In this document: positions 1 through 64,000 of the stretch, piece by piece | Position numbering within the stretch: the stretch's first letter is position 1 | How the letters are laid out: the number at the start of each line of letters is the position of its first letter | Source: Forficula auricularia | Taxonomy: Eukaryota; Arthropoda; Insecta; Dermaptera; Forficulidae | Direction of reading: 5' to 3' | DNA length: 64,000 bases | NCBI GenBank assembly: GCA_024734495.1 | Contig: JALMQS010000075.1 | Coordinates: 3,278,935-3,342,934 of the forward strand | The notes under the pieces: generated by a model | Database searches by the model: none | The model's input: only the letters and a program-made list of their open reading frames with translations | What the model was told of the DNA's origin: nothing | Translations under genes and position numbers: made by a program

Positions 1-515
1 AAAAAGGTTTTCCTTTTACTATTGTACCCAGGCAAACAATGAGTTGGGCTAATTGTTCTCAAAGGCCTTGAAGAACTATTGTGATTGTGGTGTGTTGTTG
101 TTAAGCATTAACTAAACCCGAACAAAGCTCGGTCTTCCAGGTAAATATAAGTATTTGTATTTTTTTTTTTTTAAATTTTAAAAATGGCTCTAATGACTTT
201 GATGAAACAAACTCTATTAACAAGTTTTGAGGATAGAAAACGATCTTGATGCGGAGCGGAGGTGGATGTGGGGGGTGCAGAAGGTGGGGGGCAGTGGTGG
301 GGGATCCGAGGGTAGGCTGAGGTTTCGGGGGTGGGGTCGAGCAGGGTGGAGGTGGGGGGTACAGTCGTTGAATACTATATAGATATATATTTATATTTTT
401 TAATTTGAAAACGGCTCTCTCAAATAAAAATCGACCTTTTTATCAGAATTTTAAATTAAAAATAATATTAAAATAAAGATTTTAACTGAAGGAAGAAGTT
501 GCCTCCAGGTACTTG
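1..515 (+). mobile_element. Helitron-like non-autonomous element, fragment (G-rich family copy 1)
   Basis: Positions 1-100 resemble 20850-20945, and the G-rich block 240-370 resembles 21170-21290 and, inverted, 17680-17830. The copy ends at about 515 with CCTCCAGGTACT, the same terminus seen at 21436, 33672 and, inverted, 17649. A similar terminus lies near 137 (TTCCAGGTA), so two copies may be overlapped here. No coding potential. The Helitron label rests on the better copy at 20579-21436. Confidence 0.45.
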
Positions 516-559
516 ATTTTTAAAATATTAAACATTTTTTTAAGACTTGTTTTTGTTTT

Positions 560-720
560 TTTAATTTTACATTATTTTTTTAATTCTAACAAATAAATAT
601 AACTACGTCCAATCGAGCTGATTTTAAAAACATGTTAAATTAACATATTTTCATGCGAGATCAAAAATAAAAAATATTCGTTTTTTTTTTTGGGGCCACC
701 CTAATACGAAGACCGGCAAT
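560..720. repeat. AT-rich interspersed repeat, inverted copy at 27295-27440
   Basis: The stretch containing CATGTTAAATTAACAT and ending in GGGGCCACCCTAATA is repeated in reverse complement at 27295-27440, which starts TAGTGTGGCCAAAA. The GGCCAC edge suggests one end of a DNA transposon, but no second end is visible. Confidence 0.45.
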
Positions 721-1420
721 TTAAAAACCGGACTTGTCTCAATACAATTTTTAGTCGTCAGCTATCACTCCAGAAACTTTATCCCCTTCAAAGTACTCCC
801 CTTAGTGATCGCTACACCGCTTCATACAAATTTGAAGGGTTTACTGCAAAAAGAATGTAGCTCCATTCTATTGATGTTGGGAGATATTAACAGTTTCTTG
901 TGCAAAAAAAATCTTTTGTTTGGTACAAAAAGGATGTAGCTCCAATCGTTATTTCCAGCGTTGCTCAACAGATGGAGCTGCCCGTCATTTTGAATTTTTT
1001 AAACGTTTTTTTTTTGGTTTCCCAAAAACTGAAAAAATTGGAGCTACCTCCTTTTTGCAGCAAACCCTTCATTTTCCACCGTTCAAAACAGTCCTGGAAG
1101 TCCGCTTCTGTCAGCTGGTTGAGAACCTCCGTCGCTTTTGATTTTACCTCTTCCAAGGGCCGATTTGGCCCTGTAAAATAAAAAAAAAGTCACAGGGGCC
1201 AAGAGGGGGCAAGTACGGTGGATAGCCCAAAACGGTGATGCCATATTTTGCAAGGAACGGCTTCACAGCCAGAGTGGATTGGGTTGGCGCTGCCTTGGTT
1301 AAGCACCCTTGGACTCGCAAACTCTGCTCATGTTGAATGATTCATGCAAAATCTGACGAACACTTTCTGTCATTTCAGCAAGACCTCGGATTTTTTTTTA
1401 TATCAAAAACAAAATATGGA
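690..1420 (-). pseudogene. mariner/Tc1-family transposase remnant
   Basis: Reading the minus strand, about 1283-1201 encodes a decayed third-catalytic-residue region of a mariner-type DDE/D transposase (LAKYGITVLGYPPYLPPL, compare the family motif HPPYSPDLAP). The C-terminal helix follows at 1156-1085 (ATEVLNQLTEADFQDCFERW), and the terminal GEYFEGDK-like motif appears at about 825-795. Frameshifts and stops separate the pieces. A segment at 838-1069 bounded by an inverted repeat of about 30 bp (CTGCAAAAAG...GTAGCTCCA) splits the C-terminus, suggesting a small foldback inserted into the transposase. A likely terminal repeat lies near 700-735 (ACCGGCAATTTAAAAACCGG). Family membership is fairly sure; the outer edges are not. 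Confidence 0.6.
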
Positions 1421-1905
1421 TCCGGTTTTGGGACTTTCCCTCTATATACTTCATAATTTATTTACATTAAAAGTTACATCAAATGCATTTTTTGCCATTC
1501 AGGTTCAATTCTCAAAGGGACGAAACAACCCTTCTGACATTATAAAATTAATCCATAACTGATTTAGTAATTGACCATTTTCTTGATTTTCTATACAACA
1601 TGTTTTTATTAATTTGTCTCCATCCTAGATTATTCGTAAATATCCAATTTATAAATATGAATACCAATTTCGCAATCATCCCCCCCTGGTCTGTTTTTCT
1701 CTGTCCCCCTTGTAGGTATTGATTATACCATAGAGTTGATGTCCCATGTTTTGATATTATCGCTGTCGACTCTTTTGTCTTCCTTGTCACGTGACAGCTA
1801 TAATTTTTCTATTCTATAATTTGAAATCCACGTCACATTGTCTATCATTACACGAAAAGATCAATCTCAATTGCATTTATTTTTAGAATACGTATTTCTA
1901 TATAC
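1421..1905. other. no recognised feature
   Basis: AT-rich DNA with short accidental reading frames only. The last four bases, ATAC at 1902-1905, are the left target duplication of the LTR element that follows. Confidence 0.5.
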
Positions 1906-4732
1906 TGTGACAAACCTGGACTTGTAAAATAATTTATTGTTTATTTTACTTCGCCCAGTTTGCGCTCTGACCAAGCTACCTCCTGCACTTCTCCTCAATA
2001 TTGAAGATGAGACAATATTGAGTAGGTTGCAACAATAAAATGGTTTACGAGCAGGGTGTACTCAGGGAGATAATCTGCTATGCTTAGACGCTCTATAAAT
2101 TATATTAAAAGGCGCAATGCTGAATTTAAAGGTGTTATTGTATCTTATCTGCTTCGCTGGGTTGCGCCCTTGTTGGTCTAACTGATGTTATTATGATTAG
2201 CCCCCCGTTACTTAAGTGAAATATTGATGAGGCTAAAGATGCTGCACAGGGAAGTACCTTATGGAACAGATACTTAAAAAAATTTAATTAAAAATTAACC
2301 TGGTAGAAAATTTTCCTTATAATTGAGGGTAAAACGGACTGGAGTGATCAGTTACCTGGAATTGGAAGCTGAAAAGAAGAAAAAATCTTATTGTCTATAG
2401 ACGGATCGATAATAGAACCAGGTAAATTAATTCAATTCAAATAACTGGAATTTGTTTATATTAAAAATATTGTTTATTTATAATAATTGAAATTGTGACT
2501 TTACTAAGTTACCTTGTAACCAAATTTATCAATTATAAGTTTGTCGGTAATTTAAGGTAAGTAATTATATAAATGATAACAATAATAAAATTACTTTCTC
2601 ACGATATTTCAACGGTGAACAATTAATTCTTCACTTGAGGATAATCAAAATTGATTATAAAAAATGTTAATTGTAAACAATTTGTTCAAAATTGGTTTTA
2701 ATAATACATTAATTCAATGTAAACAATGAATTATCGCTTGGTACAACCCAATTGACTGGATATTTAAATTTTAATATAAAATAATTTATTCAAATTAATT
2801 ATCCCTATTAAATTAATCAAAACTGTACAGAATTGATTGTTCACTTGAGAAAATAATTAATTGGGAAGTCAGTATTAATGAAAATTAATATTCAAAAGCC
2901 CTAATTCCTTCAGTCAAATTTTGACAGGTGAGTTATAATATTTAGTTTTATTTAAATTTTTAAATTTGGTATAAATAGTTTTATTATCTAATTATATGCA
3001 ATTAGCAGTCTTTATCAGTTAATTTAATCTATATGTAATTATTTAGTTTTGGTTTATTTGATTTAACCATTCACTAATGTTGATGACATGGTTTGTTTAT
3101 TTACATATTTTGACAGTTGTCAAATACTATTTGTTTTGACAGATGTCACTCGCTTCCCTGATTCATTTGACGTCAAATATACTTCCTGATTACAATTCGA
3201 TCAGGTGTTTAACTCTTTCAAATTTTCACACAAATCTTAATTTAATTAATTAAATTGAACAATTTCAATCTTTGGTCATAATCATGTATTTCTTATAATA
3301 TTATTAATTTTAATTTAAAATAAGTTTTCTCAATAAAGGTTATTATTATATTTTGGTAATTTGCTGCAACAACACATCCGCTAAATAATAATCGCGATTA
3401 TTTAATTTAAACGTTTTATGAATAACTGGTATTGGAATACGCTTCAATGCATATTCAATTGATTTAATGATTTATTGTGAAGAGTGGATCGGAATTCTGT
3501 CTGTGATTTGTGTCATTATTCTCTTGACCACTAGGTAGGTTTTATTGAAATGGAGTTGTCAACTGCTTCGGATACTACCGACCCATTTGGGAACTATACA
3601 TTTACTATAAGTTAAACTTGTTTTGTTTACTTTTTTTTCTAATAGTGCAGTGACAATTCCCAGAATTGCTTTCCTCCCGCGGTTTCAATGTTTTGATCAC
3701 ATGACACAGCGTGGGTCCGCCATCTTTCTTTTCGTAATTTTCAATTACCAGCTAATTTAATTTTAATATTTAAAAAATTATTGCATTTAATTCAAGGTTT
3801 TTTTTTTCGAATGTTTTATTGCAATCAAATTACTTTGATTTAGTATTTGATTTTAATTTAATTGGATTAATTCCTTATTAAGGTGACCGGGATGATTGAA
3901 AGTGTTTGCCTTTAATTAGTTATTCAAGCTTAAAGTTAAATATAATTCAATACAAATTTTATAAATTTTTATTCTTAAATTGTTAATTTTAAATATTTTA
4001 AGTGTTTGAGTTCAATAGTTTTACGAAATTGAATGAAACTTCAAAGAGTTCAATATGACGCCATGTGTTGATTTTAGCCCGCGTTAGTTATTAATTCGAA
4101 CCGGTGGCTAATTATGCTCAATTGTATATTGAAAAAAAGTACGTAGGGAGTTTGATAATTCAATTGAATGCACTTCAATGTTTTACTTAGCTGTTGGCTT
4201 CCACAGGTAATTGAACTCGTGTCCAAGGACACGCGCCGACCACGCTGGTGTTAGCCGATGTCCGTGATCTGCCGATTTTTCTGGCAAATATCCTTTTCCC
4301 TCTGTAGAATCACACGTAACAGGTTCACGGTCACATTCATAAATCCAAAATGTAATGAGATTAGTTGGATTCACAAAGATTTTTGCTAACAGATGTAATT
4401 CACTGGGGCTCATACGACTTAGGTGTTATCACTTTGAAGGTCAATATACAAGAGGTCGGTCTTTCTGCTCCGGGTCAAGGCGTCGGCCTTGCCACGTGGC
4501 CTTAATTACCTGCTTACCCATGGAGGGCGACACAAATCAGTGATTAATTCATATTAATCAGTTCATCACCACTAGAGGTCCTTTGCTTACTATACACGGC
4601 TATAAATTTGCCAATTATGAATTCCATTCATCTTAAAAGTAACTTACAATTTTAATTATACATTGTTATGATTAATTCAGATATTGAGATTACAAAACCA
4701 AAAAAAATAAAATTAGACGCTGTATCGTCACA
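1906..4732 (-). repeat. 3' LTR (minus-strand element)
   Basis: About 2827 bp, near-identical to 7131-9954. TG...CA termini. It is unusually long for a Gypsy LTR and almost entirely AT-rich non-coding sequence; a short frame at 4355-4543 recurs in the other copy but has no recognised product. Confidence 0.9.
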
Positions 4733-4746
4733 TTCCCCCCTTCAGA
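4733..4746 (-). promoter_or_regulatory. polypurine tract for plus-strand priming
   Basis: Directly beside the 3' LTR the minus strand reads CTGAAGGGGGGAA and then TGTGACG, the LTR start. A purine run abutting the 3' LTR is the expected plus-strand primer of an LTR retrotransposon. Confidence 0.75.
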
Positions 4747-6187
4747 AATCAAATAAACTTCTATTGGATTTCTGAACTTGACTGAAGTTATTTGGACTCT
4801 GATTTTATTGGTTCACTTTTTGGTGTTACCAGTTTACTTAAATCTAAATTGGCTTTTCCGCCTTTTCATATAAAGAAACAAAATTTTATATCCAGGGTGA
4901 TTTTCCCTTTATACCCGCAATGATATTACCCCCAACCCCTTTCTATTTTGTTCCTAACCCAATTATTCATTAATAAATTTATCCCCAATCTTCCATTTCC
5001 AGGTCCGATCGCTCACTGTCACTCCCAATCATGATCCGTCAGGTTGTTTTAATTCTGTATCTAACCAACACACTACCATTCCTTACGTGAAACCTACCAG
5101 CACTATCCCAGTTCAAACGGCGTTAGCCTATTACACAAAATAACCATTCAGGCTGGTCATCTCGGCCAATCCCACACTAACACAGAATCGTTACTGCTAC
5201 TTTTTTGGATTGATCATTCAGTTTAGGGTCGTAACCCAGTATTTCCTTAGAAACCACAACATTTAATTCCTTTTCTCTTTTCAATTCGTTTTCATTTCTC
5301 TGCTACTAGCTAGTGGCACTGAATGTCACCTACTGCTTCACTATTCCCTATCAATGCTGGACCAGGGTACCGCGCACTAAACAGATCATTTCATATCTTC
5401 AGCCTCCACAATTCACACTAAAGACAATTCGGAGATTCTCACTAGCGACACCAAACCATGGATAATCTATTTGGTATTTGTAGATGATGGTCTATATCCT
5501 AGGTGGTACTGTTACGACTTGGCGATCTGTGACACAATTTATCATTAGGTGTTTGGATCCTACTGAGCTTTTCAAGTTGTTAATTTTTAAGACCTGTGTT
5601 TTTGGGTTTTTAATAAAACCCCCCCCCCCAATTATTATTAATTGTTTCATGGCAAAACCTTTTCCCCCCCCAATCCCAATTAATGCAATGTTTGCTAATG
5701 ATTCTACTTTTTGTTTCCCCCAAATAATTCGAACTTTTGTCCGAAGGTCATATTGTCTGTCGTTCTGGTCCGGTGTAACATTAAGGGCTTCCTTTTCTAA
5801 TAGATGGAGTTATTAGTTGCTTAGTACCTAGATTAGTATGAACGCGCTTATTCTATGTTATCTTATAACTAAGGTTAGTAATAATAACGCATTTACAAGT
5901 TTTAGTAGTTAGTAACTTAGGTCTAAGGTTTAGTACGAACGAACTTAGGCTAAATTAAGGGTAAGTACTTAATCTAGTGTTAGTACGAACGTATTTACAA
6001 ATTTCTTCACCTTTGTTACACTTTCACAGAACCTGTCCGTTTGTCGTTTTTAGGTCAAATTTAGTCATTCAATAGGGACGATCGTCTGTCACGTCTCGTT
6101 CTAATAAGGTGTTATTAATTATGATACTCAAAGGAATGTGAAGTTGGGGCTGAGCCTCCCCTTTAATCTAAAGACCACATTCAACTA
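4747..6187. other. non-coding interior of the LTR element
   Basis: About 1.4 kb between the ORF stop and the polypurine tract, with no recognisable pol domain. Three imperfect repeats of a TTAGTAYGAACG-type motif occur at about 5836, 5930 and 5982. This may be unrelated DNA that replaced pol, or strongly decayed sequence. Confidence 0.5.
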
Positions 6188-7054
6188 TTAATTTAATTCA
6201 GTTATTGGTGAATGATATGGTTTTAAGCTCCTAACATTGAACGTCCCTATTTGTCTCCCACTCTCATGTTCTAGTCTGTAGGCGTTTTGTAACACCTCGG
6301 CTACCCTATCTGGACCCCGAAATTGTAAAAAAAAATTTCCCGCTAGTTCCCCGGTTGTTGGGGATTCGAGGGTCTCGGTCGTTATCAAATCACTGGAATT
6401 GGATCGGGTCCGTTTCCGAGTGGTATGTCCTGTTCGTTTCTTTATAATTTTGTTCTTTTTCCCGTTTAAAAATTTTCTATTTTTTATCTTCATTTTAAAT
6501 TTAACCCCCCTTTTATTTTGTTTGGGTTTTCTCCTTTTCTTTTTATTCATTATTGTTTCATTAGTTTTGATAGTTTCCGTCATTTTCTTGTCTGATTCGA
6601 GGTTAATGCCTCCCATTCTATGATGTGTTGTTATTGGATTTGGACTCAATGTTGCTATTACAGAGGTAGCAGTAGATATTTGCGTTACCGTTATTGTTTT
6701 GTCAACTTCTGACAGTGGTTCTGTCACCATATTAGCTGTTACTACTTCATATTCAAATGTAGGTAAACTTTCTACCTCTTCCATTTCATGTTCTATTGTT
6801 GATATCCTTGCATATGTGGGCATTATCGTTCTCCTTTCATCATATTCTAACGGAACCAAACGTTCGACCGTAGTTTCCATTTCGTTCATGGCTTGAAAAT
6901 TCATTTCGCTTATTTTATCGTTGTGTTGTTGAAACATCCCTTCCAATTTATTGTTCATTTCGTTTATTGTTTGAGTTTGTTGTTGCATCATTTGTAATAA
7001 TTGTTGAATATCTTCTGGCGTCATTTGTTCCATCTCTCCTTTATTGCCTGCCAT
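6188..7054 (-). CDS. fused gag N-terminus / integrase C-terminus ORF of the LTR element
   Basis: Starting at the ATG at 7054 this ORF gives 288 residues; the frame is open further upstream but that part overlaps the primer site and LTR, so I prefer this start. The N-terminal 60 residues are rich in Gln, Met and Glu (EDIQQLLQMMQQQTQ), compatible with a gag helical segment. A Lys/Arg-rich stretch follows at about residues 165-215. The last 50 residues (FRGPDRVAEVLQNAYRLE, then GTFNVRSLKPYHS) resemble the region after the Gypsy integrase core. Protease, RT, RNase H and the integrase DDE core are missing. The simplest reading is an internal deletion joining gag to the end of pol in frame. Function, if any, is unknown. 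Confidence 0.6.
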   Translation of the reverse strand: MAGNKGEMEQMTPEDIQQLLQMMQQQTQTINEMNNKLEGMFQQHNDKISEMNFQAMNEMETTVERLVPLEYDERRTIMPTYARISTIEHEMEEVESLPTFEYEVVTANMVTEPLSEVDKTITVTQISTATSVIATLSPNPITTHHRMGGINLESDKKMTETIKTNETIMNKKKRRKPKQNKRGVKFKMKIKNRKFLNGKKNKIIKKRTGHTTRKRTRSNSSDLITTETLESPTTGELAGNFFLQFRGPDRVAEVLQNAYRLEHESGRQIGTFNVRSLKPYHSPITELN

Positions 7055-7112
7055 TTCGTTATTTGCTAGTTCTAATTTGCCTACTATGCAATTTCTTGCC
7101 TGCTGGCTTAAT

Positions 7113-7128
7113 CCCAGCACCTCCACCA
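7113..7128 (-). promoter_or_regulatory. primer-binding site, tRNA-Ala type
   Basis: Two bases from the 5' LTR the minus strand reads TGGTGGAGGTGCTGGG. This complements the CCA-bearing 3' end expected of an animal tRNA-Ala (acceptor stem ending CACCTCCA), with about one mismatch. It sets the element's orientation. Confidence 0.75.
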
Positions 7129-7130
7129 AA

Positions 7131-9954
7131 TGTGACAAACCTGGACTTGTAAAATAATTTATTGTTTATTTTACTTCGCCCAGTTTGCGCTCTGACCAAG
7201 CTACCCCTGCACTTCTCCTCAATATTGAAGATGAGACAATATTGAGTAGGTTGCAACAATAAAATGGTTTACGAGCAGGGTGTACTCAGGGAGATAATCT
7301 GCTATGCTTAGACGCTCTATAAATTATATTAAAAGGCGCAATGCTGAATTTAAAGGTGTTATTGTATCTTATCTGCTTCGCTGGGTTGCGCCCTTGTTGG
7401 TCTAACTGATGTTATTATGATTAGCCCCCCGTTACTTAAGTGAAATATTGATGAGGCTAAAGATGCTGCACAGGGAAGTACCTTATGGAACAGATACTTA
7501 AAAAATTTAATTAAAAATTAACCTGGTAGAAAATTTTCCTTATAATTGAGGGTAAAACGGACTGGAGTGATCAGTTACCTGGAATTGGAAGCTGAAAAGA
7601 AGAAAAAAATCTTATTGTCTATAGACGGATCGATAATAGAACCAGGTAAATTAATTCAATTCAAATAACTGGAATTTGTTTATATTAAAAATATTGTTTA
7701 TTTATAATAATTGAAATTGTGACTTTACTAAGTTACCTTGTAACCAAATTTATCAATTATAAGTTTGTCGGTAATTTAAGGTAAGTAATTATATAAATGA
7801 TAACAATAATAAAATTACTTTCTCACGATATTTCAACGGTGAACAATTAATTCTTCACTTGAGGATAATCAAAATTGATTATAAAAAAATGTTAATTGTA
7901 AACAATTTGTTCAAAATTGGTTTTAATAATACATTAATTCAATGTAAACAATGAATTATCGCTTGGTACAACCCAATTGACTGGATATTTAAATTTTAAT
8001 ATAAAATAATTTATTCAAATTAATTATCCCTATTAAATTAATCAAAACTGTACAGAATTGATTGTTCACTTGAGAAAATAATTAATTGGGAAGTCAGTAT
8101 TAATGAAAATTAATATTCAAAAGCCCTAATTCCTTCAGTCAAATTTTGACAGGTGAGTTATAATATTTAGTTTTATTTAAATTTTTAAATTTGGTACAAA
8201 TAGTTTTATTATCTAATTATATGCAATTAGCAGTCTTTATCAGTTAATTTAATCTATATGTAATTATTTAGTTTTGGTTTATTTGATTTAACCATTCACT
8301 AATGTTGATGACATGGTTTGTTTATTTACATATTTTGACAGTTGTCAAATACTATTTGTTTTGACAGATGTCACTCGCTTCCCTGATTCATTTGACGTCA
8401 AATATACTTCCTGATTACAATTCGATCAGGTGTTTAACTCTTTCAAATTTTCACACAAATCTCAATTTAATTAATTAAATTGAACAATTTCAATCTTTGG
8501 TCATAATCATGTATTTCTTATAATATTATTAGTTTTAATTTAAAATAAGTTTTCTCAATAAAGGTTATTATTATATTTTGGTAATTTGCTGCAACAACAC
8601 ATCCGCTAAATAATAATCGCGATTATTTAATTTAAACGTTTTATAAATAACTGGTATTGGAATACGCTTCAATGCATATTCAATTGATTTAATGATTTAT
8701 TGTGAAGAGTGGATCGGAATTCTGTCTGTGATTTGTGTCATTATTCTCTTGACCACTAGGTAGGTTTTATTGAAATGGAGTTGTCAACTGCTTCGGATAC
8801 TACCGACCCATTTGGGAACTATACATTTACTATAAGTTAAACTTGTTTTGTTTACTTTTTTTCTAATAGTGCAGTGACAATTCCCAGAATTGCTTTCCTC
8901 CCGCGGTTTCAATGTTTTGATCACATGACACAGCGTGGGTCCGCCATCTTTCTTTTCGTAATTTTCAATTACCAGCTAATTTAATTTTAATATTTAAAAA
9001 ATTATTGCATTTAATTCAAGGTTTTTTTTTCGAATGTTTTATTGCAATCAAATTACTTTGATTTAGTATTTGATTTTAATTTAATTGGATTAATTCCTTA
9101 TTAAGGTGACCGGGATGATTGAAAGTGTTTGCCTTTAATTAGTTATTCAAGCTTAAAGTTAAATATAATTCAATACAAATTTTATAAATTTTTATTCTTA
9201 AATTGTTAATTTTAAATATTTTAAGTGTTTGAGTTCAATAGTTTTACGAAATTGAATGAAACTTCAAAGATTCAATATGACGCCATATGTTGATTTTAGC
9301 CCGCGTTAGTTATTAATTCGAACCGGTGGCTAATTATGCTCAATTGTATATTGAAAAAAAAGGACGTAGGGAGTTTGATAATTCAATTGAATGCACTTCA
9401 ATGTTTTACTTAGCTGTTGGCTTCCACAGGTAATTGAACTCGTGTCCAAGGACACGCGCCGACCAACGCTGGTGTTAGCCGATGTCCGTGATCTGCCGAT
9501 TTTTCTGGCAAATATCCTTTTCCCTCTGTAGAATCCACGTAACAGGTTCACGGTCACATTCATAAATCCAAAATGTAATGAGATTAGTTGGATTCACAAA
9601 GATTTTTGCTAACAGATGTAATTCACTGGGGCTCATACGACTTAGGTGTTATCACTTTGAAGGTCAATATACAAGAGGTCGGTCTTTCTGCTCCGGGTCA
9701 AGGCGTCGGCCTTGCCACGTGGCCTTAATTACCTGCTTACCCATGGAGGGCGACACAAATCAGTGATTAATTCATATTAATCAGTTCATCACCACTAGAG
9801 GTCCTTTGCTTACTATACACGGCTATAAATTTGCCAATTATGAATTCCATTCATCTTAAAAGTAACTTACAATTTTAATTATACATTGTTATGATTAATT
9901 CAGATATTGAGATTACAAAACCAAAAAAATAAAATTAGACGCTGTATCGTCACA
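7131..9954 (-). repeat. 5' LTR (minus-strand element)
   Basis: About 2824 bp, pairs with 1906-4732. It ends at CGTCACA and is followed by ATAC, the right target duplication. Promoter and poly(A) signals must lie inside but I could not single them out. Confidence 0.9.
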
Positions 9955-10130
9955 ATACATCTATATCTATACAGACAATGATTTCATTAGATAGATTTTT
10001 TTATCCTTTTTGTGATATGACTAGAACGATTTCTCTCTTGTCTTATTAGAAATAAAAGGCTGTTTTGATTTCAGATAAAATTGGAAATCCTTCTTAGGAA
10101 TTCATCGAGTTTCAGTTAAATACCTATAGT

Positions 10131-10395
10131 GAAAAAACTATATATTTATAGTTAAAAATTATATTTGATATGAATAGATGGATAGATGGAAGTTAATATT
10201 GGGGAAATCGATCTCTGTTCAATATGAATAAATGATATACTTATTTTAAATATTCTCAAATTTTTGAAGCAACTCTAGATATATTAATAGTTAAGATGCC
10301 GCTATTTGAACCAAGTACCAACAAGTAAATTATGAAAATATTGTTATTTGAGTAAAATAGTAGGTTAGTTAAATTTAATAGTTGGGTATTTAAAT
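10131..10395 (+). repeat. direct repeat copy 1 (partner 13733-13995)
   Basis: Shares long identical runs with 13733-13995, for example AAATCGATCTCTGTTCAATA and TAGATATATTAATAGTTAAG. No coding potential. The partner lies inside a PLE-type insertion. Confidence 0.75.
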
Positions 10396-10834
10396 AGAAT
10401 AATACGTAATTACAACAAGAAATGATATAAACTTGAATATTTTTTATTTATAATAAATATAGGTATGTATTTCTGACTAAAAGATGAGTATATATTCATC
10501 TGATGTAGAATCTACTATATTCAATCAAATGAATTATATAAATATTTATTTTAATTATTCATTAGATAAAAATTTGAATTATTATATTTGATCTAAGCTA
10601 CACGGTAATCTAATTTTAATATATATTAATATTTCTTCTAATCTTATAGTGGGTTTTAAAATAAATAAAAAAAAAACAATAATATAAACAAAATTCTTGT
10701 TAATTTTTTTTTTAATATCTTAATTATTAAGATGTCACTATTTGCAAAAAATCTAAGTCGTTTTATGATAACAAGACATTTGTTTAGATATAATAAGAGG
10801 TTTCACTAGAAGTAAACAAGACATTCATTAGATA
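10396..10834. other. no recognised feature
   Basis: Very AT-rich DNA with no gene, repeat or RNA structure that I could identify. Confidence 0.5.
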
Positions 10835-10837
10835 TTA

Positions 10838-11010
10838 AAAGACGAGGGGTGATCCGCGATTGGAAGTAGATGTACACCTCTTTGGAAGTATTTTGGAAGT
10901 ACTTGGAAATATTTGGAATTAGTTGGAAATATTTGGAATTATTTGGAAATATTTGGAAGTTCAAGTGGAAGTAGGTGTACAGCATATTAGGTCGCGGTTC
11001 ACCCCTCGTT
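10838..11010. repeat. minisatellite bounded by inverted repeats
   Basis: The core 10862-10975 is a degenerate tandem array of TTGGAAATATTTGGAATTA-type units. It is bracketed by GAGGGGTGATCCGCGA at 10843 and its inverse CGCGGTTCACCCCTC at 10991, with inner arms GAAGTAGATGTACAC and GGAAGTAGGTGTAC. Confidence 0.7.
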
Positions 11011-11239
11011 AAAAGGTATCTAATAGAATAAAATAGATCACTCAAGTATATAATATATTTGGATTAAATACCTAAAAATTTGGTCATATTTGGAATGATT
11101 TCGATATATCTTGATTATTAATAAAATATCTTTGGAATAAAAAGAGCTCATTAAAAAGCCTCAACTCTATAAATATATTTACTATAAATACTTTTTTCGT
11201 TGACTGGAAAGCAAAATTAAAAATAATAATATTATATTA

Positions 11240-11530
11240 AAATTTGAATTTTTATTTAAATCACACATAATTAATTATAATTATTTATTAAACACGAACA
11301 AAAATACAATATAACTACGACGTTTCGATCGACTTATTCTGCGATCGTTCTCAAGTATATAATTATAGGTTAACTGATACTTGAGAACGATCACAGATAA
11401 AATCGATCGAAACATCGTAGTTATATTGTATTATTTGTTCGTGTTCAATAAATAATTATAATTAATTAAATAAAAATTCAAATTTTAATCAAATTAATCA
11501 CAAAAATAAAACCTTCAACAGCTTCATTAA
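11240..11530. repeat. foldback element, GATCGAAACGTCG family, copy 1
   Basis: Two inverted arms of about 130 bp flank a spacer of about 45 bp. Each arm carries a motif reading GATCGAAACGTCG or close to it, preceded at a distance by CTTGAGAACGATC. Other copies lie at 26965-27235 and 42500-42845. The layout resembles the PLE ribozyme units but the CTGANGA box is altered. Confidence 0.7.
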
Positions 11531-12374
11531 TAATAATAATATTATAACCAATCCAAAAGAATTTTTCATTTTATTAAATTTTCTGGTCCAAAAATGATTA
11601 TGACAAATAAACATAAGCCTTGTTGCTAAACTTTGTTAAATAAAATAAACCCATAAAATTATATTTAAGAGAGTTTGAAAGGGTTGCTGCTTTGCGCACC
11701 CCCCGGGTTTTTCACCCTCCCACTCGATTTAATGGTCTTAAGTGTTAATTAGAAAAAAGATATGAAAAATCTCCCGTTAAGTTGAATTAACCATTTCAAA
11801 AAAAAAAATGTTTTAAGAAAGGAAGCGAGAATTAGGAATATTTTATGAGCCGGTAAAAAAGCCTGCCGCCTGCCCGGGCATTATTAATAATTGAATTAAT
11901 TATTCGGGTCTCTCGCGGGGTAAATAAACTAAACAATTTGGAGGGAATCAGACGGGGAATATATCAAAAACTTCACAAAGTTCAATTTTAAACCAGACCG
12001 GAGTTAATCCAATTAGAATTGGGCATAAATTTAAACAATCCCGGCCCGGCCTACGCCAGCCAGCCATTATGGCAATTTCTCATTTTACAGATATATATCT
12101 GTATAGTAATCTTGTTGAGCAAATTTTGTGAAAATAGACAATTAAATATCTATAAATCATTTTATCCTCTCAGACTGTGTGCGTTGGCATTAATAAAATA
12201 TAAGTTCAATTAAAACTCCATTAATCTAAAATGTGTTTAAAAAGTTATTTATGGTTTGCCGAGTGTGTTGGATTATTTAAGTCATATCAATAAATGTTCA
12301 TTAAAACGGCAGCCAACCCCCTCTTTTGGAGAAGATTGGCAAAATTTATGGATTTTCAAACCAACAAAAAAAAA
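11531..12374. other. apparently single-copy non-coding DNA
   Basis: Not repeated elsewhere in the window and less AT-rich in parts (GCCTGCCGCCTGCCCGGGC near 11860; CCCGGCCCGGCCTACGCCAG near 12040). No ORF or splice-bounded exon is convincing. It could hold host regulatory DNA. Confidence 0.4.
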
Positions 12375-12520
12375 ACTGAAAAGTTTTTGTTTTGCCGAGA
12401 GTAGCAGAGTTGTTGATTCACAAAGAGAAACAAAGAGGTTGTCCTCTGCTTGATGCAAATAAACATATACACATATATATCAAGATGATATATCTGTATA
12501 TATATTATTTATTTGTTTGA

Positions 12521-12560
12521 GACTATAGTTTCGAAGACTTGGTCTTCATCATCAGTCTTT
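12521..12560 (-). ncRNA. hammerhead-ribozyme-like motif 1
   Basis: Minus strand: CTGATGA (12555-12549), stem II GAAGAC/GTCTTC with CAA loop, GAAA (12532-12529), then CTATAGTC. Stem III is the self-complementary ACTATAGT. Confidence 0.7.
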
Positions 12561-12670
12561 CTTCAATGAGTTTCATGAGTTCATGAGTTTCTAGCATTCC
12601 AGTGACGAAGGAACACCAAGTTTTCAATATCCATATGATATTGACTCCATGGAAAACATTTATAATTGAA

Positions 12671-12713
12671 GAAAGACTGATGATGAAGACCAAGTCTTCG
12701 AAACTATAGTCTC
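12671..12713 (+). ncRNA. hammerhead-ribozyme-like motif 2
   Basis: CTGATGA (12677-12683), stem II GAAGAC/GTCTTC, GAAA (12700-12703), CTATAGTC. Mirror partner of the motif at 12521-12560. Confidence 0.72.
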
Positions 12714-12921
12714 AAACAAATAAATAATATATATACAGATATATCATCTTGATATATATGTGTATATGTTTATTTGCATCAAGCAGAGGACAACCTCTTT
12801 GTTTCTCTTTGTGAAAAAAACGGTTACAACATATGCAAAAAACAACAACAACAACAACGTAATTAAAAGGAGATTAATAAATCAAACTTATAAATTAATT
12901 AATTAAATGTAATTATTAATT

Positions 12922-13189
12922 GAGGCGACTGTGGGTCAGTGGATAGAGTGTTGGGTCGCTGACTCGGAGATCGCTGGTTCGAGACCGAGTCTCGGCAGAT
13001 AGATATTTGCAGTCGCCTCCTCTTGGAAAGTAATGGCAACCTACCAAGAGTATAATTGCCAAGTGACCTCTCCAAATTAGCCGTTCGGAACCGGCGTTAA
13101 AACGTAGGTACCGTATATCTGTGTAATACAACTAAACACACTCAGCACAGGTATATGTGGAGAGGCGCCGACACCCGTTTCGGGTATGA
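12922..13189 (+). mobile_element. tRNA-headed SINE, family 1, copy 1
   Basis: The head has an A-box-like GTCAGTGGATAGAGTG and a perfect B box GGTTCGAGACC, followed by a unique body with the hairpin ACCCGTTTCGGGT and a GAAGAA tail. The 11-bp repeat AATTATTAATT flanks it. Near-identical to 38837-39121. It is a retroposon rather than a tRNA gene because the body continues about 190 bp and the cloverleaf is incomplete. Confidence 0.85.
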
Positions 13190-13204
13190 AGAATTATTAA
13201 TTAT

Positions 13205-13300
13205 TAATATAATACAGCCGACATTTCGGAGCTTTTTCCCTGAAAAAATCCTGAAGAAGTAAGGAAAAGACCTCCGGAATGTCGGCTTTTTGAAAACAAT
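13205..13300. repeat. decayed PLE-type ribozyme hairpin
   Basis: Contains CTGAAGA at 13251-13257 and GGAATGTCGGC at 13276-13286, with the inverse GCCGACATTTCGGAGC at 13216. The GAAA box has become GGAA on the plus strand and the CTGANGA box is lost on the minus strand. Confidence 0.5.
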
Positions 13301-13335
13301 AAAAAGAGAAAAATATGTTTTCTAATAAATGACAT

Positions 13336-14039
13336 TTTAATTAATAAAATAAAGGGTGTGTAGTTTCACTGTGAAAAGCTAAAAAAAAAACTAAATTAAA
13401 GCTTTATTCGTTTACTTTAACATTTTCAAGTTCTAAAATAACACAAATTAGAAACATACTGTATAACAAAATTTAAAAAAAAGTATTGAGAAAACATTAA
13501 AATCAAAAAAATCAAAAAATCATTCCTTTTTTTTAATATACCTACCTATATAAATAAATAAATAAATCATTATAAATAAACATTCCATTAAAAACAAGGA
13601 ATGTTAAGCAAAATCAAAATTCTATAGATTTCATATTTAATATTTCTGCATTTCAGACCGGAAAGCTCTAAAACCGAAAAATCCAACGTCTAATCAAAGG
13701 GTTCACCAAACTTTATCTTTAACTTTACCTACACTGAAAAAACGATATATTTATAGTTAAGAAATTATATTTGATATGAATAGATGGTGAAATTAATTAT
13801 GGCCAAATCGATCTCTGTTCAATATGAATAAATGATATACGTATTTTAAGTATTCTCATATTTTCGGAGCACCTCTAGATATATTAATAGTTAAGATACC
13901 GCTATTTGAACCAAGCACCAATAAGTAAATTATGAAAATATTGTTATTTGACTAAAATAGTGGAATAGTTAAATTTAATAGTTGGGTAATTAATTAATAT
14001 CATGTTTCACCTAAAACCTACACCACTTTCCCTAAGTAA
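13336..14039 (-). mobile_element. PLE-type unit, family B, copy 1
   Basis: Flanked by AAATGACAT (13327-13335 and 14040-14048; 10 of 12 bases match if extended). The right end is the family B lead (GTTTCACCTAAAACCTACAC then CCACTTTCCCTAAGT), and the left end begins with the family arm AAAGGGTGTGTAGTTTCAC. The interior holds direct repeat copy 2 and no intact ribozyme core. Confidence 0.6.
13733..13995 (+). repeat. direct repeat copy 2 (partner 10131-10395)
   Basis: About 260 bp, very similar to 10131-10395. Here it lies within the family B PLE unit, so it was either carried in or duplicated locally. Confidence 0.75.
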
Positions 14040-14159
14040 AAATGACATCTTGTTGTTGGATATAATTTCTCTTATTTGAATCTGGACTCCTTCATCCAAA
14101 TCCTGTAATTTTAATATTTATCAAGAAAGTATTTAATATTAAGGTAAAAAATCTAAGAT

Positions 14160-14400
14160 TTTAGTAGAAATATTTTTACATTGCATATCAAAGGGTTTCA
14201 TCCCCCAAGGAGTTGAACCCGAGTACTAACACGCTTGCCGGGCTTGTTAGTTCGACCCTCGAGACAAAACACACCCTGACATGCAATATATTTAAGAGAA
14301 GATAATTTGTATCTAAAGTTTTAGCTCCTCTTAAATATATTGCATGTCAGGATGTGTTTATGTCTCGAGGGTCGAACTAACAAGTCCAAACCTATAGACG
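14160..14400. repeat. foldback hairpin with tRNA-like B-box core, copy 1
   Basis: GCATATCAAAGGGTTTCATC and later CCCTGACATGCAATATATTT form an outer stem around GGAGTTGAACCC, the inverse of a B-box-like sequence. A second inverted half follows at 14320-14385 (TTAAATATATTGCATGTCAG). Related copies are at 21860-21960, 22200-22330 and 27935-27990. Confidence 0.55.
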
Positions 14401-14404
14401 TTCC

Positions 14405-14995
14405 TATCAAAATGAGGAAGATATAGAAAATAAGCTGACGTGTTGTGATGTGGCCATCCACTTGACTTTACCATACAACCTGGCCCCTCACTTATATTTA
14501 ATATTTAATAAAATTATTTATAATCATGTAGGGGAAGGGGTTAGTTTTCCCATTTTTAGATTACTGTGAGCCCACTGATTATATATACAAAATTTGGTTG
14601 AGTTTGGTACAAGAGCCTATATTTTCATTTTTTGACACTACACTCCCACATCCCTTAATTTTGGGTCAATATGTACCAAAATCTAATCAGCTCTTAATCT
14701 CAATGGACCAAAACTACATGTGAAATTTGGTTCTGATATTCACACTAGTTTTTGCGCTAGATCGTCCACAAAAATTTGGTATCGCACAGACTAACAGACT
14801 AACTAACAGACATTTTGACAAAACAATTATTATCTGGAAAAATATAATTTTTTCGATGTTCACTTATTAGGGCTTTTTTGTAGACCGAAATAGCATGGTT
14901 TCGTCCAATTTTTTTAATCAAAATTTTTTCAGCTGTTTTTGAGATATTTCGAAAAAAATGCACGATTACAATACTTGACCATACCATGTATGGTA
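14405..14995 (+). repeat. interspersed family R, long copy
   Basis: Begins around TACCATACAACCTGGCCCCT and ends with CTTGACCATACCATGTATGG. The body is shared with 28597-28960 (inverted), 40070-40325 and 54625-54948, including ACAATTATTATCT and GGGCTTTTTTGTAGACCGAA. No ORF is conserved. Possibly a Helitron or other non-autonomous DNA element; unresolved. Confidence 0.6.
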
Positions 14996-15000
14996 AAGTA

Positions 15001-15660
15001 AAGATAATAATTAATTCATTTGAACATTTATAAAAAAAAAAAATACGTCCGAAAAAAGGGTGCCCGGCGAATTAAGAGAGACGTCTCTGACACTTTTCTT
15101 ATTTTTAAACCTTCACTCGGTTTTTATCGAAATCGAAATATTATTTATTGATTACATATTGGCATTTTATTTAAAAATAAATAAATAAATAGGTAAATAA
15201 AATAAAAATTATTTTTTCTGTTTTTACTAGACACCAATTTATTTAATATCATTATTTCAAGTTAGAAATATATAAGTTCAAATATTATTTTCACTCAATA
15301 TTTGACAAAAATTCCCTACATTAGATTCGCGATTGAATCAAATGTAGAAAACCTTCAGTTAATTAATGGCAGGCATCTAACATACATGCTAATAGATCAG
15401 CGCTCTGGACTGGGAGATCGAATATATAACATCTGAGATTTCAAATTCACTTGGTGATCCATCCGAATGTCTAGCGGGCTATACGCGAAATGACGTTGGA
15501 TTGTAGCTAAGTGGATCACATCTTTTTCTCTCTTGGTCCAGACTTAATACTCCGCAGACTCCAATAGCGTAATCCGCAGTAGTCTCGCGAGATAAAAATA
15601 TCTTTTTCAAATCAGCGTGGTCAAAATAATTCTCGTTGACGTATCAATTGATATAGAAAA
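15001..15660. other. no firm feature; weak tRNA-like patch
   Basis: AT-rich. At 15395-15425 (AGCGCTCTGGACTGGGAGATCG) there is a faint resemblance to the tRNA-like SINE heads elsewhere, with no good B box. Confidence 0.35.
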
Positions 15661-15664
15661 CATT

Positions 15665-15845
15665 CCGTTAAAAAAACTATTACAATTGATTGTTGAATAG
15701 GGCAAAGCTCTCGAAACTAGTCTCGCTATAAATAAATTAAAAATTTATAATTCCAGTAGAAGACACACTCTTTTATTGTCTCCTTCAATATATAAAAATT
15801 CTGCTACTCTCATCAAAAAGAAACTTTCAATTTAATTTTTAAATC
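15665..15845 (+). repeat. PLE-type family A end, degenerate
   Basis: Carries AGGGCAAAGCTCTCGAAACT and TAGTCTCGCTATAAATAAA, then AGAAGACACACTCTTTTATT and CTGCTACTCTC, as in 34370-34480. The CTGATGA box has decayed to TTGTTGA, so it is not counted as a ribozyme. Confidence 0.6.
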
Positions 15846-16560
15846 CCATATAAAAGAGTTTAAGAAAAGTTTGGCCTATTGCGGTAGAAAAAAAGCCTTT
15901 TTTTATAAAGAAATTCTTATATTGAAAATCCGCAAATATTTCCAATTAATAAAAATCAATAGCTTACGCTTTAAAAAATATCCGAGTGGATAAGCTGATA
16001 AAAAAAAAAAAAAAAAAAAAAAAAAAGTGGAGAGAAAAATCGATTTACTCTGATCCATTTGTAATATTAATCCACACAGTTACAACCAGCAGCAAAAACT
16101 CTCTAACATTTAATTAAATTTATTTTATTATTTATTTTTAGAATATATATATCGACACAAAATACGTATATATTTTATTAGAACAATTAATTTAATTTTA
16201 ATCAGAATTTCAAATATAGATACATTAATTTAAACCCGGGTGGGTGTGTAGACTATAAATTACCGTCAATTACGTCTTTAAATGCCGCGCAATTTGATGC
16301 AATTCAATTAATAATCCCAGGAGCGTTTTTGAATTTGTCATTAATCTAGTAAAATGTATCCCTGTAACTCCATCCCAACTAGAGAGGTCGCTGTTAATTA
16401 AAACCTCATTCGAATAGGGCCCAATAAACTTTTTGTTTAATAATGTGATCTCTAATTCAATAAATAAATAATAAATCAACCAAAAAGGCGGCTGTTAGGG
16501 GAAGAGGGGGGGGCTTATTTATTTTAAATCCATATTAGCACCAATCTTGAATATTTCTAT
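15846..16560. other. apparently single-copy non-coding DNA with a poly(A) run
   Basis: Includes an uninterrupted A run at about 16001-16026 and a lower-AT stretch at 16230-16430 without an ORF of note. No repeat partner seen in this window. Confidence 0.4.
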
Positions 16561-16747
16561 ATGTATACCTATACACCAGGTGTACCGGAAAGTCATTACC
16601 GGTTTTTCTAACAGATGTTGCTAGGCTTAAGTATGCAATGTTATGATTTGACACATATGCATTTTATTCTACTGACATCAAGCTTCAAAGCTATACATGT
16701 TATATTTTGCGAAAGTAACACCTTCATAGATTTATACCTCTTTGAAA

Positions 16748-17050
16748 ATGTCAAGTTTCATGCCTGAAAACGTGCATTTGCGGCACGCATTACTTTTCTT
16801 ATTTAATCAAAAGAAAAAAGCCGCTGAAAGTCATCGTTTGCTGCTAGAAACTTACAGTGAGTATGCTTTAACCTTAAAAACATGTGAGGTGTGGTTTCGA
16901 AAATTCAAAAGTGGTGATTTCGATGTGCAAGATAAAGAACGTTCTGGTAAACCAAAAAAGTTTGAAGATGCGAAACTACAGGAGTTATTGGATGAAGACC
17001 CAACCCAAACTCAAAAACAATTGAAAAAACAATACACCGACAACAAATGA
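16748..17050 (+). pseudogene. mariner transposase, N-terminal part
   Basis: From MSSFMPENVHLRHALLFLF the frame gives the N-terminal helix-turn-helix DNA-binding domain of a mariner transposase (100 residues from this Met), including CEVWFRKFKSGDFDVQDKE and the start of the second helix region QTQKQLKKQ. The frame then stops at 17048 because a deletion removed the linker and the first catalytic Asp region. In the family the protein is about 345 residues. Confidence 0.8.
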
Positions 17051-17418
17051 TCAATTTGAACCACGCATTGATCGAAAAACGTCCAGAATGGGCCCGAAGA
17101 CACGGTAAAGTGATTTTACAACACGATAACGCGCCGTCTCATAAAGCAAAACCGGTCAAGGAAGCGTTGAAAGCACTTGGGTGGGACATATTATCGCACC
17201 CGCCGTACTCTCCAGACCTTGCCCCGTCCGACTATCAACTTTTCGCATCGATGGGACACGCGCTTGCAGAGCAGCACTTCGCCAATTTCGAAGAAGTTAG
17301 AAAATGGCTCGATGAATGGTTTTGCTCAAAGGACAAACAGTTTTTTTGGGATGGCATCCATAAATTGCCAGAAAGATGGGCAAGTTGTATAGAATCAGAT
17401 GGCCAATACTTGGAATAA
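17035..17418 (+). pseudogene. mariner transposase, C-terminal part
   Basis: In a different frame from the N-terminal piece, which overlaps it by a few bases. It contains the second catalytic Asp (ILQHDNAPSH) and the third (HPPYSPDLAPSDYQLF, D34D spacing), and ends FWDGIHKLPERWASCIESDG. The first catalytic Asp region is missing, so this copy cannot make active transposase. The usable start is unclear, as the frame is open upstream of the ATG at 17047. Confidence 0.82.
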
Positions 17419-17639
17419 ATAAATTTTCCATTTTCTTAAAAATTACGTAGTTTTTTTTTCGAAAAAACCGATAATGACTTTCCGGTACACCTAGTATATC
17501 TATAAAACAGTAAGTATGTTGGTGTTTTTTTATTTTATAAATCTTGAACAAGTGAGCTGATTTTGATGCAACCTCCAAACTGTTCCTATGAATCAAGAGA
17601 ATAGGCTATAGTTATTTGATAACTAATTATTAATTATAA

Positions 17640-17830
17640 TTATAATTAGTACCTGGAGGCACCGAGCGATGCTCTGTAACCCCTGACCCCCACACCCCTC
17701 CCGAAATCATACACCTCGCCCCCAACACTGCACCCCCACTCCAACCCAACCGCCCCTCCCATCCCCGGAACCCCAACCTCCTGTGCACCCCCCACATCCA
17801 TCCCCACCCCCGACCCAGTTTTTGCATTTC
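17640..17830 (-). repeat. G-rich Helitron-like family, inverted fragment
   Basis: Plus strand begins AGTACCTGGAGGCACCGAGC, the reverse complement of the 3' terminus at 21417-21436, and continues with a C-rich tract matching the G-rich block at 21170-21290. The inner end is not defined. Confidence 0.6.
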
Positions 17831-18335
17831 TATCTTTCTAATGCTCCACATATTATGTATATATTTGTTTACTCGTACACCAATTTGCCACATTCGTTCA
17901 TATTGATAAACATTATAAATAAATAAATAGGAAAATAATAATAAAAAAATAATCGTAAAGGATCTGAAATAAAAACATAAAATTAAAAAAAATGTGTGCG
18001 TCTCGGGACGTGCGACAGAAGTGATAACTTTCACCAACCAAGTATTTTTTAGGAAGACAATTTCAAGGATAATTGCCTGAGAAAAGAGAATTGAATATTT
18101 AATTTTAATTAGAAGAGTGGGGGGGGGGGGGCAAAGGAATAATTATTAATATATTTAATGTTTTTGGATTTAAAATTAATTGTTGTCTTTCTTTCAGCTT
18201 AATTCAATTATACATATTTCAAATAAATTCTATTTATTAAATACATAGCTATATATAATATATTCAATTATTTCCACACTTATAATAAAATCTAATTCAA
18301 AAATATTCATTTTAGTAAATGTAAAAAGCAAGGAT
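17831..18335. other. no recognised feature
   Basis: AT-rich, with a short G run at 18118-18131. No gene. Confidence 0.45.
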
Positions 18336-18339
18336 TTTT

Positions 18340-18415
18340 AAAATAGTTCATTGGTCCAATGCTAGAGTGTCGGCCTCGGGACCCAGGTTCTAATTCGACT
18401 TCCGCCGAATCAATT
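18340..18415 (+). repeat. possible tRNA-derived SINE head
   Basis: TGGTCCAATGCTAGAGTG (A-box-like) and GGTTCTAATTC (B-box-like) are about 35 bp apart, close to tRNA spacing. No body, tail or duplication is clear. Confidence 0.4.
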
Positions 18416-18483
18416 TTTTTTATAGTTACTTTAATTAAGAAAAATCAATTAAGATGAATTTTGATGAGGTCCAGACCTAGCCA

Positions 18484-18622
18484 GATCGTTTTTTCATCCT
18501 CAAAACTTGTTAATAGATTTTGTTTTATCAAAATCAGTTAGGCCGTTTTCAAAATAGAACCAAGATACAAACAAATATATATATATAAATAAATAAATAT
18601 ACAATTTTTGCTCGTTTAATAA
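18484..18622 (-). repeat. Helitron-like 5' end fragment (TCTACTCTTATTAAACGAGC family)
   Basis: The minus strand begins ATCTACTCTTATTAAACGAG, then an AT run, then TTGTATCTTGGTTCTATTTT, as at 20579. Other 5'-end fragments are at 50820-50912 and 60640-60712. Confidence 0.6.
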
Positions 18623-18973
18623 GAGTAGATATCTTTATTCTTGTAAAAGTTATTAATATTTTAATAATACTTTGATCTATTTTCTACAAAAAAAGAAATT
18701 TCGTTATGGGTTAAGATAGAAAGCTAAAAATTTACTTGGATATTTCTTTCTACATATACTTATGTATAATAACATATCAGAAAAATCAAAAAAATCAAAG
18801 ATGGTCACCGACAAAACGTCGTTGAATTGACATAGAATGATGACCAATATGTATTTTAATGTCAAGATTAAATTGAATTATTATCATTTCCTTCCATAAT
18901 TTAATTTATAATTTGAAAGTTTATATTGGGAAAATAAGGACAAGTTTTTATGTGTGACTTTTTTATTTATCCA

Positions 18974-19012
18974 CCAACGTTTCGTCGACTTTGCCGACTT
19001 CTTCAGGGCTTC
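18974..19012 (-). ncRNA. hammerhead-ribozyme-like motif 3
   Basis: Minus strand: CTGAAGA (19006-19000), stem II GTCGGC/GTCGAC with AAA loop, GAAA (18983-18980), then CGTTGG. Confidence 0.68.
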
Positions 19013-19341
19013 AAATAGTCATGTCACACATTCGTCTAAATTTTCTTATTCTTTTCGTTACCATTGAAGGCCATCAGAAGTTTCGAAGTTGAGATTTCTG
19101 TATGTAGGGATAAAACGGAGAAGAAAAAATGTTCTATTCTAGTTTAAAAAAACAGGGTTGCCTTATTTTGTATATATGTGATTTCTGTTCTGTTTTGTAT
19201 TAATGAAATTGTTATTATAAAGAGAAAAATTGTGTCTTTTTTGTGAATGTGCCAAATATTTTTTGAAAATTGTATTCTGATGGCCTTCAATGGTAACGAA
19301 AAGAATAAGAAAATTTAGACGAATGTGTGACATGACTATTT

Positions 19342-19385
19342 GAAGCCCTGAAGAAGTCGGCAAAGTCGACGAAACGTTGGTGAAT
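19342..19385 (+). ncRNA. hammerhead-ribozyme-like motif 4
   Basis: CTGAAGA (19348-19354), stem II GTCGGC/GTCGAC, GAAA (19371-19374), short ACGT stem III. Mirror partner of motif 3. Confidence 0.68.
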
Positions 19386-19487
19386 AAATAAAAAGTCACA
19401 CATAAAAACTTGTCCTTATTTTCCCAAATATAAACTTTCAAATTATAAATTAAATTGAATGACAAAGTGTTTTAAAATAATTTGATC

Positions 19488-19530
19488 AATAGCCTGAAGA
19501 AGCTACAAAAAATTAGCGAAACGTTACGAT
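19488..19530 (+). ncRNA. hammerhead-ribozyme-like motif 5
   Basis: CTGAAGA (19494-19500), stem II about AGCT/TAGC, GAAA (19518-19521), then CGTTACG. Stem I pairing is weak. It stands alone beside an AT-rich inverted repeat. Confidence 0.5.
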
Positions 19531-19544
19531 TAGCCCGTATAGAA

Positions 19545-19772
19545 ATAAATAGATTTTCGAAATATGTTTTTTATATATTTTTTGAAAATATATTAAAATT
19601 TTTGTGTTAAATTTATATAAAATTTATACTAGAGCGACATAAAAATAATTTTAATTTAAGAATATATAGAAAACATATACATTTATATAAATTTAACACA
19701 AACATTTTATATTTTTAATATATTTTAGAAAATATATAAAAAACATATTTCGAAAATCTATTTATTTCTACA
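19545..19772. repeat. AT-rich inverted repeat
   Basis: TAGATTTTCGAAATATGTTT at 19551 is mirrored by AAACATATTTCGAAAATCTA at 19742, and inner stretches around TTTAAATTTATATAAA also pair. Non-coding. Confidence 0.7.
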
Positions 19773-20578
19773 CGGGGGTCGAATGATTTTACATGGAGTT
19801 TAATTGATTTCTATTTTCCCTGTTATGTCTACTAATAGGTATTTGATCTTAGAAATAAACAATAATAATGAAGCTAAAATAAATGAAACAAATAAATAAT
19901 GAAAACATTGAGGCTACTAAAACAAAATGTTTATTTATTTATTGGAAGTTATATATTGTATTCGATATAGTCTCTTGAAGTCCAATTATCCGTGTCTCTG
20001 TATTTTCATTATCCCTTTTGTTTATTAATATATTCCAAAACTGGCCGTTTGATAAAAGTGTCAACATAAAAGAGCGCATCTATTATACATAGCTAAGTGC
20101 GGCGTGCACATTCCCGTGTTTAGATCTAGGGCCGGCTAGAAAAGGGTTTTTAGAGCTGAGTATAAACCCTATTCCACTCGGATTGGGGTTTGGAAGACAG
20201 CGGCGATAAAACGCCAAGTTAACCACCGGGTGTCAAGAAGTAAAACGGCAGCATTTGCAAGAAGGGGTGAGGGGTGGGTGGTTGCAAAGGGTGTATGCAA
20301 AGATGGAAGGGTGGCTGCAAAGAAGCAACTGTCAGGTCCATTCAGTGTCCGGGAGAAGTTAGAGCCAAGTTGACGGGACCCTCAGCTGTCGTTTATCACA
20401 AACTCTGATCAACTCCAAAAACGACTCCCCGTTTATGGCCAAGCTTATTGAATCCATTTGAATTATGGGACAAGCACTCGGGTAGGACTGCAATTCGATT
20501 CAATACCACCACCATTCTTTCACAATTTTACTCAATTATATTCATATTGTGGGAAGTAAGAAGATGCTCGTGCGGTTA
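19773..20578. other. apparently single-copy non-coding DNA
   Basis: The part 20060-20540 is the least AT-rich stretch of the first 25 kb and has no copy in the window. It contains several GTGGTTGCAAAGG / GTGGCTGCAAAG-like words at 20278-20325. No ORF or exon is convincing. Confidence 0.4.
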
Positions 20579-20604
20579 TATCTACTCTTATTAAACGAGC
20601 AAAA

Positions 20605-20669
<65 letters not shown>

Positions 20670-21436
20670 ATCTTGGTTCTATTTTGAAAACGACTCTACC
20701 GATTTTGATGAAATCCACGGGTTAGGGGGTTTTTGGGGTGACAATTCGATCTGTCACGGTCTCATCTTCGACAAAATTGTTTTTGATGGGTTTTTTTGTA
20801 ATCAAATTAATTATTCTCAGGTAAACAAATCCCATTTTTAGGATTTTAATAAAGGTTATTCTTTTCCTTTTGTACCCAGGCAGACAATGGGTTGCCTTAA
20901 TACATTGTTCACAAAGGCCTTGAAGAAGTATTGTGATTGTGGATTTTAACATATTTTGTTCTCCCTAAACGTTAGAAATATTAATAAACGTTTTATAATT
21001 GTTTTTATAAAGAACTTTATTTATTTAACAGAATAAAAAATAATCAAGAATTTATTTAAAAATATATTTCGCATAAGCAGAACTCAATTTTCTGAAAAAA
21101 CAACACATTTTAAAAGGTTTTATTTATTAACAATTGGATGAATAAAAATGAATTATATGGTTGAATCAAAACAGGTGCAGAAGGTGGGGCGCAGTGGTGG
21201 GGGATCCGGGGGTTGGGCGAGGTTTCGGGGGTGGGGTCGGGCGGGGTGGAGGTGTGGGGTGTGGGGGGTACAGTGGTCGAATACATTATATATATTTGTA
21301 TTTTTTTTTAATTTAAAAACGGCTCCCAAATAAAAATCGACCCTTTTATCAGAATTTTTAATTAAAAATAATATTAAAATAAAGCTTTTAACTGAAGGAA
21401 GGAGTTACGGAGCATCGCTCGGTGCCTCCAGGTACT
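20579..21436 (+). mobile_element. Helitron-like non-autonomous element, full-length copy
   Basis: Starts TCTACTCTTATTAAACGAGC, then a TA microsatellite, then AAAACGACTCTACCGATTTT, the kind of 5' region seen in arthropod Helitrons. Ends with a GC hairpin (GGAGCATCGCTCGGTGCCTC) and CAGGTACT. No inverted termini and no target duplication were seen, which fits rolling-circle elements, but the canonical CTRR 3' end is absent. It might be a Helentron relative. Confidence 0.5.
20608..20665. repeat. TA dinucleotide microsatellite
   Basis: An essentially uninterrupted alternating T-A run of about 55 bp inside the Helitron-like element. Confidence 0.95.
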
Positions 21437-21795
21437 CTTTACTTATTATAATCGGCTAGCACAATGACCACGTCCTGATTTTTTTTAATTTTTTTTTTTT
21501 TTTTTATTTATTTAAAATTGACCTTGTCCGTTAGAACATTTGGTCAGTGATACATAAAATACATATTTTTACAAAAAATTTTATAATTATAATGTTAATT
21601 AGGTACATAAGATTTACAAGCTAAAAATAAGAGACATACATTATTTTAAGTATTTTTTTTTAATTACATTTCTACTGTTTATGCAATTAAATACAATTAT
21701 GTTAAATTAGAATAAATAAAATTAATTAATTTTTAATTTTAAAATTAATAAAAAAATTAATTTTTTAATTTTAAAACCTACTAATAGTTCATGAC
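21437..21795. other. AT-rich DNA, no recognised gene
   Basis: Starts with CTTATTATAATCGGCTAGCA, a word recurring at 28607 and 42400, which may be the edge of another element. The rest is low-complexity AT sequence. Confidence 0.45.
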
Positions 21796-21799
21796 AAAT

Positions 21800-22456
21800 A
21801 AAATTTATTAATAAATGAATTTAACTTTTATGGACATCATAGATATTAGAGAAATATTTTTACATTGCATATCAGAGAGGTTCGTCCCCTTAGGAATTGA
21901 ACCCAAAGCCGGGCCAGTAGCCAAACCCTTAAGACAAATCTCTCTCTGACATGCAACATATATAATTATTATAGCTAGATTTTTCACTCCCTTCAACTCA
22001 AAGGGAATAGTGAAAATTCCTGCTAAACTGAAAAAAGTTTTCAGTGAGGGACCCATGGATTTTACAGTGAAAACAAAGTTTTAAGTATCTTTTTGAGTGT
22101 CTTTTTTTGAAAAAAGATGGAAATTATTTCAAAAATCAACCCAGTATATAATATTATTAAATGAATTTAACTTTTAAGGACATCATAGATATTAGAGAAA
22201 TATTATAATACTTATATATGTTGCATGTCAGAGAGATTTGTCTTAAGGGTTTGGCTACTGGCCCGGCAAGCTTAGTTAGCGCTTGGGTTCGATTCCTAAG
22301 GGGACGAACCTCTCTGATATGCAATGTAAAAATATTTCTCTAATATCTATGATGTCCTTAAAAGTTAAATTCATTTAATAATATTATATACTGGGTTGAT
22401 TTTTGAAATAATTTCCATCTTTTTTTCAAAAAAGACACTCAAAAAGATACTTACTA
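21800..22456. repeat. compound foldback with tRNA-like B-box hairpins, copies 2 and 3
   Basis: Segments 22075-22200 and 22330-22452 are inverted copies of each other, sharing TTTTTCAAAAAAGACACTCA and ATATCTATGATGTCC. The centre 22200-22330 holds GGGTTCGATTCC (B-box-like) inside a GCATGTCAGAGAG...CTCTCTGATATGC stem. A further copy lies at 21835-21970. A mariner element abuts the right end. Confidence 0.7.
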
Positions 22457-22528
22457 GGTGTACCGGAAAGTAATTACCGGTTTTTTGAAAAAAAAACTAC
22501 GTAATTTTTAAGAAAATGGAAAATTTAT

Positions 22529-22906
22529 TTATTCAAAGTATTGGCCATTTGATTCTATACAACTTGCCCATCTTTCTGGCAATTTATGGATGCCATGCCA
22601 AAAAAACTGTTTGTCCTTTGAGCAAAACCATTTATCGAGCCATTTTCTAACTTCTTCGAAATTGGCGAAGTGCTGCTCTGCAAGCGCGTGTCCCATCGAT
22701 GCGAAAAGTTGATAGTCGGACGGGGAAAGGTCTGGAGAGTACGGCGGGTGCGATAATATGTCCCACCCAAGTGCTTTCAACGCTTCCTTGACCGGTTTTG
22801 CTTTATGAGACGACGCGTTATCGTGTTGTAAAATCACTTTACCGTGTCTTCGGGCCCATTCTGGACGTTTTTCGATCAATGCGTGGTTCAAATTGATCAT
22901 TTGTCG
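22529..22906 (-). pseudogene. mariner transposase, C-terminal part (copy 2)
   Basis: Minus-strand frame with ILQHDNASSH (second Asp) and HPPYSPDLSPSDYQLF (third Asp). Differs from copy 1 by a few substitutions, such as Ala to Ser at NASSH. The first catalytic region is absent and the N-terminal part is in another frame. Confidence 0.8.
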
Positions 22907-23197
22907 GTGTATTGTTTTTTCAATTGTTTTTGAGTTTGTGTTGGGTCTTCATCCAATAACTCCTGTAGTTTCGTATCTTCAAACTTTTTTGGTCTATCCG
23001 AACGTTCTTTATCTTGCACATCGAAATCACCACTTTTGAATTTTAGAAACCACACCTCACATGTTTTTAAGGTTAAAGCATGCTCACCGTAAGTTTCTAC
23101 CAGCAAACGATGACTTTCAGCGGCTTTTTCTTTTGATTAAATAAGAAAAGTAATGCGTGCCGCAAATGCACGTTTTCAGGCATGAAACTTGACATTT
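22897..23197 (-). pseudogene. mariner transposase, N-terminal part (copy 2)
   Basis: Encodes the N-terminal DNA-binding region (CEVWFLKFKSGDFDVQDKE). The initiation region at about 23197 is followed by a small indel near 23125 that breaks the frame. The junction QLKKQYTDK at the 3' end corresponds to the same deletion endpoint as copy 1. Confidence 0.75.
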
Positions 23198-23363
23198 TCA
23201 AAGAGGTATAAATCTATGAAGGTGTTACTTTCGCAAAATATAACATGTATAGCTTTGAAGCTTGATGTCAGTAGAATAAAATGCATATGTGTCAAATCAT
23301 AACATTGCATACTTAAGCCTAGCAACATCTGTTAGAAAAACCGGTAATGACTTTCCGGTACAC

Positions 23364-23580
23364 ATGGTAAATCTTTGTTTTCACTGTAAAATTTATTAAG
23401 TTTGAAATAGATTTCGGATACGAGCTGGTAGATTTAACAATAGAACGAACAAGCTTTTTTGCAAACACAAAATTGTGAGCCGGACCTCTCAATTATAATT
23501 ATTGGATATAAAATACTTGGCAGGTTTCACATTAAGATTTAAAAATAAAACGAATTTATTTTTGTAGAGTCTTTAATCTC
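23364..23580. other. no recognised feature
   Basis: Short AT-rich spacer between the mariner and the next PLE fragment. Confidence 0.45.
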
Positions 23581-23584
23581 TATA

Positions 23585-23675
23585 TTTTATATATTTCGGG
23601 CGGCTAACCTATTTTCAATTACTTTCTGTTGCTCCTGAAGATGGGTTAGCCACCCGAAATATATATAGAGACGAT
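23585..23675 (+). repeat. PLE-type ribozyme hairpin, family B-like
   Basis: ATATATTTCGGGCGGCTAAC at 23590 is roughly mirrored by GTTAGCCACCCGAAATATAT at 23646. The left half has lost its CTGANGA box; the right half is intact. Confidence 0.6.
23629..23672 (+). ncRNA. hammerhead-ribozyme-like motif 6
   Basis: CTGAAGA (23635-23641), stem II GGGT/ACCC, GAAA (23656-23659), then a TATA-type stem III. Stem I is at least CTC/GAG. Confidence 0.6.
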
Positions 23676-23679
23676 TTGC

Positions 23680-24225
23680 TCCAGGCGTGCCTTCGGCACG
23701 CCCTCTACAGCTCGGCCCTGGTGGGCAGCGCCTCGGCATGTGATTATTAGGTCTGTAATATATATTTGTAATATTTTGCCCCCTCTTTCGCCCCCATGCA
23801 CTCATTTTTACTCTTTAGAAAACTGAGAGTTATTTATTTAAAAATATCTAAATATTGATTTTTACAGCATACATTTTATATAGTCTTAAAAACTAACATT
23901 ACAAAATTTGATCTATATCGGAGAGAGTATTAATTTTTTGCCCCCACTCACATTTTGGGAGGTTGAAATTATTTTTCAGATATTTGCAAATAAATAACTC
24001 TCAGTTTTCTAAAGAGTAAATGTACAAAAAAAGCTAAAAATGTCTATATTTTGCCTCCCCCTCTTTCGCCCCCATACAGTCAATTTTTATAGTTGATTTT
24101 TACAGGAATAGTTTCTTAAAGTAATAAAGAATAACTGTACAAAATTTGATCAAAATAGGAGAGAGTTTTAATTTTTGCCCCCACTCACATTTTGGATAGT
24201 TGGGAGTCGAATTTCAAATAAAAAT
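23680..24225 (-). repeat. Helitron-like fragment related to 57250-57480
   Basis: The minus strand carries AACTATCCAAAATGTGAGTG and GAAACTATTCCTGTAAAAAT as at 57283 and 57360, present here as two tandem diverged segments. The left edge is a set of GC hairpins at 23690-23740 (GGCGTGCC/GGCACGCC and CGGCCC/GGGC), similar to 40580-40660. Confidence 0.5.
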
Positions 24226-24610
24226 AATTTTTAAGAAAAAAATAAAACCGACTTCAAAAAATTAAATGCAACAAATAAAATACACTAAAAGGTATAAAAT
24301 AGTTATTATCTTATTTAGTTGCAACTAAACGACGAGGTATTAACATGAAATTACTTTTTGAAGTCGGTACCAAACTAACTATACCTATAAGCGAGCGTAC
24401 CCTCCAAACGTACTAAGTAAGATCCGTCGAGTGCGATTCATAAAAGGTATATGTTTGGCACCAACTTCAAAAAGTAATTTCATGTTAATATTTCGTCGTT
24501 TAGTTGTAACTAAATAAGATAATAATTATTTTATACCTTTTAGTGTATTTTATTTGTTGCATTTAATTTTTTGAAGTCGGTTTTTATTTTTTTCTTAAAA
24601 ATTATTTTTA
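24226..24610. repeat. inverted-repeat element, ACCGACTTCAAAAA family
   Basis: Arms 24226-24377 and 24457-24610 share GTATAAAATA/TTATTTTATACC and AACTTTTTGAAGTCGGT-like stretches. A further TTTTTGAAGTCGGTTAAAA end occurs at 24932-24950, so the whole element may run to about 24950. No coding sequence. Confidence 0.65.
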
Positions 24611-24960
24611 TTTTTCTCTTTTTAGTGATGTTATTAATAGTGATCATATCATCAGAACTTGACCAAATTAATATGACACCATCCCTAAGACACCCCCTTT
24701 CGGATAAAAAAATAACCATCGAAATCGGTTCATAAACAAAGAGGTTAGGTCTAAACAAACCTAATAAAAAAGGTCTAATACCTATGAAAAAAATACGAAA
24801 AAAATGGGACCAATCGGAAGCTAGACTGGACCCAATGCAAAAAAAATTTCAAAATCGGTTGAGAATTGGCGGAGATATGAGGTAACATAGGCACAAAAAA
24901 TTCAGTCGAATAGAGAACCTCCTCCTTTTTTGAAGTCGGTTAAAAAAGCAATTCATTTTT
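24611..24960. repeat. continuation of the AAGTCGGTT element
   Basis: Ends GAGAACCTCCTCCTTTTTTG then AAGTCGGTTAAAA, an end sequence I recall as widespread in insect repeats. No ORF. Confidence 0.4.
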
Positions 24961-25755
24961 CAGTGAATTTATTTTATCATTATCAAATTTAATAGATGAA
25001 AGTTTTTCGATTAAACTTATATATGTAGGTAAGTATATATTTAATGGTATATAATACTCAGACGTAAAGTTCAAATGATGAGGCATGTTTCTAACATTTA
25101 ATATAATTGATTGTCATTATATGGATACGCTTAAATGTAATTGAAAGCTTTTATATAATAATATTTTGCGTTTTTTTTTTCCCCCGAAGAAGAAGAGAAG
25201 GGTGGTTTTCTACTCGTATTTCCACCCCGGGGGGAATGAATATTGACTTGAGAGCCACAATTGACGGCTTGCTTGGTCTTATGGAAATATCTGCTTGGGG
25301 AATGTAATTCACAAGCCCGCTTTTTGGTATTTATAAGACTCCCCAGGCGATAAACTGTGCCCAAGGAGGGCTTTATAGGTTTTATTATGGGGGGGGGGGG
25401 CTTTGAAGAGAACGACGACTCACTCGTATGTAAAGGTATATGAATATGAGCTTACCATAAGAGGTTGCAACGCGTGTCTCTTCAAAATTTAGGGAGTGGT
25501 CTCCTTTATTTCGGTGGCTCATAAAAATAACAAAGATATCAAGGGTTGAGATATATTTTTACGAATAGCAGTAAATAAAAAAAACAACCGCCCGGTTAAA
25601 TTTAATAAATATATGAAATTAATATTAGCCTTTCTAACATATTATTATGACCCTAAGATTACATCCTAATACTAATTTATTTATTAGCAACTATTAGAGT
25701 AAACTTTTAATAATATATTTGAGTCACAATATACATATAAAAAAACTGAATTGAA
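24961..25755. other. apparently single-copy non-coding DNA
   Basis: Lower-AT patch 25175-25420 with CCACCCCGGGGGGAATG and a G run at 25388-25400. No gene model. Confidence 0.4.
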
Positions 25756-25769
25756 TGGATTGGGATGGG

Positions 25770-25985
25770 GGGGGGAGAGAAGGAAAACCAATCGACTTGA
25801 TTGGGGAATAATGGAATTGAAATAATTATCGGAAAAAGAGGTTTTTTTATCTAATTAGATTTTTCCTCTTATTAAAAACAAGGACTAAAGATGAATAAGG
25901 ACACTCGATGGTGGAGAAGTAATCTCCGGAATCGAAGCAAAAAATACAATGTATACATTAAATAATGTAAAAAAATTGCTTAGTA
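25770..25985 (+). repeat. poly(A)-tailed retroposon family, copy 1
   Basis: About 220 bp from CCAATCGACTTGATTGGGGA through GGACACTCGATGGTGGAGAA to an A/T-rich tail. Other copies: 26245-26466, 29733-29979 and, inverted, 38478-38695. The conserved TTTAATAAAAT just before the A tail suggests a polyadenylated RNA source. Confidence 0.7.
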
Positions 25986-26244
25986 AAATAATTGGTTTAA
26001 TAAAATTTATAAAAAAATCAATTAAACAAGTGTTGAAAATTACTCATGATCAATTATAACGATAACTTATTGGATACGAAACGAAACCTCTTTTGCATAT
26101 GAAAAGCGATTTTTTATTATCTATTTTTGCAATTAACTTTTAACTAAATTAAACAAGTTAATATTTAAAGACTGGACGATGCGATAAGTTAAATGAAAAT
26201 TACTATTAATAAATATAAATTAAATCAATTAAACTTGGAAAGAG
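25986..26244. other. AT-rich spacer between two retroposon copies
   Basis: No gene; may include poly(A)-derived sequence of copy 1. Confidence 0.4.
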
Positions 26245-26466
26245 AGAACCAATCGACTTGATTGGGGAATAATGGAATTGAAATAATTATCGGAAAAGAG
26301 GTTTTTTTATCTAATTAGATTTTCTTCTTATTAAAAACAAGGACTAAAGATGAATAAGGACACTCGATGGTGGAGAAGTAATGTCCGGAATCGAAGCAAA
26401 AATACAATGTATACATTAATTAATGTAAAATAATTGGTTTAATAAAATTAAAAAAAAAAAAAAAAA
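26245..26466 (+). repeat. poly(A)-tailed retroposon family, copy 2
   Basis: Nearly identical body to copy 1 and ends in an 18-base A run at about 26449-26466. The two copies lie in the same orientation 0.5 kb apart. Confidence 0.75.
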
Positions 26467-26544
26467 TATATAAAAAAACTAAGTGGATATTGATGAGGCA
26501 GTCCAAAAAAGAAGAAGATAATTTACACTATCTTTTTATTCATA

Positions 26545-26590
26545 AAACCGACGTTTCGGAGGCTATTCCCTCCTTCTTCAGTGGTTTTGA
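26545..26590 (-). ncRNA. hammerhead-ribozyme-like motif 7
   Basis: Minus strand: CTGAAGA (26581-26575), GAAA (26557-26554), then CGTCGGTTTT. Stem I AAAACC/GGTTTT is supported by the mirror copy; here the 5' strand reads AAAACCA. Confidence 0.68.
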
Positions 26591-26749
26591 AAAGTCAGTG
26601 AAGGAAACCCAATGCGGCATTCCCTCTGTCTCCTCTTTCAGTGGCAGTAACAATAATATCTTGTATTTCATTCTCAGCAGAATTATAATGTAATAATTAT
26701 TGAGTGAGACAGAGGGGAATGCCGCATTGGATTTCCTTCACTGACTTTT

Positions 26750-26793
26750 CAAAACCCTGAAGAAGGGGGAATAGCCTCCGAAACGTCGGTTTT
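26750..26793 (+). ncRNA. hammerhead-ribozyme-like motif 8
   Basis: AAAACC (26751-26756) directly precedes CTGAAGA (26757-26763). Stem II is G-rich/CCTCC, GAAA is at 26780-26783, then CGTC and GGTTTT, which pairs fully with AAAACC as stem I. One of the best cores in the window. Confidence 0.78.
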
Positions 26794-26964
26794 ATGAATA
26801 AAAAGATAGTGTAAATTATCTTCTTCTTTTTTTGGACTGCCTCATCAATATCCACTTAATTCACTTATCAGTCCGTCTCCAAAAATTACTCCAATCTTAA
26901 TAAAAAAAACTTTTTCTTTTTTAAGTAATGAAGCTCTGTTGAAGGTTTTATTTTTGCGATTAAT

Positions 26965-27235
26965 TTTATTAAGAGTTGAAATTTTATTAAAATCACACAT
27001 AATAATTATGCTAATTATAATTATTTTTTGAACACGAATAAATAATACCTAGAATAAAAGTACGATGTACTCGTAATTGAGACCGATCGAAACGTCGTAC
27101 TTTTATTGTAGGTATTATTTATTCGTGTTCAAAAAATAATTATAATTAGGATAATTATTATGTGTGATTTTAATAAAATTTCAACTCTTAATAAAATTAA
27201 TCGCAAAAATAAAACCTTCAACAGAGCTTCATTAC
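26965..27235. repeat. foldback element, GATCGAAACGTCG family, copy 2
   Basis: Arms of about 120 bp share AATTATAATTATTTTTTGAA and AATAAATAATACCTA. The centre reads TTGAGACCGATCGAAACGTC. Tail sequence AAAACCTTCAACAG and TTCATTA is shared with copy 1. Confidence 0.75.
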
Positions 27236-27294
27236 TAATCAATATTAATTTTATTTTACTCATAGATTAAACCCATAGATTTATCCTATATTTA

Positions 27295-27440
27295 GTGTGG
27301 CCAAAAAAAAAGAATATTTTTTTTTCATTTTTGATCTCGTATGAAAATATGTTAATTTAACAAGTTTTTAAAATCCTCAACCTAAAAATCAGCTCGATTA
27401 AAATATTTTTAAAAATTCCAAAATGATAGAATATTAAATT
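27295..27440. repeat. AT-rich interspersed repeat, inverted copy of 560-720
   Basis: Reverse-complement similarity to 560-720 through CATATTTTCATRCGAGATCA-type runs. Boundary near TAGTGTGGCC. Confidence 0.45.
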
Positions 27441-27721
27441 TTTTTTACTCTTCATATTATTATTGCCTACGTTGAAAATTATAAAAATTCTGAAAATTTT
27501 AAGTCGATATATCCATTTATAGAGGTGGCTTAAGATTTTTCTTAAATTTTTAAAGTAGTGATGTACTTTAGATGTTTTAGAATGATCTGTAAATACATAT
27601 AAATATTAAATTAATAAACCCGAAGATTTGAGTATCTTTTTTTGAAAATAAGTTGGATTTTTTCCAAAAATATATCTCAGGCTATAACCATATATATAAA
27701 GAAAGAATGTATACCTATTTA
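27441..27721. other. no recognised feature
   Basis: AT-rich, non-coding. Confidence 0.45.
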
Positions 27722-27733
27722 AGGTCAAAATCT

Positions 27734-27894
27734 GTGTGGGGAGTCCGAGCTGGCTTCAGCATCGTTGATGACGATCCTCAAGCGGGAGACCCGGGTTCAA
27801 GCCTGGCTAGCATACAAAAATACTAACCCTTTACTGATGTGCTGTCTAAATAGGCTTTGTTCCACGTGACAATAAATGAATAAATAAATAAAAG
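27734..27894 (+). mobile_element. tRNA-headed SINE, family 2
   Basis: Head with GAGTCCGAGCTGG (A-box position) and GGGTTCAAGCC (B box), a short body and an AATA-repeat tail at 27870-27890. Flanked by the perfect 12-bp repeat AGGTCAAAATCT (27722-27733 and 27895-27906). Distance between boxes suggests a tRNA with a variable arm. Confidence 0.85.
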
Positions 27895-27906
27895 AGGTCA
27901 AAATCT

Positions 27907-28215
27907 AAGATTTTAGCAGAAATATTTTTACATTGCATATCAAAGGGCTTCATCCCCCAGGAGTTGAACCCGAGTACTAACACGAAAAAAATCAAAATAT
28001 AGGCTCTTGTACCAAACTCAACCAAATTTTGTATACATAATCAGTGGGCTCACAGTAATCTAAAAATGGGAAAACTAACCCCCTTCCCCTACATGATTAT
28101 AAATAATTTTATTAAATATTAAATATAAGTGAGGGGCCAGGTTGTATGGTGAAGTCAAGTAGATGGCCACATCAGAACACGTCAGCTTATTTTCTATATC
28201 CTCCTCATTTTGATA
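27907..28215. repeat. B-box hairpin half plus family R fragment
   Basis: 27935-27990 repeats TTGCATATCAAAGGG...GTTGAACCCGAGTACTAACA as at 14180. From about 28000 the family R unit (CTCAACCAAATTTTGTATAC) follows to CCAGGTTGTATGG at 28137-28149. Confidence 0.55.
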
Positions 28216-28595
28216 GGAACGTCTATATGGTAGGTTTGAAAAGAATTTGAAAAATTTCCAAGATAGTGTATATAGGGAGAATCAATTTGCTCTTACGATT
28301 GTGATAATAAAGAATACAAAAACGTTCCAATTCACCTGGATGCAATAAACTTGACAAAAATGTTAAAAGCAATGAATGCATCGATAGAAATGGAAAATTC
28401 CAATTCTTCACTTCTTATAAAAAAAACTACATAATATTATGACCAATCAGTGGAAATCTTTTTTGTCTTCCCCTGTAATAACTGCATCCCGTTTATTTAC
28501 ACAAGTTACGAGAATCAAATTGTCGTGTAAAGATGTATTGTTATTAGCTCTTGGTATTTACAATAACTTTGCTAAGTTAAAAACATCTATCTATA
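28216..28595. other. no recognised feature
   Basis: Non-coding; only short accidental frames. Confidence 0.4.
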
Positions 28596-28596
28596 T

Positions 28597-28960
28597 CTAT
28601 ACTTATTATAATCGGCTTGCACGACGACGCCGACGTGATTTTTTACTTTGCCATACATTACCATATATCTCAAAAACGTCTGAAACTATTTTGATTAAAA
28701 AAATTGAGCGAAACCATGGCATTTCGGTCTACAAAAAGCTCTAATAAGTGAACATCGAAAAAATTATATTTTTGAGATAATAATTGTTTTGTCACAATGT
28801 CTGTTAGTTATCAAATTTTTATGGACAAGCTCGCTCAAAAACTAGTGTGAATATCGAAACCAAATTTCACACGTAGTTTTGGTCCATTGAATTAAGAGCT
28901 GATTAGATTTTGGTGCATATCGACCCATAATTAAGGGGGGGGGGGTTAAAAATTAAAAAT
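28597..28960 (-). repeat. interspersed family R, inverted copy
   Basis: Starts TCTATACTTATTATAATCGG and continues with the reverse complement of 14650-14960. The TC start and adjacent CGGCTTGCACGACGACG could be a Helitron-type 5' end, but evidence is thin. Confidence 0.55.
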
Positions 28961-29545
28961 CTAGGCCATTTGAACACTCAACCAAATTTTGTAATACATA
29001 ATCAGTGGCATCCCAGAAGACTAAAAATGCAAAAACTAACCGCCAAAAATGGGATGGGGGGGGGTCAAAAATTGAAAATCTTGGCCATTTACCAAACTCA
29101 ACCAAATTTTGTATACATAATCAGTGGGACCCCAGAAGTTTAAAAATGCCAAAACTAACCGCCGAAAATTGGGGCGGGGGGGGGGGGTTGTATAGTCAAA
29201 AAATGAAAATATAGGCTCTTGTACCAAACTCAACCAAATTTTGTATATATAAACAGTGGCCCCCAGGAGTCTAAAAATGCAAAAACTAACCGCCCAAAAT
29301 GGGGAGGGGGGTCAAAAATTGAAAATCTTGGCCATTTACCAAACTCAACCAAATTTTGTATACATAATCAGTGGGACCCCAGAAGTCTAAAAATGCCAAA
29401 ACTAACCACCCAAAATTGGGGCGGTGTGGGGGGTTGTATAGTCAAAAAATGAAAATATAGGCTCTTGTACCAAACTCAACCAAATTTTGTATATATAAAC
29501 AGTGGCCCCCCAGGAGTCTAAAAATGCAAAAACTAACCCCTCTCC
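28950..29545 (+). repeat. minisatellite of about 120-bp units within family R
   Basis: Five tandem units, each with CTCAACCAAATTTTGTATA, AGTCTAAAAATGC and CAAAACTAACCGCC followed by a G run. Alternate units are more alike (GGCCATTTACC versus GGCTCTTGTACC types), suggesting a higher-order dimer of about 240 bp. Confidence 0.8.
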
Positions 29546-29732
29546 CCTATATGATTATAAATAATTTTATTAAATATTAAATATAAGAGAGGGGCCAGGT
29601 TGTATGGTAAAGCCAAGTGAATGGCTACATCAGAACACGTGCAGCTTATTTAATTTTAAATCCCACTAATAGGTCATGAGCTCATGACAAATAAAATTGA
29701 TTAAAAATAAGAAATCTAAATGGAGGAGGAGA
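29546..29732. repeat. family R right end and spacer
   Basis: GAGAGGGGCCAGGTTGTATG at 29587 matches 28131 and 41510. The rest is AT-rich spacer. Confidence 0.5.
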
Positions 29733-29945
29733 GGAAGAAGGATACCAATCGATTTGATTGGGGAATAATGGAATTGAAATAATTATCGGAAAAGAGGTTT
29801 TTTTATCTAATTAGATTTTTCCTCTTATTAAAAACAAGGACTAAAGATAAATAAGGACACTCGATGGTGGAGAAGTTATCTCCGGAATCGAAGCTAAAAT
29901 ACAAGGTATACATTAATTAATGTAAAATAATTGGTTTAATAAAAT

Positions 29946-29979
<34 letters not shown>
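29733..29979 (+). repeat. poly(A)-tailed retroposon family, copy 3
   Basis: Same body as copies 1 and 2; the tail is an A run of about 28 bases at 29951-29978 just after TTTAATAAAATTTAT. Confidence 0.78.
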
Positions 29980-29981
<2 letters not shown>

Positions 29982-30381
29982 AAATTATTATTTTAAAACC
30001 CACTACTGAGTAAAAAGGATAAAGTGGCCAGACGTCCCACATTTGGGTTTCTTGTTTCACATCGAAAATGTCCCACAAATTGGGACAATCTTTTGACTTG
30101 TTTATTAAAAAAAATTATATTTATTAATTATTTGTATTTTTACAAAGTCTGTGGACGAGACCCCATGTATGTTTTGTAAAACCTTGCTAAAATTCAACCT
30201 AAATGAATACTACAATTTGTGACTTTGATTGAGACCAAGGGTTCTGTAGTCTTTATTTGATGATCATTTGAAGACACGCTTGGCGCGAGACCGATCCAAT
30301 AAATCATCTGTTTCGGGGAAATGGTTTCATACCCTTAAATGAACTGCCAATTCAGTTGTCTAAATATCAGGGGCTCCCATT
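29980..30381. other. no firm feature
   Basis: Contains GTCCCACATTTGGG/CCCACAAATTGGGAC words that recall 43255-43330; possibly an edge of a DNA transposon. Confidence 0.35.
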
Positions 30382-30393
30382 ATACGAGGTGTA

Positions 30394-30593
30394 AATTAAT
30401 AAAGTAAAGTAGTGTAGTTTCACAATGAATGAAATAAAACTCAAAGAGGTTTAAACAGACTCAATATATTTCGGGTTATTAGTCCATCTTCAAGAGTTTA
30501 AAGATTAAAAAACTACACTACACATTACTTTATTAATTAATATCATGTTTCATCCAAAACCCACACCACTTTCCCTAACTAAAATATGAGGTG
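30394..30593 (-). mobile_element. PLE-type unit, family B, copy 2
   Basis: Flanked by ATACGAGGTGTA (30382-30393) and ATATGAGGTGTA (30594-30605), 11 of 12 identical. The family B lead is at the right end. The central ribozyme motif has TTGAAGA instead of CTGAAGA and is probably inactive. Confidence 0.78.
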
Positions 30594-30605
30594 TAGGTAA
30601 TAGCC

Positions 30606-31515
30606 CAAGAGCCCACGACTGCCAGACCTTCGTTATTTTATAAAAGCTGAAACTTTTTCAGTGCATGTCCCCTATACAGGTGAGAACGACCAGCGACTAT
30701 AGAGTTTGGGTTGTGGTTGCTTTGGCAGGTAACAGGTAATAAAGGTGTATAAAATAGTACTTTAAATTCGTCAAAGTATAAAGCTCAATTTTTTTATGTT
30801 TTCTTCGGGATAACTTTAGAAATCTCGTCATCCATTGCCGGACACTTGTGACAGTTGCTACCCCCTGCCAGACAACCCTAAACTTTAAAAAACTCAAGCT
30901 TGAGTGGTTTGCCATAAAAGAATTTAGTCTTTTTGATTTTAAGTCGATTCTTCCACGTTTTCAGTAGACGTTGTCATTAATAGTCAAAACAACAAAAATG
31001 GAATGCAATAAGGTTATTCCTCTAGTATTAGATAAGAATCGATGGTTATTTTAGATTTTAAGTCGATTCCTCCATGTCTTCACCAATGGTTATCAATAAT
31101 AACCGAAATGTCAAAAATCTATGTAAAAACCATTAAAACTGTCCGCCTATTGAGGTAACATTTTTTATAGGTCGCCAAGTAACATATATAAAATTTATCT
31201 TTTATATTATAACGAAAGTATAATTATAATTTACTAAAGTTTAGGGGTGTCTGGCAGGGGGTAGCAACTGTCATAAGTGTCCGGCAATGGATGACGAGAT
31301 TTCTAAAGTTATCCCGAAGAAAACATAAAAAAATTGAGCTTTATACTTTAACGAATTTAAAGTACTATTTTATACACCTTTATTACCTGTTACCTGCCAA
31401 AGTAACCACAACCCAAACTCTATAGTCGCTGGTCGTTCTTACCTGTATAGGGGACATGCACAGAAAAACTTTCAGCTTTTATAAAATAACGAAGGTCTGG
31501 CAGTCGTGGGCTCTT
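30606..31515. repeat. large foldback element with partner segment at 39240-39535
   Basis: Arms 30608-30885 and 31235-31510 (about 275 bp, closely matching: GCCAGACCTTCGTTATTTTA and inverse). The 350-bp spacer contains two tandem diverged halves (GATTTTAAGTCGATTC... twice) that recur inverted at 39240-39535. No coding capacity. Confidence 0.78.
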
Positions 31516-31729
31516 GATCTATAATAGCTACTAAATGACCGGACTGTGCTTAGAAACGTTGAAGGCTATATTGCAAGTGAAATGCATTTTCTCCAATACT
31601 TGTGAGGAATTTTGTAATAGCATATCACAAAATGAGTTTATTTATTTATTTTAATTTTATAAAATGTTAATTTTGTGTTCTAAAAATTCAAATTCTTTAG
31701 CAATATTGGAATTCAAACTTAAACTATAC
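31516..31729. other. no recognised feature
   Basis: AT-rich spacer. Confidence 0.4.
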
Positions 31730-31860
31730 ATTGAAGGAGACAATAAAAGAGTGTGTCTTCTGCTGGAATTATAAATTTTATTTATTTATAACGAGACTAT
31801 AGTTTCGAAGGCTTTGCCCTCTTCATCAGTCTATTACAATGTATTCACAGGAATTAATTT
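31730..31860 (-). repeat. PLE-type family A end, single (non-inverted) copy
   Basis: GAAGGAGACAATAAAAGAGT then GTCTTCTGCTGGAATTATAA and the ribozyme motif, as in 34124-34230, but without the mirrored half. Confidence 0.7.
31793..31836 (-). ncRNA. hammerhead-ribozyme-like motif 9
   Basis: Minus strand: CTGATGA (31829-31823), stem II GAGGGC/GCCTTC with one G-U pair, GAAA (31806-31803), CTATAGTC. Present singly. Confidence 0.7.
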
Positions 31861-32051
31861 ATGATTTTTTTGCATAATAAAATTTATTGCATTCATATAT
31901 AATGTATTATATGTACAAAGTTTAAACATAAAATTATTGATTTTACTTATGGAAAGTGGTGTAGGTTTTAGGTGAAACATGATGTTAGTTAATAGAGTAA
32001 AGGGTGTGTAGTTTCACAGTGAATGAAATAAAACTCAAAGAGGTTTATACA

Positions 32052-32094
32052 AACTCAATATATTTCGGATTATTAGTCCATCATCAGGAGTTTA
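32052..32094 (-). ncRNA. hammerhead-ribozyme-like motif 10
   Basis: Minus strand: AAACTC, CTGATGA (32087-32081), stem II GGA/TCC, GAAA (32066-32063), TATATT, GAGTTT. Stem I AAACTC/GAGTTT is perfect. Confidence 0.73.
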
Positions 32095-32127
32095 CAGGTT
32101 AAAAACTGAAACTCAGTTTTTAACCTG

Positions 32128-32172
32128 TAAACTCCTGATGATGGACTAATAATCCGAAATATGTGAGTTTGT
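32128..32172 (+). ncRNA. hammerhead-ribozyme-like motif 11
   Basis: AAACTC, CTGATGA (32135-32141), stem II GGA/TCC, GAAA (32156-32159), TATGT, GAGTTT. Partner of motif 10; stem III has one change. Confidence 0.7.
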
Positions 32173-32291
32173 ATAAACCTCTTTGAGTTTTATTTCATTC
32201 ACTGTGAAACTTCACACCCTTACTCTATTAACTAATAAAATTATTGAATAATTCACAAAGCATTATTATCTGTATGTTCATCATAAGTACT

Positions 32292-33047
32292 TTAAGTTAT
32301 TTGTACACCACTATTCTCATTGTTATATGGTACGAAAGTAACTATTGGATGATGGTGACTAAAATAAGATAGAAAAGTTTTTGATTGAATTTTTTCAATG
32401 AATCATGTAAATATTGCATCTATAGTTGTTCCTGTTTTAGTTGTCGCAGAGTTTGGATCATTATTCATCTTTAAATTAAATTTGTCTGTAAGGAAATCAA
32501 CCAATGGCTTAGATTTCTCATCCTTAAAATTGCAATTAAAATCTCCACCTAAAATAATTGGCATAGTATTTTCATTACTTCCCGTAAATTTTGATCCATA
32601 TTCTGAATAAATCATTAGTGATCTTGCAATGAAATTTATTATATCTTTAACGCTATGTCCAGGAGATATATAAATTGCTATCAGAACTAGAGTTTGTCCA
32701 TCTTGCATTGCTAAATGAGAAGAACATATCTCTCCAATATCTGAAAATTCTGCATGAACTTCATTCAGTTCGTTCCTTCTGAATTGTAAAGACATATTAC
32801 GTGTAATGAAGTTTGTATTATCGTTTTGATGTTGTAAAATAGCAACTCCTCCAGACCTATAATTCTGTCTTTGGAACTGAGCTACACAATTAAAATTCGG
32901 GACACTTATCGTTTCATTGTTCAACATTCTTGTTTCAGATAAGAGTAAAATATTACTATTGCTGATTATAGAATCTGTAAGATCCATGGCATGTGCTCTG
33001 ATACTTTGAACATTAAAAGTGACGAAAGCCATGCCTCGTCTGACCAA
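32292..33047 (-). pseudogene. endonuclease/exonuclease/phosphatase-fold domain, one nonsense codon
   Basis: The minus-strand frame shows the metal-dependent EEP endonuclease motifs in order: FVTFNVQSIRAH (Asn), LLLSETRML (Glu), AIYISPGHS (Tyr), ILGGDFNCNF (Asp/Asn) and GTTIDAIFT. It then meets a TGA at about 32403 and continues in the same frame through YFSHHHPIV, the position of the usual SDH-type catalytic motif, to TAA at 32294. The likely ancestral codon at the stop is CGA. The open part has 214 residues, about 250 with the tail. This domain occurs in non-LTR retrotransposons and, downstream of a helicase, in Helentron-type rolling-circle elements; the sequence feel favours the latter, but no helicase or RT lies beside it. 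The first ATG is six codons into the open frame. Confidence 0.75.
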
Positions 33048-33355
33048 AGTGGGGCATCAGACCACGCCTACTGAGGTTGGGGGACAGTGCGCACGCACCA
33101 CTCGTGTTACGCTTTTAAAATCTGACGGTTAGCTCGGATAGAGTGGCCGGGGCGGCGAGCCCCCAGAACGTCCGAATAAAAGCTTCGCTTCAATAATATT
33201 TTTATTCAATATCCTTTTAATAAAATTAATTGGTTTTTTATTTTAAATTCCACTAATAGATCATTACAAATATTATTCTATATTAGAATTTGCCAATATA
33301 ATTAATTAGAGGAATTTTTCTATAAAATAATTTATTAGAATATCAATTTCATTCT
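33048..33355. other. GC-richer flank of the endonuclease pseudogene, then AT-rich DNA
   Basis: 33060-33180 is unusually GC-rich (GTGGCCGGGGCGGCGAGCCC) and not repeated in this window. It may be part of the same element as the endonuclease. Confidence 0.35.
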
Positions 33356-33359
33356 CTTA

Positions 33360-33560
33360 AAAAATCTGATAATTCGAATGATCCTACCTGCTTCTTCAGG
33401 ATTTAAAAGGGTCAACGAAAGAACCTACCTTATATATTAATATTATTTTTATTATTGCAATTACATCCAAAACTTTGTACCTTGTGATATGTCTTGATGA
33501 TGGCCATAGCGGGTGTTCCTAAACGTTGGAAAAAATATAAATAAAATATTTTATTTTGGC
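33360..33560. repeat. decayed PLE-type ribozyme hairpin
   Basis: The minus strand at 33412-33362 has AAATC, CTGAAGA, GAATTATCA, GATTT: stem I is intact but GAAA has become GAAT. The plus strand at 33502-33540 has TTGATGA and TAAACGTTGG. Neither core is intact. Confidence 0.5.
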
Positions 33561-33589
33561 TTCTAATACAAATCGACCTTTTTACCTGA

Positions 33590-33672
33590 ATTAAAAATTA
33601 AAAATAATATTAATATATCGCTTTTAACTGAATCAAAAAATTACCTAGCATCCCTCGGTCCCCAGGTACTAT
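33590..33672 (+). repeat. G-rich Helitron-like family, 3' end fragment
   Basis: Ends CTAGCATCCCTCGGTCCCCA then GGTACT, matching the 3' terminus at 21436. Confidence 0.5.
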
Positions 33673-33746
33673 TCCTATATATGAAATTACTTTTTAATAC
33701 ATATTATGTACATATATTAGGTGATCGTCAAAATATTGTTATTATT

Positions 33747-34096
33747 ATATTATCCCCCCTAATGCCCTCTTTACGCGAAACACGCGGTTTTCTAACGCTC
33801 AGCACCCCTTCGCTGTCAAATTGGATAAAATTCGAACAAGCGCTTTCGCCAACTCTTTTATCCCTTTGACCTCCAGAGACTGGAACTCGCTCCCTGCCAC
33901 CATCTTTCCCGCGACCTATAACCTTCAGCTATTTAAGACCCGTATCCACAGATACCTTCGACCCCCGCTCAACCCATAAAATTCTTTCTTCTTCTTTTCA
34001 CGATGGAGGGGCCAACCCAGGCCTTTAGGGGTTGCACCTTTTTTGGTGTAACTCCTTCTCTCATCATTATCATTAAAAAAAAAAAAAAAAAAAAAT
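33747..34096 (+). pseudogene. non-LTR retrotransposon (LINE) 3' end, 5'-truncated
   Basis: Starts within a block identical to 49841-49945 (CCCCCTAATGCCCTCTTTAC) and continues into the RT C-terminus, giving TSRDWNSLPATIFPATYNLQ and FKTRIHRYLRPPLNP then stop at about 33980. A 3' untranslated part and a 21-base A run follow. It supplies the end that the copy at 48980-49963 lacks. Jockey/CR1-like by motif feel; clade not certain. Confidence 0.8.
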
Positions 34097-34185
34097 TGGA
34101 ATCGTATGAAATTAGATATTTAATTGAAGGAGACAATAAAGAGTGTATCTTCTGCTGGAATTATAAATTTTATTTATTTATAACG

Positions 34186-34228
34186 AGACTATAGTTTCGA
34201 GGGCTTTGCCCTCTTCATCAGTCTATTA
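34186..34228 (-). ncRNA. hammerhead-ribozyme-like motif 12
   Basis: Minus strand: CTGATGA (34221-34215), stem II GAGGGC/GCCCTC with AAA loop, GAAA (34198-34195), CTATAGTC. Confidence 0.73.
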
Positions 34229-34349
34229 CAATGTATTCACAGGAATTAATTTATGAATGAAAGTTTTACATTTTTCATTCAATTTATAACCTTAACACAT
34301 GAAAAATGTAAAACTTTCATTCATAAATTAATTCCTGTGAATACATTGT

Positions 34350-34393
34350 AATAGACTGATGAAGAGGGCAAAGCCCTCGAAACTATAGTCTCG
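34350..34393 (+). ncRNA. hammerhead-ribozyme-like motif 13
   Basis: CTGATGA (34356-34362), one unpaired A, stem II GAGGGC (34364-34369)/GCCCTC (34373-34378), GAAA (34379-34382), CTATAGTC ending 34390, the predicted cleavage point. Confidence 0.75.
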
Positions 34394-34504
34394 TTATAAA
34401 TAAATAAAATTTATAATTCCAGCAGAAGACACACTCTTTATTGTCTCCTTCAATATATAAAAATTCTGCTACTCTCGGCAAAAACTTTCAATTTAGATAT
34501 TTAA

Positions 34505-34920
34505 AATTAAAAACACTTTTATTTTTATTTTTTGACTTCCTCAGCGGCGGTGAATAGAATTATTTAACTTAAAAATATTTAATAATCCCATTTAATATCC
34601 TCTGATTATAGAAAACAGTCAAATATAGTTATCTTCCTTGCCTGTCTGCAAAGTAAACAACCTAGAGTACAGAGCACATCCATTTTCCATGTTATCTGTA
34701 GATATGGTTGCCTATGCTGTAGGCGCCAACAAAAAATAACGTCATAGATCATATATGTATATGAAATAAATAGTTTTTAGAGCCACAGAGTCCTGGGGGC
34801 GAACCCCTGGCCACCATGATGGTTCTATATATTAAATATTTTTCAAAAACTTATGTAATTTTGTAATAGCTATATATTTTCTTTTATTATCCAAGAGTTA
34901 TTAGTCACAAAAATAATAAA
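34505..34920. other. no recognised feature
   Basis: Mixed composition, no repeat partner seen, no ORF of note. GGGGGCGAACCCCTGG at 34796 is a small hairpin. Confidence 0.4.
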
Positions 34921-35025
34921 TAAAATTGAAAGTAATGGAAGGCAGCCCAGAGGTAGTGAGGAAAGAAAAAATTAACACATATAAAATAAGGTGTAATTTA
35001 TTGGAATCCTTCCTCCTTTCCTTTC

Positions 35026-35071
35026 AAACCGACGTTTCGGAGGATTTTGCCCTCCTTCTTCAGGGTTTCAA
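35026..35071 (-). ncRNA. hammerhead-ribozyme-like motif 14
   Basis: Minus strand: AAACC, CTGAAGA (35063-35057), stem II with AGGAGGG/CCTCC-type pairing, GAAA (35038-35035), CGTC, GGTTT. Stem I AAACC/GGTTT perfect. Confidence 0.73.
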
Positions 35072-35262
35072 AGGGTCAATGAATGAAACAAATAAAATGT
35101 TTCCTTCTTCTCTCCACAGTAGTGTTCAAAAACTTTCTTCATTTTTAACAAAAGGCATAGAAAGACAAAAAAAAATTTTTTCCCTTCTTTTCTTAATTAG
35201 TTTTTGAACACTACTGTGGAGAGAGGAAGGAAACATTTTATTTGTTTCATTCATTGACCCTT

Positions 35263-35308
35263 TGAAACCCTGAAGAAGGAGGGAAAAATCCTTCGAAACG
35301 TCGGTTTG
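35263..35308 (+). ncRNA. hammerhead-ribozyme-like motif 15
   Basis: AAACC, CTGAAGA (35270-35276), stem II AGGA/TCCT, GAAA (35295-35298), CGTC, GGTTT. Partner of motif 14. Confidence 0.74.
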
Positions 35309-35484
35309 AAAGGAAAGGAGGAAGGATTCCAATAAATTACACCTTATTTTATATGTGTTAATTTTTTCTTTCCTCACTACCTCTCGGCTGCCTTCCATTA
35401 CTTTCAATTAAAATTTCTACCAGTCCCCGTCTCTCTCCAGAGAAAATTTCGTTGCAAAAAAATAAATAAAATAATTCCAAAAAT

Positions 35485-35605
35485 TATTAATATTTATTGA
35501 TTCATTAACTAAACAGCTTCGGACACCACTAGGAGAGTATCGTCATCAGTAGCACTACAACTGTTTAGTAAATGTGTCTCAATAAATATTAATAATAAAT
35601 AATAA
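35485..35605 (-). repeat. hairpin with variant ribozyme-like core
   Basis: ACTAAACAG and CTGTTTAGT close a hairpin whose minus strand reads CTACTGATGA, then GATAC...GTGTC, CCGAAGCTG. CTGATGA is intact but GAAA is GAAG. Outer arms TTAATATTTATTGA/TCAATAAATATTAA extend the palindrome. Confidence 0.5.
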
Positions 35606-35934
35606 GTAGGTGTATTAGTGAGATGGTGAGTGAGTAACTTAGAATTTTAACATCTGTAATTAGCAGGCATTTAATTCCTTGTGAACCCACTAACTCCGCT
35701 GTTATTCTGATCCGCAGTTTCCAGTGAGGAAGAGATGCTCTCGAAATATTTCCATAAACCACTTGAAATAATAAGAAATTACTGGAAAGAATCATGTATG
35801 TACTACTATAATAAATATTACTATAATAAATAAATCATAATAATAATAATAAATGGAAAGAAGCAATTGAATTTTATTCATCCTCCTTTAAAAATTAATG
35901 TGTCCAGAACGCACCAAGCCATTTAAATTTCATA
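35606..35934. other. no recognised feature
   Basis: AT-rich, with ATAATAATAATAAT runs near 35835. Confidence 0.45.
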
Positions 35935-35976
35935 GTCAAAAATTAGTTACACTTTTCATTCTACAACTTTATTAAA

Positions 35977-36276
35977 CTAAGATAGGTGTACCACAGATAT
36001 ATTATTTTTCGATATAGTCTCCATCTTTAGCAATGCACTTGATCCAGCGAGCCACAAGCTTCCGGGTGCCTTCCTGGTAGAAGGTTTTCGTTGGTAATGT
36101 AGCCACTTTTGAACCGCATCGCGAACGTCCATGTCTGAGGCAAATCGACGACCTCTCAAAGCTTCCTTGGGCGGTTCAAAGAGATGAAAGTCTGAGGGAG
36201 CGAGATCTGGGCTGTAGGGAGGGTGTTCCAGGGTCTCAAAGACCAAACTGTTTATTGTTTCTATGGTGTGATGCAA
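35977..36276 (-). pseudogene. mariner transposase, C-terminal fragment
   Basis: Minus-strand frame with the third-Asp motif HPPYSPDLAPSDFHLF followed by LRGRRFASDMDVRDAVQKWL. The final part is frameshifted (KMETISK is the wrong frame for the expected end). The first and second Asp regions are missing, even allowing for the LINE, so a deletion predates that insertion. Confidence 0.78.
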
Positions 36277-37045
36277 TAAAAAGAATTAGAGGACCCTCTG
36301 AATGGAATTGACCAAATCCTAATAGAAGAAATGAAAATGAAAATAAACAAGAATAAAACCAAGGCCCTAGTATGTGCAAAAAAAGAACAAACGAGACACG
36401 AATGCATCAAAATTAACCAAGAAAACCTAGAAGGAGTTAAGGATTTCCGCTAACTAGGAAGTAAAATAACATGGGATGGGAGGAGCGAAAACGATATTAA
36501 ATCAAGAATTGCCCAAGCAAAAATGGGGTTTATTTAAAAACAAAAACTACTATGCTCCTCCTCAATCAGCTTAGAAAACAGAAAGTTGCTATTGAAGACA
36601 TATGTATGGAGCATAGCCATGTACCTACGGGTGTGAAACCTGGACAATTAGAAAAGCGGAGAGAAAGAGATTAGAGGCTTTCGAAATGTGGTGCTACAGA
36701 AGAATGATGAATATCTGAATAATGGATGGATAAAATTACAAATGAAGAAGTTCTTGGAAAAATCGGAGAAAGAAGAACTTTGTGGAAGAGTCTGAAGAAG
36801 AGAAGAGATCAGATGATGGGGCACACACTGAGACATGGAGGATTAGATAGGGGGTGATATCTTGGAGGGGGAGGTGGGAAAGAAAAGGGGAAGGGGAAGA
36901 CCCAGATTAGAATATTTCAACCAAATAATTGGGGATATGGGATGCCAGACATTTAGAGAGGTCAAACAGCTGGCGGGGGACAGAGTCGAGTGGAGACGGA
37001 TTGTTGCATCAAACCAGTCTCAGGACTGTATACTCAATGATGATG
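36274..37045 (+). pseudogene. RTE-like non-LTR RT fragment inserted in the mariner
   Basis: Encodes, with stops and frameshifts, the C-terminal part of a reverse transcriptase: KINKNKTKALVCAKK, LGSKITWDGRSENDIKSRI, then RKAERKRLEAFEMWCYRRM and RGRPRLEYFNQIIGDMG. It ends in ATGATGATG, a simple 3' tail. The 11-bp repeat ATGGTGTGATG flanks it (36263-36273 and 37046-37056). 5'-truncated on insertion, as expected of target-primed reverse transcription. Related in type to 55791-56355. Confidence 0.85.
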
Positions 37046-37056
37046 ATGGTGTGATG

Positions 37057-37430
37057 GGCCGTGTGCGGCCTGGCGTTCGTGGTACCCATCGCGCCCACAC
37101 TTTACTGAATTTGAGTTTGTCGTGGATAATGTGATAGGCAGAACCGTGACTAATGTTTAAAGAAGATGCTACCTTATCTATGGTAACTCGCCTATTTGCT
37201 GTAATCATCTCTTGATCTTGTTGAATGTTGACGGTCGCCCAGCTCCCTCTTTTTGTGTTACGCTCATTCGGCCACTTTAAAACATTTTGATCCATACGAG
37301 ATAAAGCACTTTACCCGTATTGTGACAAAAGTCTCCGGTGAATTTCAGCACCTTTCACACCCTCCGACCTCAAAAATCTGATTACTCCTCGTTGCTCCTC
37401 TTTGGTGCGATCTGATAGCGGAGCTGACAT
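37057..37430 (-). pseudogene. mariner transposase, N-terminal fragment
   Basis: Starts at the ATG at 37430 (MSAPLSDRTKEEQRGVIRFL), runs into a stop after LLSQYG, and resumes at 37295 in WPNERNTKRGSW and ITANRRVTIDKVASSLNIS, the second helix-turn-helix region, reaching KVWARWVPRTP before the LINE boundary. Inactivated by the stop, a deletion and the insertion. Confidence 0.78.
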
Positions 37431-37584
37431 GCTTATACTGTTGTAGCTAGACGATAACTGACGCGATCGTGATTAAATTCCGCACACGTGACCACAAACG
37501 CGCCAACTCAACGCATGCGCATGCGGCCGCCTCCTATCTTAGTTTAATAAAGTTGTAGAACGAAAAGTGTAGGTAATTTTTGAC

Positions 37585-37900
37585 TTATCCTCGTAATAAT
37601 AATAATATAATTTTTTGAATTATTTTATTTATTATTTCTTCGACTATAATAACCCTTGAAAAATTATACTATATTATAAGTGAAAATAAAAAAATAATAA
37701 TAATTGTTTAATGTGTTTATAAAACCCTTCAAAATAAAGGGGGGATCAGTGAATTAACCGAGACATGTCTGACATTTCTCTTTTGTATTCCGCCCTCTCC
37801 GATCTCTTTTCATTTCGTTCTTATCAAATCGAAATTCCATTGATTTCATGTCGCTGTTTTTTTTTTATGTTTTTTCAAAAAAATATAAAACGATTTAATT
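37585..37900. other. no recognised feature
   Basis: AT-rich, no repeat partner noticed. Confidence 0.45.
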
Positions 37901-38470
37901 TTTTTTTTCTTTTTCTTTTTGATTACGAATCCATTTTCTCGTCGAGAGTGAGAAGAGTAAAGTGAAAAGTCTTTCCATTTGTAGGGAAATATCTAAAAGA
38001 GCGATGAATTTTTGACGTAGCTGCTGCACGAGCAGGGATTCCTCTCTTTGCCTGCCTGGCCTTTTTTTCCACCCCCTCGCACAGCGAAAAGACCTCGAAA
38101 TTAATAACCAAGAAAAGATGGCGAGTAGTGGGCCCGGTTGCTTAGTAACCCAGGCATCTGCATTATTGCTTATGAATATTTGAACGCCATTTATTTTTTA
38201 CGGGAGTGGCAACGAAGCTGCCTCCCTGCCACCCCCTGCACCCCCGTTTAACCCCCTGACTAAGGGGTGAGGTGTGACCCGAAAGAAACGCACACAAAAT
38301 GAGATCTCCAGCCCAAACACTTGTTCTCTGATTTCCAGGTTGCCTTATTGGAACGGATGGCTCCCTTCATTTTCATTCCAGCTTACAGGTCAACTCTAAC
38401 AAAACACTACCTATTCACTTTTTTCCCTACTAGGTATTTTTATTATTATCTACTGCCTAGTCAGTACACA
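37901..38470. other. single-copy-looking DNA of higher GC content
   Basis: Not repeated in the window and clearly different in composition from its surroundings. No intact ORF or spliced gene is evident. Candidate host regulatory or untranslated sequence; it contains the X-box-like site at 38136-38150. Confidence 0.4.
38136..38150. promoter_or_regulatory. X-box-like (RFX factor) palindrome
   Basis: GGTTGCTTAGTAACC is a near-symmetrical 15-mer; RFX sites have two GTTRCC-like halves spaced by 1-3 bases. It lies in the low-repeat segment. One site alone proves little. Confidence 0.35.
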
Positions 38471-38477
38471 TATTTAA

Positions 38478-38725
38478 TTAATTTTATATAAATTTATTAA
38501 ACCAATTATCCTACATTAATCAATGTATACATTGCACTTTTGCTTCGATTCCGGAGACCACCTCTCCACCATCGAGTGTCCTTATTCATCTTTAGTCCTT
38601 GTTTTTAATAAGAGGAAAAATCTAATTATGGTAGATAAAAAAACCTCTTTTCCGATAATTATTTCAATTCCATTATTCCCCAATCAAGTCGATTGGTATT
38701 CCTCCCATCCTCCTCCTCCATTCAC
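38478..38725 (-). repeat. poly(A)-tailed retroposon family, copy 4 (inverted)
   Basis: Reverse complement of the 29733-29979 body (TCCCCAATCAAGTCGATTGG on the plus strand), with a decayed tail at the left. Confidence 0.75.
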
Positions 38726-38836
38726 CCCCCATTAATTTCATATTATAATAAGTATTAATTATAGTAATATTTGTAATGAATTATTAGAGAGTGTTAAAAA
38801 ACAATTAATTAATAAAAGGTACCTAATTAAAATAAA

Positions 38837-39121
38837 GAGGCGACTGTGGGTCAGTGGCTAGAGTGTTGGGTCGCTGACTAGAAGATCGCTGGTTCGAGAC
38901 CGAGTCTCGGCAGATAGATATTTGCAGTCGCCTCCTCTTAGAAAGTACTGGCAACCTACCAAGAGTATAATTGCCTAGTAACCTCTCCAAATTAGCCGTT
39001 CGGAACCGGCGTTAAAAAGTAGGTCCCGTATATCTGTGTAAAAAACAACTAAACACACTCAGCACAGGTATACGTAGAGAGGAGGCGACACCCGTTTCGG
39101 GTATGGCACTCGAAGAAGAAG
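38837..39121 (+). mobile_element. tRNA-headed SINE, family 1, copy 2
   Basis: B box GGTTCGAGACC, same body as 12922-13189, tail GAAGAAGAAG. Perfect 12-bp duplication AATTAAAATAAA (38825-38836 and 39122-39133). The best-preserved SINE of the window. Confidence 0.9.
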
Positions 39122-39239
39122 AATTAAAATAAACTGCAACGGATCGTTGCTAAACTTTATCCAAATTCATTTGAAATATTAATATGTTTATTCCTTTATT
39201 ATTAATCAGATATCACTTGCTATTTGCAGTTCATGTTAA

Positions 39240-39535
39240 CTTTAATTCAAAAATAATGATCGATTCTCATCTATTACTTGAGGAATAACAATTCTACATT
39301 AGATTTTTGACGCTTCGATTATTATTGGTAACCATTGCTGAAGACATGGAGGAAAGGGCTTAAAATCAAAACTAACGATCGATTCTTATCTAACACTAGA
39401 GGAATAACCTTATTGCATTCCATTTTTGATGTTTTGACTATTAATGGCAACCTCTACTGAAAACGTGGAAGAATCGACTTAAAATCAAAAAGACTAAATT
39501 CTTTTATGGCAAACAACTCAATTTTTTTTATTAAT
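39240..39535 (-). repeat. internal segment of the 30.6-kb foldback family
   Basis: Reverse complement of about 30895-31110, consisting of two tandem diverged halves (GATCGATTCTCATCTATTAC / GATCGATTCTTATCTAACAC). The long arms of the foldback are absent. Confidence 0.7.
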
Positions 39536-39830
39536 TCCTCATTGCAAAAAATATACTCCTATGAAATAAAATCTATAACTTTATAATATATCGTTATCAA
39601 GTGTATCAGTTGTCACCAAATATGTTGTTCGTCAGCCTTGATGGGGACAGCTGATGTTTATGATAACGATCCCAGATAGAGATACTGATTAAAACATCAT
39701 GTTCGCATTTCTATCATATGTAGGAAAGATGAAATAGATTAGGATTTTCGGTGTCTTTCAATTAATAAGTTATTCTGTGAAACACCTAGAATTTTAATCT
39801 ACTTTTTTTATCTTATAGTTTATTTATCAA
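39536..39830. other. no recognised feature
   Basis: AT-rich spacer. Confidence 0.4.
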
Positions 39831-39860
39831 CCAGCTGCAAAGCCCGCCTTAGGCAGGCAT
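39831..39860 (-). repeat. Helitron-type 3' terminus
   Basis: Minus strand: hairpin GCCTGCC-TAA-GGCGGGC, then TTTGCAG and CTGG followed by T. A GC hairpin shortly before CTRR and a T is the Helitron 3' signature. Similar to 42919-42945. Confidence 0.6.
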
Positions 39861-40065
39861 CTCGCTGGCTAGATAGATTAACCTAGAAGACAACCTAAAC
39901 AATTTCTTTAATAAAACATCTGAGCTAAAATCTGTTCATGAAAATAACATTTTTCTGTTTTTTAATTTTCTAATATAAAAATTATAGAATGTACATTTTT
40001 AGTTTAGCAGGCTTTCTCATTTTTCAAATTAATTTGTTTTTTCTTTACTCATACTGGGTATGTTT
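39861..40065. other. no recognised feature beyond the Helitron end
   Basis: Probably the interior of the element whose 3' end is at 39831; a 5' end was not identified. Confidence 0.35.
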
Positions 40066-40069
40066 TTTT

Positions 40070-40325
40070 GCCTCGTTTTGATATTCACACTAGTTTTTGA
40101 GCTACAGCGTAGACAAAATTTTATAACGTAGTAACTAACAGGCATTTTGACAAAACAATTATTATCTCGAAAAATAGAATTTTTCGATGTTCACTTATTT
40201 GGGCTTTTTTGTAGACCGAAATGCCATGGTTGCGCCCAAAATAGTTTCAGCCATTTTTGAGATATTTCGAAAAAAAAACACTTGTTTCATGCTCGATTAC
40301 AATACTTGACCATATCCTGTATTAT
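40070..40325 (+). repeat. interspersed family R, copy
   Basis: Shares CACACTAGTTTTTGAGCTA, GGCATTTTGACAAAACAATT and TACTTGACCATATCCTGTAT with 14730-14990 and 54660-54945. Confidence 0.65.
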
Positions 40326-40577
40326 TTTCTTCAGAGCCAAAATTAGGGAGGGGTTTCAAAAAAACAAAACTATCAATATAAGTTGTAGACCCTTTAATCG
40401 ATTTGTACGAAATTTTGCATATGCACACTATATAACCTTATGAAAATGATTCACTTTGTGAAATTGATAGTGACCTAAAGGGGGGGGGGGGGAATGTTAA
40501 AAATATTTTCAAACAAAAATTGAAGAAATCTGATATTTCTAATAAAATAGTCTCATATTTAAAAGGAGATATTATTA
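40326..40577. other. no recognised gene; G run
   Basis: Non-coding, with a 13-base G run at about 40480-40492. Confidence 0.4.
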
Positions 40578-40665
40578 ACGAGCTTTTCGTGCGTGCCTTT
40601 GGCACGCCCTCGAAACTCGGCCCTCCGGGCTGGTGCCCTTGCGGGCGGCGTCTTGGTCCAAAAAT
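40578..40665 (-). repeat. GC multi-hairpin cluster
   Basis: Consecutive hairpins GCGTGCC-TTT-GGCACGC, GGCCC-TCC-GGGCTGG and GCCC-TTGC-GGGC. The same order occurs at 23690-23745. Probably the 3' end of a Helitron-like family. Confidence 0.55.
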
Positions 40666-41450
40666 TTCATTCCTCTTAAAAAACCACACTCCAAATGTAT
40701 ACCTGTAAACTCCAGAAAATACATAGTCTCTTAAAAGTTTCGCCTCAGTTTCGTCCTGACACAGCTAGAGAAATGAGGCTCTAGATATGAATATGGAAGT
40801 ATTTTTTTTTCTATAATCTACAGCATTGTGATATTTTTTGTGTGGAAATAGATTTATTTAAATAAATGGGATCGTGTGAGGAGGAGAATTATATTATATC
40901 ATTTTTTTAAATTTGGGATCGATAATCGATATAAGGCTCCAAATATTTAAAAGAGATCAGACGTTGTTTGTATGACAGGCTGCTCCATCCAGTATTGCAA
41001 TGAGAAACTCATATGGGCATGCGTGTCTTCTTAAGTCGTTCAATTTTGTAAAAATCAAAAAATAAGAATAACAAAATTTTGATTTTTAAAAAATTATAAA
41101 AAAGTGGCAAATTATTAAAAAATAAACAAATAATATATAAATCAAATAAGATGTGATTAATTTCTTCTTCTGTGCGCAAAGAAAAGCGAATTGAATATTT
41201 AATTTTTGAGTGGTGAAGGGGGAGGGGGGGGGAATAATTATCAATATATTATGTGTTTCTTAATTTAAAATCAATTGGAGTCTTTCATTTCAAAATTCGA
41301 GTTAAAATTACAATTATATTTCAAATTTGCCTCGACTTATCTCGACTCAAAACACAAATATACCGACGGCATCAGCGCCCCTGTCGGCAGCATTAGGTCA
41401 GTGTTGCTGCAAATTAATCTGGACTATTCTTGGCCCAAAATTTAGATGGG
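40666..41450. other. no recognised feature
   Basis: Anonymous DNA with a G run at 41219-41231. No gene. Confidence 0.4.
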
Positions 41451-41454
41451 AGGG

Positions 41455-41560
41455 GGTTCTTTCGAAAATAATTATATTTATATTATTTTAATTAAATATT
41501 AAATATAAGAGAGGGGCCAGGTGTATGTTAAAGCCATGTGGATGGCCACATCAGTTTAAT
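41455..41560 (+). repeat. interspersed family R, short fragment
   Basis: AAATATAAGAGAGGGGCCAG and GGTGTATGTTAAAGCCATGT as at 29580 and 47905. Confidence 0.55.
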
Positions 41561-42395
41561 TTGTTTTTTTGTTAAATGCCCTCATTTTTGAGCAAAATAT
41601 AACAAAATTAAATTAATCAATTGTAGCCTGAAGCCTCTTCTAAAAGATTATAATTGAATTGAAAGAAACATTCTCTCGATTAATCAGACACAATTCCAAT
41701 TTTGATTTTTTTTTTGTTTTTTTTTTCTTCACCTTAGCTCCCTATTTCGAAAATTTCCATTGTTCATGCAATCCCATTAAAAAATTATCATCGTGGCCTT
41801 TTGAAAAGAGATCGTTTTAAAATGTACGACTACGTATATAGTGAGTGTATTATCAATTTCCGAGGCCTATCTTAAAAGCCCAGGAATGCTGGTCGCGACT
41901 TCGCGGCGCCTCAGCCTCTCAGAGGGGCTCAGGCTTTTGCGGTTAAAACAACGAGACAACATTTCTTTTTTTTTCTTTTTTCAATGTCCATGGTAGAATA
42001 TAACAACAACATCAACAATAACAAATTAAAATAGGTTTTTGTTTTAAAAGGAGAGCGAGCGTTCATCTTGGCTTGGATTGGAAACCAATTTGTTTGATTT
42101 GTGGTCAATTGTACCTATATTGATTGTTTCGAAATCAAACGAGAGAAATTCCTCCAAACCAAGTTGGTTGGAAAATCCAATTGATTGCGCCTGTGTGCTC
42201 ATTTATTTGCTGTTCAAATCTACTGAATAATAAAGTAAATAGAAAAAAAAATAGAAGTGTGCTACGTGGGACTTTCCGATACATAAAATAAAACAAACAG
42301 TCCCTTATTAAAAGAATAAACAGCTTAGGTAAAAATAATTTTCAAGTTGTTAGAATTTTTCGATAAAAAACACATTTTTTTTCTTGTATTTATTT
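41561..42395. other. apparently single-copy non-coding DNA
   Basis: No repeat partner or gene seen. GGCGCCTCAGCCTCTCAGAG at 41902 and its neighbours form a GC hairpin in otherwise AT-rich DNA. Confidence 0.4.
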
Positions 42396-42499
42396 ATACT
42401 TATTATAATTGGCTTGCGAGACGACGCGGATTTGATTTTTTTTTAATTTAAAAACCCACTAATAGTTGATGACAAATAAAATTTATTAAATAGTAATGA

Positions 42500-42845
42500 A
42501 GCTGTTGAAACTAATTTGATTAAAATTGGAATTTTTATTAAAATCACACATAATTAATTATAATTTTATATTGAACAGGAATAAATAATATTAAAATAAA
42601 ACTACGACGTTTCGATCGACTTATTCTGAGATCGTTCTCAAGTCTGAGCAATGAGCACCCACTTCGATTTTAGCTTAATTATCAAGTTAACCTAAAATTG
42701 GAGTGTTTGCTCATACTTGAAAATGATAGAAGAAAAAGTTGATCGAAACGTCGTAGTTTTATTTTAATATTATTTATTCCTGTTCAATAAATAATTATAA
42801 TTAATTATTTGTGATTTAACTAAAAATTCAAATTTTAAAAATTTA
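42500..42845. repeat. foldback element, GATCGAAACGTCG family, copy 3
   Basis: Arms share ATTATAATTAATTATGTGTG-type sequence and ACTACGACGTTTCGATCGAC (42602) against GATCGAAACGTCGTAGTTTT (42740). Outer words TGAAGCTGTTGAA are shared with copies 1 and 2. Confidence 0.72.
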
Positions 42846-42849
42846 TTAA

Positions 42850-42945
42850 ATTTAGGAAAATTAAATGATTAGGTATTTCAAAATCCATTCGGAGCATAGC
42901 CCTACGGCAAGCAACTTGCCCGCCGAAGGCGGGTTTAGCAGCTGG
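42850..42945 (+). repeat. Helitron-type 3' terminus
   Basis: Hairpin CCCGCC-GAA-GGCGGG at 42919-42933, eight bases, then CTGG at 42942-42945 followed by T. This is a textbook Helitron 3' end; the matching 5' TC end could be near 42396 but is uncertain. Confidence 0.65.
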
Positions 42946-42954
42946 TATATTATA

Positions 42955-43335
42955 AATACGGTGACCATTTTTTCCACTGACCAATCCGGGACATTGACCC
43001 TCGTCCCCAGCCCAAACAAAAAAAAAACTTTAATTGAAAAACTAAAATGAAACATGAAAATACATAGTAAAATTTTTTTATAGTATAATAAGTGTGTGAT
43101 GGTGACTGTAAACATAAGCCTACTCGTATATACATTAATGTGAAACCTACCAAGTATTTTTATCCAATAATTTTAAAAAATGTTTCACCAAGTACCAACA
43201 CCAAATTCCTTAAAAACTATTGAATATTAAAATATTCACATGGTATGATGAACGATCTAACTCGGGACATTTTCCGGGACATATATTAATAGGGGACACG
43301 AGTCTTTAATCCGGGACTGTCCCGGAAAATCCGAA
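42955..43335. repeat. decayed DNA-transposon-like sequence with a PLE family B lead
   Basis: GTGACCATTTTTTCCACTGA then CCGGGACATTGACCC on the left and GGGACTGTCCCGG near 43314 look like decayed inverted ends. At 43138-43205 a family B lead (GTTTCACCAAGTACCAACAC) and GTGAAACCTACCAAG occur, so a PLE unit probably inserted here. Confidence 0.4.
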
Positions 43336-44755
43336 TGAAAACTAAATAAAGCATTCATAATCATTTTAAACTCAGAAAAATTTCTACAAATATTATGTAT
43401 TGTCTTTAGACGCCCTCTGATTTGAAACAATTAGGTTTCCACCCCATGAATTATACATATATTAATTACTATTAATTTAAAGGACTAGACTGTTTTTCTC
43501 CAACATTATAAAATTTAAATATTTTAAATTCATCTATTGTTTATTGATAGTTTTAAAGGTACATACCTGCAATCCATTTAAAATCACATGACTCGAAACG
43601 TGTTATAATACAATAGTAAAATAAAGAAGAGCTAAAATAAACGTGTAGATTTATATTTATTTACTTTTTCAACAATACAAATAAATAATCAATAAAATAA
43701 TGTAAACAAAACAAATTAATTATTAAACAATTAATTAGATTTAATTATACTTCAAGAAGAATATAAGTCTTGCGAATAGACTTATATGTTGTGTTAGAAA
43801 AGTATACGTATATTTTTTCTTTTAATTGTACTATTTAATTGAACCCAGTCAGGTAGGTGCATCTTTTCTCCCATCAATCACATTATTATAAATTAATTGT
43901 TGCTGATAAGATTTTTTTTCATCTGATATAAAAAAATTTATAAAGTAAACCCCAAAATCTAGATGAAATAAAAAGTCAACAAATAAATAGTTAAATTTAC
44001 ATACTAATTTATATATTTTATAGTATCTACTTAAAACATTTTTCTATTAAATTATGTATCCATGATTGCAATGATCACTAGAGCCACGTATATCCTGTCG
44101 GGGGTGAATATTTTAATTATTCATTATTTTTTCGCCCCGGTGTATTTTTTTATTTTTTTACCAATCAACTGATCGGAATTTTTTTTGTGCTGATCATCAA
44201 TAAAAAAAAAAAAAATTGCACTTGTCATAGTATAATGAGTGATAAGAGCGTTAATGATATATCCCCTGGGGGGTTTATTCATGTTTAGTGTCTATAGGTA
44301 CCATGATTATGAAAATCCCAAAGGGTTTTTGTAGAATTATGCTAGAATATAATTTATTAAAAAGTTAATTAACAACATAACGATTCCATTAAAATTTATT
44401 AACAGAATCGTTAAATATTTAATCAATTTTAAATGAATATTCCAAGATTATTCACTCTATATCACGATTTTAATAACAAAATTGTTTTATTTGCAATAAA
44501 AACCACCCCCCTTTGGGGGGTTTATATTTTCCAATCTATCGCATGTCTCTTCCACGGGATGTTATTATGAATGTACATATTTAGAACTGTAATTCAAGGA
44601 AATGGTTTATACAGGTTGCATGCGACCCGTTAAACCAATTCAAGGGCTCTGGGCCAAGAGTACGGAAAAAAATCATTCAATTCCTATTTATTTACTTTTT
44701 TTTCACTCAAGGTGAGGAAAGGTGTATTATTATTTATAACAGTATTTCTCAAAGA
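43336..44755. other. apparently single-copy AT-rich DNA
   Basis: No gene or repeat partner. Small hairpins at 43766-43790 (ATATAAGTCTTGCGAATAGA then CTTATAT) and 44499-44523 (CCACCCCCC-TTT-GGGGGG). Confidence 0.4.
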
Positions 44756-45091
44756 GTGTTCCGCGGAACTCTGGGAGTTCAAAACTCAGAAGAGTTGGAA
44801 GGTTCTTTCGTAAATAATTATAAATTACACAAAGAGAAACAAAGAGGGGGTGGGGGTTGGTTTTTCTTTTTTTTTCCTTTCTTTTATCTAAAATTCTTTG
44901 TTTTGACAGAAAACATTCTAAGTAAATTGCTATTTGATAATTCAATTTTGCTGTTCAAATTGTTAATTTTAGCTGGCTCCCAGCTAAGTAAAGATCGAAA
45001 ATTTTCAATATCCATACAGTATTGACCCCATGAAAAATAATATATTATAATTTAAACAGACTGATGATGACAGATATGTAATTTCGATATA

Positions 45092-46182
45092 CAGGGTGGT
45101 GACTTGGCAGACGCTGCATAGCGATTACAATGTTAATTTTTGAATGTGCATTTATTTGCTCCCCTAATTATTTTAGAGTGAAAGTTCTTATAGGTTTTTT
45201 GTAGAGAAAAAATACTGAATCCGAACATATTTTTGTTTTCAAATTTTGAAATTTCAGAACCGTAATAATCAACATTATAAATAATTGTATTTTTACAAAA
45301 ATCACTGAGGCCATCGAATTATTAAAACAAACAAGGCATTTTCATTTGTTGTTTCTTATTTGACGTTTAATAGTGATTGATGTCTTTAGTGATTATTTTA
45401 GAGAATAATTAGAATACAAAAAACTGAGCAGAATTAAAATTCTAAAAGATAATTACATCAGATTTTGTCTAATTCATAATTTAAAGGTCCAAAAAACGAT
45501 TTTAAAAATGTAGATATTTATTTAAAAAATTTAAATTCAAAACTTTTATTGTTGTCGATTGTTTAAGTTTTATTGTTTTTACTAACTAGTCTCAAAATGG
45601 ATTCATATTGGTCAACAAATCTATGATTATAAAACAAAACTTAACTTTTTAAAGTCAGTTCTTTTATTACAATGTATTCATTACAAGAAAAAGTTGAAAT
45701 AATTAAGTACTTTTATGCTGGAAATAGTGCTCGGCAAGTGAGTTCCTTGTTTAGCGTTAAATATCCGAATCGGCCAATTCCAGCTGGTACAACGGTTGAC
45801 AGAATAGTTCAAAAATTTGAAACTACAGGCACTGTACTAAATAATTGTAAGTGTAATAAAGACGCACAGAATTTACGTGAAAACGAGGAAAATGAGAACA
45901 CCTTCAATGTTTTGGCTGCAGTAACGGAAGAAAATGCCTTGTTTGTTTTAATAATTCCATGGCCTCAGTGATTTTTGTAAAAATACAATTATTTATAATG
46001 TTGATTATTACGGTTCTGAAATTTCAAAATTTGAAAACAAAAATATGTTCGGATTCAGTATTTTTTTCTCTACAAAAAACCTATAAGAACTTTAACTCTA
46101 AAATAATTAGGGGAGCAAATAAATGCACATTCAAAAATTAACATTGTAATCGCTATGCTGCGTCGGCCAAGTCACCACCCTG
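45092..46182 (+). mobile_element. long-TIR Tc1/mariner-superfamily-like element with HTH ORF
   Basis: Begins CAGGGTGGTGACTTGGC and ends with the inverse CCACCCTG at 46182; TA lies on both sides (45090-45091 and 46183-46184). The terminal inverted repeats are about 240 bp with few differences. It sits within a PLE sequence: joining ...TTTCGATA and TATGTGTATATG restores the sequence found at 63153. Confidence 0.85.
45672..45971 (+). CDS. helix-turn-helix protein, DUF4817-like (transposase N-terminus)
   Basis: Ninety-nine residues starting MYSLQEKVEIIKYFYAGNSA. The pattern of EKVEIIK, then RQVSSLFSVKYPNRPIP and VDRIVQKFETTGTV matches the HTH domain (DUF4817 type) found at the start of Tc1/mariner-related transposases in insects. 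Family members continue into a DDE domain, which is absent: the frame runs into the right inverted repeat. The region after residue 60 (NLRENEENENTFNVLAAVTE) looks like a joined later part of such a protein. Probably an internal deletion derivative; it might bind its own TIRs but cannot catalyse. Confidence 0.6.
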   Translation: MYSLQEKVEIIKYFYAGNSARQVSSLFSVKYPNRPIPAGTTVDRIVQKFETTGTVLNNCKCNKDAQNLRENEENENTFNVLAAVTEENALFVLIIPWPQ

Positions 46183-46925
46183 TATATGTGTATATGTTTA
46201 TTTGCATCAAGAAGAGGACAACCTCTTTGTTTCTTTTTGTGAATCAACAACTCTGCTACTCTCGGAAAAACAAACTTTTCAATTAAATTATAAATTATTT
46301 CATTAAATATACTGGTCGACAAAAATTTGTCAATGGATTCCAGTAGTTTTATAGGCTGATTATCATGCACTTTCCCGATTTTTTACAACAGGTAAGTGTT
46401 TTGAGATATTATCGGTTAAAACGACGAAAAATGCCATTTTGACCTATTTTCGATCCCATTTAGGGATGCAAACGATACATCGATGTTTACCATCGATGTT
46501 TTTCTATACGATGTTTTTTACATCGAAGTTCCGACTTTTTTCTAAGGCTGAAGCAACAATAACGCAACAAAGAAACCGTTTGACAGGGAAACGGCTTTCA
46601 AAACTATTACTTTTAAATTCGGTTACTAAATAAATTGCTTTGGATTTGGAAAAAGTCTATTATGAGAGTCACTTGATTATTGTATAACCTTCTAATAAAA
46701 AATTAACTTCTTAAATGGTAGGTATTTTATTTTATACAAAAAAAAACTATTGATGATACGATACACCGATGTTTTCTAGGCGATGTATCGATGTTTTTTT
46801 ATATATCGATGTATGCAAATTGAAAGTTTTTTGCCTAGAGTAGCAGAATTTTTATAAATTGAACGAGACAATAAAAAGAGTAGTGCCTTGTGCTGGAATT
46901 ATAAATTTTTTATTTATTTATAACG

Positions 46926-46969
46926 ATACTATAGTTTCGAGAGTCTTTCCCCTCTTCATCAGTCTATTA
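46926..46969 (-). ncRNA. hammerhead-ribozyme-like motif 16
   Basis: Minus strand: CTGATGA (46962-46956), stem II only about GAG/CTC because of changes, GAAA (46938-46935), CTATAGTA. Confidence 0.55.
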
Positions 46970-47061
46970 CAATTGATTCACAGGAATTAATGTATGAATG
47001 GTAAGTCCTTACCATTCATACATTAATTCCTGTTGAACCAACACAAATTTAAGACCATTGT

Positions 47062-47105
47062 AATAGACTGATGAAGAGGGCAAAGCTATCGAAACTATAG
47101 TCTCG
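47062..47105 (+). ncRNA. hammerhead-ribozyme-like motif 17
   Basis: CTGATGA (47068-47074), stem II GAGGGC/GCTATC with mismatches, GAAA (47091-47094), CTATAGTC. Confidence 0.6.
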
Positions 47106-47189
47106 TTATAAATAAAATTTATAATTCCAGCAGAAGACACACTCTTTTATTGTCTCCTTCTATCGATGTTTGAATCCCTAGTCCCTTAA

Positions 47190-47480
47190 ACAGCAATATT
47201 TGAAATCAAAATATTTTGTGGACGTAATAGAATACAGCTTCCTCTTTGATTTTCAAATTACCACTTGTTGGTAGCTCAATTAGAACTCGAGTTATAACTA
47301 AAAAACCAAGACCGTATGAGTTTATTATCCTTTATAATAACTTAGTTTTACTTTTAAGTTATACCGTTAACTCGAGTTCTAATTAAGCTAAAAACAAGTG
47401 GTAATTTGAAAATCAAAGAGGAAGCTGTTTTCTATTACGTCAAACAAAATATTTTGATTTCAAATATTGTTGTTTAATAT
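47190..47480. repeat. palindromic centre of the Tc1-like element
   Basis: GTAATAGAATACAGCTTCCT at 47224 mirrors AGGAAGCTGTTTTCTATTAC at 47419, and TAGAACTCGAGTTATAAC mirrors 47365-47383. Spacer about 70 bp. Confidence 0.78.
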
Positions 47481-47626
47481 TTAATGGGGCTCGAAAATAA
47501 GGCCTTTTTTCGTAATTTTGACAGATAATATCTCAAAACTCTGACCTGTTGTAAAAAATCTGGAAATTGCATGATAATCAGCGCATAAAACTCTACTGGA
47601 ATCCATTGTTAGGTTTACGGATACAA

Positions 47627-47845
47627 TTTTACTTAGGGAAAGTGGTGTAGGTTTTAGGTGAAACATGATATTAATTAATAAAGTAAAGGGAGTGTAGTTT
47701 TACAATGAATGAAATAAAACTCAAAGAGGTTTATACAAACTCAATATATTTCGGATTATTAGTCCATCATCAGGAGTTTACAGATTAAAAACTCTTTGAA
47801 TTTTATTTAATTCATTGTGAAACTACACTCCCTTTACTTTATTAA
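47627..47845 (+). mobile_element. PLE-type unit, family B, copy 4
   Basis: Perfect 12-bp duplication TTACGGATACAA (47615-47626 and 47846-47857) within the Tc1-like right arm. Lead AAAGTGGTGTAGGTTTTAGG at the left; arms about 50 bp; a single ribozyme motif, the mirror motif having been lost. Confidence 0.88.
47739..47780 (-). ncRNA. hammerhead-ribozyme-like motif 18
   Basis: Minus strand: AAACTC, CTGATGA (47773-47767), stem II GGA/TCC, GAAA (47752-47749), TATATT, GAGTTT. Confidence 0.72.
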
Positions 47846-47887
47846 TTACGGATACAAGTTTTTGTTTAATTTTTGTCGAGCAGTGTT

Positions 47888-48979
47888 TTAAATATAAGTA
47901 AGGGGCCAGGTGTATGGTAAGGTAAAGTCATGTGGATGGCCACATCAGTTTATTTTATTTGGTAAAGTATTTCTTTTATAATGAAAAGCTTAATTTTATC
48001 TGAGAAATCAAGTCTTTCTTTTGGCTTACCCCTTTGAATGAGAAACCCACCCCTTTATTAAGGCCCATTTAAGCAACTTCTTTAATTCGAGTCAAGTTGG
48101 CCTCTGCGGTTAGATCGGAGGGCTCCGTTTAAGCCCTTTGTTCATTTCCTATTCCTCCTCCGCCTAATCTTTCTGATTATTATCTCCCTTCTGGTTATTA
48201 TCAAACCTTCATACTGTTAATATGGTAATCCCATTTACAATTGAATATATTTATGTTAATAAGCAAATCGGTGTATTCGGGAAGAGGTTAAAATTCCATA
48301 AATCATAAACAGAGCGCCGCCGCAGTCGATCCATAAATTAAACGCAGATTGGAAATTAACATTAAAGTATTATATGAGAACAAAACATGCTATAAAAAAT
48401 TTAAGAGATTGCACCTTAATTATATTTTATGGTTCATTTGTGTTTATTTAGTTAATTTTTGTTTATTATTCATGAAGGAATACATTTCCTATGATAAAAC
48501 CCAGGTAACCACAATATCCTAAAAATATTCTAAGGATATTCTAAGGACATTTAAATCTTCTTAGAATATTCTGAGGATATTGTGTGTTACCTGGGAAGGC
48601 AAGTACTTTTGCGTCACGAACGTGCAATGGTAAAGAATTTGTCTGTTGATCGCACACCCTTGCTCAAAATTGAAACTTTCTTACTCGGTACACATGGCCG
48701 GCTCAGGTGATTATTTTTTGTTTTTCAGTCTGTATCTGTGAGCGAGAGTCTCCTTCGATTAAGATACCTATCGACTATCACTTAAAATATAAATTCAAAT
48801 ATCAATTGTCCATAACCCGTATAGAAAAGTAATCATGTAAAATATTCCAAGACATCGAAAATATATATATTTTTTTATGTATTATAATTGAAGAATTTCC
48901 CAAGGGATCAATCTTGTGATTTTTCAATTTTCATTGAATTCTCATAACTCATAACCTCATAAGTTGTTTTATGAGACCC
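47888..48979. other. apparently single-copy non-coding DNA
   Basis: After a family R scrap at 47890-47955, no repeat partner is seen. 48300-48350 has two CCATAAAT words, which resemble posterior Hox or Caudal sites, but no gene. The hairpin at 48500-48595 is listed separately. Confidence 0.4.
48500..48595. repeat. 96-bp near-perfect hairpin
   Basis: CCCAGGTAACCACAATATCC and its inverse GGATATTGTGTGTTACCTGG bracket repeated TAAGGATATTC words. Could be a tiny inverted-repeat transposon or a foldback RNA source. Confidence 0.65.
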
Positions 48980-49963
48980 TCGCGGTAGCTTTAGACATTT
49001 CAAAAAGCCTTCGATATGGTCTGGCACAAAAATCTTCTTGCCAAATTGACCTCCGTCGGCCTTGCACCGAAACTCTGTAAGTTGCTCGAAAGTTTTTCTT
49101 TCAGACCGTAGTATTAAGGTTGTCATCGATGGAATATCATCTTCCCCTTCCACACCAACGCTGGAGTTCCTCAGGGATCGGTTATCTCCCCTACGCTTTT
49201 CTTATCTATATCAACGACCTTCTAAACTTGCCCTCCAATCCGGTACATTGTTACGCAGATGACAGCACCCTACATAACGCCCCTGCATCGCATAAAAACC
49301 GTGCAGACATTGCCTCTTCAATTAATTTAGACTTATGCAAACTTAAAAACTGGGGATCCCAAAACTTAGTTAACTTCAATGCAGGAAAACTCAGTGTTGC
49401 CTTATTTCTAGGCGCGTCGACAGAAACCTCCCAAACATATCATTCGACTCAAACTCACTAGAATTCAGGGATAAAATTTCAATGCTAGGCGTAACTCTAG
49501 GGTCTGACCTTTCATGGAATGACCATATCTCAACCACTGCTAAAGCTGCAGCGCGCAAGCTTGGTCTCCTATTTAGGTCTAGACGCTGTTATACTCCCAG
49601 TCAACTTCTTATGCTGTATAAGGCTCAAATTCGTCCCTGTCTCGAATATGGCTCTCATCTGTGGAGGGGTGCCTCCAAGCATTCTCTTGCTACACTGGAT
49701 GCAATTCAGAAGCGAGCAATTAAACTAATAGGAGAACCGGCTCTAACCAACTCACTCGACTCCCTGGCTCACCGAAGAACCGTTTCTGCCCTTTCCCTGT
49801 ACTACAGATACTATCACGGTGTCTGTTCAGTCGAGCTGAAATCAATTATCCCCCCTAATGCCCTCTTTACGCGAAACACGCGGTTTTCTAACGCTCAGCA
49901 CCCCTTCGCTGTCAAATTGGATAAAAGTCGAACAAGCGCTTTCGCACTTCGCTTTCAGAATTA
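48980..49963 (+). pseudogene. non-LTR retrotransposon reverse transcriptase fragment
   Basis: Starts inside the RT domain: DISKAFDMVWHKNLLAKL carries the first catalytic Asp. SVISPTLFLIYINDLLNLP and HCYADDSTLH give the YADD active site. The thumb follows (MLGVTLGSDLSWNDHIS, YKAQIRPCLEYGSHLWRGAS, LATLDAIQKRAIKLIGEP). Frameshifts near 49140 and 49450 break it, and it ends at RTSAFALRF, before the C-terminal part seen at 33860-33980. Endonuclease and ORF1 are absent. Jockey/CR1-type by motif; not intact. Confidence 0.85.
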
Positions 49964-50815
49964 GAATGGCATGGATGGTTTTTTATTTTATTCACCAAAC
50001 CTTCCTTTCTTGAACCAGACCTTGTTAACAAAATTCCGTTAAGTAAAACTTAAGTTATAGACACTAGCAGTCCATAAAAGTTTAGCATCCCCTCCCGCCT
50101 TTATTTTACGTCCTACAATAAAAAGTCATTTATCAAAAGATGGACTATTATGGTGGCATTAACGTGAGAGTATTCATTTTTAAACTTATATTGGAAAATT
50201 TTTGAGAAAATTGCATTTTTTATACGATCGAAGCTATTTAGCCACCTAGCGGTGGACGTATGAACTTAAAAAATATTTCCAGCAATTTTTCTTGGCCGAT
50301 TTCCTCTGAAGGATTTTTTCCCAAACTTCTACGATTATTAGTTCCTGAGATACGGTACCTCGTCACCCTTATTGAATCACCCGGTACAATACAATTCCAT
50401 GCCTTATTTTTTATTATTTTAAATAGTCTAAAAGTCTTATTTTTATTAAAAAAAAATGCAAAATTACTTCCGAGCCAAATTCAATTTTTTTTTTAATTTT
50501 ACAGTTATTATTTATAAAATATACCTACTAGTATTTTGAAAAGCATCTTATAGATAGCAATGAATATTTAAATCTAATATATAATAATAAATACTAATTT
50601 TTATTTTATTTTTATACATTTTATTGTGACTATACAAGAAAACAGTTTATGAAACAAAACTAGCCAATAATTAATTCATAATACATTTTTAAAATGAAAA
50701 GAATATTCAATAATATTAAATATAATACATAAGAATAAAGAGGTTACAATCATTATTGTGTTTCTTTAAACAAAATATAATATATTTGCTATCTATTTGT
50801 TATCTAGTCACTATA
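49964..50815. other. no recognised feature
   Basis: Anonymous AT-rich DNA; 50255-50400 has fragments without a repeat partner. Confidence 0.4.
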
Positions 50816-50819
50816 GGTT

Positions 50820-50912
50820 GAGCTATTTGTTTCATCAAAATCGGTAGAGCCGTTTTCAAAATAGAACTAAAATACAAACAAACAATTTTCGCTCATTTAA
50901 TAAGAGTAGATT
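50820..50912 (-). repeat. Helitron-like 5' end fragment
   Basis: The minus strand begins ATCTACTCTTATTAAATGAG and includes CGGCTCTACCGATTTTGATG as at 20695. Confidence 0.55.
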
Positions 50913-51188
50913 TATTGAAAATTATATTTTTATTTATTCCTGGAGATGCCCTTCCATTATTAACCCCCCCCCCCCACCGTTAAAATTATATTATTCTTAA
51001 AATAGAATCCTAATTTGGGAATGTTGCTATTTTATTATTTTGTTAAATCAATGGGTGCATTAATTCAAAAGTAGACCTGAAAAAATTAATTATTTTATAT
51101 AACATTAATTTATTCGCCAAGGACGTAACTGATTAAGATTATCTCCCTTGGCAACACACAAGTGCCCTGTCCTCGACCAAAGGTCATT
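50913..51188. other. upstream region of the ankyrin gene
   Basis: C run at 50967-50980 and AT-rich DNA; the promoter must lie here or just downstream. Confidence 0.35.
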
Positions 51189-51189
51189 C

Positions 51190-51224
51190 TATCAGTGATA
51201 AAAGATATCATCGATAAGAGATAA
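51190..51224 (+). promoter_or_regulatory. cluster of GATA-type sites upstream of the ankyrin gene
   Basis: AGTGATAAAAGATATC followed by ATCGATAAGAGATAAATT gives four GATA words in 26 bp, about 125-150 bp upstream of the ATG. GATA factors often act in insect gut and fat body, but function here is a guess. Confidence 0.35.
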
Positions 51225-51346
51225 ATTCACCTTTTAAATGCTTTGGCAAGTGAGAATATTCTCTTATTATAGTTATTATTACAAGGACCATATTACATAC
51301 TCCTAATATCCTCTTTGATTTATTAACTTTACTTAATTAATAAATC

Positions 51347-53900
51347 ATGTCTGAAATGTTGGGTGAAATCTTGATGAAATATTATACACGAAAATTGCGA
51401 GCTGAAAAAGAAATGGCAATTTATAAAATGAAAAGTGAACTATTCTGTAAGGAATTGCAGGTGACAATTAGTTTAGTTTTTTTTTAAGGATTTAGGTGTC
51501 GGTTCTAGGTGAAACATTATAAATAACTTATGAGGAGAATTTTCTAGGTTAAGTTTCACAAAAAGGAAATATATTAAAACAAATGCATGTTTTTTTTTGA
51601 GTTTGATTAGCTCGATATATATTTCGGGTTACTAGCCCATCTTCAGGAGTTCAAATAAAAACTGAATACAAATTTGTAAAAACGTTTAACAAGTAAAAAT
51701 TTTTTTTGAAAGATGAGTATATTCAGAAAGTTTCATAAACAAAATTTTGAGAGAGAAGAGTACATTCAGAAAGTTACATCAACAAACAGAAGTTAAAGTA
51801 CGTTCAGAAATTACTTTCAATCTTTTTTCTTAAAAATTAATAAATTGTTATTATTTAAATTAGAAACAGAAACAGAAATAAAAACAAAACAAAAATAAAA
51901 ACAAAGAACAAATTACAAACACAAATTATGTAATCAAAGTTAAGAGCCGATTTTTAATTTATTAATTTTAGCCAAATTAGAATCAATGATTATATCTCTG
52001 TCAAAGTCCAATTGATTATTGAGAATACTGGATTTATTCAGAAGGGCCAATTTAATCTCCGTTGATTCTAGAAGAAGAAGTCTGGGACCACTTCTTTCAA
52101 AATGAATTGGGGTAGGATTAGAAGTGGAGGCAGTATGATTTTCCGAATGTAAATGAATTTGTAAATTAATTCATTTACATTCGGAAAATCATACTGCCTC
52201 CACTTCTAATCCTACCCCAATTCATTTTGAAAGAAGTGGTCCCAGACTTCTTCTTCTAGAATCAACGGAGATTAAATTGGCCCTTCTGAATAAATCCAGT
52301 ATTCTCAATAATCAATTGGACTTTGACAGAGATATAATCATTGATTCTAATTTGGCTAAAATTAATAAATTAAAAATCGGCTCTTAACTTTGATTACATA
52401 ATTTGTGTTTGTAATTTGTTCTTTGTTTTTATTTTTGTTTTGTTTTTATTTCTGTTTCTGTTTCTAATTTAAATAATAACAATTTATTAATTTTTAAGAA
52501 AAAAGATTGAAAGTAATTTCTGAACGTACTTTAACTTCTGTTTGTTGATGTAACTTTTCTGAATGTACTCTACTCTCAAAATTTTGTTTATGAAACTTTT
52601 CTGAATATACTCATCTCAAAAAAAATGTTTACTTGTTAAACGTTTTTACAAATTTGTATTCAGTTTTTATTTAAACTCCTGAAGATGGGCTAGTAACCCG
52701 AAATATATATCGAGCTAATCAAACTCAAAAAACATGCATTTGTTTTAATATATTTCCTTTTTGTGAAACTTAACCTAGAAAATTCTCCTCATAAGTTAGT
52801 TTAGTTTGTAATTAATTTAATAATTATTAAATAATTATTTATTTATTTATTTGTAGCGTACAAAAGAGAGCCTGAAAAAAGAAAAAGAAGAGAAAAATAA
52901 TTTAGTGAAAGAAATAGAAAATATGATAAATAAAGTAAATGAAAAATTACACAAAAAGGTAGGATTTATTTATTTTTTTATTTTAATGAATAATTAATTT
53001 AATTTTTAATTATACATTTTATTTAATTAGATTATCGATCAGACGAAAATTGAAACGAATTCAATTAAAGATGAAATTAAAACATTCAATGAAAATGTAC
53101 AGTATTTATTTATTTATTTATTTATCTATAAATCAATTCAATTATTGTATAATCTATTTTCAATTTATTTATTTTTTTAGAATAATCATAAAATCAATTC
53201 TCTGGAAATTAAAATTGACTCACTAAACCAGGAAATGGTAAATTTAAATAGAAAGGTAAAAGCAATTATTTATTTATTTAGAGAAATATTAAGGGGGAAT
53301 TTATACTAGGGTCGAAGTCGTAATTTGAAACACAATTTAAGTTTATTTATTTATTTAATTTCAGATGCACGAATTAAATAGTAAAATAAATTCTAATACG
53401 GAAGAAGTTCCATTGGATAACGATGGAACTGAAGATATTTGGGAAGCTGCAAGAAAAGGATCTCTAAAGGGGGTCAAATTCTATTTGGCTCAGGATCCTT
53501 CCAATCTAAATAAAAAAGATGTACAAAATGAATTCACCCCCCTGCATTATGCATCCGAAAATGGCCATTTAGAAATTGTTAAATTTTTATTATCAAAATC
53601 AGCAATAGTAGATCCAAAGGATAAATATAATCGTACTCCTCTTATGTGGGCATGTCAGAAGGGGCCATGTCCCTATAGTCAATTTGCTTTTGGACAAAGG
53701 GGCTGATATAAATTGCCAGGATTTAAATAGAGATACACCCCTTCATCGTGCAATTTGGGGAGATCATTTGGATGTTGTGAAATTACTAATTCAAAGGGGG
53801 GCGGATAAAACAATAAAAAATAAGTGGCGGAAGGACCCCACTTGATTATGCTATTACTATAAACAGCCTCTCAATTGTAAATTATTTCCATTCTCTTTAA
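51347..53900 (+). CDS. coiled-coil and ankyrin-repeat protein, five exons
   Basis: Exons: 51347-51460, 52857-52958, 53031-53096, 53181-53255 and 53365-53900. Every internal border is GT..AG, and the first four coding exons are 114, 102, 66 and 75 bp, all in phase 0, so the frame is kept through the splices. Exons 1-4 give about 119 residues rich in Lys, Glu and Asn (ESLKKEKEEKNNLVKEIENM, KINSLEIKIDSLNQEM), predicted coiled coil. Exon 5 holds about four ankyrin repeats, e.g. TPLHYASENGHLEIVKFLL and TPLHRAIWGDHLDVVKLLI. Two frameshifts interrupt it: one extra base near 53662 (after MWACQKG) and about two missing bases near 53823; beyond each, ankyrin sequence continues (TPLDYAITINSLSIVNYF). They may be assembly errors or real inactivation. 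Such proteins usually act as protein-binding scaffolds; the partner is unknown. Intron 1 hosts a PLE palindrome. Confidence 0.72.
51611..51653 (-). ncRNA. hammerhead-ribozyme-like motif 19
   Basis: Minus strand: CTC, CTGAAGA (51646-51640), stem II GGG/CCC, GAAA (51625-51622), TATATATC, GAG. Confidence 0.68.
52168..52385 (+). pseudogene. PLE protein C-terminal fragment (right arm)
   Basis: Frame beginning IHLHSENHTASTSNPTPIHF and containing LLLLESTEIKLALLNKSSIL then stop at about 52385. The pattern (HS...LLESTEI) matches the end of PLE ORFs after the GIY-YIG domain, as at 62700-62821. The left arm 51942-52159 holds the inverted copy. Confidence 0.65.
52672..52716 (+). ncRNA. hammerhead-ribozyme-like motif 20
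   Basis: CTC, CTGAAGA (52679-52685), stem II GGG/CCC, GAAA (52700-52703), TATATATC, GAG. It lies in the sense strand of the host intron. Confidence 0.7.
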
Positions 53901-53928
53901 CATCTATACAAATTATAATAATGTATTG

Positions 53929-53934
53929 AATAAA
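53929..53934 (+). terminator. poly(A) signal of the ankyrin gene
   Basis: AATAAA 29 bases after the TAA stop, with further AATAAAT words at 53941-53950. Confidence 0.6.
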
Positions 53935-53950
53935 TAGACAAATAAATAAT

Positions 53951-54425
53951 TTTCTACCAAATATTTTACTTTTTTTTATTTTAATTGAAACAAAAGAATT
54001 TATTTTCTCGTATGTTTGGCTGGCCAGACAATATTATATAAATATTTTGAATCGCTAGTCTCTTGTAAAGTTAACCCAAGACATTCATCAACAGGTGCAT
54101 CTCAATTTATTTATTTATTTATTTTCAATCTAATGCAAGAAGGGGTATAATAAGATGCAGCCCCTATGGATTTCGAAAGATCCTTGCATTACCGAAGAGG
54201 GGGGGGAGTTATTAATTAGAGTGTGAAAGGGCGGATAGAAATGAAAACACTCTAGTGCGGAAAAGTTGCCTATTATAGTATGATAATGTAAGGCTGGACC
54301 CTCGTGTGACCTGTTTTTCTAAATAATTTAAAAAGCTGTTTGTGTAAATTAATGTTTTTATTAAATTGAATGTTGGTCGAATAGATGGTTACAATATTTG
54401 TGTATATATTACTTATACATAACAT
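53951..54425. other. no recognised feature
   Basis: Downstream of the ankyrin gene; a G run at 54200-54210. No gene. Confidence 0.4.
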
Positions 54426-54431
54426 TAATTA

Positions 54432-54502
54432 TATAAGTCTTAAGTCTACTAATTATACAAGTCTTAAATCTACTAATTATACAATTCTTAAATCTACTCG
54501 CT
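54432..54502 (+). repeat. three-copy tandem repeat, 23-24 bp unit
   Basis: Unit about TATACAAGTCTTAAATCTAC plus TAAT, repeated three times with few changes. Confidence 0.8.
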
Positions 54503-54624
54503 GGCCAGCTACTCACACAGCAATAGTGCATACGCTCTCATCTCTCAGCTCGCCGGTCGGATTCAACTCGCCACAACCGCTTTCCAATCCGTCTCAGTAG
54601 GCTCTGGTTGTCGCGTGGCTAGCC

Positions 54625-54948
54625 GATTCTAATCTTAATGAACCAAAACTACGTGTGAAATTTGGTTTCGATATTCAAACTAGTTTTTCAGCTAGCTCGT
54701 CCACAAAAATTTGGTAACGCACAGACTAACAGACATTTTGACATAACAATTATTATCTCGAAAAATTTAATTTTTTCGATATTTATTTATTAGAGCTTTT
54801 TTGTAGAGCGAAGTGCCATAGTTTCGCTCAATTTTTTTTAATCAAAATAGTTTCAACCGTTTTTGAGATATTTCGAAAAAAATAAGTAAAAAAAAAAACC
54901 ACATTTTTCATGCACGATTATAATACTTGACCATACCCTGTATGGTTC
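54625..54948 (+). repeat. interspersed family R, right half
   Basis: Matches 14700-14990 through AACCAAAACTACGTGTGAAA, TTTTTCAGCTAGCTCGTCCA and ACTTGACCATACCCTGTATG. Confidence 0.7.
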
Positions 54949-54949
54949 A

Positions 54950-55214
54950 GGCGCGGATCCAGACCTCTGTTTTGGTGGGGGCGGTCGCCGGTATATAAGA
55001 TCTACTTTTGATCTCGGAAGTGTGTCGCGATCGAATTGTCCAAGCGGGGGGGGGGGGGGTCAGAGACGCCCACCCCCCACATAGAACTTTATTTTCTTCA
55101 ATTTTAAAATTTTTATGTTATAAAAAAAAAATAAATAAACATATAAAAAATATTGATCTCCAATGCTTTGTTGGGGGGCGGTCGCCCCCATCGCCCCCCC
55201 CCCTGGATCCGCGC
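54950..55214. mobile_element. hAT-like miniature inverted-repeat element
   Basis: GGCGCGGATCCAG at the left and CTGGATCCGCGC at the right, a hAT-type terminus. Flanks ATGGTTCA and ATGGTATG agree in five of eight positions. Interior has G/C runs and no ORF. Confidence 0.65.
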
Positions 55215-55788
55215 ATGGTATGATATAGTAATAATAAGTAAAATTAAATTAAAAAATACAATTATAAATTATCCTACTTTCTCAATATCACTTTACATTT
55301 AAATAAAGTTTTAATAAAAGATCAAATTCCATTTGAAATATCAATAAAATGAATAATTTTGAATTAAGCATCATTGATAGAAAGATAAAATATACAAAAT
55401 GGATATTTCTTAAGTTCAAGCAGTTCAAATTGTGTACCTACCTAATTAATCAAGGGCCAAGTCAACAATAGCTTTATTCGTTTTGAGTGCTTTCGGCGCC
55501 CTTATGTTAGCCTCAAGTCACTAAACCATATTCGTTTAGGAATACCAACCGACTTGGTGTGCCCCAGCAGCCCTATTCGTTTTGAGATAGTTGTGGCACT
55601 ACTGGGCCTTCTTGAGGCGTGCACCAAGTGAACATGCTCATTGAGCATGGTCACTTTGGGTCACCCTTAGTTAATCTTCGCACTATTTTGAATTTCAAAA
55701 CACCGATTTTTTATATACTCTGTTTTAAACTTGAATATATTATTGTTATTTAATTTAGAATAATGGATGACCAGGTATTATTAGTACG
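55215..55788. other. no firm feature; possible decayed hairpin element
   Basis: Segment 55450-55670 has CTATTCGTTTTGAG twice (55472 and 55571) and CTTGGTGTGC / GCACCAAGTG pairing (55555, 55618). Origin unknown. Confidence 0.4.
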
Positions 55789-55790
55789 TA

Positions 55791-56355
55791 TAAATATCTG
55801 GTAACTTGGATAGAACAATCGGGTGACCAAACAAGAGAGATAAGGACGAGAATAGAGATAGCAAGATCAACATTTATAAAAATGAAAAAATTATTCACTA
55901 ACCGAGATATCAACATGGAACTTAGGATGAGGATGCTGCGTTGTTACGTTTTTTCCACGCTTTTGTATGGAGTCGAAGCATGGACTCTAAAGAAAAACCA
56001 CATGGACAAACTACAGGCTTTTGAGATGTGGTGCTACCGCAGAATATGGCGTATTCCCTGGACCGATAGGGTCACTAATGTTGAGGTCCTAAATCGGATG
56101 CAGAAGGAATGCGAAATCATTGACACCATAAAAAAGAGAAAGCTTCAATACCTGGGTCATATAATGAGAGGACAGAAATACAGATTTCTCCAACTGATAG
56201 TTCAGGGAAAGATTGATGGAAGGAGGAACATTGGCAGGCCCCGCGTGTCCTGGCTTAAAAATCTAAGGGATTGGTTTGATTGCAGCAATGTACAACTGTT
56301 CCGAGCTGCGGTCAACAAGGTCCGGATCGCTATGATGATAGCAAACCTCCGATAA
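55791..56355 (+). pseudogene. RTE-like non-LTR RT C-terminal fragment
   Basis: Open frame from about 55791 to the TAA at 56353. It reads KYL, then EIRTRIEIARSTFIKMKKLF, LRCYVFSTLLYGVEAWTLKK, LQAFEMWCYRRIWRIPWTDR, LQYLGHIMRGQKYRF and RRNIGRPRVSWLKNLRDWF. This is the thumb and tail part of a reverse transcriptase of the same type as 36274-37045. No catalytic YADD region is present, so it is a 5'-truncated copy, but this stretch is uninterrupted, suggesting a young insertion. Confidence 0.85.
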
Positions 56356-56459
56356 GAGATGCACTACAAGAAGAAGGTACGTTATTATTTTATTAAATTA
56401 TTCATATAAATTATTCTTTTAAGTCGTTTATTTGTTATTATTACATTGATTGTAAAAAA

Positions 56460-56685
56460 AAAAATTAAATTGAAAGCTTATTTTTGCCGAAAGAAGCTGA
56501 ATTTTTATAAATTAAAGGAGACAATATTAGTTTCTTCTGCTGGAAAAATAAATTTTTAATAAGTAGGTTATAATGAAAGAAAATAAATAAAATTAAATAC
56601 ATTTTTAACTTATTTATAAAGAGACTACAGTTTTAAGGGCAAAATTTATTTTTCTAGAAAAAGACACATTTTTTTGGCTTTTCGA
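56460..56685 (-). repeat. PLE-type family A end, degenerate
   Basis: GAAAGCTTATTTTTGCCGAA then GAAGCTGAATTTTTATAAAT and GGAGACAATA follow the family A lead order; the ribozyme part is lost (AGACTACAGTTTTAAGGG). Confidence 0.5.
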
Positions 56686-56808
56686 CCTTTCTATCCATTA
56701 GCCAATTTACGATACTAATTATTTTTTATTGAATAAGTTTCTATCCCCCCCCCCGGGGTGACACCATTTTTTATTGTCTCCTTTAATAATAATAAAAAAA
56801 ACATATCT

Positions 56809-57480
56809 ATATATATAAAATTCTTTGCCCGATACACTCACTGACTCACTCACTCACTCACTCACTCATCATCAAAACAGCCAGAACCACTGGACATAGA
56901 AACATGAAATTTGGAGAGGATATTACATCTATGACATAGGGGCTCACTAAGAAAGGATTTTACGAAATGCGACCCTTATGGGGGTCAAAGGGGGCAAAGT
57001 GTGTTTTCACTGATTATGCGATATCTCTTAAGGGCGATAAAATATCTACTTGCTTTTTACTTATAAAAATACTAAATTAAAATATCTAAAAAACAATTTG
57101 AGGATTTTTTGAAATTCGACCCTTAAAGGGGTCAAAATGGGCAAAATATCTTTACAATGTGTTTACACTAATTATGCATTTTCAATTAAGAACGATAAGA
57201 TATCTACTTGATTTTTACTTAATAAAATTCTAAATATCTAAAAAGTAATTTCAGCATTTTTTGTATTCGACTCCCAACTATCCAAAATGTGAGTGGGGTC
57301 AAAAATTAAAACTCACTCCTATCTTGATCAAATTTTGTAGAGTTATTCTTTATTACTTTAAGAAACTATTCCTGTAAAAATCAACTATCAAAATTGACTG
57401 TATGGGAGGCGGAGGAGGGGGTGCAAAATATAGAAATCTGCGAATGCCGAGCTGTAACTCAATGGAGGGGCGAGGGGCAT
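56809..57480 (+). mobile_element. Helitron-like element, 5' end and interior
   Basis: Starts TCTATATATATAAAATTCTT, then CACT repeats, then CAGCCAGAACCACTGGACAT, a 5' region typical of arthropod Helitrons. The interior is shared, inverted, with 23760-24220. The 3' end is unclear; GCCGAGCTGTAACTC at 57461 recalls the GC cluster edge at 23710. Confidence 0.6.
56847..56870. repeat. CACT microsatellite
   Basis: Six CACT-type units near the start of the Helitron-like element. Confidence 0.85.
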
Positions 57481-57574
57481 TTGGAGTTCAAACTATTCCC
57501 CTGTAGCTTGTAAAGTGATCTTATATGCTCAGCATGACGCTGATTGAAACATCTCCCTGTCTGCCCAATATACC

Positions 57575-58023
57575 AGGTGTACCGGAAAGTCATTACCGGT
57601 TTTTCTAACAGATGTCGCTAGGCTTAAGTATGCAATGTTATGATTTGACACATATGCATTTTATTCTACTGACATCAAGCTTCAAAGCTATACATGTTAT
57701 ATTTTGCGAAAGTAACACCTTCATAGATTTATACCTCTTTGAAAATGTCAAGTTTCATGCCTGAAAACGTGCATTTGCGGCACGCATTACTTTTCTTATT
57801 TAATCAAAAGAAAAAAACCGCTGAAAGTCATCGTTTGCTGGTAGAAACTTACGGTGAGCATGCTTTAACCTTACAAAACATATGCGGTGTGGTTTCGAAA
57901 ATTATAGAATATATATAATATAGAATCAAATGGCCAATACTTTGATTAAATAACATTTCCATTTTCTTAAAAATTACGTAGTTTTTTTTTCGAAAAAAAC
58001 CGGTAATGACTTTCCGGTACACC
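57575..58023 (+). mobile_element. mariner-family miniature derivative, copy 3
   Basis: Same terminal repeats as 16579-17491 (GGTGTACCGGAAAGTCATTA). 449 bp: the N-terminal 50 or so codons of the transposase (57748-57900) are joined to the 3' end by a larger deletion. Followed by TA at the right. Confidence 0.85.
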
Positions 58024-59214
58024 TAGTAAAACGCTTCGCAATCATCACATTGCAATTTATATACTCCTCTTTTGAATACGCCTTAATCAAAATATTTTGA
58101 CAGACAGACATAAAAACTTCACCAATAATTGATATTTGATTTGAATTAAAAAAAAATATATATATAAAAAAATTCACTAGCCTCTGCACATCACATTGTA
58201 TTGTTTACTGCTCCCTTTACGGCATGTATAAATTTGAATTAATAAGCGACGAGTGATGCCCTCTAAGGGAATATTTTGTAAACTGGCCGGGAGCAGGGCA
58301 GCTAGCCATCCAACCAGTTGGTTGGCTTCTTCGCTTTCATCTTGATTTTGATAGAGTTGAGAGAATTGATTTATATTTTTGAGTAAAAACGCTCGTTAGC
58401 CATTGAGAATTTATTTTATTTTGATTTAAATTGTTTGGTACTTAAGTCTCAATTGTTTATTATTTAATTTGATTTAAACAACTAAATTGAGAATTGTGGA
58501 TTGATTAAAAGTAATTTTAATCTTTTATTGAATTGGAGAAGAAACCAAACTTGAATTCATTATCATATCATCGGAGAAAAAACCCAAGTGAACAGAATTG
58601 CCACAAGACGTCTGCATTCTATCACCGCCATCGCCATTTGTATAATATCTCATTTTCGTATGTACAAAATCAGCATTATTTTCTCTCATTAAAACCATTG
58701 TAAATATTCATATCACAAATCTTTGCCTTTTATTTATTGAAAAAGAAGAAATACACCTTCCTTTTATTCTTAATTTAAAATATACAGTCCACACCTTTAT
58801 TAAACCCGGATCTTCAAGCCAGAGCCTTCCAGCCCAGCAAGAAGATTAGTTTGGAATTTATCTCATAGGATCAGGAAATTTCAAAATTAAACACGGCACT
58901 TACATAATAACTGCTCCTTCCAAGTATAAATATCCTTTATTTATTTCCAGCTTAGGTCTGTTCGGTTCACCTGTTCATTCGTCTTTCCCACTTTGAGACC
59001 TTTCCATTCTCTGATAATTCTTTCATACCTACACAAACTCAGCATAAATGAAAAATCACAAGGTTGCATCCAATCAGAACAAGTAGACGTGCCACTTAAG
59101 CCGCCAATTTCAAAACAATTGCTTAATCTAAAGAAACAACTATTTTTTAAATATTAACATCCAGTCTAGTATATATTTCTAGTCCAAATTTAAAAAATAA
59201 ATGTTCTAAAAAAA
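58024..59214. other. anonymous DNA, possible solo LTR not proven
   Basis: 58190-58870 has features of an LTR-like sequence (ACGGCATGTATAA early and a TTTATTAAACCCGGATC end) but no TG...CA borders with a duplication could be fixed. No gene. Confidence 0.35.
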
Positions 59215-59375
59215 TACTTAATCTGTGGGCCATTAGAAGGCTAGAAATGCAAAAACTAACCAACCAAAATGGGGGGGGGGGTTAAAAATGAAAATTCTTG
59301 CCCTTTAATCAAACTTAACCAAATTTTGTATACATAATCTGTGGGTCACTTGAAGGCTAGAAATGCAAAAACTAG
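59215..59375 (+). repeat. family R minisatellite, two units
   Basis: Two tandem units with CTAGAAATGCAAAAACTA and CCAAATTTTGTATACATAAT, as in 28950-29545. Confidence 0.65.
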
Positions 59376-59800
59376 GTGCGTGGGTGTGGTGAAAGGGGCC
59401 CGCCGAATTCGGCCTTCTCAGCTAGTGTATGATAAAATGAAAAAAAAATATTTCAAATAATGGACACCATATTAAAGGTAAAAAATAAAACAAAAACAAA
59501 AAACAATTACAAGCATATACAATTTATTTATTTATTTTATTTTTGTTAAATTTAAAATTAATTATTATATTATTATTAATCAATATCTCAACCACACAAT
59601 AAACATATATTCAATATATTTATATAAAACATTTATAAATGCTATATATTTACAAGTAATCTCCGACTTAGGACCTTTTTTGTAGGGGGGTTTCAACGCA
59701 TCATTTTATTTTTATTCAATTTTATGATATACATTAAACCACGTGATGTATAATGATGACGTCATTGTGGCATATCGATTCTAATCGAAAGTTGGCCATT
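59376..59800. other. no recognised feature
   Basis: AT-rich with TTATTTATTTATTT runs. Confidence 0.45.
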
Positions 59801-59804
59801 ATTT

Positions 59805-59885
59805 GAAAAGTTTTTGTTTTGCCGAGAGTAGCAGAGTTGTTGATTCACAACGAGAAACAAAGAGGTTGGCCTCTGCTTGATTCAA
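59805..59885 (+). repeat. PLE family A2 lead, truncated
   Basis: TTTTGCCGAGAGTAGCAGAG, GTTGATTCACAACGAGAAAC and AACCTCTTTG-type words (here AAAGAGGTTGGCCTCTGC) match 12380-12450; the ribozyme and mirrored arm are absent. Confidence 0.65.
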
Positions 59886-60144
59886 ATCAGGGGGTGTTCA
59901 CTCCTCAGTTTACAACACTGGCCACCATGCGCTTGGCGCTACTATCGAACTTGCCTCTAGTGCCACTAGGCTATCCAGGGGGCGTTCACTCCCTAGTTTA
60001 CCACTCTGACAGATTATGTGTATATACAAATATAATTAAATTCCGTATAATTTTTTTTTTAATTAAATAACAATCTATCGAGTTTTTTTAAATAAATTAA
60101 ATAAATAATAAATAATAATTTAATTTTAAAATTAAAAATCAATT

Positions 60145-60638
60145 AGATATATATATGTAAAACATCCTCATATTAACCGCGTAAAACTGAAAACCCTGGG
60201 CCTATCAAGTTGGTCCCACTGCTATCCATGTCAAATATAAATACTGATTAAAAGACGTTAAAACTAGTATAAAATATTAAAGTTGTAAAACTTGTTCCAA
60301 AATATAAAAAGATTGAATACCAGAAAACAAACTATAAAAACCAATTTATAATGTAGTCAATTCGGGTTGAATCATAAATGACTATAAGCCAATGTTTTTA
60401 GGAATACATTGGCTTATAGTCATTTATGATTCAACCCGAATTAACTACATTATAAATTGGTTTTTATAGTTTGTTTTCTGGTATTCAATCTTTTTATATT
60501 TTAAAACAAGTTTTACAACTTTAATATTTTATACTAGTTTTAACCTCTTTTAATCAGTTTTTATATTTGACATGGATAGCAGTGGGACCAACTTGATAGG
60601 CTCAAAGTTTTCAGTTTTACGGTTAATATGAGATATTT

Positions 60639-60650
<12 letters not shown>
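60145..60650. repeat. near-perfect palindrome, about 0.5 kb
   Basis: Arms of about 240 bp (TCAAGTTGGTCCCACTGCTA and inverse; TGACTATAAGCCAATGTTTT near the centre) with a loop of a few bases at about 60402. No ribozyme core and no ORF. A Helitron-like 5' end abuts the right arm. Confidence 0.85.
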
Positions 60651-60674
<24 letters not shown>

Positions 60675-60712
60675 TTGTGCTCGTTTAATAAGAGTAGATA
60701 AGAGTAGATAGA
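60640..60712 (-). repeat. TA microsatellite and Helitron-like 5' end fragment
   Basis: TATATA run, then ACAATTTGTGCTCGTTTAAT and AAGAGTAGAT, the inverse of the 20579 start. Confidence 0.6.
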
Positions 60713-61151
60713 TAGATATAATTAAGTTTTTCATCTCATGTTTAGAAAAATCAAACTTAAAATTGAATTGAATATTGAATTTTCATTTCAATATAAGTAT
60801 TATAGCAATTTTTTGTGTTATATAAAGTATTTCTTGAGACATCCGAATACGTATATTATCAAATTTCATATATTTAATGATATTTCACTAATAGTCGAGT
60901 GGGTAAAGTACATGCCTCATAATTAATCAAGCCCCACTCTCGGCAATGCTATTTTAGTCTGATCCCTACATATTTGAAAATAAACTAAAATATATAGTAT
61001 CGCTAATGGTTAAATCCGATAAGCCAAAAAAAAAAACATTTCACCTCGACCTTAGCGCAAGCCCTTTGTGGACAGTGTGCAAAACAAAAACAAAAAACAA
61101 AATGGCGGCCGAGTCGCCTATCTATTTTTCTTTTATCTGAGATTAATATAA
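60713..61151. other. no firm feature; weak tRNA-like patch
   Basis: 60895-60955 (TAGTCGAGTGGGTAAAGTAC then CCCCACTCTCGGC) has an A-box-like word without a proper B box. The rest is anonymous. Confidence 0.35.
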
Positions 61152-61507
61152 ACATCAATATATTCACAAAAGATTGAAAAAGAAAACCTTAAGATAGTTC
61201 TCTTATATTATGGACAAATTTCGGAAAAAATAAAACATAAAATGAAAAAATTAGGATTCAACACAGTATTCAAAACACCAATTACTCTAGGGAAAGAATT
61301 AGGTTCAAATAAAAAGGATAAATTACCCAATATAGAAAAAGAAGGGGTTTTTAATTTGAAATGGAAAGATTGTGACGCAATCTACGTAGGAAAAACAGAG
61401 GGGAATCTGAAAATTCGATTAAGCGAACATTTTAGAGATTTTAGAAATCTTGAGCAAGATGCGAGGTAGGTTTCACAAAAAAGAAATAAAACAAAATTGA
61501 GTTTTGA

Positions 61508-61548
61508 ATTCGATATATTTCGGGAGTGAGCCCATCATCAGAAGTCAA
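61508..61548 (-). ncRNA. hammerhead-ribozyme-like motif 21
   Basis: Minus strand: CTGATGA (61541-61535), stem II GGG/CCC, GAAA (61521-61518), TATATC. Stem I has one mismatch. Confidence 0.62.
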
Positions 61549-62500
61549 AGTAAACTGATTATACAATGGAAAAATAATTTTACAAATAACAATACTTTTT
61601 GAAATGTATGTGGTGAGGCGAAAGTAGGGGTAAGAGGAGAAGTTGTTCCAAGAATTAATATTTTCGACAAATGGAAAAATTGAGTTTTGAACCAGCTGAA
61701 GGGAAGCTATACCTTCTATTATAATAAAGAATGGGAACGTACGTGACAGGGTACAACTGGAAAAGTGCCTGAGAGGGTACAATTACCTTAATATATTCAA
61801 TGTGCGAACAATAGAAGGAATGTTTAGTTAATTTATTATAATATATAATCAATTATTGTATTTTTAAGCACTTCTAATTGTTTATTTATAATATTTGAAT
61901 TATTTGATAGGGCTATTTCAACCTCCGTAGATTCTAAGAGATCCAATTTAAGGCCTTTTCTTTCGAAATGAATGGGGATAGGGTTATTATTAGAGGTGGA
62001 ATGATTGAATTCATGTAAATGAATTGCGAAGGCTGAGTCGAATCATTCCGCCTCTAATAATAACCTATCATCAATCATTTCGAAAGAAAAGGCCTTAAAT
62101 TGGATCTCTTAGAATCTACGGAAATTAAAATAGCCCTCTCAAATAATTCAAATATTTTAAATAATCAATTAGAAGTGCATACAAATACAATTATTGATTA
62201 TATATTATAATAAATTAACTAAACATTCTTTCTATTGTTCGCACATTGAATATATTAAGGTAATTGTACCCTCTCAGGCACTTTTCCAGTTGTACCCTGT
62301 CACGCACGTTCCCATTCTTTATTATTAAAATAGTAGGTAGAGCTTCCCTTCAGTTGGTTCAAAACTCAATTTTTCAATTTGTTGAAAATATTAATTCTTA
62401 GAACAACTTCTCCTCTTACCCCTACTTTCCCCTCACCACATACATTTAAAAAAATATTGTTATTTGTAAAATTATTTTTCCATTGTATAATCAGTTTTCT

Positions 62501-62544
62501 TTGACTCCTGATGATGAATCATCACCCCGAAATATATCAAATTC
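62501..62544 (+). ncRNA. hammerhead-ribozyme-like motif 22
   Basis: CTGATGA (62508-62514), degraded stem II (GAATC...CACCCC), GAAA (62529-62532), TATATC. Weaker than its mirror, motif 21. Confidence 0.5.
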
Positions 62545-63075
62545 AAAACGCAATTTTGTGAAACCTACCTCGCATCTTGCTCAAGTTTTATTATTATATT
62601 AAAATGTTTCACCTAGAACCAACACCTAACTACTTAAAAGTTATTTTAGAAATCAGTAAAAAGAGAACTCATTAGCGGAACATTTAAATTCAAACAATCA
62701 CTCTTTTCCGGAAAGCACAGGAATTAGATTAATAAAAGGACAAAGAAACCCAAAATTAATTAGCGCAATTGAATCGTTAGAAATTTTGAAATCATTCAAT
62801 AAAAATTCATTCTTTGTTTAAACGGAAAAATAGAATTATCTAATAGCAATTTACTTAGAATGTTTGCTAACAAAACATGCAATTTTAGATAAAAGGAGTG
62901 GAAAAAGGAACCCCCCCCCCTTCCATTGTCAGTCTGTTCTTTGTCACAAAGAAAAGGGATGCATGTGTTTAAATATGAATGTGAACCCAAAGATGATTTT
63001 AGTTTAGAAAAGATCAAAAAAATTTCAATTATCATACGGTATTAGGCCTCCATGGAAAACAATATTTATAATTAA

Positions 63076-63119
63076 AAAAGACTGATGATGAAGACCAAGT
63101 CTTCGAAACTATAGTCTCA
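63076..63119 (+). ncRNA. hammerhead-ribozyme-like motif 23
   Basis: CTGATGA (63082-63088), stem II GAAGAC/GTCTTC with CAA loop, GAAA (63105-63108), CTATAGTC. It lies downstream of the GIY-YIG ORF stop in the same strand, which links the motif to a PLE. Confidence 0.78.
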
Positions 63120-63221
63120 AACAAATAAATAATATATATATACAGATATATCATTTCGATATATATGTGTGTATGTTTATTTGTATCAAGCAGAGGCCAA
63201 CCTCTTTGTTTCTCTTTGTGT

Positions 63222-63529
63222 TAGCCAATATATTCGACTCTTAAATAGATACTACATAACTATACAGACATATGGTCAACAATTCTATGTTGTACAAAGT
63301 ACAATTCCATTTATGTTATCATTTACCACATTTATACAAAAAGATATACTAGAATTGCGTAGATCAATAATAATTATAAATAACAATTCAAATTAACAAT
63401 TAAAAATATTAAATTATATCTAATAATAAATTAACAATTAAAATAAATCAATAGATGAATATAATCACGGCTAACTAGATTGTGTTTAAACGTAGAACTA
63501 CGTAAGATTTAGATTAGAGATATATAAAA
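63222..63529. other. no recognised feature
   Basis: AT-rich, non-coding. Confidence 0.45.
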
Positions 63530-63965
63530 GACTGATATACGTATAAATGAGGTTGAAATATAATTCGAAATTAAATATAAAAGTGATTGGGTTACATATT
63601 GTATAACAAGATTCAATCGTTAAAACGTATACAAGAGGTAAGATTACGTATACGGACTAATTTGAAATTGCTTAATAATTGCATACAAAAAAGATTGGAT
63701 TACATATAAATCAGATTAATTTGGGATTCGATTAAATTACGTATAAAAACCGACGAGATACAATAACTCATTAAAGCCTAATTGTATTTACGTATAAAAG
63801 AGAAGAGATTCGTTTGGAATTCCATTATAAAAATATATATACCTAATAGAACTTAAATTACGTATAAATTAGAATTTGAATAATAATTGAAGATGTTGGG
63901 TTATCGTAACTACAAAAGATCTAATTGCAATTAATGAAATTACGTTGCATACAAATCAGGTTCAT
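63530..63965 (+). repeat. degenerate array of TTACGTATAAA motifs
   Basis: TTACGTATAAA or close variants (ACATATAAA, ACGTATACA) occur near 63538, 63624, 63645, 63703, 63736, 63790 and 63855, usually next to GATT. Looks like an old satellite with a unit of roughly 50-60 bp. Confidence 0.5.
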
Positions 63966-64000
63966 TTGTGATTTCATAATATTTAGAAAAACATGAGTTC

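Follow-up and report, generated by a model that had tools for sequence, protein, structure and literature searches.

Hammerhead ribozyme motifs in head-to-head Penelope-like palindromes of the Forficula auricularia genome, and palindrome joints at their predicted cleavage site

Minimal hammerhead ribozymes of Penelope-like elements (PLEs) are credited to Cervera and de la Pena (2014) and to Lunse, Weinberg and Breaker (2017) in passages of a 2020 review, where their in vivo role is called a mystery (PMC7761336). PLE biochemistry of 2024, in the passages that bear on this point, left the question of hammerhead cleavage in cells unsettled (PMC11167929). According to the same passages, the purified protein of the Anolis PLE PAc cleaves and extends both target strands, and its RNA has two adjacent start sites, the stretch between them constituting the tail. 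Passages on the Penelope elements of Adineta vaga describe inverted pLTRs with a one-sided tail and target duplications (TSDs) of 8-10 bp (PMC3846280), and those on animal retrozymes describe direct tandem repeats of 150-450 bp that yield RNA circles (PMC7229834).

The 64-kb window analysed here, by which we mean the whole stretch of DNA, shares features with each of these systems. As in the minimal PLE hammerheads, as far as passages of the review describe them, a type I core is combined with a scant stem III, a location in pLTRs and a proposed action as dimers (PMC7761336); the 18 strictly defined motifs of the window have one base more between A9 and their stem II, and, unlike there, the motifs lie mostly in ORF-less palindromes, with cut-site joints elsewhere in the genome that record a 5' end at the cleavage base. 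Head-to-head inverted pLTRs, a tail on one of them (about 31 bp there) and palindromes at the joint are common to Adineta vaga, where the cases described are few and mostly flank ORFs or captured DNA (PMC3846280), whereas here free palindromes of about 170-1300 bp are numerous, hammerheads are mapped in them and cut-site joints occur. With Anolis PAc they share a tail delimited by two RNA start sites, a hammerhead upstream of these and, as proposed here, target cleavage and extension on both strands; the start sites lie within the ORF there and upstream of the ORF in family A (PMC11167929), and unlike in Anolis insertions here end at the cleavage site. Animal retrozymes (PMC7229834, in the part describing them) resemble the units in being small, repeated and non-autonomous and in carrying type I hammerheads; the units differ by their inverted pairing and by their PLE tails and TSDs.

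Hammerhead motifs of the window

The plain pattern CTGANGAN(8-30)GAAA matched 24 times in the 64-kb window, as compared to a mean of 3.15 and a maximum of 9 in 100 shuffles. The match at 53429 lies inside an ankyrin-repeat ORF and is not a hammerhead; without it 23 motifs remain, the number of hammerhead-like sites reported in the earlier note. The concentration in inverted units described there was confirmed as well, since 19 of the 23 lie within head-to-head palindromes, the exceptions being 19494, 23635, 31795 and 63082. A strict descriptor required at least 3 bp in stem II and at least 2 bp in stem I, H17, and a stem III whose first base is A and whose last base is U; it admitted one extra nucleotide after A9, ahead of stem II. 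It found 18 motifs in the window (21 when the stem I requirement was dropped), while of 1000 dinucleotide shuffles 968 gave none and 32 gave one. Motifs 47068 and 62508 are decayed copies missed by the descriptor; with these two taken by hand from the plain-pattern matches, nine units have two motifs, in all nine in -/+ (outward) order, and a tenth unit, E2, has a single motif. The density, which had been called striking, is indeed about six times that of a two-contig sample (18 strict motifs per 64 kb vs 9 per 200 kb), but abundance is a genome-wide property and not specific to the window: the plain pattern matched 245,297 times in the genome vs 34,341 times for the reversed pattern. In viral contigs, the pattern matched twice (L001 and L002), probably by chance, the descriptor found no motif in either, and two further patterns gave zero matches.

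The motifs combine a CUGANGA...GAAA core, a paired and covarying stem II, a UH cleavage site and a stem I, as expected for type I hammerheads. The following stem sequences named in the earlier note were found: stem II pairs GAGGGC/GCCCTC, GAAGAC/GTCTTC, GTCGGC/GTCGAC (with one G-U) and GGGT/ACCC, stem III of the types ACTATAGT, ACGT and ATATAT, and stem I AAAACC/GGTTTT. The extra base, an A or a T, was present in 18 of 18 strict window motifs, and among 100 listed genome motifs 55 resolved into a stem II after one extra base and none without it, in agreement with the proposed covariation. The covariance-model search suggested in that note was negative, however, the Rfam hammerhead models giving zero hits in the window, whether at the gathering threshold or with E values of up to 10; likely causes are the extra base and the lack of a closed stem III. 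Microrna-like Rfam matches in the window were mostly palindrome hairpins below gathering and were discarded. Because stem III is palindromic in all three types, the sequence predicts that two RNAs pair into a dimer for the ribozyme to work. In an energy computation, lone monomers of families A and B favoured an inactive fold, and stem III duplexes had energies of -7.2 (ACUAUAGU), -3.2 (AUAUAUAU) and -1.7 (ACGU) kcal/mol. Stem I of family A measures 2 bp only.

Palindrome anatomy and relation to Penelope-like elements

Table 1. Palindromic units, single pLTRs and PLE remnants located in the window
Feature	Position	Strand	TSD (positions)	Hammerhead motifs	Description
Unit A1	12374..12815	.		12521-12555 (-), 12677-12711 (+)	family A head-to-head pLTR pair; left tail 12374-12416; 99% / 95% identity to L032; no clear target duplication
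Single family B pLTR with tail	15684..15834	+		decayed	
Unit C	18879..19448	.	ATTAAATTGAAT (18867-18878, 19449-19460)	18976-19006 (-), 19348-19378 (+)	left tail about 20 nt
Lone hammerhead-like motif	19494..19525	+			no detectable stem I
Lone hammerhead	23635..23667	+			family F relative
Unit D1	26477..26900	.		26550-26581 (-), 26757-26787 (+)	right tail; direct repeat 9 bp only, low-complexity
Unit E3	30390..30585	.		decayed	older family E palindrome
Single family B pLTR	31725..31864	-		31795-31829	
Unit E1	31941..32234	.	ATAAAATTATTGA (31928-31940, 32235-32247)	32057-32087 (-), 32135-32159 (+)	left tail, MFHLKPTP
Unit B1	34124..34492	.	TTAGATATTTAA (34112-34123, 34493-34504)	34187-34221 (-), 34356-34390 (+)	right tail
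Unit D2	34927..35460	.	AATAAATAAAAT (34915-34926, 35461-35472)	35031-35063 (-), 35270-35302 (+)	right tail about 50 nt
Unit B2	46817..47163	.		46927-46962 (-), 47068-47094 (+, decayed)	older family B palindrome; left tail; in-place direct repeat just 9 bp (TATCGATGT), its 11-bp repeat out of place
Unit E2	47627..47845	.	TTACGGATACAA (47615-47626, 47846-47857)	47743-47773 (-)	right arm begins about 10 nt 3' of cut site
Unit F	51480..52795	.	TTAGTTTAGTTT (51468-51479, 52796-52807)	51614-51646 (-), 52679-52711 (+)	arms about 640 bp
PLE ORF remnant, first part	61152..61449	+			GIY-YIG endonuclease, under Pfam cut-off; interrupted by unit G; 85% DNA identity to L032
Unit G	61450..62642	.	ATTTTAGAAATC (61438-61449, 62643-62654)	61512-61541 (-), 62508-62532 (+, decayed)	palindrome inside PLE endonuclease gene; right tail with MFHLEPTP
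PLE remnant, second part and 3' pLTR	62643..63220	+		63082-63116	62663-63220 75% identical to and collinear with L032 ORF end and pLTR

Exact target duplications of 12-13 bp were found in 7 of the 10 window units tested. Duplications of at least 12 bp thus occurred in 7/10 units vs 1.6% of 5000 random placements, and of at least 11 bp in 8/10 (including the misplaced B2 repeat) vs 3.5% of 5000 random placements. The TSDs are locus-specific and mostly 11-15 bp long, and their presence at the flanks identifies the palindromes as insertions. All ten units have exactly one tailed arm, the tail being about 40-50 nt long (about 20 in C), so that the arms terminate on two different sites, the pLTR end and the tail end. 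The 3' ends of copies fell on these two sites in 22/33 rows of family A, 30/36 of B, 5/6 of D1, 11/11 of E and 8/18 of F, with site ranges that were set after inspection of those ends; fragments ending off both sites made up 11/33 in family A and 10/18 in family F. Since the B, D1, E and F references end at the tail end, the second site is demonstrated as a true end by family A and the TSDs only. At their inner side, arms start at many places. No arm ending at its own cut site was found in the window; nearly all window arms traverse the ribozyme, and their templates were therefore RNA uncut there. Five family B arms stop at -9..-12, where, as one idea, reverse transcriptase may have halted at the folded stem II.

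The family A ribozyme is identical to that of L032, an intact tandem PLE of the same genome with three pLTRs spaced 2909 bp apart, monomers 99.8% alike and an ORF of 827 aa containing RVT_1 (RT) and GIY-YIG. Downstream of its cut site, the two start sites follow after about 104 and 148 nt and the ORF after 196 nt; if the RNA were cut in the downstream repeat, only a stub would therefore remain for copying. An ORF with RT and GIY-YIG and tandem pLTRs are accordingly present in family A, and comparison with L032 supports derivation of the family A palindromes from PLEs. The units also show two further features known from PLEs, a short target duplication and the tail that one of the inverted pLTRs may bear. 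The ORF link concerns family A only; the other families are likely PLE-derived by their shared hallmarks, namely the one-sided tail, the target duplication of about 12 bp and the inverted pLTRs, and the tails of E1, E2, F and G read MFHL(E/K)PTP, possibly the beginning of an ORF. Among 49 palindromes without motif (window and sample), 7 had a TSD of at least 11 bp in PLE geometry, compared to 23 of 4032 mismatched flank pairs, and some of them belong to the PLE population. The idea that the whole palindrome population derives from PLEs is thus supported in part: by the ORF in family A, by hallmarks in the other families and, among the motif-less palindromes, for some only.

Joints at the predicted cleavage site

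In the 1.06-Gb genome, 213 head-to-head joints of family B fall exactly on the predicted cleavage site, with 0 one base upstream and 0 one base downstream. Family A has 27 exact joints genome-wide and 0 one base upstream, the upstream neighbour being the one counted, and family D has 2, whose joint string equally fits a one-base shift on both arms (AAAACC/GGTTTT). Reversed-pattern controls for A, B and D gave 0 in all. Of the 42 joints examined (20 of the 213 in family B, 20 of the 27 in family A, both in D), 37 showed the full anatomy and 28 a TSD of at least 11 bp. By family, such TSDs were found in 11/20 B and 15/20 A joints vs 4/1560 mismatched flank pairs, leaving 14 of 40 A/B joints without one. 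Exactly one arm was tailed in 18/20 B and 19/20 A joints and two-tailed joints were absent; both D joints had one tail arm and in-place direct repeats of 12 and 13 bp. The incomplete cases were L037 and L051 (tailless), L038 and L057 (one short arm) and L065 (ambiguous); in L066 the non-tail arm terminates slightly early.

These joints suggest that PLE hammerheads do cleave their own template, and they probably preserve, as fossils, the activity of the ribozyme in cells. The earlier claim that the palindromes are RNA-active thereby gains indirect support from A, B and D joints elsewhere in the genome, although no window arm was found to end at its cut site. We weigh the Anolis findings against cleavage in vivo: according to passages of that study, RNA reads were absent from the cleavage site, the ribozyme did not cleave when the protein was missing, and insertion in vitro did not depend on the ribozyme (PMC11167929). 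Palindromic joints at one exact base amount to a genomic assay for cleavage in cells that needs no living material. Titles, abstract openings and passages of the literature yielded no published report of cut-site joints.

Proposed two-sided copying and its alternatives

We consider it probable that the hammerhead palindromes are PLE-derived and arose by two-sided copying at a staggered break, the copies being joined head to head and the cut-site joints stemming from cleaved RNA. The endonuclease would make a target cut staggered by about 12 bp, and each 3' end would prime cDNA at one of two start sites within the RNA. Synthesis would stop by chance, at folded RNA or by run-off at the ribozyme-cleaved 5' end, and the two cDNAs from opposite sides of the break would be joined at their 5' ends. 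The joints also suggest that PLE cDNA synthesis is primed at either side of the break, which, if true, would account for the long-standing puzzle posed by inverted pLTRs and the one-sided tail. One start site is strictly used per arm, for which such dual priming offers no reason.

The numbers of joints could also reflect few events, if a single cut-site palindrome per family had been copied as a unit. Exact-match counts cannot tell events from copies, and the arms of B joints have one consensus, no variant in at least 3 arms separating joint lineages. This would, however, require the same accident at the predicted cut in three families. In most joints the end of the tailless arm coincides with a start site and adjoins a new TSD, an arrangement that copying of a read-through transcript would not yield; arms are as similar within a unit as between units (0.881 in both, for 18 of 20 units, L037 and L038 excluded), tail variants vary between joints, and other B palindromes show many different inner ends. 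We therefore regard founder copying as unlikely. Somewhat less likely still is snap-back self-priming of a single cDNA or antisense RNA, as proposed in passages on rotifer Penelope elements (PMC3846280). Palindromes do occur at inverted pLTR joints, and a tailless arm is expected if it was copied from the other arm. Yet the centre of a cut-site joint is a perfect palindrome of 22-24 bp with no loop, and the flanks are direct duplications rather than inverted copies. Moreover, had a tail cDNA snapped back, the deeper arm should be the tailed one in every case, whereas the B units are mixed: the deeper inner end is in the tailless arm in L009, L012, L016 (1259), L017 and L023 and in the tail arm in L014, L020, L022 and window 47000 (L011 and L024 were not classed).

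Run-off at any fixed RNA 5' end gives an identical joint, and a transcription start or another nuclease could have produced the cut-site ends in place of the hammerhead. We find this improbable, as the base was predicted by the ribozyme fold and noticed in one palindrome before the genome counts, and as A/B (C|TC) and D (C|GG) are alike in fold position, not in sequence. Ordinary foldback or MITE DNA transposons that acquired a hammerhead would have long inverted arms with target duplications, but they can practically be dismissed, given that two symmetric ends were not found (a single tail in 37/40 A/B joints, 2/2 D joints and ten window units, hence unequal outer ends), that arms start internally at many places and that family A is collinear with a PLE.

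Going beyond two-sided copying from cleaved RNA, we tentatively raise the possibility, itself rather doubtful, that the hammerhead acts as a brake built into its own PLE and plants dead palindromes. The ribozyme lies 64-150 nt upstream of the two start sites of reverse transcription; were two RNAs to pair via their palindromic stem III and cleave one another, the paired templates remaining in the particle could yield only two stubs. With both broken target ends primed, these stubs would come together at the base of cleavage, and a dead palindrome of 170-250 bp would take the place of a new element. Palindrome-rich genomes would, if this is true, record ribozyme cuts made in vivo at the resolution of single bases. 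As a separate observation, L011 holds a 105-bp x4 array that resembles retrozyme repeats.

Cut-site joints in the genome

A blunt head-to-head joint of two pLTR arms at base 0, the predicted hammerhead cleavage base, has a distinctive sequence. For family B this cut-site joint gave 213 exact matches genome-wide, and the joint one base longer or shorter on both arms gave none. The family A joint gave 27 exact matches, with none genome-wide for the joint shifted one base upstream, the only side checked. For family D, whose predicted cut falls between ACGTC and GG, two matches were found, but moving the joint by one base in both arms yields the same string. Reversed-pattern controls for the joints returned no match. 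The counts are lower bounds, obtained by exact matching and for symmetric joints only; the joint at locus L016, for example, was missed because of one substitution.

For closer inspection 20 of the 213 B joints, 20 of the 27 A joints and both D joints were fetched. In these (L033-L074), as in the window units, the two arms correspond to different start sites, one at the tail end and one at the pLTR end. In 19 of 20 A joints one arm carried the tail, ending at 145-155, and its partner reached no further than 113; L065 is ambiguous, and the second arm is only 24 nt long in L057 and ends at 87 in L066. Exactly one tail arm was found in 18 of 20 B joints, L037 and L051 having none, and the second arm of L038 is short. 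None of the 42 fetched joints was two-tailed (two lacked a tail and one was ambiguous), and the full anatomy was present in 37 (exceptions L037, L038, L051, L057 and L065). Target duplications (TSDs) of at least 11 bp flanked 15 of 20 A joints and 11 of 20 B joints, as compared to 4 of 1560 control pairs of left and right flanks from different loci; the two D joints had TSDs of 12 and 13 bp. It is unlikely that a single palindrome, copied many times, accounts for the joints: the duplications are specific to each unit, the tails vary among joints, and arm identity is 0.881 within units and equally 0.881 between them (18 of the 20 units, with L037 and L038 set aside).

Hammerhead motifs and palindromic units of the window

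The window holds 24 matches to the plain motif, where shuffles averaged 3.15. The match at 53429 was dropped, as it falls within an ankyrin-repeat ORF, which leaves the 23 motifs of the earlier note. A strict descriptor retained 18, and never more than one per shuffle (1000 shuffles: none in 968, one in 32). In all 18 strict motifs A9 is separated from stem II by one additional base, either A or T, a feature which the earlier note did not name; stem III is self-complementary in each. Among the 100 genome motifs listed, from the first three contigs, stem II followed one extra base in 55 (A 28, T 24, G 2, C 1), whereas none had a stem II solely without it; six were ambiguous or had stem II after two bases, and 39 lacked a 3-bp stem II. 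Over the distinct stems of the listed motifs, five or six pair types occurred at each of pairs 2-4. This resolution of stem II, together with the varied pair types, indicates that the core and its previously noted covariation are real. The covariance-model search proposed at the time was run, and Rfam models detect none of the window motifs. A full unit transcript folds into one long hairpin (for B1, -254 kcal/mol, z -36.6), and this would bury the ribozyme.

By self-comparison of the window, palindromes hold 19 of the 23 motifs, which read outward in all nine two-motif units. An exact TSD of 12-13 bp was found in 7 of the 10 units tested. In B2 the repeat of 11 bp is not in place, and the one in place has 9 bp; A1 and D1 have only 8-9 bp of low-complexity direct repeat; in 5000 random placements the repeat reached 12 bp in 1.6% and 11 bp in 3.5%. 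Unit G, the limits of which were chosen after the sequence had been read, is inserted in the remnant of a PLE endonuclease gene with a 12-bp duplication, ATTTTAGAAATC, and thus moved there as one unit. Between one arm and the duplication lies a one-sided tail of about 40-50 nt (about 20 in C). A and B have one tail in common, E, F and G share another, reading MFHL(E/K)PTP, and the tails of D1 and D2 are similar as judged by eye. The motif-less palindrome at the tail end of D1 can be read either as a nested insertion or as part of a composite unit.

Arm ends, parent element and a putative dual-priming route

The window corresponds to C663:3278935-3342934 of a 1.06-Gb genome, and its Mos1-type and DUF4817 transposon remnants would suggest an arthropod. 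The genome contains 3423 GIY-YIG candidates, of which 150 were scored; several ORFs among those listed exceed 820 codons. Locus L032, a 7-kb stretch (C563:410200-417200), carries PLE copies in tandem; their pLTRs are spaced at 2909 bp and are 99.8% alike. It has two intact 827-aa ORFs, and the scanned ORF contains RVT_1 and GIY-YIG. This identity and the intact ORFs suggest recent amplification. The family A hammerhead occurs once per L032 monomer, and unit A1 consists of two L032-type pLTRs head to head, with a tail on one and unequal inner ends. At a second locus, L031, a PLE truncated at the 5' end carries an inverted pLTR plus tail on that side. At L011:5131-5547 a 105-bp unit is repeated four times head-to-tail, with one family B hammerhead each, adjoining a palindrome; the array resembles a retrozyme-like micro-array.

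pLTR-like copies were mapped in the window, in 20 sampled 10-kb stretches and in L003-L010, a set of eight short loci with partial overlap. With position ranges fixed after the values were known, 3' ends clustered at the pLTR end and the tail end, respectively, in 10 and 12 of 33 rows for A, 12 and 18 of 36 for B, 2 and 3 of 6 for D1, 5 and 6 of 11 for E, and 2 and 6 of 18 for F; the remaining rows, mostly fragments, end elsewhere. Only the A reference extends well beyond the tail. Since those of B, D1, E and F stop about at the tail end, the TSDs carry the argument for the second end in these families. These positions are reminiscent of the pair of reverse-transcription start sites described for the purified Anolis PLE (PMC11167929). 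There the tail spans the interval from one site to the other, and the protein acts on both strands of the target, cleaving and extending each.

Two arms with separate start sites, a common RNA 5' end and copies of a duplication of about 12 bp make dual priming and joining likely: both 3' ends of a staggered break would prime cDNA synthesis, and the two cDNAs would then be joined head to head. Snap-back of a single cDNA does not fit well, as cut-site joints have no loop and, among other units, the deeper inner end is found in either arm. In the cut-site class the 5' end of the template RNA must have coincided with the predicted cleavage base, for which ribozyme cleavage is the simplest source. 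In L032 the ORF begins 196 nt downstream of the predicted cut, and the two start sites follow the cut at about 104 and 148 nt, so that only a stub remains when the downstream repeat is cleaved; on one RNA, such cleavage and full-length copying are mutually exclusive.

Inner ends of the arms are variable. In family B five arms begin where stem II has its 3' foot, which may mark stalling of the reverse transcriptase at the folded ribozyme, and both arms of the palindrome L016:2182-2311 begin at base 0. For the units of the window, copying either ran on through the ribozyme or ended at some other place, so that uncut RNA is the more usual template, in agreement with the Anolis assays. PLEs are already known to have minimal hammerheads of the dimer type as well as inverted pLTRs and tails (PMC7761336, PMC3846280); as far as our literature searches go, ORF-less palindromes as a numerous class and joints at the exact predicted cleavage base are new.

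Palindromes beyond the motif

The window and a 200-kb sample, made up of 16 stretches on contig C663 and 4 on contig C3, contained 66 full palindromes, 64 with enough flank, and 15 of these 64 carry the motif. A TSD of at least 11 bp in PLE geometry was found in 6 of the 15 with and 7 of the 49 without motif, against 23 of 4032 control pairs. PLE origin thus extends to some motif-less palindromes, but the earlier claim that the whole population is PLE-derived is supported in part only, as the population is only partly explained. The inverted arms around an HTH-domain ORF are probably a DNA transposon and not a PLE palindrome.

Coordinates of individual features in the window and at related loci
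Feature	Position	Remark
Palindrome without hammerhead	window 26901-27258	starts directly at tail end of unit D1
PLE remnant	window 61152-63220	hammerhead 63082 in its 3' pLTR
Family B arms starting at -9 to -12	L009:1295, L011:5545, L014:9063, L016:1259, L022:2075	tail arms opposite do not
Inverted arms, 97-98% alike	window 45087-46187	around HTH-domain ORF (DUF4817, 45645-45971)
Mos1/mariner-type transposase fragments	window 16730-17418 and 22529-22948	
Ankyrin-repeat ORF	window 53359-53706	sole host-gene-like coding stretch among ten ORFs scanned
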